From the NCBI GenBank assembly GCA_963576785.1, contig OY756140.1, forward strand, positions 3,100,001-3,164,000: a DNA stretch of 64,000 bases, given 5' to 3'. How positions within the stretch are numbered: the first letter of the stretch is position 1; each line of letters begins with the position of its first letter. This stretch comes from Chlorophyllum brunneum. Its lineage: Eukaryota; Basidiomycota; Agaricomycetes; Agaricales; Agaricaceae. This document shows, piece after piece, positions 1 through 64,000 of this stretch. The position numbers and the translations under genes are program-made. The notes under the pieces are model-generated. The model had not been told where the DNA came from. It searched no databases and worked only from the letters and a program-made list of their open reading frames with translations.

Positions 1-80
1 GTCGAAAACCTTCATGAGAGGTGTGATATAGAGGCCAGAGAGGACGGGGGACATGGCAGAGCCCTGCCCAACGCCCACAA
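1..80 (-). mobile_element. LINE-A fragment, RT region
   Basis: The reverse strand encodes part of RT motif B and the segment after it (GQGSAMSPVLSGLYITP-like). It closely matches the same part of the LINE-A copies at 10260-10340 and 30165-30235. Identity with LINE-A stops near position 80, where LINE-C begins. The fragment runs off the left edge of the window, so its full extent is unknown. Confidence 0.8.
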
Positions 81-243
81 GGACCACCTTGCTACTGACC
101 AAAAGTGTCAGTTTTGGAAGAAGTGATTCGACCACGACTGGCATGCGAACAAAGCACTCAAACTACGAGCCAATAGGGGATCCCCGATGCCCACCCCCTC
201 CTCATCCCCGGCTAGTCGAAGCCAGACTACCCCCCCTAAATGA
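81..243 (+). pseudogene. LINE-C ORF1, C-terminal remnant
   Basis: This frame encodes a tail aligning with the LINE-A ORF1 C-terminus: the pattern K-C-x-F-W-(x)n-H-D-W followed by a Ser/Pro-rich end. The Cys and His fit the distal part of the last zinc knuckle of the nucleic-acid-binding ORF1 protein. An internal TGA at 124-126 follows FWKK; LINE-A has a codon for N or K/H there, and a former CGA is plausible. The natural stop TGA (241-243) overlaps the ORF2 start ATG (240-242) as ATGA. The rest of ORF1 was lost in the 5' truncation. Too short for family-level certainty on its own; the call rests on position and alignment with the other families. Confidence 0.6.
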
Positions 244-3200
244 ATAACGACCCCATCGAGCAAGACAGGCCTCCTCGTTCGCTTCTGAATGAGTTGAAGG
301 TCTGCTCTCACAATGTAGGAAGATCGTATGGAGTGATGGAGACAGTCCTTGTGCGCAGAGGTGACGTCGACCTCCTCCTCATACAAGAACCCCCTTGGAG
401 ATTTCTCCGAGACATTCCCTCATCTGTCTCTAACGATGGATCGCCCCTCGTAGGAGGCCCAGTTCACCCAGACTGGATGCTCCTTTCATATCCAATTATT
501 GCCGAAGAAGTCCTTCAAGTGGGATGCTGATGATACCCTCAACGTATAGTCAACATGGAACACCGTACCACACTGCGAGTCCTCGCCTTCACTCACAAAA
601 GGCTGAAACCACTCTGACCTTCCATCCAAAGAGATTTAATTGATTATCGAGACCTCCTGTGTGTATCTCTATATGCAGGAGGAGAAGAATTACTGCTGCT
701 AAACGTCTATAACGACAGCCGTAACACCGCGCTCCACTTCCTCGAGGAGCAACTCTTCAACCTCCCGCCCTTTCTTCTTATGGGAGGAGACATCAATATT
801 AGATCGGAGTTTTGGGACCCTTCGACGGATCATCACCCGGCGAGTGCAGACCGACTCCTTATGGTCACCAAAGCCCTTAATCTTGTAAGGACAACTCCGT
901 TTGAGGCCAAGCCGACTCACTATGCCTTGGACCCCAACTTACCAGACACGGTCATCGACCTACTCTTTGTGTCGGGAACGCTACCACACATTCCCTCCCA
1001 TGCTATCCAGGATGGCAATCGGTACAACTCGGACCACGCCCCCCTGCTAATCAGGGTACTTATTCCACAGATGGATGTCGTCGTCGAAAGATTGACCATC
1101 CCCAAGGATTCAGAAGAGGAGACCAGGTTCCTGACAGACATCGTGGAGGGAATCAAGAACAAGAACTGGCTGATGAATGACACGGACAAGCTAGAGAGAG
1201 CTGTTGCCGAATTGGGAGTTTTGTTTGACAGATCGTGGACTCAAAATGCGAAGAAGACCAAGATCACCACTAGATCCAAGACCTGGTGGAACGAGGAGTG
1301 CTCGACCGCACTCGCTATGCATCGCGTGGATCGCAAGAACAAGTGCAAATGGAATGCTTTTCGCAAAACCACGAGGAAAACGAAAAGAGCATACTTCGAC
1401 AAAAAGATACAAGAAATCTCTGTTGACTGGAAACACCCGTGGGATCTCATGCCATGGGTCAAAGACCGTGCACTCCCAGCTTCAGAAGCCATGCATCACA
1501 ACAGCCGACCTTGTCTCACACTAGACAATCTGTAGACGGCTCTCAACCAACATTACAACGCTGCCCGCGATAGACCAACAAACGTGGCAGTTCTGGACAA
1601 GCTCCCTCCTCCGAACGGAATGGAGAATAGGACTTGGGTAGACTTCTCTCTCCTCGAGATGATGGAGTCGCTCAAGGATACCTCGAATTCTTCCTCCCCC
1701 GGTCCCGACCATATTTCCTGGTCCCATATCAAACAGATCATCGCCGATGAAACTTGCGCCGGTCTATTCCTCAAAATCGGTAGTGCGTGTTTGAACATAG
1801 GACACTGGCCTACCCACTTCAAAAAGTCAACATCGGTGATCATTCCAAAACCCAATAAACCCAACTACTCCACTCCGAAGGTGTTCCGACCAATCGTCCT
1901 CCTCAACACTTTCGGCAAGCTAATAGAGAAAATGCTCGCCAAACGACTCCAATTTGAGGCCGTTAAATTCAAGGTCCTCCATCCGCACCAATTGGGAGCG
2001 ATCTGCCAAAGGTCCACTGAGAATGCAGGTCTCTTCCTGATGCACATTATCCAGGGAGCTTGGACGAAGAAGAAGAAGATGTTGGTGCTTGCGTTCGACG
2101 TGGCCCAATTCTTCCCCTCCCTCAACCATGATCTCCTGATCGAAATTCTACAACGACAGGGATTTCCCCCCCAGGTCGCTGCGTTCTTCAACAACTACCT
2201 TAAGGAACGCCACACTACCTACCGGTGGAACAATGAAACTTCCCCAGAATATGACGCAGCGGTAGGAGTAGGTCAGGGCTCAGCCCTTAGTCCTATTCTC
2301 TCCACTCTATTCCTCGCCCCCCTATTACACGTATTCGACATCCGTATGGAGGAACACTGCAACAAGTGGGACTTTGATGTCCTGTCGTTTGTCGACGATG
2401 GCACTTTGGTCGCGCAATCCCTGTCTCTGGAAAAGAACGTGGAAATTCTTCAACACATGTACCGCGAAATAGAGCGGCTCATGAACGAATTCGGCCTGGA
2501 AATTGAACATGGCAAGTCAGAGATCTTTCACTTCATGTGTGCAAGACAAGGCTCGAATCCCTCGATTGACTTGGGATCCCCGCCATTCACAGGTCATTAC
2601 CCCCTCAAACTGAAGACCCACTGGCAGTACCTTGGCTTCTACTTCGATCGGACATTGACCTTCAAAGAACACATGCGATTCTACTCCGCCAAAGTGATCT
2701 CTACGATCAAGGCAATGAAGATGCTAGGGAACTCCGTCAGGGGCTTGTCTCCCAGCAACAAGAGGCTGTTGTACCGTTCATGTGTCGTCCCGGTTGCGAC
2801 ATATGGATATCAACTCTGGTTTCACGATCGATCCCGCACCAAGGGAACTTGTGAAATCCTCAACAAAATGCAGAGAAGGGCGGTGCTCTAGATCACCGGG
2901 GCCTTCCGGACTTCTCCCACTGGCAGTGTAGAGTCCCTTGTGGGGCTCATGCCCATCAAACTTCATCTCCAAAAGTTGGCCGAATAACAATCATCGAGGC
3001 TTCATACGTTGGACGATGAACACGCTTTGGCAAGATTGACGAAGGAATTTCACTCTTCCCCCCACCGACTTCACATCAAGAACTTCACGGAGGTTCAGAA
3101 GAAGAAGACATTAGGAGCTGTGATGGACTTTTTGCACCCCACCCCCGAGACTCGGTGTATAGAACATTTCGATTCTGTTTCTAAATCTCTCTGGCCCGGA

Positions 3201-4289
3201 TGTAGGTTACTTGACCATTTCTCTACTAATGTATCTTTTATAGGATTCAACCGGGACAACCCTCACCTCTCAAGGATGCTTTGGGACAATGTAACAACAA
3301 ATGCAATGACGGACGCAAAATCCATCATGATCGGTACGGACGGCTTGGTCCACCCCAATCCCAATCCGCTTGCCAGCCAGTTTACGGTGGCAGCTACCAT
3401 TCGACATCTAGATGGTGGGAACTCTATCATGAAAAGGCTTGGAGGAACCACGTCGACAGACACAGAACTAGTAGCACAGTACTTAGGTATTACCAAGGTG
3501 CTCGCTACTGACAAATACGACCAGGTTGAGCACATTCATGTGTTCACTGACTCCATCATGGCCTCCCGGCTCCTGCTTGACTGTTCGCCGCACTCCTGCC
3601 AATGACAGTCCATCATCACATCAAAGGCGCTTCTGGATTGGTTCAACAAGTCGGACCGTCACCACCTTTCCTTCTATCACATGCCGTTGAAATGCAAATA
3701 CGGGATACAAAAAGCCACTCACGACTGGATCCAAACAGTCGCCTGGCCTAACCGGGGTCGAAACCACCGAGTACCAAACTCAATCGACTACCTATGCAAG
3801 AAGTCTGCCGAACGCGCCATTCACACATGGCAAGCCATGTTCGGGTTCAAGACTTACAGCAGTAGCTCCTTCCTCCACCTCCCGGTGCAAGCAAACGGGG
3901 CCTCCACCTTACCGTCGCACATCAAGTCCGGTCCATGGATACGAGAATGCAGATACCAGCCCCAGCTCTTTGCAAGAGCTTGTTGCACCATACTATGCCA
4001 TGCCCCAATTGGAGAATATTGACTACGATTCTTTCCTAACGAGGACCTTTCATGCCACCACTGCAACAGTCAAATGGTGCAAATGTGGTCACACATCCTG
4101 TATCGTTGTAACAACTTCGATCACCACTTCAGTGTCGACACGATCAAGACCTTTGTCAACTTCTTGTGTCGCAACCCCTCCGTGTTCAGTTTTCCCCTGG
4201 AACTTGACCGCCCTCGTATCCGTGCTGGTTCAATCCCACTGTTACATCGTCATCAAGTCCAAAGGAGGTTTGGGTCTATGCCTGCATAG
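240..4289 (+). pseudogene. LINE-C ORF2: endonuclease-RT-RNase H polyprotein, nonsense-riddled
   Basis: One continuous reading frame of about 1,349 codons without any frameshift, but with eight internal stops at 528, 531, 615, 1533, 2889, 2985, 3603 and 4020. An APE-type endonuclease lies at residues ~1-270 (LLIQEPPWRF near 46, MGGDINIRS near 181, SDHAPL near 264); it would nick target DNA. The RT has FDVAQFFPS near 619 (motif A), GVGQGSALSP near 676 (motif B) and FVDDG near 717 (motif C, catalytic Asp pair intact). RNase H follows with GTDG near 1031, TDTELVA near 1073 and FTDSIMA near 1101. The C-terminus has CHHC...H...C near 1273-1290. Comparison with the copy at 55554-57771 restores sense at several stops, for example Arg or Gln codons. 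It cannot make a full protein. Confidence 0.9.
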
Positions 4290-4756
4290 AATCCTTTTCT
4301 TTTCTCCCTTTTTCTTTTGCTCTCCCGGTTATGGATTTCCAATTCATTTCTCTATCTCCCCTTTCCTCGCTCGTCTACTATTTTATATAGTTTTCATTCA
4401 ACTTCCATCTCTCCCGTGGTGCCCGGGTAAATACCCGCCCACACGCTATGTACCATTTGATGTTCCCCCTTGTGAGTGCGAGTAGATAGTTACTCTTCTA
4501 TCAATTTCTCTCTCTCACTCTCTCTCTTTCCGAATTCCTTTCTTTTCCTCTTTTCCGCTGAACATCGTAGGTACCAAACATCTCTCTAGTGTACGCGCTA
4601 GATGTCAACGAGTCTCGTGGAGTTAGTTTACTTGTAGTTTATTTTCCCTTCTCCGAACATTCTGTACATTCTGCCTTTGTATGTATGTACATGCGGACTG
4701 CGTTTGAGCACCGCTATATAAATTGTTGATTTTAAAAAAAAAAAAAAAAAAAAAAA

Positions 4757-5509
4757 TAGACATTACAGCCGAGTGTGAACATAAGCCATCACTTAGGGCA
4801 GGGACCCCTGGGTAGGGGGATGCACCACCATGAGCCAGTCAGGGTGCTTAGGTGTACAATAACATCATTCTCTTCCACATCAGTGGTCAAGGGAGCAGAG
4901 GAGATGAACCTCCAAGGAGGTTCCTGGAAAAAGAGAATATCGAAGTCTGATTTCAACTTCTCGAGCAGCACATCAATGTATATATATGATTTTGCAATGT
5001 TCAATGAAAATACCCTAATGCCCTCCAGATGGTCCAGGTTGTTCCTAGACATAAGGGGGGTTATGAGGGGGTGGGAGAGCGACGACATCTGTCATGCACC
5101 TCTCGATAATGGGCTGTCAGCCAGGCCCGGTCATGTTTGTGGTTCCAGAAAGCGCACTTCCTGGAATCAGTGGGATGCTCCTTCTTGCAGTTACAACAAT
5201 GAGGAGGGTGGGGGCACGGTTGACCAGCAGGGGTAGCAGGAACCAGAGGCATAGCCTTCGGTTGCCCCTTACAACACAGAGCAAAGGTGCAGTGATTGGC
5301 ATGAGAGTGTGCCCCACCACAGTCAGGACATGCAGGGCCATCGGCCTTGCACCAGAAAGAGAGATATGGCCCCACTTGTAACAGCGGGTACACAACAACT
5401 TATTACAGCAAGGGTTAGCAGAGAGTATAATGCACTGCTTGTTCCCAAACATGATCTTCTTGTTCAGAAGACCAAGAGCATGGGTACCCCTCATGGAGTC
5501 CCAGATGTC
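4757..5509 (-). mobile_element. LINE-A fragment spanning the ORF1-ORF2 junction
   Basis: The reverse strand reads from the end of ORF1 (5509) into the first ~95 codons of the ORF2 endonuclease (to 4757). It matches LINE-A at 15480-16180. The endonuclease part includes ILFFQEPPWRF. LINE-C poly(A) abuts one end and the poly(T) of another LINE-A copy abuts the other, so this piece was cut by later insertions or rearrangement. Confidence 0.85.
5061..5494 (-). pseudogene. LINE-A ORF1 C-terminus with zinc knuckles (frameshifted)
   Basis: This is the last ~140 codons of the ORF1 nucleic-acid-binding protein, read in two frames: 5117-5494 for the first part (LLNKKIMFGNKQC) and 5061-5393 for the second. 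The second frame shows CPDCGGAHSHANHCTFALC and CCNCKKEHPTDSRKC, which are CX2CX4HXnC knuckles. The switch of frame indicates a small deletion near 5340-5360. Unlike the full LINE-A copy at 13797, it keeps CGA (Arg) in HYREV, so it shows the pre-mutation state of a stop found there. ORF1 ends early at TAA because the C-run before the ORF2 start is 2 nt shorter. Confidence 0.75.
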
Positions 5510-7427
5510 TTTTTTTTTTTTTTTTTTTTTTTAAATCGTGGTCTAAGGCCAATTTATTATGCGGCGCTCGAACACAGCCCGCGGCCGGAATACAAAAGAG
5601 TAGACTAGCGGGTATCTACGGAGAAAATGGTAATTACGCCCTACCAAGCAAAAGTACCATTGCCCAAAGCCAACAGTAGGGGGAACTGCATCCTACTCCC
5701 GAGCCCGGAGGGCAAAGGGAGTGGATGCCAGAAGAGGCAAGTGGGCAGGGAGGTCCCCCAACCAGTGACCCAGTCCGAGGACCAGGCCCAGTCAGTAGGT
5801 GTTGATTCACTGTAAATGCCCAGCAGTGGAAACACCCCAGTTACTGGTCCAGTTACTAGCCCCCAAAGTCCTTCTTACTGAGAGTCATCCCCCCGGCCAC
5901 AGCCACCCTTGCCAGAGTAATAGGCTGCACCATTTGTGTGGCTATTGGCATCTTCACCACACCTAGTCGCCAAAGGGGACAACTCCGTTCATAAAACTCC
6001 GAGAGTCTTCGCTGGACTTCCACCGGAGTTCTCCGGTGCTGGACAATAACCCACCTACCCTGAGCCAGTTATCCAATTCCCTGAGGAACGGATGGGAAAG
6101 CAAACGCCTAAGGGTTCGCTTTCAAGAACTTGACAAGGGTGCCCGGCGTAGCAGGGTACCCCCGAGAGGTGTCAAACTGACTACAGTTGGTAAGAATATG
6201 CACATGAGACTCGAAAGGAGCCCCACATGGACACCAGAATGGTTCATTCTGGAAGAATTGAGACCTATAGGCCCCGATGGGTGCATGGTTGAGTATAACC
6301 CTACACATGCAGGTGGACAGCGAGTTGGACTCTGCTGTGGCAGAAGGCAGCCACGACCCTCCATGGAGGTAAGTGGGCTGGAGGGGCTTACCGTTACGCC
6401 CTTCGAGAGCCATGAACTGGCTACCCGAGTAAGTAGGATCCTGGAATCGAGTGATCCAGGCATCCTGGCAGGATTTGACCACCTTCTGACGAAGGGAGTC
6501 AAGCGAGGTTTGCAGATGGGAACCCGCAGAGACCTGAAGTTCAGTACAGTACTGATGTACGGCACCATGAATGGCCCACTTCTCCGAAGAGAAGGTGTGC
6601 CAGATGTGAATGGAGCGTTTGGGGTGACCCTCGAACCACTCCATAAGAGCATTACACACGGCAAGCAAGTGAAGCTGGCCAGAGTGAACAGAGGGGTCCA
6701 CCACTCTCTTGGCAGAGCCAAGGGAGTCAGTGAACAAGACAATGGAGTCGCAGTCAGGAAGGCCAGTGGCCTTCCCAATCGCGATCCAGATAGCATGCAG
6801 CTCCGCATCAGGAGCCATCACCTGACCTGCCGCATGCCTCGTCTGGAAGACACGCCGGCCTGACCGGTAGATATGGGCAGCAGAGACTGCCTGGAACTCC
6901 CCCCACAGCGGTAGACTAGCATCCGTGGCCACAGTGAGAACTCGAGGATCGGCATTGGCACATTCCAAAGTACCATTCAGATGCCTTATATGTATAGCCC
7001 TCTCGTCACGAGAACGAGGAGAGTTGTGGAACAAGACCTGGGCCGCAAAGCGGTCCAGGAGACAGTGACCAGGCTGAGCCACTGCAGAGCAGGGGTCAAA
7101 CTGTTCAGTAAGAGATGGGAGCATGGAAGTGGCTTCCATAAGGGAGCCCTTGACCTGCCTAACGAGGCAGTCGGACAGGAGGGAGATAGAGAGAGGGTGT
7201 GGGGGGGCACCCTTGGAGTTTGGACGATCGAGGAGGGATCGGAGAGGGTAAGTATCGGAGAGGGTGGAGAGATGGTAGTTTGCTCTCGAGGCCAACTTCT
7301 TCAGATGGAGGTGGACAGGGATAAGACCAGCTAGGGCTTCGGTGCCGCCAGAGGGGGAGGTGCAAAATGCACCAGTGATCCACAATGCAGCCTTGCGTTG
7401 CATAGTATTGAGGGATTTAAGGAGGCC
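5510..7427 (-). mobile_element. LINE-A copy, 5'-truncated (RNase H half and 3' UTR)
   Basis: It starts with a 23-nt poly(T) (5510-5532), the complement of the poly(A) tail. The LINE-A 3' UTR (5533-6068) follows, then the ORF2 C-terminal half up to ~7427, where identity switches abruptly to LINE-D. No target-site duplication is visible: the left flank is LINE-A ORF1 and the right flank is LINE-D 3' UTR. The 5' truncation is typical of LINE insertions. Confidence 0.88.
6069..7427 (-). pseudogene. LINE-A ORF2 C-terminal half (thumb to RNase H), one nonsense codon
   Basis: The open stretch 6108-7430 has 440 codons. It begins at LKSLNTMQRKAALWITGAF after the RT domain and contains RNase H: ATDASLPLWGEFQ, APDAELHAIWI and LFTDSLGSAKR (catalytic D-E-D). 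It ends with the Cys/His motif CPCGAPFESHVHILTNC. A TAG interrupts FLKANP just before the last ~13 codons; other copies have CAG (Gln) there. The copy is truncated and has no RT, so it cannot function alone. Confidence 0.85.
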
Positions 7428-7865
7428 CACACACGTCGGAGACGTGGGAAGCTAGCAGGGGTCGTGCCGCGTTATCCAACTCCCGCAAGCAGTGTGTTGG
7501 CCTTAAACGTGAATGCAGAAGGATTGTGTCTAAGAAAATTAACCAGCTGGTCAATAGAGACCGGCAGGCCACGGCGTCTCTTGTACAAAGGACAAGAGCA
7601 CAAGATATGAGTGCAAGTCTCCAAAGGAGCCCCACACTCGCAGCCAATAGGCTCTAGAGGATGAAACCGGGAGCGATACTCGCCGGTTGGAGCGTGCCCA
7701 AGAATGGCACAGTTCGCTCTCATCGCGATGGACTGAGAGGGAAAGGAAGGAAGCCAAGAACCTCCATGGAGGTATGTTGGCTGTAGAAGTTTGTTCTTAC
7801 TATCCTTGAGAGCAAGGAAGTTCAAACCACGATAAGAGGAGTCCTGGAAAGTAACTTTCCAGGCC
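7428..7865 (-). mobile_element. LINE-D fragment, ORF2 C-terminus
   Basis: The reverse strand encodes the last ~130 residues of LINE-D ORF2: KAWKVTFQDSSYRG, YLHGGSWLPSF, then CECGAPLETCTHILCSC (C-terminal Cys/His motif), ending GVG-stop near 7472. Only the first ~45 nt of the 3' UTR follow before LINE-A sequence begins. The other end is cut by the poly(T) of the next LINE-A copy. Its last ~83 bp (7783-7865) are repeated at 11278-11362 beyond that insertion. Confidence 0.85.
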
Positions 7866-10800
7866 TTTTTTTTTTTTTTTTGAATCATGGCCTAAGGCCG
7901 ATTTATTATGCGGCGCTCGAACACAGCCCACGGCCGGAATACAAATGAGTACTCTAGTGGGTATCTACGGAGAAGTGGTAGCTACGCCCTACCAAGCAAA
8001 AGTACCGTTGCCCAAAACCAACGGTAGGAGGAGTTGCGTCCTACTCCCGAGCCTGGAGGGCGAGGGGGGTGGACGCCAGAGGAGGCGAGTGGGCAGGAAG
8101 GTCCCCCAACCAGCGACCCAGTCCAAAGACCAGGCCCGGTCAGTAGGTGTTAATTCACTGTAAATGCCCGGCGGTGGAGACGTACCCAGTTACTAGCCCA
8201 GCTAAGCCCCAACTCCCCTTTACTAAGACCCAGTCCCCCAGCCACGGTCACCCTTGCCAGAGTATTTGACCGCACCATTTGTGTGGCTATCGGCATCTTC
8301 ACCATACCTAGTCGCTGTAGGGTCTAGGTCCGTTCATCAGTCATCGAAACGGTCACCAAGTCTTCGCCAGGGGCCTCCGGTGCCAGACAATAACCCACCT
8401 ACCCTGAGCCAGTTATCCAATTCCCTGGGGAACGGATCGGAAAGCGAATGCCTGGGGGTTCGTTTTCAAGAACTTGACAAGGGCACCCGGCGTAGCAGGG
8501 TACCCCCGAGAGGTGTCAAACCGACCGCAGTTGGTAAGAATATGCACACGGGACTCGAAGGGAGCCCTGCATGGACACCAAAATGGTTTGTCCTGGAAGA
8601 ATTGAGACCTATAGGCCCCGATAGGCGCATGGTTGAGTATAACCCTACACATGCGGGCAGACAGCGAGTTGGACTCTGCTGCAGCAGAGGGCAGCCACGA
8701 ACCTCCATGGAGGTAAGTGGGTTGGAGGGGCTTACCATTACGCCCTTCGAGAGCCATGAACTGGCTACCCGAGTAAGTAGGATCCTGGAATCGAGTGATC
8801 CAGGCATCCTGGCAGGATTTGACGGCCCTCTGACGAAGGGAGTCAAGGGAGGTCTGCGGACGGAAACCCATAGCAACCTGAAGTTCGGTGCAGTACTGGT
8901 GTACGGTACCATGAATGGCCCACTTCTCCAAAGAGTAGGTGTGCCAGATGTGAATGGAGCGTTCAGGGTGACCCTCGAACCACTCCATAAGAGCGCTACA
9001 CACAGCAAGCAAATGGGCCTGACCCGAGTGAACGGAGGGGTCCACCGCTCTCTTGGCCAAGCCAAGGGAGTCAGTGAACAAGACAATGGAGTCGCAATCA
9101 GGGAGGCTGACGGCCTTTCCAATTGCAATCCGGATAGCATACAGCTCAGCATCAGGAGCCGTCACTCGACCTGCCGCATGTCTCGTCTGAAAGACACGCC
9201 AGCCCGACTGGTAGATATGGGCAGCAGAGACTGCCTGGAACTCCCCCCGCAGCGGTAGACTAGCATCTGTGGCCATAGTGAGAACCTGAGGGTTGGCATT
9301 GGCATGGTCCAGGGTGCTGTTCAGATGCCTTATATGCACAGCTCTCTCGTTACGTGAGCGAGGAGAGTTGTGGAAGGAGACCTGGGCCGCAAAGCGGTCC
9401 AGGAGATGGTGACCAGGCTGAGCCACTGCAGAGCAGGGGTCAAACTGTTCAGTAAGGGATGGGAGCACGGAAACAGCTTCCATAAGGGAACCCTTGACCC
9501 GACCGACAAGACGGTCAGACAGGAGGGAGATGGAGAGAGGGTGCGGGGGGGCACCCTTGGCATTCGGACGATCGAGGAGGGATCGAAGAGGGTGGGTATC
9601 GGAGAGGGTGGAGAGATGGTAGTTTGCTCTTGAGGCCAGCTTCTTCAGATAGAGGTGGATGGGGATGAGGCCAGCAAGGGCCTCGGTGCCGCCAGATGGG
9701 GAGGTGCGGAACGCACCGGTGATCCACAACGCAGCCTTGCGTTGCATAGTGTTTAGGGATTTGATGAGGCCTTTACACCGAGCCTTATCAAAATACCACA
9801 GACGGAAGCCATATGTCGCGATAGGCACAACACATGACCTGAAGAGGAGCCACTTTTGCCTGGGGGTCAGACTGCGGGAGGAGTTACCCAGCATCCCCAT
9901 CGCTTTCACAGTGGAGAGAGCTTTGGTAGAATAATGTCAAACATGTTCCTGAAAATTCAGGACACGATCGAAGTAGAAGCCCAGGTACCTCCAATAGATC
10001 TTAGGGCAAAGAGGAGTGTCCCCTGTGAATGGACCGAAGCCTAAGTCAAGGGGGGGATTGACGTCTCCAGGCTTCCTAGAGAAGTGGAAGAGCTCGGACT
10101 TGTCATGCTCCATGACAAGCGCGAACACTACAAAAAGATTGAAGAGAACGATGTACGCCCCCTTGAGGGTATCCAAGTTCTCGTCCCAGGTCTTAGCCTG
10201 GGCAACGACGGTACCGTCATCAACATACGACAGCAGAGTACTCCCAGGGGAGGTGATCCGCAGGTCGAAGACCTTCATGAGAGGTGTGATATAGAGGCCA
10301 GAAAGGACGGGGGACATGGCAGAGCCCTGTCCGACGCCCACATCTGCACCTCGGGGGTCAGAGGAGAAGTCGTTCCATGTGTAAACAGTGGAACGGCCCA
10401 CCAAATACGAAGCAAAGAAGGTTCGCACGTTAAGTGGGAACCTCTGCTTGGAAAGAATAGCCATGAGCATCTCATGGTTGAGAGAGGGAAAGAACTGAGC
10501 GATGTCGAAAGCAACCACACTTGTCTTGAGACCTTTAGCCCACCCAGCGCGAACTAGGTGTGTAAGGAACAACCCGGCGTCCTCAGTGGAACGTTGGCGA
10601 ATGCCTCCAAGTTGGTGGGGATGAAAGATGTCATGTTTAATGGCATCAAACTGGATGCGGTTGGAAAGCATTTTCTCAACCAGTTTACCAAGCGTGTTCA
10701 GGAGGACAATTGGCCTGAACGCCTTGGGGGTAGAGTAGGAGGCTTCCCCGGCTTCGGAATGATAACCGAGAGCGACTCCTTAAAGCTGCGTGGCCAATGC

Positions 10801-11277
10801 CCCACCGAGAGGCAGGCGTTGGCCAAACGCAGGAACACCGTCAAGCAATCTTCATCGATGACAATGTACTTCAGATGGGACCACGTAACATGGTCCGGAC
10901 CTGGAGAGGACATATTAGAACAAGAGGACAGAGCCTCCTTGAGTTCCAACGCCGAGAAGGGGGCCCACTCCCGGACTGGAAGGTCCGGGAGGGGGTCAAG
11001 GACAGACGCATCACACCACCGATCAGCAGTGGAGTTGTACGTCAAGTGGAGGGCATCCCAGAGAGAGTCCATAGTATGACAAGGCCATCCATTAAACTGG
11101 ATAGCCTCACAGGGAGGTAACTTGCGTGCCTTGACCCCATAAGGTCCCATGGCCGCTTGTTAGTGGAAGCGATTTCCTCAATCTTAGAGTTGAAGAATCG
11201 GCGCTTGGCAGCTGCACAAGCTCGCCTAAAGTCCCCCTAGTCACCCCGACTATGAGAGTCCTGGTACCTGGAGAATG
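7866..11277 (-). mobile_element. LINE-A copy, 5'-truncated in the linker upstream of RT
   Basis: It begins with a 16-nt poly(T) (7866-7881), then the LINE-A 3' UTR and ORF2 back to the region just before RT, ending near 11277. It sits between two LINE-D (-) stretches. A ~85-bp LINE-D segment occurs on both sides (7783-7865 and 11278-11362). That may be an unusually long target-site duplication or two separate D copies. Confidence 0.87.
8413..11277 (-). pseudogene. LINE-A ORF2: RT and RNase H, frameshifted
   Basis: Three open blocks: 10698-11150, 9937-10671 and 8413-9909. RT motifs are VVAFDIAQFFPSLNH (A), GVGQGSAMSPVL (B) and LSYVDDGTVVA (C, intact). RNase H follows with ATDASLPLRGEF, APDAELYAI and LFTDSLG, then the terminal CPC...H...C motif. 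A 1-nt deletion near 10740 shifts the frame (compare the full copy at 17430). A TGA near 9935 interrupts FQEHVRHYS where the full copy has CGA. A further small deletion lies near 11140. Confidence 0.87.
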
Positions 11278-13796
11278 TAGCAGTTTGTCCTTACTATCCT
11301 TGAGAGCAAGGAAGTTCGAACCACGATAAGAGGAGTCCTGGAAAGTAACTTTCCAGGCCTTCTGAACGGTTGCCACATTGAGTTTACACAGCAAATCAAT
11401 AGTCGTCGCTGGATGATGTCCAGCGGTGACCTGAAGGTCGGTGGCAAATAAATGCACCTCCTGATGAATGGACCACTTTGCCGAAGACGGAACAGACCAG
11501 AAAGTGAGGGAGCAGTCAGGACAATCCCTGAACTACTCCAACAAGAGATGACAAACAGCCAGGGAGTGTCCCTGGCCAGAATGTATGGATGGGTCAAGAG
11601 CTCGTTTGGCGGAACCAATCGAGTCTGTAAAAACCGCAATATGTACAGCCTCAGAAACTGCTGCCGCAGTTCCCAAAGCCATACGAATGGCAAAAAGTTC
11701 AGCATCTGGGGCTGTAACCTTGCCAGCTGGGTGACGTGTTGCACGAAGCAGACGTGTCCCCCTATAAACATGGGCAGCAGAAACTGCCTGGAAGTCCCCA
11801 ACCAGCGGCAGACTTGTGTCCGTCGCTGCGTAGACAACCTGTCTATTCTCACGATACCCACGAAGGGTATCGTTGAGCAAATCCACCTGATGACCCGCAG
11901 GGTTTCCACTAAGCAAGGCGTCATACGTTTTATAAGTCACCTGGGCCGCGAAGTGGTCCAGGAGACGAGAACCTGGTGATGTCTCGAGCGCAAATGGCTC
12001 GAATGTCTCCGTTAAGTCCGGCAAGCGAGAGTTTGCCTCTGTGACTGGCCCCTTGACCTTGCCCGCCTGAGCGGGGGTCATGAGAGCAATCGATCTGGGG
12101 TGTGGAACACAACCCCCTATATACTGATGCCCCATAACGGAGTGAACAGGGTGGTTCTCAGAAAGTGTGGCAACCCTGTGGATGGCATGGGTAGCCAGCT
12201 TCTTGAGATGAAGATGGATGGGGACGAGGCCAGCAAGGGCCTCAGCTCCTCCGGTAGGGCTGGTGCGGAATGCACCAGTGATCCACAATGCAGCTTTACG
12301 CTGCATAGTGTTGAGTTGTTTCAGAAGGGCCTTGTTACAGGCACCTTCATAAAACCAGAGTCGAAACCCATACGTAGTGATAGGCACTACACATGAGCAG
12401 TACAGAGTCCTCTTCTGAACAGGAAGAAGGCCTCGCGAAGAGTTACCAAGCATGCCCATGGCCTTGACCGTGGACAGGGACTTAGTAGCATAATGCTGAA
12501 TGTGCTCTTTGAACATAAGAGCACGATCGAAAAAGAAACCTAAGTACCTCCAATGGGTCTTAGGGCAGAGCGGAGTATCGCCAGTATGGGGGACATACCC
12601 CAAATCCAGCGGTGGGTTGTCATCTCCCTGTTTATGGGAGAAATGAAAAACTTCAGACTTGTCATGCTCAACGGCAAGCCCAAACGAAGTAGTCAGGCGA
12701 TAAATAATCTGGTACACCTGCTTGAGGCACACCAAATTAGGTTCCCAAGTTTTAGCTTGGGCGATGGCAAGGCCATCATCGATGTATGAGAGCAGAGTGC
12801 TCCCAAGAGCGATTGCCTCCCTATCATAAAGCTTCATGAAGGGGGCAAGATAGAGGCCGGAGAGGACAGGAGAGAGCGAAGAGCCCTGACCTACCCCAAC
12901 GTCCGCCTGCCTGAGATCAGACTTGTGGTCCCCCCACGCATATTGCGTAGAGTGGCCAACCAAATAAGAGGCAAAAAATCTACCCACACAGGGGTTGAAT
13001 CCTTGCTTCCATAAAATTGCCAACAACATAGAGTGGTTGAGTGAAGGAAAGAACTGAGCGATGTCAAAAGCTACAATGCTAGTCTTGAGGCCCCTGGCCC
13101 ACCCGGCACGAACAATGTGGGTTAGGAGTATCCCAGTATCATCAGTGGACCTCTGACGGATACCACCGAGCTGATTTGGATGAAAAACTCCATGCTTGAC
13201 TGAGTCAAACTGGAGGCGATTCGAGATCATCTTCTCGATGAGCTTACCGAAGGTGTTCAGGAGCACAATGGGCCTGAACACCTTGGGTGTTGAGTAGGAT
13301 AGCTTGCCCGGTTTTGGTATGATAACCGACAAGCTGTCCTTGAAATGGGATGGCCAATGACCCACATGCATGCAGGTATTAGCTATCCTGATGAATAGCT
13401 GAAGGACATCGGGGTCCTCGGTGATCTCCTTGAGGTGGGTCCATGTTACATGATCCGGCCCTGGGGCAGACACATCCGAGTATGCACTAAGGGCGTCCAT
13501 CAGCTCTAAGGCTGAAAAATGGACCCACTCCCTAGCTGGAAGGCTTGGCAGTGGATCAAGGACAGAAATATCCACAGCTCGGCCAGAAGCCAAGTTGTAG
13601 GTATTGTGGAGTGCGTCCCAGAGATCCAGGAGTGCATGACATGGCTCTCCATTGTACTGGATAGCCTCGCAGGGTGGAAGCTTCCGCTTTTGGACCCATT
13701 CCATAAGGTCCCACGGTCGCTTGTTAGTAGAAGCAATCTCCTCAATGCAAGCATCAAAGAAGTTGCGCTTAGCGCGCTTCTTAGCACATCTAAAAG
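11278..13796 (-). mobile_element. LINE-D fragment (ORF2 linker, RT and RNase H)
   Basis: The reverse strand matches LINE-D from the endonuclease-RT linker (AKKRAKRNFFDA) through RT into RNase H. The 5' end meets the first base of the full-length LINE-A (+) at 13797. The 3' end is cut at 11278 inside the RNase H C-terminal part. LINE-D 3' UTR is missing on this side. Confidence 0.88.
11278..13796 (-). pseudogene. LINE-D ORF2 partial: RT nearly intact, one stop in RNase H
   Basis: An open stretch of ~754 codons (11533-13796) carries the whole RT: FRPIVLLNTFGKLIEKM, VAFDIAQFFPSLNHS (A), GVGQGSSLSPVL (B), LSYIDDGLAIA (C). It continues into RNase H (ATDTSLPLVGDFQ, APDAELFAI, FTDSIGSAKR). A TAG at 11530-11532 follows HLLLE; the intact D copy has TGG there. 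After it, the frame continues into the RNase H C-terminal region. No start codon and no endonuclease remain. Confidence 0.85.
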
Positions 13797-13927
13797 TCAT
13801 CGCTTCTTTTCCTGGAACTCCTACCTGTCGATCACGTGATCACCCCTTCGTTGACACTCTTAACGTCCTACACATCCAAGACAGTGAGCGCTCCTAGCGC
13901 GGATTTCCATACAGGCCCCTAGCCCCC

Positions 13928-15907
13928 ATGCCTACTTGCAGTTTGAGGAGGAGGACGAGCGCTCATCGCGAGGCCTCCTCAGACGATGACAACATGGCCA
14001 CTGCCTTCGAGGCAGCAGCCGGTCCCCCCCCCAGGTCTACCCCAGGCCCTTATTCTCTGGGTATCCTCCCCTATGGCAGCAGTGCCAGGGATACCTATGC
14101 CCCCGCAGTTTCCCTTCAGCAGAGGGGACGTACTCCATTGTGACACGGGTCCCCAACCCCCTCTCGACCTATCCCAGCTCCTGGTGCAGAAGCCAGGGCT
14201 TCGTCCCTCCCCCCGTCTTCCCCTCCCCCTGCCTCCCCAGAGGATATGGAACAGGATGACCAGGAGGAGCCTACCGCCACCCCCCTCTCTATTTTGGGCA
14301 TTAATATCAGTGCCAGAGAGGACGCCAATGCGATCCAATGGTCACTCGAGATTGTCGCCGACTTTATGAAGACGGCACATCTTATTCCTCAGGAGGATGC
14401 TCTGTCCTTCCGTCCTATCGCCTCTTGACTATCTGAGATAGTCCAGACAGTCGCATCCTCCCCCATGTGGCATGAAACCTACACAGGGGCAAGTGACTCT
14501 CTCTCCCTGAGGGACTCGATCGCTTCGGCATTTCCTGTTCTCCCAGTGGTGACTTATAGGCCCCCGGCTACCCCCCCCAGGGTACCAGGACCTTCTATCC
14601 TCGGCCCCCCCCAGTGCAGAGCTTCTGTGCAGGAGGAGGACGATCTTATGGATCTGGAGAAGACTCCGGTCAAACGCCCGTGCACGGACCCTAAGGGAAA
14701 GGCGCCTGTCCGACCTGTTAAGGCCCTTACAAAGCCTCAGGTCCCCTACGAGAGGCCCTCTGGACCTCCTCCCTCTATTATCACTTCGAAGCCCAAGCCA
14801 GGACAGAAGGCTTACTCAGCTGCAGCGAAACAACCGGCCTCATCCAAACCTGGGGTAGAACTGCTCTCTGTATTGAAAGCGGCCTTCCTCCATCTCTCTG
14901 CAGAGCAGCTCCTCAGTTTTCATTCACAAGCTGAGGCTGCAAAGCAATCTCCCTCGTCGAACGCTCGCCCTAAGAAGCCAGCATTCACAATTCCTGGACT
15001 GTCACAGAAGCAGGTCCTGGTTTCCTATGAAGATAAGTTGAATGCCTCGGCAGGTCTCCATACTCTTACCCAGCAGGCCTGTAAGGCGTTGAAGGCTGGG
15101 AGAAGCTCTCTGATCATGGAAGGTGCCATGCTCGCATATGATGGCTATTCCATGGCCACCAACAAACTCGCCACGACCAAGGATATTGAGATCCTTAGGG
15201 TATTGGTTGAGCATCTGTCCCCTCCAGGAGCTCCCTTCTGGATTGGACTCCCATCTTTGGTGTCGTACCTCCGTGTGGTCAACGTCCCGTACCTCAAGAA
15301 CTCCGCCTCTGGAGTTCAGTGTACCCCAGCAGATGTCGAGGAGGTTCTCACCTCATCGGTGCATACTCCTCTTATCAGCCTGAAGGGTCCCCCTAGGCTG
15401 GTGCACAACTCCAAGACGTCTGACTCATGTATGGCGTTCTTCGACATCTGGGACTCCATGAGGGGTACCCGAGCCCTCGGTCTTCTAAATAAGAAGATCA
15501 TGTTTGGGAACAAGTAGTGTGTTATACTCTCTGCTAACCCTCGCCGCAACGAGTTGTTGTGTACCCGCTGCTACAAGTGGGGCCACGCCTCCTCCTGGTG
15601 CAAGGCCGACGGCCCTGCATGTCCCAACTGTGGTGGGGCGCACTCTCGTGCTAACCACTGCACCTTTGCACTGTGTTGTAAGGGTCAACTGAAGGCTACG
15701 CCTCTGGTTCCCGCTACCTCTTCTGGTCAACTGTGCCCCCATCCTCCTCATTGTTGTAACTGCAAGAAGGAGCATCCTGCTGATTCCAGGAAGTATGCTT
15801 TCTGGAACCACAAACACGACTGGGCCTGGCTGACAGCCCATTATTGAGAGGTGCGTGACAGATGTCATCACTCTCCCATCCCCCCTCATAACCCCCCTTA
15901 TATCTAG
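13928..15907 (+). pseudogene. LINE-A ORF1 (gag-like, zinc knuckle protein), four stops
   Basis: One frame of 659 codons without frameshift. The N-terminus is Ser/Pro-rich and low in complexity (residues ~1-110). The middle is basic and Pro-rich (KPKPGQKAYSAAAKQPA near 285-300), followed by a globular part near 350-530. The C-terminus (~535-645) has CTRCYKWGHASSWC, CPNCGGAHSRANHC and CCNCKKEHPADSRK, zinc knuckles expected to bind the element RNA. Internal stops are TGA 14141, TGA 14426, TAG 15515 and TGA 15845. Other copies have CGA, CGA, CAG and CGA at these places, so each is a single C-to-T change. The last three are shared with the inverted copy; the first is unique to this one. Confidence 0.9.
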
Positions 15908-18900
15908 GAACAACCTGGACCATCTGGAGGGCGTTAGGGTATTTTCGTTTAACGTCACTAAATCTTATGTATATGTTAACACTCTACTCGAGAGGTTAAA
16001 GGATGACTTTGACATTCTCTTTTTCCAAGAACCTCCATGGAGGTTCATTCGCACCGCTCCCTCGACCACTGACGTGGAAGGGGATGATGTTACTGGCGCA
16101 CCTAAGCACCCTGGCTGGCTTATGGTGGTGCGTCCCCCTACCCAGGGGTCCCTGCCCCAAGTGATGGCATATGTACACACTCGGCTGCAACGTCTAAGGC
16201 CATCAATGAGGAGGGACCTCGTGGATCACCCTGATATCTTGGCGCTGATGCTCTTCACTGATGCAAAGGCCCTTAATTTCCTGAACGTCTACTCAGATGA
16301 TCAGCATACTGCCATCAACTTCCTTCATGGGAAGGTTGATGTTCTTCCCCCATTCGACTTTATGAGTGGGGACTTTAACTGTCATTCTTCGGAGTAGGAC
16401 CCTGAGGTTCTGCATCATCGAACAACAGCTCATAGGCTCATGGAAATGAGCTGCAATCTCGGTCTCGACTTGGTTATTCCAACCAACCCGGGTCCGACGT
16501 TTATTTCCCACAACCCAGATCTCTGCCCATCGGTGATCGATCTGGTGTTCATCTCATCTCCCGATGCATCAAGGACTTTTCCTTATCGGGATACATCTCT
16601 GCAGGGGACTTCGGATCACATTCCACTGACCGTCACCCTTCCCATCACCCCTGTTGACATCGGGGTTGTCAAGTCTGTCCTACCAAAGGGCTCCGACAAA
16701 GAGGAGGCCTTTCTGGGACACATCATTGATAAGGTGACTGATCTTTCTGGTCATCCCTCTCCAGAATCCCCGGATCAAGTGGATGCCCTGGCTTCGGCCG
16801 TGGCGGAAGCCTTCTCCAACGCATGGACCCTCCACTTGAAGGAGGTCCGGATTACTAGCTGCACTCGTCCCTGGTGGGACAAGGCGTGCTCTACCTCCTT
16901 CTCCAGGTACCAAGACTCTCGAAGTTGTGGTGACTGGGGGGACTTCAGGCATGCTCGCACAGCCGCCAAACGACGGTTCTTTGATTCTAAGATTGAGGAG
17001 ATCGCTTCCACTAACAAGCGGCCATGGGACCTCATGGAATGGGTCAAGGCACACAAGTTACCTCCCTGCGAGGCTATCCAGTTCAATGGACGGCCTTGTC
17101 ATACTATGGACTCCCTCTGGGATGCCCTCCACTCGACGTACAACTCCGCTGCTGATCGGCGGTATGATATGTCTGTCCTCGACCCCTTCCCGGACCTTCC
17201 AGTCTGGGAGTGGGCCCCCTTCTCGGTGTTGGAACTCAAGGAGGCTTTGTCCTCCTGTTCTAATATGTCCTCCCCAGGGCCGGACCATGTTACGTGGTCC
17301 CACCTTAAGTACATCATCATCGATGAAGATTGTTTGACGGTGTTCCTGTGCTTGGCCAATGCCTGCCTCACAGTTGGGCACTGGCCTCACAGTTTCAAGG
17401 AGTCACTTTTGGTTATCATTCCGAAGCCGGGGAAGCCCTCCTACTCTACCCCCAAGGCGTTCAGGCCAATTGTCCTCCTGAACACGCTTGGTAAACTGGT
17501 TGAGAAAATGCTTTCCAACCGCATCCAGTTTGATGCCATTAAGCATGACATCTTTCATCCCCATCAACTTGGAGGCATTCGCCAATGTTCTACTGAGGAT
17601 GCCGGGTTGTTCCTTACTCACCTAGTTTGCGCTGGGTGGGCTAAAGGCCTCAAGACGAGCGTTGTTGCCTTCGACATTGCTCAGTTCTTCCCCTCTCTGA
17701 ACCATGAGATGCTCATGGCCATTCTTGCCAAGCAGGAGTTCCCATCTAACGTGCAAACCTTTTTTGCTTCATATCTGGTGGGCCGCTCCACTGTCTACAC
17801 ATGGAATGGCTTCTCCTCTGATCCCCGGGGCGCAGATGTGGGTGTCGGACAGGGCTCTGCCATGTCCCCCGTCCTCTCTGGCCTCTATATCGCACCTCTT
17901 ATGAAGGTTTTTGACTTGCGGATCACTTCCCCTGGGAGTACTCTGCTGTTGTATGTCAATGACGGTACCGTTGTTGCCCAGGCTAAGACCTGGGATGAGA
18001 ACTTGGATACCCTCAAGGGGGCATACATTGTTCTCTTCAATCTTTTTGTAGCATTCGCACTTGTCATGGAGTATGACAAGTCCGAGCTTTTCCACTTCTC
18101 CAGGAAGTCTGGAGATGTCAATCCCCCCCTTGACTTGGGCTTCGGTCTATTCACAGGGGCCACTCCTCTTTGCCCTAAGACCTATTGGAGGTACCTGGGC
18201 TTTTACTTTGATCGTGCCCTGAATTTTCAGGAACATGTTCGACATTATTCTACCAAAGCCCTCTCCACCGTGAAAGTGATGGGGATGCTGGGTAACTCCT
18301 CCTGCAGTCTGACCCCCAGGCAAAAGTGGCTCCTCTTCAGGTCATGTGTTGTGCCTATCGCGACATATGGCTTCCGTCTGTGGTATTTTGATAAGGCCCG
18401 GTGTAAGGGCCTCCTTAAATCCCTCAATACTATGCAACGCAAGGCTGCATTGTGGATCACTGGTGCATTTTGCACCTCCCCCTCTGGCGGCACCGAAGCC
18501 CTAGCTGGTCTTATCCCTGTCCACCTCCATCTGAAGAAGTTGGCCTCGAGAGCGAACTACCGTCTCTCCACCCTCTCCGATACTTACCCTCTCCGATCCC
18601 TCCTCAATCATCCAAACTCCAAGCGTGCCCCCCCACACCCTCTCTCTATCTCCCTCCTGTCCGACCGCCTCGTTAGGCAGGTCAAGGGCTCCCTTATGGA
18701 AGCCACTTCCGTGCTCCCATCTCTTACTGAACAGTTTGATCCCTGCTCTGCAGTGGCTCAGCCTGGTCACCGTCTCCTGGACCGCTTTGCGGCCCAGGTC
18801 TTCTTCCATGACTCTCCTCGTTCTCGTGACGAGAGGGCTATACATATAAGGCATCTGAATGGTACTTTGGAATGTGCCAATGCCGATCCTCGAGTTCTCA

Positions 18901-19766
18901 CTGTGGCCACGGATGCTAGTCTACCGCTGTGGGGGGAGTTCCAGGCAGTCTCTGCTGCCCATATCTACCGGTCAGGCCGGCGTGTCTTCCAGACGAGGCA
19001 TGCGGCAGGTCAGGTGATGGCTCCTGATGCGGAGCTGCATGCTATCCGGATCACGATTGGAAAGGCCACTGGCCTTCCTGACTGCGACTCCATTGTCTTG
19101 TTCACTGACTCCCTTGGCTCTGCCAAGAGAGCAGTGGACCCTTCTGTTCACTCTGGCCAGCTTCACTTGCTTGCCGTGTGTAATGCTCTTATGGAGTGGT
19201 TCGAGGGTCACCCCGAACACTCCATTCACATCTGGCACACCTTCTCTTCGGAGAAGTGGGCCATTCATGGTGCCGTACACCAGTACTGCACTGAACTTCA
19301 GGTCGCTGCGGGTTCCTGTCCGCAAACCTCCCTTGACTCCCTTTGGCAGAGGGTTGTCAAATCCTGCCAGGATGCCTGGATCACTCGATTCCAGGATCCT
19401 ACTTACTCGGGTAGCCAGTTCATGGCTCTCGAAGGGCGTAATGGTAAGCCCCTCCAACCCACTTACCTCCATGGAGGTTCGTGGCTGCCCTCCGCTGCAG
19501 CAGAGTCCAACTCGCTGTCTGCCCGCATGTGTAGGGTTATACTCAACCATGCGCCTATCGGGGCCTATAGGTCTCGGTTCTTCCAGGACGAACCATTCTG
19601 GTGTCCATGCGGGGCTCCTTTTGAGTCTCATGTGCATGTTCTTACCAACTGTAGTTGGTTTGACACCTCTAGGGGGTACCCTGCCATGCCGGGTGCCCTC
19701 GTCAAGTTCTTGAAAGTGAACCCTCAGGCGTTCGCTTTCCCACCCGTTCCTCAGGGAATTGGGTAA
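15900..19766 (+). pseudogene. LINE-A ORF2: endonuclease-RT-RNase H, start lost and one stop
   Basis: About 1,288 codons in one frame. The start is inferred at 15900: here ATATCTAGG, but ATGTCTAGG in the copies at 41876 and 5045, so the ATG has become ATA. The endonuclease spans residues ~1-245 (ILFFQEPPWRF near 40, MSGDFNCHS near 155, SDHIPL near 238). A TAG at 16395-16397 replaces TGG. RT: FRPIVLLNT near 519, FDIAQFFPSLNH near 589, GVGQGSAMSPVL near 647, and YVNDG near 683 where other copies have YVDDG, so one catalytic Asp is lost. RNase H: ATDAS near 1003, DAELHAI near 1041, FTDSLG near 1066. C-terminal CPCG...H...C near 1229-1250. Likely inactive for three independent reasons. Confidence 0.92.
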
Positions 19767-20275
19767 CTGGCTCAGGGTAGGTGGGTTATTGTCCAGCGCC
19801 GGAGAACTCCAGTGAAAGTCCGGTGAAGACTGTCAGAGTTTTATGAATGGAGTTGTCCCCTTCGGCAACTAGGTGTGGTGAAGATGCCGATAGCCACACA
19901 AATGGTGCGGCCTATTACTCTGGCAAGGGTGACCATGGCCGGGGGGTTGACTCTCAGTAAGAGGAACTCTGGAGGCTAGTAACCAGACCGGTAACTGGGG
20001 CGTTTCCACTGCTGGGCATTTACAGTGAATTAACACCTACTGACCGGGCCTGGTCTTTGGACTGGGTCGCTGGTTGGGGGACCTCCCTGCCCACTTGCCT
20101 CTTCTGGCGTCCACTCCCCTTGCCCTCCGGGCTCGGGAATAGGACGCAATTCTGTCTACTATTGGTTTTGGGCAATGGTACGTCTGCTTGGTGGGGCGTG
20201 TCCACTACTTCTCCGTAGATACCCGCTAGATTACTCTTTTGTACTCCGGCCGCAGGCTGTGTTCGAGTGCCGCAT

Positions 20276-20294
20276 AATAAATCGGCCTTAGGCC
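20276..20294 (+). promoter_or_regulatory. LINE-A 3' end: AATAAA signal and GGCCTTAGGCC palindrome
   Basis: AATAAA at 20276-20281 fits a polyadenylation signal. It is followed at 20284-20294 by GGCCTTAGGCC, which can form a short hairpin, and then poly(A) seven nucleotides later. The hairpin is retained in most other LINE-A ends in the window (for example 7893-7903, 23718-23728 on the minus strand). A 3' stem-loop next to the tail is a plausible RT recognition element, but that role is inferred. Confidence 0.6.
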
Positions 20295-20322
20295 ATGATC
20301 AAAAAAAAAAAAAAAAAAAAAA

Positions 20323-21263
20323 CTCTGGGGTAGTGCCTGGGTGAAGTTGTGGGCCATAGCAGGTGATGTACCAGGGCATACTGAAAAAAGCCGCCGGTTA
20401 TCAGAGAATGCTCATCTGGCTCGAGAGGACTAAATCCTACATCGGTTGGCCTGGTACAGGAAAAATAGCCAGGTTCCAGCTCAAGTTGATTCCACGTCGC
20501 CATTGGCTAAGGCTGGTGGTAAGAGACCCCTCAAGAGGCTCCGTAGACAGGCTATTGATTCGCTGTGCAAACTCAGTGTAGCAACCGTTCAGAAGGCCTG
20601 GAAAGTCACTTTCCAAGACTCCTCCTATCGCGGTTCGAACTTCCTTGCTCTCAAGGATAGTAAGGGCAAGCTTTTACAGCCAACATACCTCCATGGAGGT
20701 TCTTGGCTTCCTTCCTTTCCCTCTCAGTCCATCACGACAAGAGCAAACTGTACCATTCTCAGGCACGCTCCAACCAATGAGTATCACTCCCAGTTTCATC
20801 CTCTAGAGCCTATTGGCTGCAAGTGTAGGGCTCCTTTGGAGTCCCGCACTCATATCTTGTGCTCTTGTCCTTTGTACAAGAGATGTCATGGCCTGCCGGT
20901 CTCACTTGACCAGCTGGTTAGTTTTCTTAAACGTAATCCTTCTGCATTTGCATTTAAGGCCAACATACCCCATGCAGGAGTTGGATAACACAGTGCAACC
21001 CCTGCTAGCTTCCCACGTCATTGACGTGTGTAGAAGTTAATTGCGAATTGACACATACTCTCCCTAGGGAGGGGAGGCTAGGGGTTGCTTGCATATCTGG
21101 TCTAGGATTCACGCGTTCGTGTATGTCTCCACAACCATTCACCCAGACTGCCTGTCAGCGGTCTAGTTTGGCCAGGGGAGAGCCCATCTTCGTATATTAC
21201 CCTCTTTGTAGCCTACATGTCACAGTAGATACAGGTGGACTGCGATCGCGCACCACCTTAAAC

Positions 21264-21294
<31 letters not shown>

Positions 21295-21296
21295 AA
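20323..21296 (+). mobile_element. X-core/LINE-D mosaic (5' part missing)
   Basis: 20323-20550 is the last ~228 bp of the X core, including GCTGAAAAAAGC-type motif TACTGAAAAAAGCCG and the end CTCCGTAGACAGG. It joins LINE-D at ~20551 inside the RNase H C-terminal coding region, then runs through the D 3' UTR to poly(A) 21274-21296. The X 5' part is absent because the full-length LINE-A abuts it on the left. It is one of six cases where X is fused to a LINE 3' end. Confidence 0.85.
20551..20988 (+). pseudogene. LINE-D ORF2 C-terminal fragment in mosaic
   Basis: It encodes the last ~145 residues of LINE-D ORF2: VQKAWKVTFQDSSYRG, YLHGGSWLPSFPSQS and CKCRAPLESRTHILCSC, ending HAGVG-stop. The open frame extends upstream into the X core (from 20446), an accident of the fusion rather than a designed start. 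No catalytic RNase H residues remain. Confidence 0.8.
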
Positions 21297-22977
21297 TCCC
21301 CATCAACTCGGAGGCATTCGCCAATATTCCACTGAGGACGCCGGGTTGTTCCTTACCCACCTGGTTCATGCTGGGTGGGCTAAAGGTCTCAAGACAAGTG
21401 TGGTCGCTTTTGACATTGCTCAGTTCTTCCCTTCTCTGAACCATGAGATGCTCATGGCCATCCTTGCCAAGCAGGGGTTCCCACTTAACGTGCGAACCTT
21501 TTTTGCTTTGTACTTGGTGGGCTGTTCCACTGTTTATACATGGAACAGGTTCTCCTCTGACCCCCAGGGCACAGATGTGGGCGTCGGACAGGGCTTTGCC
21601 ATGTCCCCCATCCTCTCTGGCCTTTATATTGCACCTCTTATGAAGGTTTTCAACTTGTGGGTTACTTCCCCTGGGAGTACTCTGCTGTCTTACACCAATG
21701 ACGGTACCATCGTTGCCCAGGCTAAGACCTGGGACGAGAACTTGGATACCCTCAAGGGGGCATACATTGTTCTCTTTAATCTTTTTGTAGCGTTTGCGCT
21801 TGTCATGGAGCATGACAAGTCCAAGCTTTTCCACTTCTCCAGGAAGTCTGGAGATGTCAATCCCCCCCTCGACTTGGGCTTCGGTCCATTCACAGGGGAC
21901 ACTCCTCTCCACCCTAAGACCTATTGGAGGTACCTGGGCTTTTACTTCGATTATGTCCTGAACTTTCAGGAACATGTTTGACATTATTCTACCAAGGCTC
22001 TCTCCACCGTAAAGGCGATGGAGATGCTGGGTAACTCCTCCCATGGTCTGACCCCCAAGCAGAAGCGGCTCCTCTTCAGGTCATGTGTCATGCCTATTGT
22101 GACATATGGCTTCTGTCTGTGGTACTTTGATAAGGCTCAGTGTAAGGGCCTCCTCAAATCCCTCAATACTATGCAACGCAAGGCTGCGTTGTGGATCACC
22201 GGTGTGTTCCGCACCTCCCCATCTGGCGGCGCCGAAGCCCTTGCTGGTCTCATCCCTGTCCACCTCCATCTGAAGAAGTTGGCCTCAAGAGCGAACTACC
22301 ATCTCTCCACCCTCTCCGATACTCACCCTCTCCGATCCCGTCTCGATCATCTGAATGCCAAGGGTGCCCCCCCACACCCTTTCTGGCCCAGATCTCCTTC
22401 CACGACTCTCCCTGTTCTCGTAACAAGAGGGCCATGCATATAAAGCATCTGAACAGCACCTTGGAACATGCTAATGCCAATCCTCGGGTTCTCACTGTGG
22501 CCATGGATGTAAGTCTGCCACTGGTGGGGGACTTCCAGGCAGTTTCTGCTGCCCATGTTTATAGGGGGACACGCCTGCTTTGTGCAATGTGTCACCCAGC
22601 TGGCAAGGTTACAGCCCCAGATACTGAACTTTTTGCCATTCGTATGGCCTTGGGAACTGCTGCGGCAGTCTCTGAGGCTGTACACATTGCGGTCTTCATG
22701 GACTCGATTGGTTCTGCCAAGCGGGCTCTTGACCCATCCGTATACTCTGGCCAGGGATACTCTCTGGCCATGTGTCGCCTTCTGTTGGGGTGGTTCAGGG
22801 ATCGTCCTGACCGCTCCCTCACTTTCTGGTCTGTTCCGTCATTGGCGAAATGGTCCATTCATCAGGATGTGCATGTATTTGCCACTGACCTGCGGGTTGC
22901 TGCTGGGTGCCACCCAGCGACATCCATCGATTTGCTGCATAAACTTAATGTGGCTACCGTACAGAAGGCTTGGAAGG
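21297..22977 (+). mobile_element. LINE-A/LINE-D hybrid fragment
   Basis: 21297-22507 is LINE-A: RT motifs VAFDIAQFFPSLNH and GVGQGFAMSPIL, then YTNDG where YVDDG is expected, a TGA near 21980 in EHV, and an internal deletion of roughly 175 bp near 22385. Near 22507, within the RNase H TTCCAGGCAGT neighbourhood, the sequence becomes LINE-D (LPLVGDFQAVSAAHVYRG) and stays so until 22977. Frame is kept across the switch. The piece has neither a 5' nor a 3' element end. Confidence 0.8.
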
Positions 22978-23690
22978 TTTTTTTTTTTTTTTTTTTTTTT
23001 AAATCATGGCCTAAGGCTGATTTATTACGCAGCGCCGAACACAGCCCGTGGCCGGAATACAAATGAGTACTCTAGCGGGTATCTACAGAGAAGTGGTAAC
23101 TACGCCCTACCAAGCAAAAGTACCGTTGCCCAAAACCAATGGTAGGAGGAATTGCATCCTACTCCCGAGCCCAGAGGGCGAGAGGAGTGGACGCCAGAGG
23201 AGGCGAGTGGGCAGGGAGGTCCCCCAACCAGCGACCCAGTCCGAAGACCAGGCCCAGTCAGTAGGTGTTAATTCACTGTAAATGCCCGGCGGTGGAGATG
23301 TACCCAGTTACTAGCCCAGCTAGGCCCCAGCTCCCCCTTACTAAAACCCAGTCCCCCAGCCACGGTCACCCTTGCCAGAGTAATTGACCACACCATTTGT
23401 GTGGCTATCGGTATCTTCACCACACCTAGTCACTGTAGGGTCCAGGCCCGTTCATTGGTCACCTGTCTACGGAGCCCCTTGAGGGGTCTCTTACCACCAG
23501 CCTTAGCCAATGGCGACGTGGAATCAACTTGAGCTGGAACCTGGCTATTTTTCCTGTACCAGGCCAACCGATGTAGGATTTAGTCCTCTCGAGCCAGGTG
23601 AGCATTCTCTGATAACCGGCGGCTTTTTTCAGTATGCCCTAGTACATCACCTGCTACGGCCCACAACTTCACCCAGGCACTACCCGAGAG
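22978..23690 (-). mobile_element. X-core/LINE-A mosaic, 3' part (continues at 38964-39645)
   Basis: Reading the minus strand, the last ~229 bp of X (23690 to 23462, ending CTCCGTAGACAGG) join LINE-A 3' UTR at ~23461 and run to a poly(A) (22978-23000 as poly(T)). Only ~460 bp of LINE-A is present. The 5' part of the same X core lies at 38964-39645, separated by the LINE-A (-) inserted into it. No target-site duplication is visible at the outer ends, so a flank may have been rearranged. Confidence 0.82.
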
Positions 23691-24246
23691 TTTTTTTTTT
23701 TTTTTTTTTTTTGATCATGGCCTAAGGCCGATTTATTATGCGGCACTCGAACACAGCCTGCGGCCGGAGTACAAAAGAGTAATCTAGCGGGTATCTACGG
23801 AGAAGTAGTGGACACGCCCCACCAAGCAGACGTACCATTGCCCAAAACCAATAGTAGACAGAATTGCGTCCTATTCCCGAGCCCGGAGGGCAAGGGGAGT
23901 GGACGCCAGAAGAGGCAAGTGGGCAGGGAGGTCCCCCAACCAGCGACCCAGTCCAAAGACCAGGCCCGGTCAGTAGGTGTTAATTCACTGTAAATGCCCA
24001 GCAGTGGAAACGCCCCAGTTACCGGTCTGGTTACTAGCCTCCAGAGTTCCTCTTACTGAGAGTCAACCCCCCGGCCATGGTCACCCTTGCCAGAGTAATA
24101 GGCCGCACCATTTGTGTGGCTATCGGCATCTTCACCACACCTAGTTGCCGAAGGGGACAACTCCATTCATAAAACTCTGACAGTCTTCACCGGACTTTCA
24201 CTGGAGTTCTCCGGCGCTGGACAATAACCCACCTACCCTGAGCCAG

Positions 24247-25257
24247 TTACCCAATTCCCTGAGGAACGGGTGGGAAAGCGAACGCCTGAGGGTTCACTTT
24301 CAAGAACTTGACGAGGGCACCCGGCATGGCAGGGTACCCCCTAGAGGTGTCAAACCAACTACAGTTGGTAAGAACATGCACATGAGACTCAAAAGGAGCC
24401 CCGCATGGACACCAGAATGGTTCGTCCTGGAAGAACCGAGACCTATAGGCCCCGATAGGCGCATGGTTGAGTATAACCCTACACATGCGGGCAGACAGCG
24501 AGTTGGACTCTGCTGCAGCGGAGGGCAGCCACGAACCTCCATGGAGGTAAGTGGGTTGGAGGGGCTTACCATTACGCCCTTCGAGAGCCATGAACTGGCT
24601 ACCCGAGTAAGTAGGATCCTGGAATCGAGTGATCCAGGCATCCTGGCAGGATTTGACAACCCTCTGCCAAAGGGAGTCAAGGGAGGTTTGCGGACAGGAA
24701 CCCGCAGCGACCTGAAGTTCAGTGCAGTACTGGTGTACGGCACCATGAATGGCCCACTTCTCCGAAGAGAAGGTGTGCCAGATGTGAATGGAGTGTTCGG
24801 GGTGACCCTCGAACCACTCCATAAGAGCATTACACACGGCAAGCAAGTGAAGCTGGCCAGAGTGAACAGAAGGGTCCACTGCTCTCTTGGCAGAGCCAAG
24901 GGAGTCAGTGAACAAGACAATGGAGTCGCAGTCAGGAAGGCCAGTGGCCTTTCCAATCGTGATCCGGATAGCATGCAGCTCCGCATCAGGAGCCATCACC
25001 TGACCTGCCGCATGCCTCGTCTGGAAGACACGCCGGCCTGACCGGTAGATATGGGCAGCAGAGACTGCCTGGAACTCCCCCCACAGCGGTAGACTAGCAT
25101 CCGTGGCCACAGTGAGAACTCGAGGATCGGCATTGGCACATTCCAAAGTACCATTCAGATGCCTTATATGTATAGCCCTCTCGTCACGAGAACGAGGAGA
25201 GTCATGGAAGAAGACCTGGGCCGCAAAGCGGTCCAGGAGACAGTGACCAGGCTGAGC
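24247..25257 (-). pseudogene. LINE-A ORF2 C-terminal part of the inverted copy
   Basis: Encodes RNase H (ATDASLPLWGEFQ, APDAELHAIRI, LFTDSLGSAKR), the HIWHTFSSEKW segment and CPCGAPFESHVHVLTNC, ending PQGIG-stop at 24247. No stop occurs within this segment. It is cut from its RT half by the LINE-D insertion, after which the frame resumes at 33991. Confidence 0.88.
25245..25257. repeat. Target-site duplication, left copy (LINE-D insertion)
   Basis: GACCAGGCTGAGC occurs here and at 33991-34003, directly on either side of LINE-D 25258-33990. It is perfect over 13 bp, and the reconstructed target matches uninterrupted LINE-A (reverse complement near 18757). Confidence 0.95.
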
Positions 25258-25382
25258 TGGCTTCTTGATTTGGTACTTCCACCAGTAAACAAGCGTAAAC
25301 AAATCGACCTCATCATCTTATCCGCTGTACTCGCTTGTTTCGGTGTCCTAGCTTACTAGGAATACACCTGCAGCCATTCCGC

Positions 25383-27347
25383 ATGTCTTCGCACCACCCT
25401 TTCGACGGGGGGACCGGGCGCCAAGTCCCTGAGTCCCCCGATACCCTCGACACCATCCGTGGATCCTCAACAGGACCTATCCGTCATCAGCGTGAATCTA
25501 GTCGTTCTAGAGGACCGCCTGACATTCTCCGAACTCCCACCGGCAGGAAGGGTTCACGCAACCCTTCACATGCAACCTTGCCATTGCCTGGGCCCGCTGT
25601 GGAGGATTTTGGCGAGTTAGGAGGGTTCGACGAAGATCCCATGACTCCCTCCCGGGGCCCTACCCCCAGTGCACCCAGCCCTGTGCCATCCTCCTCCAGC
25701 TCTTCGTCCCTGTACTCCTGCCATCTTCTGAACACTGTCGAAAGTGTTGCAGGGGACCTCGAAGCGGCCTCGGACTCGCTGGATATAATCTCCACCTTCC
25801 TTAACAAGACGGTGGAGAATATCGACTGGACTACCCTCCCGGGTAAGTCTGTGTACCCCCTTGCACGATCGATTATTCGGCTGTGCAAGGCTATCGACGA
25901 CAGTGGATGGTCCACTGTCGAGCTTGGCTTCGGGATGCCTACCATTGGTACCGTCCTGAGCGCATCTATGGGACTGGCCCCCGCTGCCCCCACTCCTCAG
26001 CCTCCAGCTCCCCGTACTCCTCCAGTACCAAGGACTCGAGTTACTCCCCGGCCTCCCCAGGCTGGATCCCCCCCCCAGGACCCAGACATTCCGATGCCTG
26101 GTCCAGAGGGTGCTCTGAGCGGTCCTCGCCCCGGAGGGGTGGGACCGTCTCCTCTTGCGGGCAAGGGAACCTACCAGCGCAAGCCGGTGGCTCCTCCTGC
26201 TCCTTCTGCTCCAGCCGCTAAACCAGGGAACAAGAGAACGTTCTCTGCTGCGGCTAAGGAGCCTGTCCCCCAACCGAAAGGGAAGGGGAAGGTGACTACG
26301 GCGTCGGGGACTGTTGTGCAATTGGCACAAATGTTCCCCTCGCTTCCTCCGGACAGGATTCTCGCCATGGGCGAGCAGGCCTCTCCTCCTAAGTCCAAAG
26401 CTTCTAAGAAGAAGCCCAGGATGACCACCGCTGGCCCCTCACGGCGCCAGTTGATCGTTGACTTCGAGGCTACCCCCGAAGTCTCCTCGTTCCACCTCGA
26501 AACCATGGTTAACCGTGGCTTCGTGGACTCACGCCTCTACATTCGGGTAGAGTCTACCTCTGCCGAGTATGGTGGTTTTGCTCTGCGTACCAACGCTGTC
26601 CCCACCCCTGCCAACCTTGAGGTCGCTAGGACGTGGATCTCGAAGGCCGTCCCTCAGGGAACTGTTTTTACAGTTGGCCTCCCTCAGTCGAAGTCCTATC
26701 TCAAGGTCATCGACGTCCCTTTCTTCAGGATCGGCGAGACTCACTGGTCCTCGTTTGAGATCGAGCAGATCATGAAACGCTCCGCGTTTTCTGACCTCTT
26801 CACGTTAACGGGACCCCCCTGTATTTCAAGGAACTCCGAGGCGTCCGATACCGCCACGGTGTACTTCAATATTCACGACTCTCAGAAGGGTCAGCGGGCG
26901 AACCTCCTTCTCAGGAAGTCACTCCATATCGGTGGATACGCCTGTCCTATTAGGCCATCCGCAGCCTCTCCGGGGGTGTCTCAGTGCAAGTGTTGCTTCC
27001 ACTGGGGCCACCCCATGCAATTCTGCAAGGCGCAGGCCTTGAAATGCCCGACCTGTGGTGGTCCTCATCACGAGGAACATCACCGAACTCTCTGTGGGCG
27101 CTGCAAGGGTAACTCCAGTATGCAGCCCCCTATTCCTCCCACACCGGCGGATGAGCCCTGTCCTCATACGCCGCGTTGTCTCAACTGTCGGGGTCCCCAC
27201 CATACGACCTCGAAGAAGTGTAAATTCTTTGACGCTCAGTTTGAACCCGAGAAGATCAAAAAGTTTTATCGCGAGGTGAGTAACAACCGTCTTCGGCGGC
27301 GATCTCCCCTCACCAACCCTCGTACTCTACAGCTTGCCAATGAATAG
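25383..27347 (+). CDS. LINE-D ORF1, gag-like zinc knuckle protein (intact)
   Basis: A complete 654-codon frame. I chose ATG 25383 (MSSHHPFDGG) as the first ATG; the frame is open ~50 nt further upstream without an ATG. The N-terminal ~300 residues are Pro/Ser-rich and low in complexity. A basic segment follows (KPGNKRTFSAAAKEP, near 285-300), then a globular part. Three zinc knuckles lie near the C-terminus: CKCCFHWGHPMQFC (CX2CX4HX4C), CPTCGGPHHEEHHRTLC and CLNCRGPHHTTSKKC. ORF1 proteins of this type bind element RNA in the ribonucleoprotein particle. The stop TAG lies inside the ORF2 start context ATGAATAGG, an 8-nt overlap. This is the only intact full-length protein-coding frame in the window. 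Confidence 0.92.
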   Translation: MSSHHPFDGGTGRQVPESPDTLDTIRGSSTGPIRHQRESSRSRGPPDILRTPTGRKGSRNPSHATLPLPGPAVEDFGELGGFDEDPMTPSRGPTPSAPSPVPSSSSSSSLYSCHLLNTVESVAGDLEAASDSLDIISTFLNKTVENIDWTTLPGKSVYPLARSIIRLCKAIDDSGWSTVELGFGMPTIGTVLSASMGLAPAAPTPQPPAPRTPPVPRTRVTPRPPQAGSPPQDPDIPMPGPEGALSGPRPGGVGPSPLAGKGTYQRKPVAPPAPSAPAAKPGNKRTFSAAAKEPVPQPKGKGKVTTASGTVVQLAQMFPSLPPDRILAMGEQASPPKSKASKKKPRMTTAGPSRRQLIVDFEATPEVSSFHLETMVNRGFVDSRLYIRVESTSAEYGGFALRTNAVPTPANLEVARTWISKAVPQGTVFTVGLPQSKSYLKVIDVPFFRIGETHWSSFEIEQIMKRSAFSDLFTLTGPPCISRNSEASDTATVYFNIHDSQKGQRANLLLRKSLHIGGYACPIRPSAASPGVSQCKCCFHWGHPMQFCKAQALKCPTCGGPHHEEHHRTLCGRCKGNSSMQPPIPPTPADEPCPHTPRCLNCRGPHHTTSKKCKFFDAQFEPEKIKKFYREVSNNRLRRRSPLTNPRTLQLANE

Positions 27348-27767
27348 GCGACCTCTAGAACTACGTAGCATCCGATTGTACCAACAGAATCTTAACAAAA
27401 ATTATGATTTATTGGACACATTACTTGAGGACCTCAAAGATCACTTCAATGTTCTCTTTATTCAGGAACCTCCCTGGCGGTTCATTAGATCCGCTCCCTC
27501 CACAACTTCTGTCGAGGGGGATGACGTCGTTGGCGCCCCCAAGCACCCCGAGTGGCTGTGCATGGTTCGGGCCCCAGAGCCTGGCTCTGACCCACGGGTT
27601 ATGACATTTGTCCATAACCGGTTGTCTTCTCTGAGACCGTCCTATCGGACGGATCTCATCAATCACCGTGACATCATGGTTCTCTCCCTTTTTTTGGGGG
27701 GTGAGACCCTGAATCTCATGAACGTTTACTCTGATTCGGAGCACACGGCAATTCGGTTCCTGGTGGA

Positions 27768-27782
27768 CCGAGCTGCCACATT
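27768..27782. repeat. Target-site duplication, left copy (nested LINE-A)
   Basis: CCGAGCTGCCACATT occurs here and at 30236-30250, flanking the nested LINE-A. The last two T bases on this side are ambiguous with the poly(T). Removing the insert restores the LINE-D endonuclease frame. Confidence 0.92.
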
Positions 27783-30235
27783 TTTTTTTTTTTTTTTGAA
27801 TCATGGCCTAGGGCCCATTTATTACGCGGCGCTCGAACACAGCCCGCGGCCGGGATACAAAAGAGTAAACTAGCGGGTATCTACGGAGAGAGTGATAGCT
27901 ACGCCCCACCAAGCAGAAGTACCGTTGCCCAAGACCAACGGTAGAAGGAACCGCGACCTACTCCCGAGCCCGAAGGGCGAGGGGGTGGACGCTAGAGGAG
28001 GCGAGTGGGCAGGAAGGTCCCCCAACCAGCGACCCAGTCCAAAGACCAGGCCCGGTCAGTAGGTGTTGATTCACTGTAAATGCCCGGCGGTGGAGACGCA
28101 CCCAGTTACTAGCCCAGCTGAGCCCCAACCCCTTTTACTAAGACCCAGTCCCCCAGCCACGGTCACCCTTGCCAGAGTATTTGACCGCACCATTTGTGTG
28201 GCTATCGGCATCTTCACCACACCTAGTCGCTGTGGGGTCCAGGTCCGTTCATCGGTCATCGGAACTGTCGCCAGGTCTTCGCCAGGGGTCACCGGTGCCG
28301 GACAATAACCCACCTACCCTAAGCCAGTTATCCAATTCCCTGGGGAACGGATGGGAAGGCGAACGCCTGGGGGTTCGCTTTCAAGAACTTGACAAGGGCA
28401 CCCGGCGTAGCAGGGTACCCCCGAGAGGAATCAAACCGACTGCAGTTGGTAAGAATGTGCACACGGGACTCGAAAGGAGCCCCGCATGGACACCAAAATG
28501 GTTCGTCCTGGAAGAATCGAGACCTATAGGCCCCGATAGGCGCATGGTTGAGTATAACCCTACACATGCGAGCAGACAGCGAGTTGGACTCTGCTGCGGC
28601 AGAAGGCAGCCACGAACCTCCATGGAGGTAAGTGGGCTGGAGGGGCTTACTGTTACGCCCTTCGAGAGCCATAAACTGGCTGCCCGAGTAAGTAGGATCC
28701 TGGAATCGAGTGACCCAGGCATCCTGGCAGGATCTGACGGCCTTCTGACGAAGGGAGTCGAGGGAGGTCTGCGGACGGGAACCCGCAGCGACCTGAAGTT
28801 CGGTGCAGTACTGGTGTACAACACCATGAATGGCCCACTTCTCCGAAGAATAGGTGTGCCAGATGTGAACGGAGCGTTCGGGGTGACCCTCGAACCACTC
28901 CATAAGAGCGGTACACACGGCAAGCGAATGAGCCTGGCCTGAGTGAACGGAAGGGTCCACCGCTCTCCTGGCCGAACCAAGTGAGTCAGTGAACACGACA
29001 ATGAAGTCGCAGTCGGGGAGGCTGACGGCCTTCCCAATTGCGATCCGGATAGCGTACAGCTCAGCATCAGGAGCTGTCACTTGACCTGCCACATGTCTCG
29101 TCTGAAAGACACGCCGGCCCGACCGGTAGATATGGGCAGCAGAGACTGCCTGGAACTCCCCCCGCAGCGGCAGACTAGCGTCTGTGGCCACAGCGAGAAC
29201 CCGAGGGTTGGCATTGGCACGGTCCAGGGTGCCATTCAGATGCCTTATATGCACAGCCCTCTCGTCACGAGAACGAGGAGAGTCGTGGAAAAGGACCTGG
29301 GCCGCAAAGCGGTCCAGGAGACGGTGACCAGGTCGAGCCGCTGCAGAGCAGGGGTCAAACTGTTCAGTGAGGGATGGGAGCATAGAAACAGCTTCCATAA
29401 GAGATCCTTTAACCTGCCTACCAAGCCGGTCAGACAGGAGGGAGATGGAGAGAGGGTGTGGGGGGGCACCCTTGGCGTTCGGACGATCGAGAAGGGATCG
29501 GAGAGGGTGGGTATCGGAGAGGGTGGAGAGACGGTAGTTCGCTCTTGAGGCCAGCTTCTTCAGATGGAGGTGGACGGGGATGAGGCCAGAGAGGGCCTCG
29601 ACGCCGCCGGATGGGGAGGTGCGGAACGCACCGGTGATCCACAACGCAGCCTTGCGTTGCATAGTGTTAAGGGATTTGATGAGGCCCTTGCACCGAGCCT
29701 TATCAAAATACCAAAGACGGAAGCCATATGTCGCGATAGGTATGACACATGACCTGAAGAGGAGCCGCTTCTGCTTGGGGGTCAGACCGCGGGAGGAGTT
29801 ACCCAGCATCCCCATCGCTTTCACGGTGGAGAGGGCCTTGGTAGAATAGTGCCGAACATGTTCCTGAAAATTCAGGGCACGATCGAAGTAAAAGCCCAGG
29901 TACCTCCAATAGGTCTTAGGGCGAAGTGGAGTGTCCCCTGTGAATGGGCCGAAGCCAAGATCAAGGGGGGGATTGACGTCTCCAGGCTTCCTAGAGAAGT
30001 GGAAGAGCTCGGACTTATCATGCTCCATGACAAGCGCGAACGCTACAAAAAGATTAAAGAGAACGATGTACGCCCCTTTGAGGGTGTCCAAGTTCTCGTC
30101 CCAGGTCTTAGCCTGGGCGACGACGGTCCCGTCGTCGACATACGACAGCAGAGTACACCCAGGGGAGGTGATCCGCAAGTCGAAAACCTTTATGAGGGGT
30201 GCGATATAGAGGCCAGAGAGGACGGGGGACATGGC
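27781..30235 (-). mobile_element. Nested LINE-A, 5'-truncated, youngest copy
   Basis: Poly(T) 27781-27797 is followed by the 3' UTR (to 28327) and ORF2 back to RT motif B, where it is 5'-truncated at 30235. The 13-15-bp target-site duplication is perfect. It is the innermost element of the nest and the only A copy here with a fully open remaining frame. Confidence 0.95.
28328..30235 (-). pseudogene. LINE-A ORF2 from RT motif B to the end, fully open but 5'-truncated
   Basis: About 636 codons of element sequence without a stop or frameshift. It starts within motif B (AMSPVLSGLYIAP) and has LSYVDDGTVVA (catalytic Asp pair intact), YWRYLGFYFDRAL, then RNase H with ATDASLPLRGEFQ, APDAELYAIRI and VFTDSLGSARR, and the terminal CPCGAPFESRVHILTNC, ending PQGIG-stop at 28328. 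It lacks motif A and the endonuclease, so it cannot retrotranspose. It is the best sequence here for the intact LINE-A C-terminus. Confidence 0.9.
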
Positions 30236-30250
30236 CCGAGCTGCCACATT
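30236..30250. repeat. Target-site duplication, right copy (nested LINE-A)
   Basis: Second copy of CCGAGCTGCCACATT, in the LINE-D endonuclease coding region (RAATLPKH). Confidence 0.92.
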
Positions 30251-33200
30251 GCCCAAGCATGTCTATATGGGCGGCGATTTCAATTGCCATTCTGAGTTGT
30301 GGGACCCTAATTATGGCTCCCACTCAGGTACCTCGCAGTCTCTGATCTCCATCGGGACAGACATCGGCCTAGACCTCGCCCTTCCAGTCGAGCCTGGGCC
30401 TACTCACATTCTGCATAATGAGGATCTTCGACCGTCAGTCATTGATCTTGCATTTGTTCCATCAGACCTGTCTATTTCCCATAGACCCAGGTTGGATTAC
30501 TCCCTTAGGGGTCCGTCAGACCATGTTCCACTGGTTCTGGCGCTTCCAGTCACTCCCACAATAGTGGAGACTCACAGGAAAACCCTGCCGCATGATGGTG
30601 GCGAAGAGGTAGTGCTCTTCCTCACTGATGTTATTCGGGATCTCCGAGAAGTAGCTAGGCTTCCGGAACCTACCACTGCTGATGAGGTTGAGGCCGCGGT
30701 TCACGCCGTGGCAGAGGCCTTCTCCACCGCGTGGGAAGCCCATGCAGTGGACATCATGATCACTCGCCGCTCTAAACCCTGGTGGAACCAGGAATGCCGC
30801 GAAACTTTCGGGAGATATCGTGAAACTTGCTCTCACGATGACTACTCTAACTTTAGACGTGCTAAGAAGCGCGCAAAGCGCAACTTCTTTGATGCTCGCA
30901 TCGAGGAGATTGCTTCTACAAACAAGCGACCGTGGGACCTTATGGAATGGGTCCAAAAGCGGAAGCTTCCACCCTGCGAGGCTATCCAGTACAATGGAGA
31001 GCCATGTCACACACTCCCGGATCTCTGGGACACACTCCACAATACCTACAACTCGGCTTCTGGCCAAGCTGTGGATATTTCTGTTCTTGATCCGCTGCCC
31101 AGCCTTATGGCGTGGGAGTGGGTCCAATTCTCAGCCTTAGAGCTGAGGGACGCCCTTAGCGCTTGCTCGGGTGTGTCCGCCCCGGGGCCGGACCATGTAA
31201 CATGGACCCACCTCAAGGAGATCACCGAGGACCCCGATGTCCTTCGGCTATTCATTGGGATAGCCAATGCCTGCATGAGTGTGGGCCATTGGCCATCTCA
31301 CTTTAAGGAAAGCTTGTCGGTTATCATACCGAAGCCAGGCAAGCCGTCCTACTCAACACCCAAGGCATTCAGACCCATTGTGCTCTTGAACACCTTCAGT
31401 AAACTCATCGAGAAAATGGTCTCGAATCGCCTCCAGTTTGACTCTGTCAAGCATGGAGTTTTTCATCCAAATCAGCTTGGTGGTATCCGTCAGAGGTCCA
31501 CTGACGATGCTGGGATGCTCCTAACTCACATCGTTTGCGCGGGGTGGGCCAAGGGCCTCAAGACTAGCGTCGTCGCATTTGACATCGCTCAGTTCTTTCC
31601 TTCACTCAACCACTCTATGTTGTTGGCGATTTTACGGAAGCAAGGATTCGACCCCTGTGTGGGCAGATTCTTTGCCTCTTATTTGGTTGGCCGCTCTACG
31701 CAATATGCATGGGAGGACCACAAGTCTGATCTCAGGCAGGCGGACGTTGGGGTCGGTCAGGGCTCTTTGCTCTCTCCTGTCCTCTCCGGCCTCTATCTTG
31801 CCCCCTTCATGAAGCTTTATGATAGGGAGGCAACCGCTCTTGGGAGCACCTTGCTCTCATATGTTGACGATGGCCTTGCCATTGCCCAGGCTAAGACTTG
31901 GGAGCCTAATTTGGTATGCCTTAAGGAGGCATACCAGATTATCCATTGCCTAACTACCTCATTTGGGCTTGCCGTCGAGCACGACAAGTCCGAAGTTTTT
32001 CATTTCTCCCGTAAACGGGGAGATGACAACCCACCGCTGGATCTGGGGTATGCTCCCCATACCGGCAATACTCCGCTTCGCCCTAAGACCCATTGGAGGT
32101 ACTTGGGCTTTTTCTTCGATCGCGCTCTTACGTTTAAAGAGCACGTTCGGCATTACGCTACTAAGTCTCTGTCCACGGTCAAGGCCATGGGCATGCTTGG
32201 TAACTCTTCACGAGGCCTTCTTCCTTCCCAGAAGAGGACTCTGTACCGCTCATGCGTGGTGCCCATCGCTACGTATGGGTTTTGACTCTGGTTTTATGAA
32301 GGTGCCTGCAACAAGGCCCTTCTGAAGCAACTTAATGCTATGCAGCGTAAAGCTGCATTGTGGATCACTGGTACGTTCCGCACCAGCCCTACCGGAGGAG
32401 CTGAAGCCTTGGCTGGCCTCATCCCCATCCACCTTCACCTCAGGAAGTTAGCTGCCCATGCCGTCCACAGGGTGGCTATGCTTTCGGATAATCACCCTGT
32501 TCGTTCCGTTATGGGGCGTCAGTATATAGGGGGTTGTGTTCCACACCCCAGATCGATCGCTCTCATGACCCCCGCCCAGGCGGGTAAGGTCAAGGGGCCA
32601 GTCACGGAGGCAAACTCTCGCTTGCCAGACCTAACGGAGACGTTCGAGCCGTTTGCGCTCGAGGCGTCGCCAGGTTCCCGTCTCATGGACCAATTTGCGG
32701 CCCAGGTGACTTTTAAAACGTATGACGCCTCGCTCGGTGGAAACCCTGCGGGTCGTCAGGTGGATTTGCTCAACGATACCCTCTACGGGTATCGTGAGGA
32801 TAGACAGGTTGTCTACGCAGCGACGGACGCAAGTCTGCCTCTGGTTGGGGACTTCCAGGCAGTTTCTGCTGCCCATGTTTATAGGGGGACACGCTTGCTC
32901 CATGCAACACGTCACCCAGCTGGCAAGGTTACAGCCCCAGATGCTGAGCTTTTCGCCATTCGTATGGCCTTGGGAACTGCTGCTGCAGTCTCGGAGACTG
33001 TACACATTGCGGTCTTTACAGACTCAATTGGTTCTGCCATGCGAGCTCTTGACCCATCCGTACACTCTGGCCAGGGACACTCCCTGGCTGTGTGTCAACT
33101 TTTGGTGGAGTGGTTCAGGAATCGTCCTGACCGCTCCCTCACTTTCTGGTCCGTTCCGTCGTCGGCGAAATGGTCCATTCATCAGGGTGTGCATGCATTT

Positions 33201-33928
33201 GCCACCGATTTGCAGGTTGCCGCTGGACGCCGTCCAGCGACATCAATTGATTCGCTGCATAAAGCCAACGTAGCATCTATCCAGAAGGCCTGGAAAGTCA
33301 CTTTCCAGGACTCCTCTTATCGCGGTTCGAACTTTCTTGTTCTCAAGGACAGTAAGGACAAAGTTCTACAGCCGACGTACCTCCATGGGGGTTCTTGGCT
33401 TCCTTCCTTTCCCTCTCAGTCTATTGTGACGAGGGCGAACCGTGCCATTCTCGGGCATGCTCCGACCGGCAAGTATCGCTCCCGGTTCCATCCTCTAGAG
33501 CCTGTTGGCTGCGAGTGTAGGGCTCCTCTGGAGACCCGCACTCATATCTTGTGCTCTTGTCCACTGTACAAGAGACGTCGTGGCCTGCCGGTCTCTATCG
33601 ACCAGCTTGTTAGTTTCCTTAAACGCAATCCCTCTGCGTTTGCGTTTAAGTCCAACACACCTCTTGAGGGAGTTGGATAACGCAGCGCGGCCCCTGCTAG
33701 CTTCCCACGTCTCTGACGTGTGTAGAAGTTAATTGTGAATTGATGCATACTCTCCTTGGGGAGGGGAGGCAAGGGGTTGCTCTACATATCTGGTCTAGGA
33801 CTCGCGCATTCGTGTGTGTTTCCGCGACCATCCACCCAGACCGCCTGTCGGCGGTCTAGTTCGGCCAGGGGAGAGCCTATCTTCGTATATCCTTACATTG
33901 TAGCCTCCATGTCACAGTAGATACAGGT

Positions 33929-33952
33929 GGACTGCGATCGCGCACCACCTTA
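33929..33952 (+). other. LINE-D 3'-terminal inverted repeat (hairpin)
   Basis: GGTGG and CCACC bracket a GCGATCGC palindrome, close to the poly(A). The same structure is found at the other LINE-D 3' ends (for example 21235-21260, 41287-41310, 49977-50000), with small changes. As in LINEs whose RT needs a 3' stem-loop, this may be the recognition site for cDNA priming; that is inferred. Confidence 0.5.
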
Positions 33953-33990
33953 AACATGACGATTAAAAAAAAAAAAAAAAAAAAAAAAAA

Positions 33991-34003
33991 GACCAGGCTG
34001 AGC
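33991..34003. repeat. Target-site duplication, right copy (LINE-D insertion)
   Basis: Second copy of GACCAGGCTGAGC, immediately after the LINE-D poly(A). Confidence 0.95.
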
Positions 34004-36859
34004 CACTGCAGAGCAGGGATCAAACTGTTCAGTAAGAGATGGGAGTACGGAAGTGGCTTCCATAAGGGAGCCCTTGACCTGCCTAACGAGGCGGTCGGAC
34101 AGGAGGGAGATAGAGAGAGGGTGTGGGGGGGCACGCTTGGAGTTTGGATGATTGAGGAGGGATCGGAGAGGGTAAGTATCGGAGAGGGTGGAGAGACGGT
34201 AGTTCGCTCTCGAGGCCAACTTCTTCAGATGGAGGTGGACAGGGATAAGACCAGCTAGGGCTTCGGTGCCGCCAGAGGGGGAGGTGCAAAATGCACCAGT
34301 GATCCACAATGCAGCCTTGCGTTGCATAGTATTGAGGGATTTAAGGAGGCCCTTACACCGGGCCTTATCAAAATACCACAGACGGAAGCCATATGTCGCG
34401 ATAGGCACAACACATGACCTGAAGAGGAGCCACTTTTGCCTGGGGGTCAGACTGCAGGAGGAGTTACCCAGCATCCCCATCACTTTCACGGTGGAGAGGG
34501 CTTTGGTAGAATAATGTCGAACATGTTCCTGAAAATTCAGGGCACGATCAAAGTAAAAGCCCAGGTACCTCCAATAGGTCTTAGGGCAAAGAGGAGTGGC
34601 CCCTGTGAATAGACCGAAGCCCAAGTCAAGGGGGGGATTGACATCTCCAGACTTCCTGGAGAAGTGGAAAAGCTCGGACTTGTCATACTCCATGACAAGT
34701 GCGAATGCTACAAAAAGATTGAAGAGAACAATGTATGCCCCCTTGAGGGTATCCAAGTTCTCATCCCAGGTCTTAGCCTGGGCAACAACGGTACCGTCAT
34801 TGACATACAACAGCAGAGTACTCCCAGGGGAAGTGATCCGCAAGTCAAAAACCTTCATAAGAGGTGCGATATAGAGGCCAGAGAGGACGGGGGACATGGC
34901 AGAGCCCTGTCCGACACCCACATCTGCGCCCCGGGGATCAGAGGAGAAGCCATTCCATGTGTAGACAGTGGAGCGGCCCACCAGATATGAAGCAAAAAAG
35001 GTTTGCACGTTAGATGGGAACTCCTGCTTGGCAAGAATGGCCATGAGCATCTCATGGTTCAGAGAGGGGAAGAACTGAGCAATGTCGAAGGCAACAACGC
35101 TCGTCTTGAGGCCTTTAGCCCACCCAGCGCAAACTAGGTGAGTAAGGAACAACCCGGCATCCTCAGTAGAACATTGGCGAATGCCTCCAAGTTGATGGGG
35201 ATGAAAGATGTCATGCTTAATGGCATCAAACTGGATGCGGTTGGAAAGCATTTTCTCAACCAGTTTACCAAGCGTGTTCAGGAGGACAATTGGCCTGAAC
35301 GCCTTGGGGGTAGAGTAGGAGGGCTTCCCCGGCTTCGGAATGATAACCAAAAGTGACTCCTTGAAACTGTGAGGCCAGTGCCCAACTGTGAGGCAGGCAT
35401 TGGCCAAGCACAGGAACACCGTCAAACAATCTTCATCGATGATGATGTACTTAAGGTGGGACCACGTAACATGGTCCGGCCCTGGGGAGGACATATTAGA
35501 ACAGGAGGACAAAGCCTCCTTGAGTTCCAACACCGAGAAGGGGGCCCACTCCCAGACTGGAAGGTCCGGGAAGGGGTCGAGGACAGACATATCATACCGC
35601 CGATCAGCAGCGGAGTTGTACGTCGAGTGGAGGGCATCCCAGAGGGAGTCCATAGTATGACAAGGCCGTCCATTGAACTGGATAGCCTCGCAGGGAGGTA
35701 ACTTGTGTGCCTTGACCCATTCCATGAGGTCCCATGGCCGCTTGTTAGTGGAAGCGATCTCCTCAATCTTAGAATCAAAGAACCGTCGTTTGGCGGCTGT
35801 GCGAGCATGCCTGAAGTCCCCCCAGTCACCACAACTTCGAGAGTCTTGGTACCTGGAGAAGGAGGTAGAGCACGCCTTGTCCCACCAGGGACGAGTGCAG
35901 CTAGTAATCCGGACCTCCTTCAAGTGGAGGGTCCATGCGTTGGAGAAGGCTTCCGCCACGGCCGAAGCCAGGGCATCCACTTGATCCGGGGATTCTGGAG
36001 AGGGATGACCAGAAAGATCAGTCACCTTATCAATGATGTGTCCCAGAAAGGCCTCCTCTTTGTCGGAGCCCTTTGGTAGGACAGACTTGACAACCCCGAT
36101 GTCAACAGGGGTGATGGGAAGGGTGACGGTCAGTGGAATGTGATCCGAAGTCCCCTGCAGAGATGTATCCCGATAAGGAAAAGTCCTTGATGCATCGGGA
36201 GATGAGATGAACACCAGATCGATCACCGATGGGCAGAGATCTGGGTTGTGGGAAATAAACGTCGGACCCGGGTTGGTTGGAATAACCAAGTCGAGACCGA
36301 GATTGCAGCTCATTTCCATGAGCCTATGAGCTGTTGTTCGATGATGCAGAACCTCAGGGTCCTACTCCGAAGAATGACAGTTAAAGTCCCCACTCATAAA
36401 GTCGAATGGGGGAAGAACATCAACCTTCCCATGAAGGAAGTTGATGGCAGTATGCTGATCATCTGAGTAGACGTTCAGGAAATTAAGGGCCTTTGCATCA
36501 GTGAAGAGCATCAGCGCCAAGATATCAGGGTGATCCACGAGGTCCCTCCTCATTGATGGCCTTAGACGTTGCAGCCGAGTGTGTACATATGCCATCACTT
36601 GGGGCAGGGACCCCTGGGTAGGGGGACGCACCACCATAAGCCAGCCAGGGTGCTTAGGTGCGCCAGTAACATCATCCCCTTCCACGTCAGTGGTCGAGGG
36701 AGCGGTGCGAATGAACCTCCATGGAGGTTCTTGGAAAAAGAGAATGTCAAAGTCATCCTTTAACCTCTCGAGCAGAGTGTCAACATATACATAAGATTTA
36801 GTGACGTTAAACGAAAATACCCTAACGCCCTCCAGATGGTCCAGGTTGTTCCTAGATAT
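33991..36859 (-). pseudogene. LINE-A ORF2 N-terminal two thirds (inverted copy)
   Basis: The frame runs from the lost start (ATA at 36857-36859) through endonuclease and RT to the LINE-D insertion. It carries the same defects as the plus copy: start ATG to ATA, TAG at 36362-36364 after FNCHSSE, and YVND in RT motif C. One amino-acid difference stands out early in the endonuclease (SYVYVD here, SYVYVN in the plus copy). Shared defects mean the two copies descend from one already dead element. Confidence 0.9.
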
Positions 36860-38831
36860 AAGGGGGGTTATGAGGGGGGATGGGAGAGTGATGACATCTG
36901 TCACACACCTCTCAATAATGGGCTGTCAGCCAGGCCCAGTCGTGTTTGTGGTTCCAGAAAGCATACTTCCTGGAATCAGCAGGATGCTCCTTCTTGCAGT
37001 TACAACAATGAGGAGGATGGGGGCACAGTTGACCAGAAGAGGTAGCAGGAACCAGAGGCGTAGCCTTCAGTTGACCCTTACAACACAGTGCAAAGGTGCA
37101 GTGGTTAGCACGAGAGTGTGCCCCACCACAGTTGGGACATGCAGGGCCGTCGGCCTTGCACCAGGAGGAGGCGTGGCCCCACTTGTAGCAGCGGGTACAC
37201 AACAACTCGTTGCGGCGAGGGTTAGCAGAGAGTATAACACACTACTTGTTCCCAAACATGATCTTCTTATTTAGAAGACCGAGGGCTCGGGTACCCCTCA
37301 TGGAGTCCCAGATGTCGAAGAACGCCATACATGAGTCAGACGTCTTGGAGTTGTGCACCAGCCTAGGGGGACCCTTCAGGCTGATAAGAGGAGTATGCAC
37401 CGATGAGGTGAGAACCTCCTCGACATCTGCTGGGGTACACTGAACTCCAGAGGCGGAGTTCTTGAGGTACGGGACGTTGACCACACGGAGGTACGACACC
37501 AAAGATGGGAGTCCAATCCAGAAGGGAGCTCCTGGAGGGGACAGATGCTCAACCAATACCCTAAGGATCTCAATATCCTTGGTCGTGGCGAGTTTGTTGG
37601 TGGCCATGGAATAGCCATCATATGCGAGCATGGCACCTTCCATGATCAGAGAGCTTCTCCCAGCCTTCAACGCCTTACAGGCCTGCTGGGTAAGAGTATG
37701 GAGACCTGCCGAGGCATTCAACTTATCTTCATAGGAAACCAGGACCTGCTTCTGTGACAGTCCAGGAATTGTGAATGCTGGCTTCTTAGGGCGAGCGTTC
37801 GACGAGGGAGATTGCTTTGCAGCCTCAGCTTGTGAATGAAAACTGAGGAGCTGCTCTGCAGAGAGATGGAGGAAGGCCGCTTTCAATGCAGAGAGCAGTT
37901 CTACCCCAGGTTTGGATGAGGCCGGTTGTTTCGCTGCAGCTGAGTAAGCCTTCTGTCCTGGCTTGGGCTTCGAAGTGATAATAGAGGGAGGAGGTCCAGA
38001 GGGCCTCTTGTAGGGGACCTGAGGCTTTGTAGGGGCCTTAACAGGTCGGACAGACGCCTTTCCCTTAGGGTCCGTGCACAGGCATTTGACCGGAGTCTTC
38101 TCCAGATCCATAAGATTGTCCTCCTCCTGCACAGAAGCTCTGCACTGGGGGGGGCCGAGGATAGAAGGTCCTGGTACCCTGGGGGGGGTAGCCGGGGGCC
38201 TATAAGTCACCACTGGGAGAACAGGAAATGCCAAAGCGATCGAGTCCCTCAGGGAGAGAGAGTCACTTGCCCCTGTGTAGGTTTCATGCCACATGGGGGA
38301 GGATGCGACCGTCTGGACTATCTCAGATAGTCAAGAGGCAATAGGACGGAAGGACAGAGCATCCTCCTGAGGAATAAGATGTGCCGTCTTTATAAAGTCG
38401 GCGACAATCTCGAGTGACCGTTGGATCGCATTGGCGTCCTCTCTGGCACTGATATTAATGCCCAAAATAGAGAGGGGGGTGGCGGTAGGCTCCTCCTGGT
38501 CATCCTGTTCCATATCCTCTGGGGAGGCAGGGGGAGGGGAAGACGGGGGGAGGGACGAAGCCCTGGCTTCTGCACCAGGAGCTGGGATAGGTCGAGAGGG
38601 GGTTGGGGACCCGTGTCGCGATGGAGTATGTCCCCTCTGCTGAAGGGGAACTGCAGGGGCATAGGTATCCCTGGCACTGCTGCCATAGGGGGGGATACCC
38701 AGAGAATAAGGGCCTGGGGTAGACCTGGGGGGGGGACCGGCTGCTGCCTCGAAGGCAGTGGCCATGTTGTCGTCGTCTGAGGAGGCCTCGCGATGAGCGC
38801 TCGTCCTCCTCCTCGAACTGCAAGTAGGCAT
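36852..38831 (-). pseudogene. LINE-A ORF1 (inverted copy), three stops
   Basis: Same length and frame as ORF1 of the plus copy (659 codons). Stops: TGA at 38331 after RPIAS, TAG at 37242 after FGNK and TGA near 36912 after TAHY, all shared with the plus copy. At the place of the plus copy's first stop this one keeps CGA (TPSRHGSPTP). The C-terminus keeps the zinc knuckles. A few substitutions differ between the copies, such as CLCTDPKGKAS versus RPCTDPKGKAP. Confidence 0.9.
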
Positions 38832-38963
38832 GGGGGCTAGGGGCCCGTATGGAAATCTGCGCTAGGAGCGCTCACTGTCTTGGACATGTAGGATGTTAAG
38901 AGTGTCGACGAAGGGGTGATCACGTGATTGACAGGTAGGAGTTCCGGGAAAAGAAGCAATGAT

Positions 38964-39645
38964 GCGCTACCCTGGAGTTGCTTCCCATTCCTCAGCAGCC
39001 AGTTTGGTATGCTTTATGGCCCGGATCCCCGTGCTTAACTGTCTGAGATCTACACCTTGCAGACACCGCTACCAGATTGGTCCTGAGGTTATTTTAAGCC
39101 AACTTATTCAGCATTCTCAATCTGGAGATTGGGTTATGCCTACTAACTACCGGAACTATGCTGAAGCGGACCAGGAGGAGTATCCTATCTTGGCAGCTTT
39201 TTTCAGCACACCCTGAGTCAGACTGTTATCACGACATTCCCCTTCTTATAATGCTCTATCTCCAGCAGTGGCTTAGGTAATCCTCCCAAGTTAGGCCCCA
39301 GCATTAGGGCACTACCACCTTTGGCCAATATTGGACTTGGGCGATGCACATAGCTGGGTCGCACTGTGACAGTGTGACATCACTATGTGACTTGCTATGT
39401 GGCTGGGTGTGACAACTCCCATGCTAGCCTGTGACAGCACCAAACAATGCCAAATAGGACCACACAACCTAATCCGGTGTCATCCGGAAATATTGCTAAG
39501 CAACCATGCCTCGTGCACTGGTACTTCCCACGGTTGAGAATAAATCCCCCCCCACAGGTTTCAAACCCAGGACCTTCTAGCCAAGCAGCTTGGTAGGAAT
39601 TAAGCCTACACCCAAACTACTCAACCATTAGGCCAACCATTGGGC
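38964..39645 (-). mobile_element. X core with tRNA-like head (5' part of mosaic)
   Basis: On the minus strand the head carries box A (TGGTTGAGTAG, 39617-39627) and box B (GGTTTGAAACC, 39557-39567), followed by a run of C, a region rich in GTCAC/GTGAC words and the motif GGTGTGCTGAAAAAAGCTG (near 39200). It is interrupted at 38963 by the LINE-A (-) and continues at 23690-23462. Box A is less well conserved than in the other copies. The outer flank at 39646 is LINE-A. Confidence 0.8.
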
Positions 39646-39787
39646 AAAGATACAAACACCAGATCAATCACCGATGGGCGAAGATCTGGGTTGTGGGAGA
39701 TAAATGTCGGACCTGAGTTGGTTGGCATAACCAGATCAAGACCAAGATCACAACTCATTTCCATGAGTCTATGAGCTGTCGTTCAAT
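39646..39787 (-). mobile_element. LINE-A copy 3, endonuclease segment
   Basis: The reverse strand matches LINE-A ORF2 endonuclease (region of 16430-16560 in the plus copy). It ends in GAGCTGTCGTTCAAT (39773-39787), the left target-site copy of the LINE-D insertion that follows. It continues at 41345. Confidence 0.85.
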
Positions 39788-41344
39788 CCATCTTCATCTC
39801 AAGAAGCTGGCTACCCGTGCCATCCACAGGGTTGCCACACTTTCTGAGAATCACCCTGTTTGCTCCGTTATGGGGAGTCAGTACATCAGGGGATGTGCTC
39901 CACACCCCAGATCGATCACCCTCATGACCCCCGCTTAGGCAGTCAAGGTCAAGGGGCCAGTCACAGAGGCAAACTCTCATTTGCCAGACTTAATGGAGAC
40001 GTTCAAGCCATTTGCACTCGAAGTGTCGCCAGGTTCTCATCTCCTGGACTGCTATGCGGCCCAGGTGACTTACAAGATGTATGATGCCTCGCTCGGGGGA
40101 AACCCTGCAGGTCGTCAGGTAGATTTGCTCAACGATACCCTTTGTGGGTATTATGAGGATAGACAGGTGGTCTATGCAGCGACGGATGCAAGTCTGCCAC
40201 TGATTGGGGACTTCCAGGCAGTTTCTGCTGCCTATGTTTATAGGGGGACACATTTGCTTTGTACAACGCGTCACCCAGCTGGCAGGGTTACAGCCCCAGA
40301 TGCTGAACTTTTCGCCATTTGTATAGCTTTGGGAACTGCTGCGGCAGTTTCTGAGGTGGTACATATTGCAGTCTTTATAGACTCAATTGGTTCTGCCAAG
40401 CAAGCTCTTGACCCATCCGTACATTCTGGCCAGGGACATTCCCTGGCTGTGTGTCGTCTCTTGTTGGAGTGGTTTGGGGATCATCCTGACTGCTCCCTCA
40501 CTTTCTGGTCTGTTCCATCTTCGGCAAAATAGTCCATTCATCACGGTGCACATGTATTTGCCACCGACCTACGGGTTGCCACTGGACGCCATCCAGTGAC
40601 ATCTATTGATTCGCTGTGCAAACTCAGTGTAGCAACCATTCAGAAGGCCTGGAAAGTCACTTTCCAGGACTCCTCCTATTGAGGTTTGAACTTCCTTGCT
40701 CTCAAGGATAGCAAGAACAAGCTGTTACAGCCAACGTACCTCCATGGAGGTTCTTGGCTTCCTTTCTTTCCCTCTCAGTCCATTGCGACAAGAGCAAACT
40801 GTGCCATTCTCGGGCACGCTCCAACCAACGAGTATCACTCCCAGTTTCATCCTCTAGAGCCTATTGGCTGTGAGTGTAGGGCTCCTTTGGAGTCCCGCAC
40901 TCATATCTTGTGCTCTTGTCCTTTGTACAAGAGATGTCATGGCCTGCCAGTCTCTCTTGACCAGCTGGTTAGTTTTCTTAAATGTAATCCTTCTGCGTTT
41001 GCATTTAAGGCCAACATACCGCATGCAGGAGTTGGATAACACAGTGCAACCCCTGCTAGCTTCCCACGTCATTGACGTGTGTAGAGATTAATTGCGAATT
41101 GACGCATACTCTCCCTAGGGAGGGGAGGCTAGGAGTCACTTGCATATCTGGTCTAGGATTCATGCATTCGTGCATGTCTCTGCAACCGTTCACCCAGACT
41201 GCCTGTCGGTGGTCTAGTTTGGCCAGGGGAGAGCCCATCTTCGTATACTACCCTCTTTGTAACCTACATGTCATAGTAGATACAGGTGGACTGCGATCAC
41301 GCACCACCTTAAATATGATGATTTAAAAAAAAAAAAAAAAAAAA
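39788..41344 (+). mobile_element. LINE-D, 5'-truncated, inserted in LINE-A copy 3
   Basis: It runs from ORF2 just upstream of RNase H to poly(A) 41325-41344. The perfect 15-bp target-site duplication GAGCTGTCGTTCAAT lies at 39773-39787 and 41345-41359. The frame ends with GVG-stop at 41039 and has several stops, for example TAG after TPA near 39935, TAG after SSAK near 40530 and TGA in SSYRG near 40680. RNase H residues ATDASLPL, APDAELFAI and FIDSIGSAK are seen; the last lacks the usual FTDS Thr. There is no X core, so this is an ordinary truncated LINE insertion. Confidence 0.92.
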
Positions 41345-41868
41345 GAGCTGTCGTTCAATGATGCAGAACCTCAGGGTCCCACTCCAAAGAATGACAGTTG
41401 AAATCCCCACTCATAAAATTAAAAGGGGGAAGAACATTAACCTTCCCATAAAGGAAGTTGATGGCTATGTGTTGATTGTCTGAGTAGATGTGCAAGAAGT
41501 TGTAGGCCTTCGCATTGGTGAAGAGCGTCAGCGCCAGAATATCAGGGTGATCAATGAGGTCCCTCCTCATTAATGACCATAGACGTTGCAGCTGAGTGTG
41601 AACATAAGCCAACACTCAGGGCAGGGACCCCTGGGTAGGGGGATACACCACCATGAGCTAGTCAGGGTACTTAGATGCACCAATAACATCATCCCCTTCC
41701 ACATCAGTGGTTGAGGGAGTGGAGTGGATGAACCTCCAAGGAGGTTCCTGGAAAAAGAGAATATCGAAATTGGATTTCAACTTCTCAAGCAGTACATCAA
41801 TGTATATATATGATTTTGTGATGTTAAATGAAAATACCCTAACGCCCTCCAGATGGTCCAGGTTGATC

Positions 41869-43204
41869 CTAGACATGAGGGGGGTTATGAGGGGGGATAG
41901 GAGAGTGATGACGTCTGTCACACACCTCTCGATAATGGGCTGTCAGCCAGGCCAGTCGTGTTTGTGATTCCAGAAAGCATACTTCCTGGAATCAGTGGGG
42001 TACTCCTTCTTGCAGTTACGACAATGAGGAGGGTGAGGGCACGGTTGACTGGTAGGGATAGCAGGAACCAGAGGCATAGCCTTTGGTTGCCCCTTACAAC
42101 ACAGTGCAAATGTGCGGTGGTTGGCATGAGAGTGCGCTCCACCACAGTTGGGACATGCAGGGCCATTGGCCTTGCACCAGGAAGAGGTGTGGCCCCACTT
42201 GTAACAGCAGGTACATAATAACTTGTTGCGGCGAGGGTTAGCAGAGAGTATAACGCACTGCTTGTTCCCAAACATGATCTTCTTGTTCAGAAGACCGAGA
42301 GCATGGGTACCCCTCATGGAGTCCCAGATGTCAAAGAACACCATACAAGAGTCGGACGTCCTGGAGTTATGCACCAGTCTCGGGAGACCCTTAAGACTGA
42401 TGAGAGGAGCATGCACTGATGAGGTAAGAACCTCCTTGATGTCTGCTGGGGTACATGGAACTCTGGCAGCAGAGTTCTTGAGATAGGGGATGTTGACCAC
42501 ATGGAGGTATGACACCAAGGAGGGGAGTCCAATCCAGAAGGGGGCTCCTGGAGGGGATAGATGTTTGACCAAAGCCCTAAGGATCTCAATATCCTTAGTC
42601 ATGGTGAGCTTATTGGTGGCCATGGAATAGCCATCATATGCAAGCATGGCACCTTCCATGATCAGAGAGCTTCTCCCAGCCTTCAACGCCTTGCAGGCCT
42701 GCTGGGTAAGGGTATGGAGACTGGCTGATGTGTTCGACTTGTTCTCATAGGAGACTAGGACCTGCTTATGTGAAGGTCCAGGAATTGTGAATGCTGGCTT
42801 CTTAGGGTGAGCATTAGACGAGGGGGGTTGCTTCACAGCCTTGGCTTGTGAGTGAAGCCCAAGTATCTGCTCTGCAGAAAGGTGGGAGAAGGCCGCTTTC
42901 AACAAAGAGAGTGGGTTTGTCCCAGATTTGGCCGAGGCTGGTTGTTTCACTGCAGCCAAATAAGCCTTCTGGCCTGGCTTGGGCTTCAAAGTGAGCGTGG
43001 AGGGAGGAGGTCCAGAGGGCCTCTCGTAGGGGACCTGAGGCTTAGTAGGAGCCTTAACAGGTCGGACAGGCACCTTTCCCTTAGGGTCCATGCGTGGGCA
43101 TTTGACTGGAGTCTTCTCTGGGTCCATAAGGTCATTCTCCTCCTGCACAGGGGGTCTGCACTGGGGGGGGGGCTGAGGGTAGAAGGTCCTGGTACCCTTG
43201 GAGG
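41869..43204 (-). pseudogene. LINE-A copy 3 ORF1, C-terminal part
   Basis: The open stretch 41943-43204 (~420 codons) contains the basic middle (KPKPGQKAYLAAVKQPA), the globular part and zinc knuckles CTCCYKWGHTSSWC, CPNCGGAHSHANHRTFALC and CRNCKKEYPTDSRK. A 1-nt deletion near 41957 shifts the frame at HDWPG. The ancestral stop TAG is 41869-41871, overlapping the ORF2 start ATG (41874-41876). The upstream end is cut by the mosaic insertion at 43205. Confidence 0.85.
43191..43204. repeat. Target-site duplication, left copy (diverged-X mosaic)
   Basis: GGTACCCTTGGAGG here and GGTACACTTGGAGG at 46239-46252: 13 of 14 bp match. They flank the whole mosaic 43205-46238. The uninterrupted sequence corresponds to LINE-A ORF1. 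Confidence 0.88.
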
Positions 43205-44640
43205 GCATTGCTCCTTGACTTGTTACCACCACTATCACTTTTCCACTTCCCTTTCCTCGTCGCACCATTCGTTTCTCAGGCTCTCTCTCATGGGCTCATG
43301 TCTTTTCTGAGCCTTCGCTGGCTGTAGGGGGGTGGTCCAGGTGGCAACATTAGTCGGTCGATGGGCAGCGCGCCCTTGGTAAAGGCAATTAAAGGTGGGC
43401 ATATCCCCACCATTCATCTGACTGATGCCTATATGCACAGATCGATGAGGCGGCCCCTTGGTAAAGGGTCTTAAAGGCTGGGATACTGGCCACCTTGCTC
43501 GCTTGTGCTCACTGGGTCATTACTGGTGGCAGCCCTTCTACCAATTAGATGGGCTTGCAGTCCCATATAGGGTTTGCATGTGGGCTTTTACCCCTGCTGC
43601 AGGTCAAGTCTAGCTAGTATCTCGAGGCTGGGCTATACCGGCTGATGACAGACATCCAGGCCCACCCCCAATTGTGCTTGCACATCGGTGGGGAGCATGC
43701 TGAAAAAAGCCACCCCATCGCACCCGAAAGGGACCAAAAGGATAGGAGACAATAATAGGGGGAACGGAGTGATAACAAGCCAACCGAAAGGACAGGCCAC
43801 CCCCCACCAGTGTCGCCATGCCTTCGGGAACCCCTCTGGGGGTAGTGCCTGGTCGTTAGTAGGGATACACCAAACTCCAGGGTATGGATGGGTTTGGGTT
43901 GACTCGGAAAAACTCGGGTTGATTGGTGCCCGTTCTGTGGAATGCTTAAGTAATCCATTCTGCGGGTTGCTTAGGTAATCCAATGTGAACACCACCCTGG
44001 TAGTGCCCCCTGCAAGATAGAGATCCCCGCTAGTATCAGTATGCGGATCCATGCCCAAGACAAGTCGCCTCCTCTGGGGGTAGGGCATTGCGAAAGTGGC
44101 TGTGGGAGAACGGGAAGCTAGTCCAGGGGTCGCGCCTTGGAGGTATGCCTTTGTGGCCTCTGCCTACCCAACTAGTGGACCGTAGCAGGCTGTTTACTGG
44201 GAGCACGCTGAAAAAAGCTGTCCGGTTACCGAGAAGGAGCGGCCCGGCTCGAGAGGTCAAAATCCTCTGTCGGTGGGTCCCCGTGAAGATTGGGGTGTAC
44301 CCATTTGAGTTGTTACCACGCGAGAGGTCTGGTTTTGGGGTGGCGGCATGCACAGTCAAGTAGTGAGATCCTGTCCATGCACCATATAGGAAGGATGCCT
44401 CAAGCAAATGGCGGGCCGGTCCTCAGGGATACCGCACTCTCTCAGTAGCAGGGTGTTCGCCCAAGCTAAAGGCTTTACCTCTTAGGAGGGAGAGGCAAAG
44501 TCCCCGCAACATGGCCAGATGTGACACCAATATGGGAGCCTGGGAACATGCTGGGCATTCTACAGGCACACAATGTCTCAAGACCCCCATCTCTGGGCCT
44601 CTAGGAGCTTTATTCCCTCAAGGGGCTCCGTACATGGGTC

Positions 44641-45931
44641 ATGACTCCTGTTCAGGCGGTCAAGGTCAAGGGGCTGGTCACAAAGGCAAACTCTCATTTG
44701 CCAGACTTAATGGAGACATTCGAGCCATTTGCACTCGAAGCGTTGCCAGGTTCTCATCTTCTGGACCGCTACATGGCCCAGGTGACTTACAAGACATATG
44801 ATGCCTCGCTCGGTGGAAACCCTGCAGGTCGTCAGGTGGATTTGCTCAACAATACCCTTCATGGGTATCATGAGGATAGACAGGTTGTCATGGAGACATT
44901 CAAGCCATTTGCATTCGAAGCGTCACCAGGTTCTCGTCTCCTGGACTGCTACACGGCCCAGGTGACTTACAAAACATATGATGCCTCTCTCGGTGGAAAC
45001 CCTGCGAGTCGTCAGATGGATTTGCTCAACGATACCCTTTGTGGATATCGTGAGGATAGACAGGTTGTCTACGCAGCAACAGACGCAAGTCTGCCACTGA
45101 TTGGGGACTTCCAGGCAGTTTCGGCTGCCCACATTTATAGGGGGACACGTGTGCTTTGTGCAACACGTCACCCAGCTGGCAAGGTTACAGCCCCGGATGC
45201 TGAACTATTTGCCATTCATATGGCTCTGGGGACTGCTCTAGTAGTTTCTGAGGCTGTACATATTGCGGTCTTTATGGACTTGATTGGTTCTGCCAAGCGT
45301 GCTCTTGACCCATCCGTACATTCTGGCCAGGGACATTCCCTGGCTTTGTGTCGTCTTCTGTTGGAATGGTTCAGGGATTGTCCTGACCGTTCCCTCACTT
45401 TCTGGTCCATTCCGTCGTCGGCGAAATGGTCCATTCATCAGGAGGTGCATTTATTTGCCACTGACCTTCGAGTCGCAGCTGGACATTGTCCAGCGACGTC
45501 TATTGATTCGCTGCATAAACTCAACGTAGCAACCGTTTAGAAGGCCTGGAAAGCCACTTTCCAGGACTCCTCTTATCACGGTTCAAACTTTCTTGCTCTC
45601 AGGGATAGTGAGAACAAAGTTCTACAGCCAACGTACCTCCATAGGGGTTCTTGGCTTCCTTCCTTCCCCTCTCAGTCTGTTGCGACGAGGGCGAACCATG
45701 CCATTCTTGGGCATGCACTGACCGGTGAGTATCGCTCCCAGTTCCATCCCTTAGAGCCTATTGGCTGCGAGTGTGGGGCTTTTCTGGAGACTTGCACTCA
45801 TATCTTGTGCTCTTGTCCTCTGTACAAGAGACGTTGTGGCTTGCCGGTCTCTGTTGACCAGCTTGTTAGTTTCCTTAAGCACAATCCTTCAGCATTTGCG
45901 TTTAAGTCCAGCACACCACTTGCAGGAGTTG
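44641..45931 (+). pseudogene. LINE-D ORF2 fragment with an internal duplication
   Basis: It starts in the segment before RNase H (TPVQAVKVKG), passes through a perfect-period 180-bp tandem duplication (44710-45069), and has RNase H residues ATDASLPLIGDFQ, APDAELFAI and FMDLIGSAK (Thr of FTDS lost). A TAG at 45538-45540 replaces CAG in VQKAWK. The C-terminal Cys/His region CECGAFLETCTHILCSC follows, ending near 45931 at GVG-stop. Confidence 0.8.
44710..45069 (+). repeat. 180-bp in-frame tandem duplication
   Basis: Two units, 44710-44889 and 44890-45069, each beginning ATGGAGACATT and ending CAGGTTGTC. The unit is 60 codons and keeps frame, repeating METFxPFAxEAxPGSxLLD through EDRQVV. The units differ at several bases, so the duplication is not very recent or arose between diverged copies. 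Other LINE-D copies have one unit. Confidence 0.9.
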
Positions 45932-46238
45932 GATAATGCAGCGCAGCCCCTGCTAGCTTCCCACGTCTCTGACGTGTGTAGAAGTTAATTGCAAATTGAC
46001 GCATACTCTCCCTAGGAAGGGAAGGCTAGGGGTCGCTTGCTTATCTGGTCTAGGATTTGCACACTCGTGCATGTTTCCATAACCATTCACCCAGACCGCC
46101 TGTCAGCAGTCTAGTTTGGCCAGGGGAGAGCCAATCTTTGTACATCACTACTTTGTAGCCTATATGTCACAGTAGATACAGGTGGACTGCGATTGTGCAC
46201 CACCTTAAACATGATGATTTAAAAAAAAAAAAAAAAAA

Positions 46239-47025
46239 GGTACACTTGGAGGGGTAGCTGGGGGCCTAAAAGTCACCACTGGGGGAGCAGAAAATGCCAA
46301 AGCGATCGAGTCCCTCAGGAAGAGAGAGTCACTCGCCCCTGTGTAGGTTTCACGCCACATGGGGGAGGATGCGACCATCTGGACTATCTTAGATAGTCGA
46401 GAGGCAATGGGACAGAAGGACGGAGCATCCTCCTGGAGAATAAGATGTGCTGTCTTCATGAAGTCAGTGACGATCTCAAGTGACCATTGGATTGCATCGG
46501 CGTCCTCTCTGGCACTAATATTAATGCCCAGGATAGAGAGGGGGGCAGCAGTGGGCTCCTCCTGGTTGTCCTGCTCCATATCCTCTGGGGAGACAGGGGG
46601 AGGAGAAGATGGGGGAAGGGATGAAGCTCTGGCTTCTGTGCCAGGAGCTGGGGTAAGTCGGGAGGGGGTTGAAGACCCTTGTTGCGACGGAGTGTGGCCC
46701 CTCTACTGAAGAGGAACTGTGGGGGCGTAGGTATCCCTGGCACTACTGCCATAGGGGGGGATACCCAGGGAATAAGGGCCTGGAGTGGACCTGGGGGGAG
46801 GACTAACCGCTGCCTCAAAGGTAGTGGCCATATCATCGTCTTCTGAGGAGGCAGTACAATGAGCGCTCATCCTCCTCCTCGAACTGCAGGGAGGCATAGG
46901 GACTATGGGCCCGTATGGTAATCCGTGCTTAGAGCACTCATTGTCTGGGATGTTGAGGATGTTGGGAGTGTCAACGAGGGGTGATCACATGATCGACAGG
47001 TGGGAGTACTGGGAAAAGAAGTGAT
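46239..47025 (-). mobile_element. LINE-A copy 3, 5' end (5' UTR and ORF1 N-terminus)
   Basis: It contains ORF1 from ATG 46897 (MPPCSSRRRMSAH) to the mosaic insertion. There is a TAG after TVPLQ near 46703 (CAG in the other copies). The 5' end lies near 47023 (TCATCACTTCTTTTCC on the minus strand). The next bases, AGCTGGCTACCCAT, are LINE-D sequence, so this LINE-A had itself inserted next to that D site. Confidence 0.85.
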
Positions 47026-47041
47026 GAAGCTGGCTACCCAT
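47026..47041. repeat. Target-site duplication, copy 1 of 3
   Basis: GAAGCTGGCTACCCAT occurs at 47026-47041 and 50037-50052, and its last 15 bp again at 52252-52266. Each interval between them is one complete mosaic, in opposite orientations. The word belongs to LINE-D coding sequence (KKLATR region). Confidence 0.9.
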
Positions 47042-47042
47042 C

Positions 47043-47124
47043 GGCCTAATGGTCGAGTGGTTTGGGTGTAGGCTTAATTCCTACCAGGCTGCTTGGCTAG
47101 AAGGTCCTGGGTTCGAAACCTATA
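47043..47124 (+). ncRNA. tRNA-Leu-like head of the X core (pol III promoter)
   Basis: Box A and box B match the internal pol III promoter consensus. An anticodon-like arm is visible: GTAGG-CTTAATT-CCTAC (from ~47067), whose loop would read UAA (Leu). The long space between arm and box B fits the extended variable arm of tRNA-Leu or tRNA-Ser. The T arm TGGG-TTCGAAA-CCTA is recognisable. The acceptor stem is not complete, so it is a tRNA-derived SINE head rather than a functional tRNA gene. Family assignment to Leu is tentative. Confidence 0.7.
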
Positions 47125-47924
47125 GGGGGGGATTTATTCTCAACTGTGGGAAGTACCAGTGCGCAAGGCGTGGTTGCTTAGCAATATTCCCGGGTGACAC
47201 CGGATTAGATTGTGTGGTCCTGTTTGGCATTATTTGGTGCTGTCACAGGCTAGCGTGGGAGTTGTCACACCCAGCCACATAGCAAGTCACATAGTGACAT
47301 CACACTGTCACGGTGTGACCCAGCTGTGTGCATTGCCCAAGTCCAATATTGGCCAAAGGTGGTGGTGCTCTAATGCCGGGGCCTAACTTGGGAGGATTAC
47401 CTAAGCCACTGCTGGAGATAGGGCATTATAAGAAGGGGAATGTCATGATAACAGTCCGACTCGGAGCGTGCTGAAAAAAGCCGCCGAGATAGGATACCCT
47501 TCCCAGTCCACTTTGGCATAGTTCCGGTAGTTAGTAGACATAACCCAATCTCCAGATTGAGGATGCTGACTAAGTTAAAATAACCTCAGGACCAATCTGG
47601 TAGCAGTGTCTGCAAGGTGTAGATCTCAGACAGTTAAGCATGGGGATCCAGGCCATAAGGCATACTGAACCGGCTGCTGAGGAATGGGAAGCAACTCTGG
47701 GGTAGCGCCTGGGTGAAGTTGTGGGCCATAGCAGGTGATGTACTGGGGTGTGCTGAAAAAAGCCGCCGGTTATCAGAGAATGCTCACCTGGCTCGAGAGG
47801 ACTAAATCCTACATCGGTTGGCCTGGTACAGGAAAAATAGCCAGGTTCCAGCTCAAGTTGATTCCACGTCGCCATTGGCTAAGGCTGGTGGTAAGAGACC
47901 CCTCAAGGGGCTCCGTAGATGGGT

Positions 47925-49730
47925 GATGGCCTTGCCATCTCCCAAGCTAAAACTTGGGAACCTAATCTGGTGTGCCTTAAGCAGGCGTACCAGATTATTT
48001 ATTGCCTGACTACTTTGTTTGGGCTTGCCATCGAGCACGACAAGTCTGAAGTTTTTCATTTCTCCTGTAAACGGGGAGATGACAACCCACCGCTGGATTT
48101 GGGGTATGTCCCCCATACCGGCGATACTCCGCTTTGCCCTAAGACCCATTGGAGGTACTTAGGTTTCTTTTTCGATCGTGCTCTTACATTCAAGGAGCAC
48201 GTTCGGCATTACGCTACTAAGTCCCTGTCCACGGTCAAGGCCATGGGCATGCTCGGTAACTCTTTGCGAGGCCTTCTTCCTGCCCAGAAGAGGACTCTGT
48301 ACTGCTCATGCATAGTGCCCATTGCTACGTATGGGTTTCGACTCTGGTTTTATGAAGGTGCCCGTAACAAGGCCCTTCTGAAACAACTTAACACTATGCA
48401 GCGCAAAGCTGCATTGTGGATCACTAGTGCATTTCGCACCAGCCCCACCGGAGGAGCTGAAGCCTTGGCTGGCCTCATCCCCGTCCATCTTCATCTCAAG
48501 AAGTTGGCTGCCCGTGCTGTCCACAGGGTCACTATGCTTTCTGAGAACCACCCTGTTTGCTCCGTTATAGGGCGTCAGTATATAGGGGGTTGTGTTCCAC
48601 ACCCCAGATCAATTGCTCTCATGACCCCCGCTCAGGCGGGTAAGGTCAAGGGGCCAGTCACAGAGGCAAACTCTCACTTGCCAGACTTAATGGAGACGTT
48701 TGAGCCGTTTGCACTCGAGGTGTCGCCAGGTTCTCCTCTTCTGGACCGCTTCATGGCCTAGGTGACTTTTAAAACGTATGACGCCTCGCTTGGTGGAAAC
48801 CCTGCAGGTCATCAGGTGGATTTGCTCAATGATACCCTTTGTGGGTATCGTGAGGATAGACAGGTTGTCTACGCAGCGACGGACGCAAGTCTGCCACTGG
48901 TTAGAGACTTCCAGGCAGTTTCTGCTGCCCACGTTTATAGGGGGACACGTTTGCTTCAGGCAATGCATCACCCAGCTGGTAAGGTTACAGCCCCAGATGC
49001 TGAACTTTTTGCTATTCGTATGGCCTTGGGAACTGCTGCGGTAGTCTCTGAGGCTGTACACATTGCGGTCTTCACGGACTCAATTGGTTCTGCCAGGCGA
49101 GCTCTTGACCCGTCCGTGCACTCTGGCCAGGGACACTCCCTGGCTGTGTGTTGTCTCTTGTCGGAGTGGTTCAGGGATCATCCAGACCGCTCCCTCACTT
49201 TCTGGTCCGTTCCGTCATCGGCGAAGTGGTCCATTCATCAGGATGTGCATGTGTTTGCCACCGATTTACGGGTTGCTGCTGGATGTCGTCCAGCGACATC
49301 TATTGATTTGCTGCGTAAAATCAATGCAGCAACCATTCAGAAGGCCTGGAAAGTCACTTTCCAGGACTCCTCTTATCGTGGTTCTAACTTCCTTGCTCTC
49401 AAGGATAGTAAGAACAAAGTTTTACAGCCAACGTACCTCCATGGGGGTTCTTGGCTTCCTTCTTTTCCCTCTCAGTCTATTGTGATGAACTGTGCCATCC
49501 TCGGGCACACTCCAACCAGCGAGTATTGCTCCCGGTTCCATCCTCTAGAGCCTGTTGGCTGCGGGTGCGGGTCTCCAGAGGAGCCCCACACCCATATCTT
49601 GTGCTCTTGTCCATTGTACAAGAGACATCGTGGCCTGCCGGTCTCTCTCCGCCAGCTGGTTAATTTTCTTAGACGTAATCCTTCTGCGTTCGCGTTTAAG
49701 GCCAACACACCGCTTGCGGGAGTTGGATAA
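47925..49730 (+). pseudogene. LINE-D ORF2 from RT motif C to the end, one stop
   Basis: The frame starts at GDGLAISQAKTWE (just after the YVDD motif) and runs through the thumb (NTMQRKAALWIT) and RNase H: ATDASLPLVRDFQ, APDAELFAIRM, FTDSIGSARR. A TAG at 48759-48761 after RFMA replaces CAG. The C-terminal region GCGSPEEPHTHILCSC is altered relative to CECGAPLETRTHILCSC. It ends TPLAGVG-stop at 49730. Confidence 0.88.
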
Positions 49731-50036
49731 CGTGGCGCGACCCCTGCTAGCTTTCCACGTCTCCGACATGTGTAGAAGTTAATTGCAAATTGACGCATAC
49801 TCTCCTTAGGGAGGGGAGGCAAGGGGTCACTCTGCATATCTGGTCTAGGATTCACGCGACCGTGCGTGTTTCTGCGACCATTCACCCAGACCGCCTGTTG
49901 GTGGTCTAGTTCGGCCAGGGGAGAGCCAATCTTCGATTACCATCACTAGTGTAGCCTACATGTCACAGTAGATACAGGTGGACTGCGATTGCGCACCACC
50001 TTAAACATGTTGATTTAAAAAAAAAAAAAAAAAAAA

Positions 50037-50051
50037 GAAGCTGGCTACCCA

Positions 50052-50052
<1 letters not shown>
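50037..50052. repeat. Target-site duplication, copy 2 of 3
   Basis: GAAGCTGGCTACCCAT, shared boundary of the two mosaics on either side. Confidence 0.9.
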
Positions 50053-50082
<30 letters not shown>

Positions 50083-52251
50083 GGCCTAAGGCCGATTTAT
50101 TACACGGCGCTCAAACACAGCCCGTGGCCAGAATACAAACAAGTACTCTAGTGGGTATCTATGGAGAAGGTGGTAATTACGCCCTACCAAGCAAAAGTAC
50201 TGTTGCCCAAAACCAACAGTAGGAGGAGTCACATCCTACTCCCAAGCCCGGAGGGCGAGGGGAGTGGACACCAGAGGAGGCAAGTGGGCAGAGAGGTCCC
50301 CCAACCAGCGACCCAGTCCAAAGACCAGGCCCAGTCAGTAGGTGTTGATTCACTGTAAATGCCCAGTAGTGGAAACGCCCCAGTTACCGGTCTAGTTACT
50401 AGCCCCTGGAGTTCTTCTTACTAGGAGTCATCCCCCCGGCCACGGTCACCCTTGCCAGAGTAATAGGCCGCACCATTTGTGTGGCTATCGGCATCTTCAC
50501 CACACCTAGTCGCCGAAAGGGACAGCTCCATTCATAAGACTCCGAAGGTCTTCGCCGGACTTCCACCGGAGTTCTCCGGTGCCAGACAATAACCCACCTA
50601 CCCTAAGCCAGTTATCCAATTCCCTGAGGAACAGATGGGAAAGTGAACGCCTGAGGGTTTGCTTTCAAGCACTTGACAAGGGCACCCGGCATAGCCGGGT
50701 ACCCCCTAGAGGAGTCAAACCTACTGCAGTTGGTAAGAATATGCACACGAGACTCGAAAGGAGCCCTGCATGGACACCAGAACGGTTTGTCCTGGAAGAT
50801 CCGAGACCTGTAGGCCCCAATAGGCACATGGTTGAGAATAACTCTACACATGCAGACGGACAGCGAGTTAGACTCAGCTGCGGCAGAAGGCAGCCACAAA
50901 CCTCCATGGAGGTAAGTGGGCTGGAGAGGCTTACCATTACGCCCTTCGAGAGCCATAAAGTGGCTATCCGGGTAGGTAGGATCCTGGAATCAAGTGATCC
51001 AGGCATCCTGGCAGGATTTGACCACCCTCTGACGAAGGGAGTCAAGCGAGGTTTGCAGACGGGAACCCATAGAGACCTGAAGCTCGGTACAGTACTGGTG
51101 TACAGTACCATAAATGGCCCACTTCTCCGAAGAGTACGCGTGCCAGAAGTGAAGAGAGCATTCAGGGTGACCCCCAAACCACTCTATAAGGGTGTTGCAC
51201 ATAGCAAGTGAGTGAGCCTGCCCAGAGTGAATGGAAGGGTCCACTGCTCTCTTAGCCGAGCCAAGGAAGTCAGTGAACAAGACAATGGAGTCACAATCAG
51301 GAAGGCTGGTAGCCTTTCCAATTGCGATCTGGATAGCATACAGCTCTGCATCAGGAGCTATCACCCCGTCTATGGAGTCCCTTGAGGGGTCTCTTACCAC
51401 CAGTCTTAGCCAATGGTGACGTGGAATCAACTTGAGCTGGAACCTGGCTATTTTTCCTGTACCAGGCCAACCAATGTAGGATTTAGTCCTCTCAAGCTAG
51501 GTGAGCATTCTGATAACCAGCAGCTTTTTTCAGCACACCCCAGTACATCACCTGCTATGGCCCATAACTTCACCCAGGCACTACCCCGGAGTTGCTTCCT
51601 GTTCCTCAGCAGCCAGTTTGGTATGCCTTATAGCCCAGATCCCTGTGCTTAACTGTCTGAGATCTACACCTTGCAGACACCACTACCAGATTGGTCCTGA
51701 GGTTATTTTAAGCCAACTTAGTCAGCATCCTCAATCTGGAGATTGGGTTATGTCTACTAACTACCGGAACTATACCGAAGTGGACTGGGAGGAGTATCCT
51801 ATCTCGGTGGCTTTTTTCAGCATGTTCTGAGTCGGACTATTATCACGACATTCCCCTTCTTATAATGCCCTATCTCCAACAGTGGCTTAGGTAATCCTCC
51901 CAAGTTAGGCCCCGGCATTAGGGCACCACCACCTTTAGCCAATATTGGACTTGGGCGATGCACACAGTTGGGTCACACTGTGACAGTGTGACATCACTAT
52001 GTGACTTGCTATGTGGCTGGGTGTGACAACTCCCATGCTAGCCTGTGATAGCACCAAACAATACCAAACAGGACCACACAACCTAATCCGGTGTCATCCG
52101 GGAATATTGCTAAGCAACCACACCTCATGTACTGGTACTTCCCATGGTTGAGAATAAATCCCCCCCCATAGGTTTCGAACCCAGGACCTTCTAGCCAAAC
52201 AGTCTGGTAGGAATTAAGCCTACATCCAAACCACTTGACCATTAGGCCAAC
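50053..52251 (-). mobile_element. X-core/LINE-A mosaic, complete, with target-site duplication
   Basis: Read on the minus strand: X core 52251-51366 with box A TGGTCAAGTGG (52231-52241) and box B GGTTCGAAACC (52171-52181), ending CTCCATAGACGGG. It then joins LINE-A at 51365 inside RNase H (TGATAGCTCCTGATGC, encoding APDAEL) and runs to the LINE-A 3' end. The tail is not poly(A) but about nine ATA/TAA units (50057-50085) and A5. AAGCTGGCTACCCAT flanks it at 50038-50052 and 52252-52266. Confidence 0.9.
50612..51365 (-). pseudogene. LINE-A ORF2 C-terminal fragment in mosaic
   Basis: RNase H from APDAELYAIQI on: LFTDFLGSAKRAVDPS (FTDS became FTDF), HFWHAYSSEKWAIYG, then YLHGGLWLPSAAAES and the CPCRAPFESRVHILTNC motif, ending PQGIG-stop at 50612. 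Two open blocks (50990-51365 and 50612-50956) are separated by a defect near 50970-50985. The frame extends into X upstream by chance. Confidence 0.8.
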
Positions 52252-52700
52252 AAGCTGGCTACCCATACTATCCATAGGATTGCCATGCTTTCTGAGAATC
52301 ATCCTGTACATTCTGTTATGGGACATTAGTATACTGCTGGGTGTGTTCCACACCCCAGATCAATCACTTTCATGACTCCCACTCAGGTGGTTAAGATCAA
52401 AGGGCTAGTTACAGAGGAAAACTCTCGTTTTCCAGAATTAATAGAGGCATTCGAGCCTTTTGCACTCGAAGTATCACCAGGTTCTTGTCTCCTAGACCAC
52501 TATATGGCCCAGGTGACTTTCAAAATGTATGATGCCTCACTTGGTGGAAATCCTGTGGGTTGTCAAGTGGATTTGCTCAACAATACTCTTTGCAAGTATT
52601 GTGAGGATAGGCAAGTAGTCTATGTAGCGATGGACACAAGTCTGCCATTGATTGGAGACTACCAGGCAGTTTTGGCTGCCCATGTTTATAGGGGGACACA
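52252..52700 (+). mobile_element. LINE-D fragment (segment before RNase H)
   Basis: It starts at the AAGCTGGCTACCCAT target word and reads as LINE-D (KIKGLVTEENSRF, VTFKMYDASLGGN, then MDTSLPLIGDYQ with the catalytic ATDAS changed). It is cut at 52700 by the poly(T) of an inverted LINE-D. It is the continuation of the D copy into which both mosaics were inserted. Confidence 0.85.
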
Positions 52701-55091
52701 TTTTTTTTTTTTTTTTTAAATCATCATGTTTAAGGTGGTGTGCGATCGCAGTCCACCTGTATCTACTATGACATGTAGGCTACAAATATGGTATTATACG
52801 AAGATGGGCTCTCCCCTGGCCGAACTAGACTGCTGACAGGTGGCCTGGGTGAACAGTCGCAGAAACATGCATGGGCGTGTGAATCTTAGACTAGATATGC
52901 AAGCAACCCCTTGCCTCCCCTCCCTAGGGAGAGTATGCATCAATTTGTAATTAACTCCTACACACGCCAGAGGCGTGGGGAGCTAGCAGGGGTTGCGCTG
53001 CGTTATCCAACTCCCACAAGTGGTGTGTTGGCCTTAAACACAAACGCAGAAGGATTACGCTTAAGAAAGGATACCAGCTGGTCAATAGAGACCGGCAGGC
53101 CATGACGTCTCTTGTACAAAGGACAAAAGCACAAGATATGAGTGCGAGTCTCCAGAGAAGCCCCACATTTGCAGCCAATAGGCTCTAGAGGATGAAACCA
53201 GGAGTGGTACTTGCTGGTTGGTGCATGCCCGAGGATGGCATGATTCGCTCTCATTACAATGGACTGAGAGGGAAAAGAAGGAAGCCAAGCACCCCCATGA
53301 AGGTACATCGGCTGTAGAACTTTGTTCTTACTGTCCTTGAGAGCAAGGAAGTTAGAACCGCGATAAGAGGAGTCTTGGAAGGTAACCTTCCAAGCCTTCT
53401 GTATGGTAGCCACATTAAGTTTATGCAGCAAATTGATGGATGTTGCTGGGCGGCACCCAGTGGCAACCCGCAGGTCAGTGGCAAATACATGCACATCCTG
53501 ATGAATGGACCATTTTGCCAATGACGGAACGGACCAGAAAGTGAGGGAGCGGTCAGAACAATCCCTGAACCACTCCAACAGAAGGTGACACATGGGCAGA
53601 GAGTATCCCTGGCCAGAGTATACAGATGGGTCAAGAGCCCGCTTGGCAGAACCAATCAAGTCTGTAAAGACCACAATATGTACAGCCTCAGAAACTGCCG
53701 CAGCAGTTCCCAAAGCCATATGGATGGCAAAAAGTTCAGCATCTGGGGCTGTAACCCTGCCAGCTGGGTGATGCATTGCACGAAGCAAACGTGTCCGCCT
53801 ATAAACATGGGCAGCAGAAACTGCCTGGAAGTCCCCCACCAGCGGCAGACTTGCATCCGTTGCTGCGTAGACAACCTGTCTATTCTCACGATACCCATGA
53901 AGGGTATCGTTGAGCAAATCCACCTGACGACCCACAGGGTTTCCACCATGAGCAAAGGAAAGAACTGAGCGATGTCAAAAGCGACAACACTAGTCTTGAG
54001 GCCCTTGGTCCACCCCGCGCAAACGATGTGGGTTAGGAGCATCCCAGCATCATCAGTGGACCTCTGACAGATGCCACCGAGCTGATTTGGATGAAAAACT
54101 CCATGTTTGACAGAGTCAAACTGGAGGCGATTCAAGATCATCTTCTCAATGAGCTTACCGAAGGTGTTCAGGAGCACAATGGGCCTGAACGCCTTGGGCG
54201 TTGAATAGGACGGTTTGCCTAGCTTCAGTATGATGACTGACAAACTCTCCTTGAATAGGACGGCCAATGACCCACACACATGCAGGCATTAGCTATGCCG
54301 ATGAATAGCCGGAGGACATCAGGGTCCTCGGTGATCTCTTTGAGGTGGGTCCACGTTACGTGGTCCGGCCCTGGGGCAGACACACCCAAGCATGCGCTCA
54401 GGGTGTCTATCAGCTCTAAGGCTGAAAAATGGACCCACTCCCTAGCCGGAAGGCTTGGCAGCGGATCAAGGACAGAAATATCCACAGCTTGGCCAGAAGC
54501 CGAGTTGTAGGTATTGTGGAGTGCGTCCCAGAGATCTGGGAGTGCATGACATGGCTCTCCATTGTACTGGATAGCCTCGCAGGGTGGAAGCTTCCGCTTT
54601 TGGACCCATTCCATAAGGTCCCATGGTCGCTTGTTAGTAGAAGCAATCTCCTCAATGTGAGCATCAAAGAAGTTGCACTTAGCGCACTTCTTAGCACGTC
54701 TAAAAGTAGAGTAGTCATTGTGAGAATGGGTCTCACGATATCTCCCAAAAGTTTTGTGGCATTCCTGGTTCCACCAGGGTTTAGAGTGGCAAGTGATCAT
54801 GATGTCCACTGCATGGGCTTCCCATGCAGTGGAAAAGGCCTCCACCATGGCATGAACTGCGGCTTCGACCTCATCAGTAGTAGTAGGTTCCGGAAGTCTA
54901 GCTACTTCCTGGAGGTCCTGGATAACATCAGTGAGGAAGAGCGCTACCTCTTCGCCACCATCATGCGGCAGGGTTTTCCTGTGAGTCTCCACTATAGTGG
55001 GAATGACTGGAAGCATCAGAACCAGTGGAACGTGGTCTGATGGACCCCGAAGGGAGTAATCCAACCTAGGCCTATGGGAAATAAACAGGTC
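52701..55091 (-). mobile_element. LINE-D (-) copy with ~1.1-kb internal deletion
   Basis: Poly(T) 52701-52717, LINE-D 3' UTR, RNase H coding part (53003-53945), then a jump to RT motif A at ~53946 and on to the endonuclease-RT linker at 55091. Compared with the intact LINE-D, the segment between FDIAQFFP and GRQVDLLNDT is missing. It ends at the poly(T) of LINE-C. Confidence 0.85.
53003..55064 (-). pseudogene. LINE-D ORF2, internally deleted and frameshifted
   Basis: Block 54225-55064 covers the linker (YSLRGPSDHVPLV ... ALPSLPAREW). Block 53656-54279 covers RT up to VVAFDIAQFFP, where the deletion joins it to ETLWVVRW out of frame. Block 53003-53935 holds RNase H without any stop: ATDASLPLVGDFQ, APDAELFAIHM, FTDLIGSAKR, ending GVG-stop. 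A frameshift lies near 54250. No active RT. Confidence 0.83.
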
Positions 55092-57771
55092 TTTTTTTTT
55101 TTTTTTTTTTTTTTTTCAACAATTTATATAGCGGTGCTCGAACGCAGTCCACGTGTACATACATACAAAGGCAGAATGTACAGAATGTTCGGAGAAGGGA
55201 AAGTAAACTACAAGTAAACTAACCCCACAAGACTCGTCGACATCTAGCGCGTACACTAGAGAGATGTTTGGTACCTACGATGTTCAGCGGAAAAGGGAAA
55301 GAAAGGAATTTGGAAAGAGAGTGAGTGAGAGAGAGAAATCGATAGAAGAGAAACTATCTACTCGCAATCACAAGGGGGAACATCAAACGGTACATAGTGT
55401 GTGGGCAGGTATTTACCCGGGCACCACGGGAGAGATGGAAGTTGAATGAAAACTATATAAAATAGTAGACGAGCAAGGAAAGGGGGGATAGAGAAATGAA
55501 TTGGAAATCCATAACCGGGAGAGCAAAAAGAAAAAAGAGAAAAGAAAAGGATCCTACGCAGGCGCAGACCCAAACCTCCTCTGGACTTGATGACGATGTA
55601 ACGGTGGGATTGAACTGGCACAGATACGAGGGCAGTCAGGTTCCAGGGGGAAGCTGAATGCGGAGGGGTTGCGACGCAAGAAGTTGACAAATGTTTTGAT
55701 TGTGTCAACGCCAAAGTGGTGATCGAAGTTGTTGCAACGATACAGGATGTGTGACCACGTTTGCACCATTTGACTGTTGCAGTGGTGGCACAAAAGGTCC
55801 TCGTTAGGAAAGAATCGTAGTTGATATTCTCCAATCGGGGCGTGGCATAGTATGGCGCGACAGGTTCTTGCGAAGAGCTGGGGCTGGTATCCGCATTCTT
55901 GTATCCATGGACCGGACTTGATGTGTGATGGTAAGGCAGAGGCCCCATTCGCTCGCACTGGGAGGTGGAGGAAGGAGCTACCACTGTATTTCTTGAATCC
56001 GAACATGGCCTACCATGTATGGATCGCTCGTTCAGCGGACTTCTTGCGCAGGAAGTCCTTGGAATTAGGGACTTGGTGATTTCGACCCCGGTTAGGCCAG
56101 GTGACCGTTTGGATCCAGTCGTGTGTGGCTTTTTGTATCCCGTACTTGCATTTTGATGGCGTGTGATAAAATGAAAGGTGGTGTTGGTCTGACTTGTTGA
56201 ACCAAGCCAGGAGCGCCTTTGAGGTGAGGATGGACTGTCGTTGGCAGGAATGCGGTGAACAGTCGAGTAGGAGCCGGGAGGCCACAATGGAGTTGGTGAA
56301 CACATGAATGTGCTCAACCTGGTCATAATCGGCAGTAGCGAGCACCTTGGTGATACCTAAGTACTGCGCTACCAGTTCTGTGTCCGTCGACGTGGTTCCT
56401 CCGAGCCTCTTCATAATAGAGCTCCCACCGTCAAGATGTCGAATGGTAGCTGCCGCCGTGAACTGGCTGGCAAGCGGGTTGGGATTGGGGTGGACCGAGC
56501 CGTCCGTACCGATCGTGATGGATTTTGCATCCATCGTTGCATTCGTTGTTACATCATCCCAAAGTGTCTTCAAGAGGTGAGGGTTGTCCCGGTTGAATCC
56601 TATAAAAGTTACATTAGTAGAGAAATGGTCAAGTAACCTACGTCCGGGCCAGAGAGATTTAGAAACGGAACTGAAATGTTCTATATACCGAGTCTCAGGG
56701 GTGGGGCGCGAAAAGTCCATCACAGCTCCTAATGTCTTCTTCTTCTGAACCTCCGTGAAATTCTTGATGTGAAGTCGGTGGGGGGAAGAGTGGTATTCTT
56801 TGGTTAATCTTGCCAAAGCATGTTCATTGTCCAACATATGAAGCCTCGACAATTGTCGTTCGGCCAACTTTTGGAGATAAAGTTTGATGGGCATGAGCCT
56901 TGTGAGGGACTCTACACCGCCAGTGGGAGAAGTCCGGAAGGCCCCGGTGATCCAGAGTGCCGCCCTTCTTTGCATTTTGTTGAGGATTTCACAAGTTCCC
57001 TTGGTGCGGGATCGATTGTGAAACCAAAGTCAATATCTGTATGTCACAACCAGTACAACACACGAGTAGTACAATAGCCTCTTGTTGCTGGGGGACAAGC
57101 CCCTGACGGAGTTCCCCAGCATCTTCATTGCCTTGATCGTAGAGATCACTTTGGCAGAGTAGAATTGTACGTGTTCTTTGAAGGTCAAAGTCTGATCGAA
57201 GTAGAAGCCGAGGTACCGCCAGTGGGTCTTCGGTTTGAGGGGGTAACGACCTGTGAATGGCAGGGATCCCAAGTCAATCGAGGGATTCGAGTCTTGTCTT
57301 GCACGCATGAAGTGAAAGATCTCTGACTTGCCATGTTCAATTTCCAGGCTGAATTCGTTCATGAGCTGCTCCATTTCATGGTACATGTGTTGAAGGATTT
57401 CCACGTTCTTTTCCAGAGACAGGGATTGCGCGACCAAAGTGCCATTGTCGACAAACGACAGGACATCAAAGTCCCACTTGTCGCAGTGTTCCTCCATACG
57501 GATGTCGAATATGTGTAATAGGGGGGCAAGGAATAGAGCGGAGAGAATAGGGCTAAGGGCTGAGCCCTGACCTACTCCTACCACTGCGTCGTATTCCGGG
57601 AAAGTTTCATTGTTCCACCGGTAGGTAGTGTGGCGTTCCTTAAGGTAGTTGTTGAAGAACGCAGCGACCTGGGGGGGAAATCCCTGTCGTCATAGAATTT
57701 CAATCAGGAGATCATGGTTGAGGGAGGGGAAGAATTGGGCCATGTCAAACGCAAGCACCAACATCTTCATC
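55092..57771 (-). mobile_element. LINE-C (-) copy, 5'-truncated in RT
   Basis: Poly(T) 55092-55116, then the LINE-C 3' UTR with its TATATAAATTGTTGA end, ORF2 from RT motif A to the stop. At 57771 it changes to LINE-D ORF1 sequence in the same orientation, giving a D 5' end joined to a C 3' end. No target-site duplication is found for this composite. Confidence 0.88.
55554..57771 (-). pseudogene. LINE-C ORF2, RT to C-terminus, few stops
   Basis: Three open blocks in order: 57030-57584 (GVGQGSALSPILSALF motif B; LSFVDNGTLVAQ, with the second catalytic Asp changed to Asn), 56010-56975 (QRRAALWITGAF; GTDGSVHPNPNPL, TDTELVAQY, FTNSIVAS where the plus copy has FTDS) and 55554-56006 (CHHCNSQMVQTWSHILYRC). 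A TAG separates RAIHTW from AMFGFK; the plus copy has a Gln codon. It is less decayed than the plus copy at most stop positions and lets the ancestral LINE-C sequence be inferred. Confidence 0.87.
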
Positions 57772-58418
57772 CACTGTCGTTGATAGCCTTGCACAATCGA
57801 ATAATCAATTGCGCAAGAGGGTATACTGAATTACCTGGGAGGGTAGTCCAGTCGATATTCTCCACCGTCTTGTTAAGGAAGGTGGAGATGAGATCCAGCA
57901 AGTCCAAGGCCACTTTGAGGTCCCCTGCAACACTTTCGACAGTGTTCAGAAGATGACAGGAGTACGGGGATGAGGAGCTGGAGGAGGAGGGCGCAGGGCT
58001 AGGTGCGCTGGGGGTAGGTCCTGAGGGGGGGTCATGGGATCTTCGTCAAACCCTCCTAACTTGCCAAAATCCTCCACAGCAGGCCCAGGCGATGGCGAGG
58101 TTGCGCATGAAGGGTTGCATGAACCCCTCCTACTGGTGGGAGTTCGAAGAATATCAGGCGGTCCTCTAGTATGACTAGATTCGTGCTGACGACGGATGGG
58201 TCCTGTTGAGGACCTGCGGATGGTGTCGAGGGCGCAGGGGACTCAGGGACATGGTGCCCGGTCCCCCTGCTGAATGGGGGTTGTGATAACATGTGGAATG
58301 GCTGCGGGCATGTTCCTAGGGAACTAGGACACCAGAGCAAGCAAGTACAACAATAGAGACAATGAGCGACTTTGTTTACACTTGTTTACTGGTGGAAGTG
58401 CCGGATAAAGAAGCAATG
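57772..58418 (-). mobile_element. LINE-D 5' end (5' UTR and ORF1 N-terminus)
   Basis: Read on the minus strand it starts near 58418 with ATTGCTTCTTTATCC and contains the ORF1 5' part (similar to 25258-25905), but its coding frame is interrupted by indels. It joins LINE-C RT at 57771. The next piece upstream (58419-58471) is LINE-D C-terminal coding sequence. Confidence 0.8.
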
Positions 58419-58499
58419 CACAAGATATGAGTGCGGGTCTCCAAAGGAGCCCCACACTCACAGCCAATAGGATAGGAGGGCATATTTGCTCCAAGTATC
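58419..58499. mobile_element. Short LINE-D (-) scrap and 28 bp unassigned
   Basis: 58419-58471 matches the LINE-D C-terminal Cys/His coding region on the minus strand (similar to 7600-7655). 58472-58499 shows no match that I can recognise. Confidence 0.6.
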
Positions 58500-58768
58500 A
58501 TATCATCCAGCTGGCAAGGTTACAGCCCCAGATGCTGAACTTTTTGCCATCCGTATGGCTTTGGGAACTGCTGTGGTAGTCTCTGAGGCTGTACACATTG
58601 CAGTTTTTAGGGACTCAATTGGTTCTGCCAAATGAGCTCTTGACCTGTCTATACATTCTGACCAAGAACATTCCCTGGCTGTTTGTTGTCTTTTGTTGGA
58701 TTGGTTCAGGGATCGTCCTGACCATTCCCTCACTTTCTGGTCTGTTCTGTCTTCAGCAAAATGGTCCG
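58500..58768 (+). mobile_element. LINE-D (+) fragment, RNase H
   Basis: The plus strand matches LINE-D RNase H from the PAGKVTAPDAELFAIRM segment to SLTFWSVLSSAKWS, then meets an inverted LINE-D at 58769. The meeting point is head to head without a poly(A). A TGA replaces the Arg codon in SAKRALD near 58632. Confidence 0.78.
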
Positions 58769-61651
58769 TTGGCTGTAGAACTTTGTTCTTACTATCCTTG
58801 AGGACAAGGAAGTTTGAACCACAATAGGAGGAGTCTTGGAAGGTAACCTTCCAGGCCTTCTGAACAGTTGCTACATTGAGTTTACGCAGTAAATTGATGG
58901 ACGTCGCTGGACGATGTCCAGCAGCAACTTGAAGATCAGTGGCAAATAAATGCACATCCTAATGAATGGACCATTCCACCAAAGACAGAATAGACCAGAA
59001 GGTAAGGGAACAGTCAGGACAATCCCTGAACCACTCCAACAGAAGACGACACACTGCCAGGGAATGTCCCTGGCCAGAGTGTATGGACAGGTCAAGGGCT
59101 TGCTTGGCAGAACCATTTGAGTCTGTAAAGACTGCAATATGTACAGCCTCAGAAACTGCCACAGCAGTCCCCACAGCCATACAGATGGCAAAAAGCTCAG
59201 CATCTGGGGCTGTAACTTTGCCAGCTGGGTGACGCAATGTACAAAGCAAACGCATCCCCCTATAAACATGGGCAGCCAAAACCATCTGGTAGTCCCCAAT
59301 CAACAGCAAACTTGTGTCCGTCGCTGTGTAGACCACCTGTCTGTCCTCATGATACTCACCAGGGTATCATTGAGCAAGTCCACTTGACGACCTGCAGGGT
59401 TTCCACCAAGCGAGGCATCGTATGTTTTGCACATCACCTGGGCCGCATAGCAGTCCAGGAGCCGAGAACTAGGGGACGCTTCGAGTGCGAATGGCTCGAA
59501 TGACTCCATTAAGTCTGGCAAACAAGAGTTTGCCTCCGTGACCGGCCCCTTGACCTTGACTGCCTGGGTGGGGGTCATGAGAGCAATTGATCTAGGGTGT
59601 GGAACACAACCCTCTATATACTGATGCCCCATGACAGAGCAGACAGGATTGTTCTCAGAAAGAGTGGCTACCCTGTGTACAGCACGGGTAGCCAGTTTCT
59701 TAAGATGGAGGTGGATGGGGATGAGGCCAGCTAAGGTCTCAACTCCTCCAGTGGGGCTGGTGTGGAATGCACCAGTGATCCACAATGCAGCTTTGCATTG
59801 TATGGTGTTAAGCTGCTTCAGAAGAGCCTTGTTACGGGTACCTTCATAAAACCAGAGTTGGAACCCATATGTAACAATAGGTACTACACACGAGCGATAG
59901 AGAGTCCTCTTCTGTGAAGGAAGAAGACCTCATGATGAGTTACCAAGTATGTCCATGGCCTTGACCATGGACAGAGACTTGGTAGCATAATGCCAAACAT
60001 ACTCTTTGAAGGTAAGAGTGTGATCGACGAAAAAACCCAAGTACCTCCGATGGGTCTTAGGGCATAACGGAGTATTACCGGTATGGGGAGCATACCCCAA
60101 ATCCAGTGGTGGGTTGTCATCTCCCCATTTATGGGAGAAATGAAAAACTTCAGACTTGTTATGCTCGACAGCAAGCCCAAATGAGGTAGTCAAACGATAT
60201 ATAATCTGGTATGCCTGCTTAAGGCATACCAAATTAGGCTCCTAGGTTTTAGCCTGGGTGATGGCAAGGCCATTGTCGACATATGAGAGCAGAGTACTCC
60301 CAAGTGCAATTGCCTCCCTGTCATACAATTTCATGAAGGGGGCGAGATAAAGGCTGGAGAGGATGGGAGAGAGTAACGAGCCCTGACCTACCCCTACATC
60401 TGCCTGTCTGAGATCAGACTTATGGTTTCCCCACGCATATTGCATAGAGCAGCCAACTAAATAAGAGGCAAAGAATCTACCCACGCAGGGGTCAAATCCT
60501 TGCTTCTGCAAAATTGCCAACAACATATTGTGGTTGAGCGAAGGAAAGAACTGAGTGATGTCAAAAGCGACAATGCTAGTCTTGAGGCCCTTGGCCTACC
60601 CTGCACAAACAATGTGGGTTAGGAGCATCCCAGTATCATCAGTGGACCTCTGACGGATACCACCAAGCTAATTTGGATGAAAGACTCCATGCTTGGCCGA
60701 GTCAAACTGGAGGCAATTTGAGATCATCTTTTTGCTAAGCTTGCCAAAGGTGTTCAGGAGCACAATGGGCCTGAATGCCTTAGGTGTTGAGTAGGATGGC
60801 TTGCCCAGTTTTGGTATGATAACCAACAAGCTTTCCTTGAAATGGGATGGCCAATGACCCACACACATGCAGGCATTAGCTATCCTGATGAATAGCTGAA
60901 GAACTTCAGGGTCCTCGGTGATCTCTTTGAGGTGGGTCCACGTTACGTGGTCTGGCCCTGGGGCGGACACACCTGAGCAAGCACTCAGGGCATCCATCAG
61001 CTCTAAGGCTAAGAAATGGACCCACTCCCTAGCCAGAAGACTTGGCAGTGGATCAAGAATGGAAATATCCACAGCTCGGCCAGAAGCTGAATTGTAGGTA
61101 TTGTGGAGTGCATCCCAGAGGTCTGGGAGTGCATGACATGGCTCTCCATTGTACTGGATAGCCTCACAGGGTAGAAGCTTCCACTTCTGGACCCATTCCA
61201 TAAGGTCCCATGGTCACTTGTTGGTAGAAACAATCTCCTTGATGCAAGCATTGAAGAAGTTGCATTTAGCATGCTTCTTAGCACATCTAAAATCAGAGTA
61301 GTCATTGTGAGAATGAGTCTCATGATATCTCCTGAAGGTTTTGCAGCATTCCTGATTCCACCAGGGTTTAGAGCGGCGAGTGATCATGATGTCCACTGCA
61401 TGGGCTTCCCATGCAGTGGAGAAGGCTTCCACCACGGCATGAACCGCAGCTTCAACCTCATCTGTGGTAGTAGGTTCTGGAAGTCTAGCTACTTCACGGA
61501 GGTCCTGGATAACATCAGTGAGGAAGAGCACTACCTCTTTGCCACCATCATGCAGCAGGGTTTTCCTGTGAGTCTCCACTATTGTGGGTGTGACTGGAAG
61601 CACCAGAACTGGTGGAATGTGGTTTGATGGACCCCTAAGGGAGTAATCCAA
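58769..61651 (-). pseudogene. LINE-D ORF2 remnant in six open blocks
   Basis: Blocks: 61214-61651 and 60668-61201 (linker and first RT motifs; SAPGPDHVTWTHLKEI, KAFRPIVLLNTFGKL), 60242-60526 (GVGQGSLLSPIL; LSYVDNG, catalytic Asp changed), 59930-60232 (VEHNKSEVFHFSH), 59300-59785 (AALWITGAF region), 58959-59336 (ATDTSLLLIGDYQ, APDAELFAI, FTDSNGSAK). Breaks are mostly nonsense codons. No function is likely. Confidence 0.8.
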
Positions 61652-61690
61652 CCTAGGCCTATGGGAGATAGACAGGTCTGATGGAACAAA
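58769..61690 (-). mobile_element. LINE-D (-) fragment: linker, RT and RNase H, heavily mutated
   Basis: The reverse strand runs from the endonuclease end (SLRGPSNHIPPV near 61640) through linker and RT to the RNase H C-terminal part at 58769. There is no 3' UTR or tail. At 61691 it turns into LINE-D (+), so it is bounded by inversions on both sides. The segment is more diverged than the D copy at 25258. Confidence 0.83.
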
Positions 61691-62035
61691 TGCACTTCAC
61701 AATACTTACAACTTGGCCTCTGGCTGAGCTGTAGATATTTCTGTTCTTGATCCACTACCAAGCCTTCTGGCTAGGGAGTGGGTCCATTTCTCAGCCTTAG
61801 AGCTGATGGATGCCCTGAGTGCTTGCTCAGGTGTGTCCGCCCCAGGGCCAGACCATGTAACGTGGACCCACCTCAAAGAGATCACTGAGGACCCCAATGT
61901 CCTTCGGCTATTCATTGGGATAGCTGATGCCTGCATGTGTGTGGGTCATTGGCCATCCCATTTCAAGGAAAGCTTGTCAGTTATTATACCAAAGCCGGGC
62001 AAGCCATCCTACTCAACACCTAAGGTGTTTAGGCC
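61691..62035 (+). mobile_element. LINE-D (+) fragment, left of the X mosaic
   Basis: Linker and first RT segment (LMDALSACSGVSAPGPDHV, HLKEITEDPNVLRL, IIPKPGKPSYSTPKVF). It is interrupted at 62035 by the X mosaic and resumes at 63209. AAGGTGTTTAGGCC (62022-62035) and AAGGCATTCAGGCC (63209-63222) are the diverged target-site copies, 11 of 14 identical with only transitions. Confidence 0.85.
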
Positions 62036-63208
62036 TGTCAGCCTAATAGTCGAGTGGTTTGGGTGTAGGCTTAATTCCTACCAGACTGCTTGGCTAGAAG
62101 GTCCTGGGTTTGAAACCTGTGGGGGGGATTTATTCTCAACCATGGGAAGTACCAGTGCACGAGGCGTGGTTACTTAGCAATATTCCCGGGTGACACCGGA
62201 TTAGGTTGTGTGGTCCTGTTTGGTACTGTCACAGGCTAGCATGGGAGTTGTCACACCCAGCCACATAGCAAGTCACATAGTGATGTCACACTGTCACAGT
62301 GTGACCCAGCTATGTGCATCACCCAAGTCCAATATTGGCCAAAGGTGGTGGTGCCCTAATGCCGGGGCCTAACTTGGAAGGATTACCTAAGCCACTGCTG
62401 GAGATAGGGCATTATAAGAAGGGGAATGTCGTGATAACAGTCCGACTTGGAGCGTACTGAAAAAAGCCGCTGAGATAGAATACCCCTCCCAGTCCGCTTC
62501 AGCATAGTTCCGGTAGTTAGTAGACATAACCCAATCTTCAGATTGAGGATGCTAACTAAGTTGGCTTAAAATAACCTCAGGACCAATCTGGTAGCAGTGT
62601 TTGCAAGGTGTAGATCTTAGACAGTTAAGCACAGGGATCCAGGCCATAAGGCATACTGAACCGGCTACTGAGGAATGGGAAGCAACTCTGGGGTAGCACC
62701 TGGGTGAAGTTGTGGGCCGTAGCAGGTGATGTATTGGGGCATGCTGAAAAAAGCCATCGGTTATCAGAGAATGCTCACCTGGCTCGAGAGGACTAAATCC
62801 TACATTGGTTGGCCTGGTACAGGAAAAATAGCCAGGTTCCAGCTCAAGTTGATTCCACATCGCCATTGGCTAAGGCTGGTGGTAAGAGACCCCTCAAGGG
62901 GCTCTATAGATGGGTGAACTAACACTTACTGACCGGGCCTGGTCTCCAGACTGGGTTGCTGGTTGGAAGACCTCCCTACCTGCTTGCCTTCTCTGGCATC
63001 CACTCCCCTCGCCCTCTGGGCTTGGGAGTAGGATGCAATTCCTCCTACCATTGGTCTTGGGCAATGGTACTTATGCTTGGTAGGGCATAGCTACTCTTTC
63101 TCCATAGATACCCACTAGAGTACTCATTTGTATTCCGGCTGCAGGCTGTGTTTGAGCACCACGTAATAAATTGGCCCTAGGCTACGAAAAAAATAAAAAA
63201 TAAAAAAT
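62036..63208 (+). mobile_element. X-core/LINE-A mosaic with short LINE-A 3' UTR
   Basis: 62036-62918 is the complete X core: box A TAGTCGAGTGG (62047-62057), box B GGTTTGAAACC (62107-62117), GTCAC-rich zone (~62245-62310), two CTGAAAAAAGCC motifs (~62457 and ~62744), end CTCTATAGATGGGT. It joins LINE-A 3' UTR at ~62919, only ~265 bp from the LINE end. The AATAAA signal is present. The tail is A7-T-A6-T-A6-T-AA rather than pure poly(A). Diverged target-site copies flank the whole unit. Confidence 0.88.
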
Positions 63209-63780
63209 AAGGCATTCAGGCCCATTATGCTCCTGAACACCTTTGGCAAGCTTATAGCGTTGTTGCCTTTGACATCGCTCAGTTCTTTCCTTCACTCAAC
63301 CACAACATGTTGTTGTTGATTCTACAGAAGCAAGGATTCAACCCCTGTGTTGCCTCTTATTTAGTCGGTCGCTCTATGCAGTATGCATGGGGAGACCATA
63401 AGTCTGATCTCAGACAGGCAGACATAGGGGTAGGTCAGGGCTCATCACTCTCTCCCATCTTTTCCAGCCTTTATCTCGCCCCCTTTATGAAGCTTTATGA
63501 CAGGGAGGCAATTGTGCTCGGGAGTACCCTGCTCTCATATGTTGACGATGGCCTTGCCATTGCCCAGGCTAAGACTTGGGAGCCTAATTTGGTATGCCTT
63601 AAGGAGGCATACCAGATTATCCATTGCCTAACTACCTCATTTGGGCTTGCTGTCAAGTATGACAAGTCTGAAGTTTTTTATTTCTCCCATAAATGGGGAG
63701 ATAATAACCCACCACTGGATTTGGGGTATGCTCCCCATACTGGCGATACTCTAAGACCCATTGGAGGTACTTGGGTTTTT
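63209..63780 (+). mobile_element. LINE-D (+) fragment, right of the X mosaic, with deletions
   Basis: It continues 61691-62035 with RT: FDIAQFFPSLNHN, GVGQGSSLSPIF, LSYVDDGLAIAQAKTWE (motif C intact), VKYDKSEVFYFSH. A deletion of ~165 bp near 63255 removes RT sequence before motif A, and smaller ones lie near 63352 and 63750. It ends at a T-rich tail of an inverted LINE-D. Confidence 0.83.
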
Positions 63781-64000
63781 TCTTCTTTTTTTATTTTTAT
63801 TTTTTAAATCAACATGTTTAAGGTGGTGCACAATTGCAGTCCACCTGTATCTACTATGACATGTAGGCTACAAAGAGGGTAGTATACAAAGATGGGCTCT
63901 CCCCTGGCCGAACTAGACCACCGACAGACGGTCTGGGTGAACGGTCGTGGAAACACACATGAACATGCAAATCCTAGACCAAATATGCAAGCAACCCCTA
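63781..64000 (-). mobile_element. LINE-D (-) 3' UTR, continues beyond the window
   Basis: A T-rich tail with interruptions (TTTTTTTATTTTTATTTTTT) is followed by AAATCAACATGTTTAAGGTGGTG, the complement of the LINE-D 3' end, and its 3' UTR up to the window edge. No coding sequence is included. Confidence 0.85.

What the first reader, a model, noticed from the sequence alone, without database searches (positions are those of the whole stretch)
20323..63208. Recurrent SINE-like core fused to variable LINE 3' ends (a mosaic retroelement system)
All six X-type cores in the window (ending near 20550, 23462 on the minus strand, 44640, 47924, 51366 on the minus strand, 62918) stop at the same X boundary, CTCCGTAGAYRGG(T). 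Each then continues directly into a LINE 3' end. The LINE partner is D (three times) or A (three times), and its start differs every time: RT motif C, before RNase H, inside RNase H, or only the 3' UTR. Four units have target-site duplications of 14-16 bp around the whole mosaic (43191/46239, 47026/50037, 50038/52252, 62022/63209). A fixed X end, a variable LINE start and outer TSDs are what an RT jump from truncated LINE RNA to the 3' end of X RNA predicts. Mosaic elements of similar logic are known from the rice blast fungus; use of two LINE families by one tRNA-headed core is, as far as I know, not described. X never appears here without a LINE tail.
Basis: partly seen in the sequence, partly recalled or inferred. 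Interest (0 to 1): 0.87.

Follow-up and report, generated by a model that had tools for sequence, protein, structure and literature searches.

The report
Apparently RNA-guided SINE-LINE fusions
In a fungal genome, families of non-coding mobile RNA each carry a four-letter element that matches the spot where they are joined onto another transposon, so a fusion that has been put down to polymerase slippage looks RNA-guided.

Summary
The 'X core' is at least four homologous non-coding RNA families (X1 tRNA-headed, X2, X3, X4-type), each ending at a fixed 3' base and running without a gap into a 5'-truncated LINE; target-site duplications enclose 11 of 16 full units examined. I read 167 junctions. 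X1 uses three LINE families. But breakpoints are not random, as plain RT jumping would predict. The LINE bases lost just 5' of the join follow a rule set by the X family, on the same LINEs: X1 CGA|C, X2 CTC|C, X3 CCT|C. At one homologous internal position each family carries a tetramer complementary to its own site across the break (GUCG, GGAG, GAGG); each ranks first of 256. X4-type copies (guides GGGC, GGGG, GACC) pair with their sites at all three upstream bases in 13 of 19 cases (6 of 10 in a set predicted beforehand); guides of X1-X3 do so in 0-2 of 19. Best reading: X RNA pairs with LINE RNA through this guide and is joined there. A splicing-like reaction by the 3'-terminal G is my leading, unproven chemistry. 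MINE elements of rice blast (motif GCC*A/U) may work the same way.

The parts
43207..44638 (+). X2 core RNA (1432 bp, no tRNA head), ends ..CTCCGTACATGGG
43766..43769 (+). X2 guide tetramer GGAG (complement of CTC|C)
44639..46238 (+). LINE D 3' piece with poly(A); uninterrupted copies read ..CTC| before this break
43191..43205 (+). left target-site duplication of the X2-LINE D unit (right copy 46239-46253)
47042..47923 (+). X1 core RNA (tRNA-Leu(TAA)-like head called at 47041-47131)
47442..47445 (+). X1 guide position; reads GTCA here (family consensus GTCG; CpG decay)
47924..50036 (+). LINE D 3' piece with poly(A); uninterrupted copies read ..TCGA| before this break
47026..47041 (+). left TSD GAAGCTGGCTACCCAT (right copy 50037-50052)
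51365..52248 (-). X1 core RNA
51846..51849 (-). X1 guide GTCG
50053..51364 (-). LINE A 3' piece; uninterrupted copies read ..TCGA|G before this break
52252..52266 (+). TSD of the X1-LINE A unit (other copy 50038-50052, which is also the right TSD of the neighbouring unit)
62040..62914 (+). X1 core RNA (tRNA-Leu(TAA)-like head called at 62038-62128)
62428..62431 (+). X1 guide GTCG
62915..63208 (+). LINE A 3' end piece with A-rich tail; decayed TSD 62022-62036 / 63209-63223 (not found by the automatic search, read by eye)
38964..39634 (-). 5' part (X1 2-667) of an X1 copy interrupted by about 15 kb; guide GTCG at 39232-39235
23462..23692 (-). 3' part of that copy (X1 from 652), then LINE A; uninterrupted copies read ..TTCGA|T
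20321..20551 (+). X1 3' fragment (from 652), then LINE D; most uninterrupted copies read ..GACAT|C, one reads GACGT|C

Best explanation
X1-X4 are families of one mobile, structured, non-coding RNA that copies itself with LINE machinery by acquiring a LINE 3' end. Each X RNA carries a 4-nt guide in an internal loop (between a GGGG(G)/CCCC(C) stem and a GCC/GGC or UCC/GGA stem). The guide pairs with a matching tetramer in LINE RNA, three bases 5' and one base 3' of the future break. The LINE RNA is then cut between -1 and +1, and the fixed 3' end of X (usually G) is joined to the +1 base, most likely as a splicing-like transesterification at the RNA level (like the first step of intron reverse splicing). 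The chimeric RNA, now with a LINE 3' end and poly(A), is copied into DNA by target-primed reverse transcription, giving one TSD-flanked X-LINE insert. Shown: homologous X families, fixed X end, family-specific target motif, complementary tetramer at a homologous place, seamless joins, outer TSDs. Inferred: the loop structure, that pairing happens RNA to RNA, that the cut precedes reverse transcription, and that X RNA itself supplies the chemistry.
For: Target rule: X1 CGN in 43 of 59 distinct sites, X2 CTC/CTT in 25 of 32, X3 CCT in 9 of 25. LINE starts without X: CGN 3, CTY 10, CCT 1 of 64. Other X families: X1 rule 0 of 57, X2 rule 3 of 84, X3 rule 1 of 91. Fisher p 3e-16, 3e-9, 3e-5 against control and 9e-19, 5e-16, 2e-6 against the other families. 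+1 is G in 2 of 116 sites against 21 of 64 controls. Outside -3..+1 the highest information is 0.10 bits for X1 and 0.38 (at -13) for X2, against 1.1-1.8 at -3 and -2. All four bases pair in 32 of 59, 23 of 32, 13 of 25 sites. Further families: guide GACC sits after GGT|C (1 of 1); GGGC after G-Y-Y in 8 of 11; GGGG after Y-Y-Y in 4 of 7; guides of X1-X3 fit 0, 1, 2 of 19. Ten of these were predicted in writing before fetching: 6 met. Joins are seamless in 139 of 143. One helix shows covariation between families. Magnaporthe MINE: 12 of 13 distinct tabulated sites are G-Y-Y, a pattern that pairing with a GGC guide would give.
Against: 6 of 19 X4-type cases miss at least one of three pairs (L153, L154, L159, L160, L164, L165). 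At -3..-1, 20 of 59 X1, 4 of 32 X2 and 10 of 25 X3 sites are not fully paired, though some misses look like CpG decay. X2 and X3 guides partly fit each other's sites (X3 guide 11 of 32 X2 sites, X2 guide 4 of 25 X3 sites). Only 3-4 bp pair. The tested helix exceeds shuffles in paired cells and covariation score, but not in number of pairs with double changes (314 of 500 shuffles reach it). Rfam finds no known ribozyme or intron in X1-X4 at E up to 10. For X4 on C1 the closest LINE copy reads GTC|C (91.5%) but more distant ones read GTG. No RNA data are at hand, and no free X RNA or X source gene was seen.
Confidence: 0.55

Rival explanations
1. Guided template jump: X RNA binds LINE RNA through the guide, and the LINE RT, while copying LINE RNA, jumps at that place to the 3' end of the tethered X RNA. 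The specificity is RNA-guided, but the join is made in cDNA.
For: Explains guide, fixed X end, TSDs and orientation. Template switching during LINE reverse transcription is the published model for such chimeras (PMC2104539, parts 1-3 of 5 read).
Against: Joins are seamless in 139 of 143, while jumps often add or lose bases (recalled); the tail pattern used to find copies favours intact tails. The +1 base, paired to the guide, is retained whereas -1 is lost, so the break lies inside the duplex rather than before it.
Confidence: 0.25
2. Guided cutting of LINE RNA by a host nuclease bound to X RNA, followed by sealing to X by an RNA ligase (RNA ligation is one of two routes discussed for U6/L1 chimeras).
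For: X1 has a tRNA-like head. RNA ligation versus template switching is weighed for U6/L1 (PMC13174262, passages read).
Against: X2, X3 and X4 lack that head in the sequences seen, yet behave alike. I know of no nuclease with a 4-nt guide (recalled).
Confidence: 0.1
3. One reading: plain LINE RT template switching, with breakpoints random or set by RT pausing at motifs or hairpins of the LINE RNA.
For: Same architecture as MINE; a motif upstream of the breakpoints was reported there.
Against: X1, X2 and X3 use different motifs on the same LINEs A and D. LINE starts without X lack the motifs. The motif follows the tetramer in X, also in families found later.
Confidence: 0.07
4. Fixed composites: a few X-LINE fusions that arose once and were copied as units.
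For: Some junctions recur, for example C2 local 43462/92668, L072/L073, L101/L102.
Against: 59, 32 and 25 distinct sites for X1, X2 and X3, spread along three LINE families.
Confidence: 0.02

Closest known systems
MINE (WEIRD-MGL) chimeric retroelements of Magnaporthe (Gogvadze 2007, PMC2104539)
   Same: Full-length non-coding RNA fused in sense to variable 5'-truncated LINE 3' ends, TSDs, no solo core, a 3-nt motif upstream of the break plus a preference at +1, a tripartite case.
   Different: There one RNA and one motif (GCC*A/U at 28 sites), read as RT pausing; the authors exclude pairing between nascent cDNA and the second template and do not discuss pairing between WEIRD and LINE RNA in the parts I read. 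Here several homologous RNAs with several motifs on the same LINEs, and a matching tetramer in each RNA. Homology of WEIRD to X could not be tested.
Group I intron (internal guide sequence, 3'-terminal omega-G, reverse splicing; features recalled)
   Same: A contiguous guide pairs across the break; the RNA usually ends in G; its 3' end is joined to the 3' part of a target RNA.
   Different: No Rfam group I match in X1-X4; -1 is not U as a rule; only 3+1 pairs; a mobile element rather than an intron; no 5' exon.
Group II intron (EBS1-IBS1, EBS3/delta; IIC uses about 3-4 bp; recalled)
   Same: Short pairing upstream of the cut plus one base downstream.
   Different: 3' end GGG or GAG rather than AY; no Rfam group II match.
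U6/LINE-1 and other mammalian chimeras (PMC13174262, passages read)
   Same: Full-length small RNA joined in sense to 5'-truncated L1 within one TSD.
   Different: The passages mention no guide; none is known to me.
tRNA-derived SINEs with LINE tails (recalled)
   Same: X1 has a tRNA-Leu-like head and no TTTT in its consensus, and depends on LINE 3' ends.
   Different: The LINE tail differs from copy to copy; the core has no fixed LINE tail or poly(A) of its own.

Membership tests
MINE-type chimeric retroelement | Full-length non-coding 5' RNA with a fixed 3' end | tested here: met
   41 of 42 X1 rows end at X1 878-883, one at 834
MINE-type chimeric retroelement | Variable 5'-truncated LINE piece in the same sense | tested here: met
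   135 of 147 X1-X3 junctions matched LINE A, D or C references in a sense-strand search; 12 had no match to these references
MINE-type chimeric retroelement | TSDs around the whole unit | tested here: met
   11 of 16 full units (X1 6 of 10, X2 4 of 4, X3 1 of 2; one mismatch allowed, no random control), plus the decayed pair 62022/63209
MINE-type chimeric retroelement | Motif at the LINE breakpoint | tested here: met
   but the motif depends on the X family
MINE-type chimeric retroelement | Sequence homology of the core to WEIRD | not testable with these tools
   No Magnaporthe genome or WEIRD sequence was available to me
Group I intron | Internal guide pairing across the splice site | tested here: met
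   (statistical only, no biochemistry)
Group I intron | 3'-terminal G | tested here: met
   last base G in 137 of 143 X1-X3 tails; GAG or AAG in 18 of 19 X4-type tails
Group I intron | U at -1 (U-G wobble) | tested here: not met
   -1 is A in 40 of 59 X1 sites and C in 18 of 32 X2 sites
Group I intron | Recognisable P3-P8 core | tested here: inconclusive
   No Rfam group I match at E up to 10; a divergent core could be missed
Group II intron | Domain V and 3' AY end | tested here: not met
   No Rfam match; tails GGG/GAG
tRNA-derived SINE | tRNA-like Pol III head | tested here: met
   X1 only: ARAGORN calls it in two window copies; X2 starts differently and has TTTT runs
tRNA-derived SINE | Own fixed 3' tail | tested here: not met

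The most novel reading that the evidence does not exclude
X RNA is a trans-acting ribozyme: its 3'-terminal G attacks LINE RNA at a site chosen by a programmable 4-nt guide and splices itself onto the LINE 3' fragment, so a non-coding parasite rebuilds its LINE tail at every round. The same system, with other guides, underlies WEIRD/MINE in Magnaporthe and may be widespread in fungi.
Probability: 0.38. Interest if true: 0.97.

Novelty: categorically new. Interest (0 to 1): 0.9.

Why it matters
It would turn a fungal curiosity explained by polymerase slippage into an RNA-guided reaction between two transposons: a parasite of LINEs that chooses its joining site by base pairing. It makes the old question of how MINE, U6/L1 and similar chimeras form directly testable by swapping a 4-nt element. 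If X RNA acts alone, it would be a new natural trans-splicing ribozyme in nuclear genomes. The mosaic architecture itself is known (MINE); what is new is the guide.

Tried and rejected
Random truncation plus microhomology: rejected, because the conserved LINE bases are those lost, not shared. Spliceosomal trans-splicing: LINE bases before the break are mostly GA, TC, TT or CT, not AG. Codon-based explanation: looking at a few X1 sites by eye, they fall in different frames and after the stop codon. Guide in CCACGUCGCC near the X1 3' end or in CUAGGAG of the X2 tail: looked attractive first, but the counterparts in the other families do not fit; the UGAUAAC-flanked tetramer fits all. X as a known RNA: Rfam gave no match at E up to 1 for 43100-52400 and only weak unrelated ones at E up to 10. 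Pfam and PDB searches concern the LINE protein only. Its named relatives are mostly agaric fungi such as Cyclocybe and Candolleomyces (that these are agarics is recalled), so the host is probably one (inference). Literature: in the listings I saw no guide-based account of such chimeras; the library lacks most subscription papers.

Rows dropped: 6 of 122 pattern hits (unrelated LINE sequence). Left out of site counts: junctions with fewer than 3 uninterrupted LINE copies (X1: L049, L060, L091; X3: L125) and the unassigned L042. Identical sites were counted once (70 X1, 38 X2, 35 X3 rows gave 59, 32, 25). Ascertainment: the end patterns require a nearly intact tail; the DNA search does not, and 41 of its 42 X1 rows end at the same place. 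The control LINE starts are a mix of 5' truncations and breaks by nested insertions. L160 is ambiguous (a homopolymer shift would give GTT|C) and was scored as a miss. L158 was scored from two LINE copies; a third is offset. The site letters were entered by hand. Only the X4 target and the ten were predicted in writing.
Full report
What is there. The window is C2:3100001-3164000 of a 38.9-Mb, 14-contig genome. The X core at 47042-47924 has 40 near full-length copies at 92-95% identity (the query itself included) among the 40 candidates that were scored, so this is a lower bound. The X1/X2 3' end pattern occurs 109 times (57+, 52-), control 0. X1-X3 copies lie mostly in one block of about 50-170 kb per contig, which I take to be centromeric (inference); exceptions include C1:4575442, C6:43252, C8:132392, C9:1954639 and scattered copies on C12. 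The LINE protein read at 16398-19766 has an RT domain and a sub-threshold endonuclease match; its named relatives are mostly from agaric mushrooms.

Families. The tails show three kinds: X1 (tRNA-Leu-like head called in two window copies; 73 junctions read), X2 (1432 bp; 37, plus one assigned later) and X3 (about 86% identical to X2; 36, four of them already). A fourth, X4, was found on C1, and related copies lie mostly outside the X1-X3 blocks. One X2-like end (L042) stayed unassigned. nhmmer finds X1, X2/X3 and X4 homologous (X4 against X2/X3 E about 1e-54 to 1e-59, X4 against X1 about 1e-17 to 1e-22 for full copies). The X1 consensus and the one X4 copy have no run of four T; X2 and X3 have. 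A helix downstream of the guide has 95% of cells paired, with paired cells and covariation score above all 500 shuffles and above the slid versions; the number of pairs with double changes is not above shuffles (seven sequences, helix chosen by eye).

Junctions. X ends at a fixed place and continues without added or missing bases into a LINE in 139 of 143 junctions that could be compared (first ten LINE bases matching at seven or more, no gap). LINE partners: A 33, D 24, C 9, no reference match 7 for X1; D 29, A 7, none 2 for X2; D 31, A 1, C 1, none 3 for X3; A for L042. Starts are spread over thousands of bases of the LINE. L046 joins X1 to X2 sequence at CGA|C. TSDs of 15-20 bp after an A-rich tail enclose X plus LINE in 11 of 16 full units on C1 and C2.

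The rule. I compared each junction with LINE copies that are not interrupted. The three LINE bases just 5' of the break, which the mosaic lacks, are strongly biased, and the bias depends on the X family: X1 C-G-A (C 53, G 49, A 40 of 59), X2 C-T-Y (28, 31, 30 of 32), X3 C-C-T (17, 20, 19 of 25); +1 is C>T>A and G in 2 of 116. LINE starts without X do not show it: CGN 3, CTY 10, CCT 1, +1 G 21 of 64. Since X1 and X2 use the same LINEs A and D, RT pausing on LINE RNA alone cannot be the cause. In the window itself, by the majority reading, four of the six junctions fit fully at -3..-1 (23462, 44638, 47923, 51365); 20551 and 62914 read CAT and CAG, with other copies reading CGT and CGG.

The guide. 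Comparing X1, X2 and X3 showed one homologous place, directly before UGAUAAC/UGAAAAC, where the families read GUCG, GGAG and GAGG. These are the exact complements of CGA|C, CUC|C and CCU|C. Each is the best of all 256 tetramers for its own sites. In a scan of the alignment this place is the best of 589 strict windows, and of 675 when a shift of three columns is allowed; with strict columns X3 is one column off because of a one-base insertion. X2 and X3 guides, being alike, partly fit each other's sites. The X4 guide GGGC was noted with its predicted target before its LINE site was read; the closest LINE copy reads GTC|C (91.5%), more distant ones GTG. Of nine X4-type cases (eight and this one), seven pair at all three positions, among them guide GACC with site GGT|C. 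Ten further cases, predicted before fetching, gave six full matches, one ambiguous counted as a miss, and three with two of three pairs. In all 13 of 19. The chance per case is about 5% (GGGC, 8 of 11, P 7e-9), 16% (GGGG, 4 of 7, P 0.014) and 1% (GACC, 1 of 1); guides of X1, X2 and X3 match 0, 1 and 2 of 19.

How it most likely works. The tetramer is complementary to LINE RNA, not to cDNA, and spans the bond that is broken. The 3' end of X, usually G, is joined exactly to +1. This is what the first step of reverse splicing by a guided RNA would give, and it explains why the junction changes in most copies while the X end stays. Reverse transcription from the LINE poly(A) through LINE into X and target-primed insertion then give one TSD pair. 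A guided RT jump, or guided cutting plus ligation, would need the same pairing and is not excluded. No Rfam ribozyme or intron model matches, so I do not file X under group I or II introns.

Known relatives. MINE elements of Magnaporthe (PMC2104539; parts 1-3 of 5 and three passages read) share the architecture. The paper reports GCC*A/U at 28 sites, reads it as RT pausing, and excludes pairing between nascent cDNA and the second template. Of the 13 distinct sites in its table of representative sites, 12 are G-Y-Y, the pattern expected for a GGC guide with G-U wobble, as for X4 here. Whether WEIRD carries such a guide could not be tested. The mammalian census (PMC13174262, passages) weighs RNA ligation against template switching for U6/L1; those passages mention no guide.

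Limits. Target bases were read from up to 15 related copies, not from the true source LINE. Only 3-4 bp pair. Counts are of copies, and some shared junctions may be local duplications. No RNA or biochemical data exist here.

Noticed in passing
C1 1.87-2.04 Mb, C2 3.09-3.18 Mb, C3 2.24-2.33 Mb and one block on most other contigs: X1-X3 mosaics lie mostly in one block per contig, probably the centromeres, while the X4-type copies lie mostly outside these blocks.
   Followed up: partly
window 20321-39634: An X1 copy is interrupted by about 15 kb with a short stretch of X1 present on both sides; a similar X1 fragment lies in opposite orientation at 20321.
   Followed up: partly
window 50037-52266: Two X-LINE units are inserted at the same target: the right TSD of one is the left TSD of the next, in opposite orientation.
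   Followed up: partly
X and LINE copies, e.g. the X1 tail GACGGG and the X1 guide: Copies often differ by CpG to TpG/CpA changes, suggesting methylation or a RIP-like process.
   Followed up: no
X1, X2, X3 consensus: A hairpin-like motif around GCUGAAAAAAGCC occurs twice in X1-X3 (varied in one X3 place), a relative of it once in X4; possibly a protein-binding site.
   Followed up: no
L046 (C4:2544314): X1 is joined to the inside of X2 sequence at a CGA|C site, so the target need not be a LINE.
   Followed up: partly
C8:180139 and C4:445859: Further X-like copies with other tetramers at the guide place (UGAG and a GGAG-like one) whose joining sites were not read.
   Followed up: no
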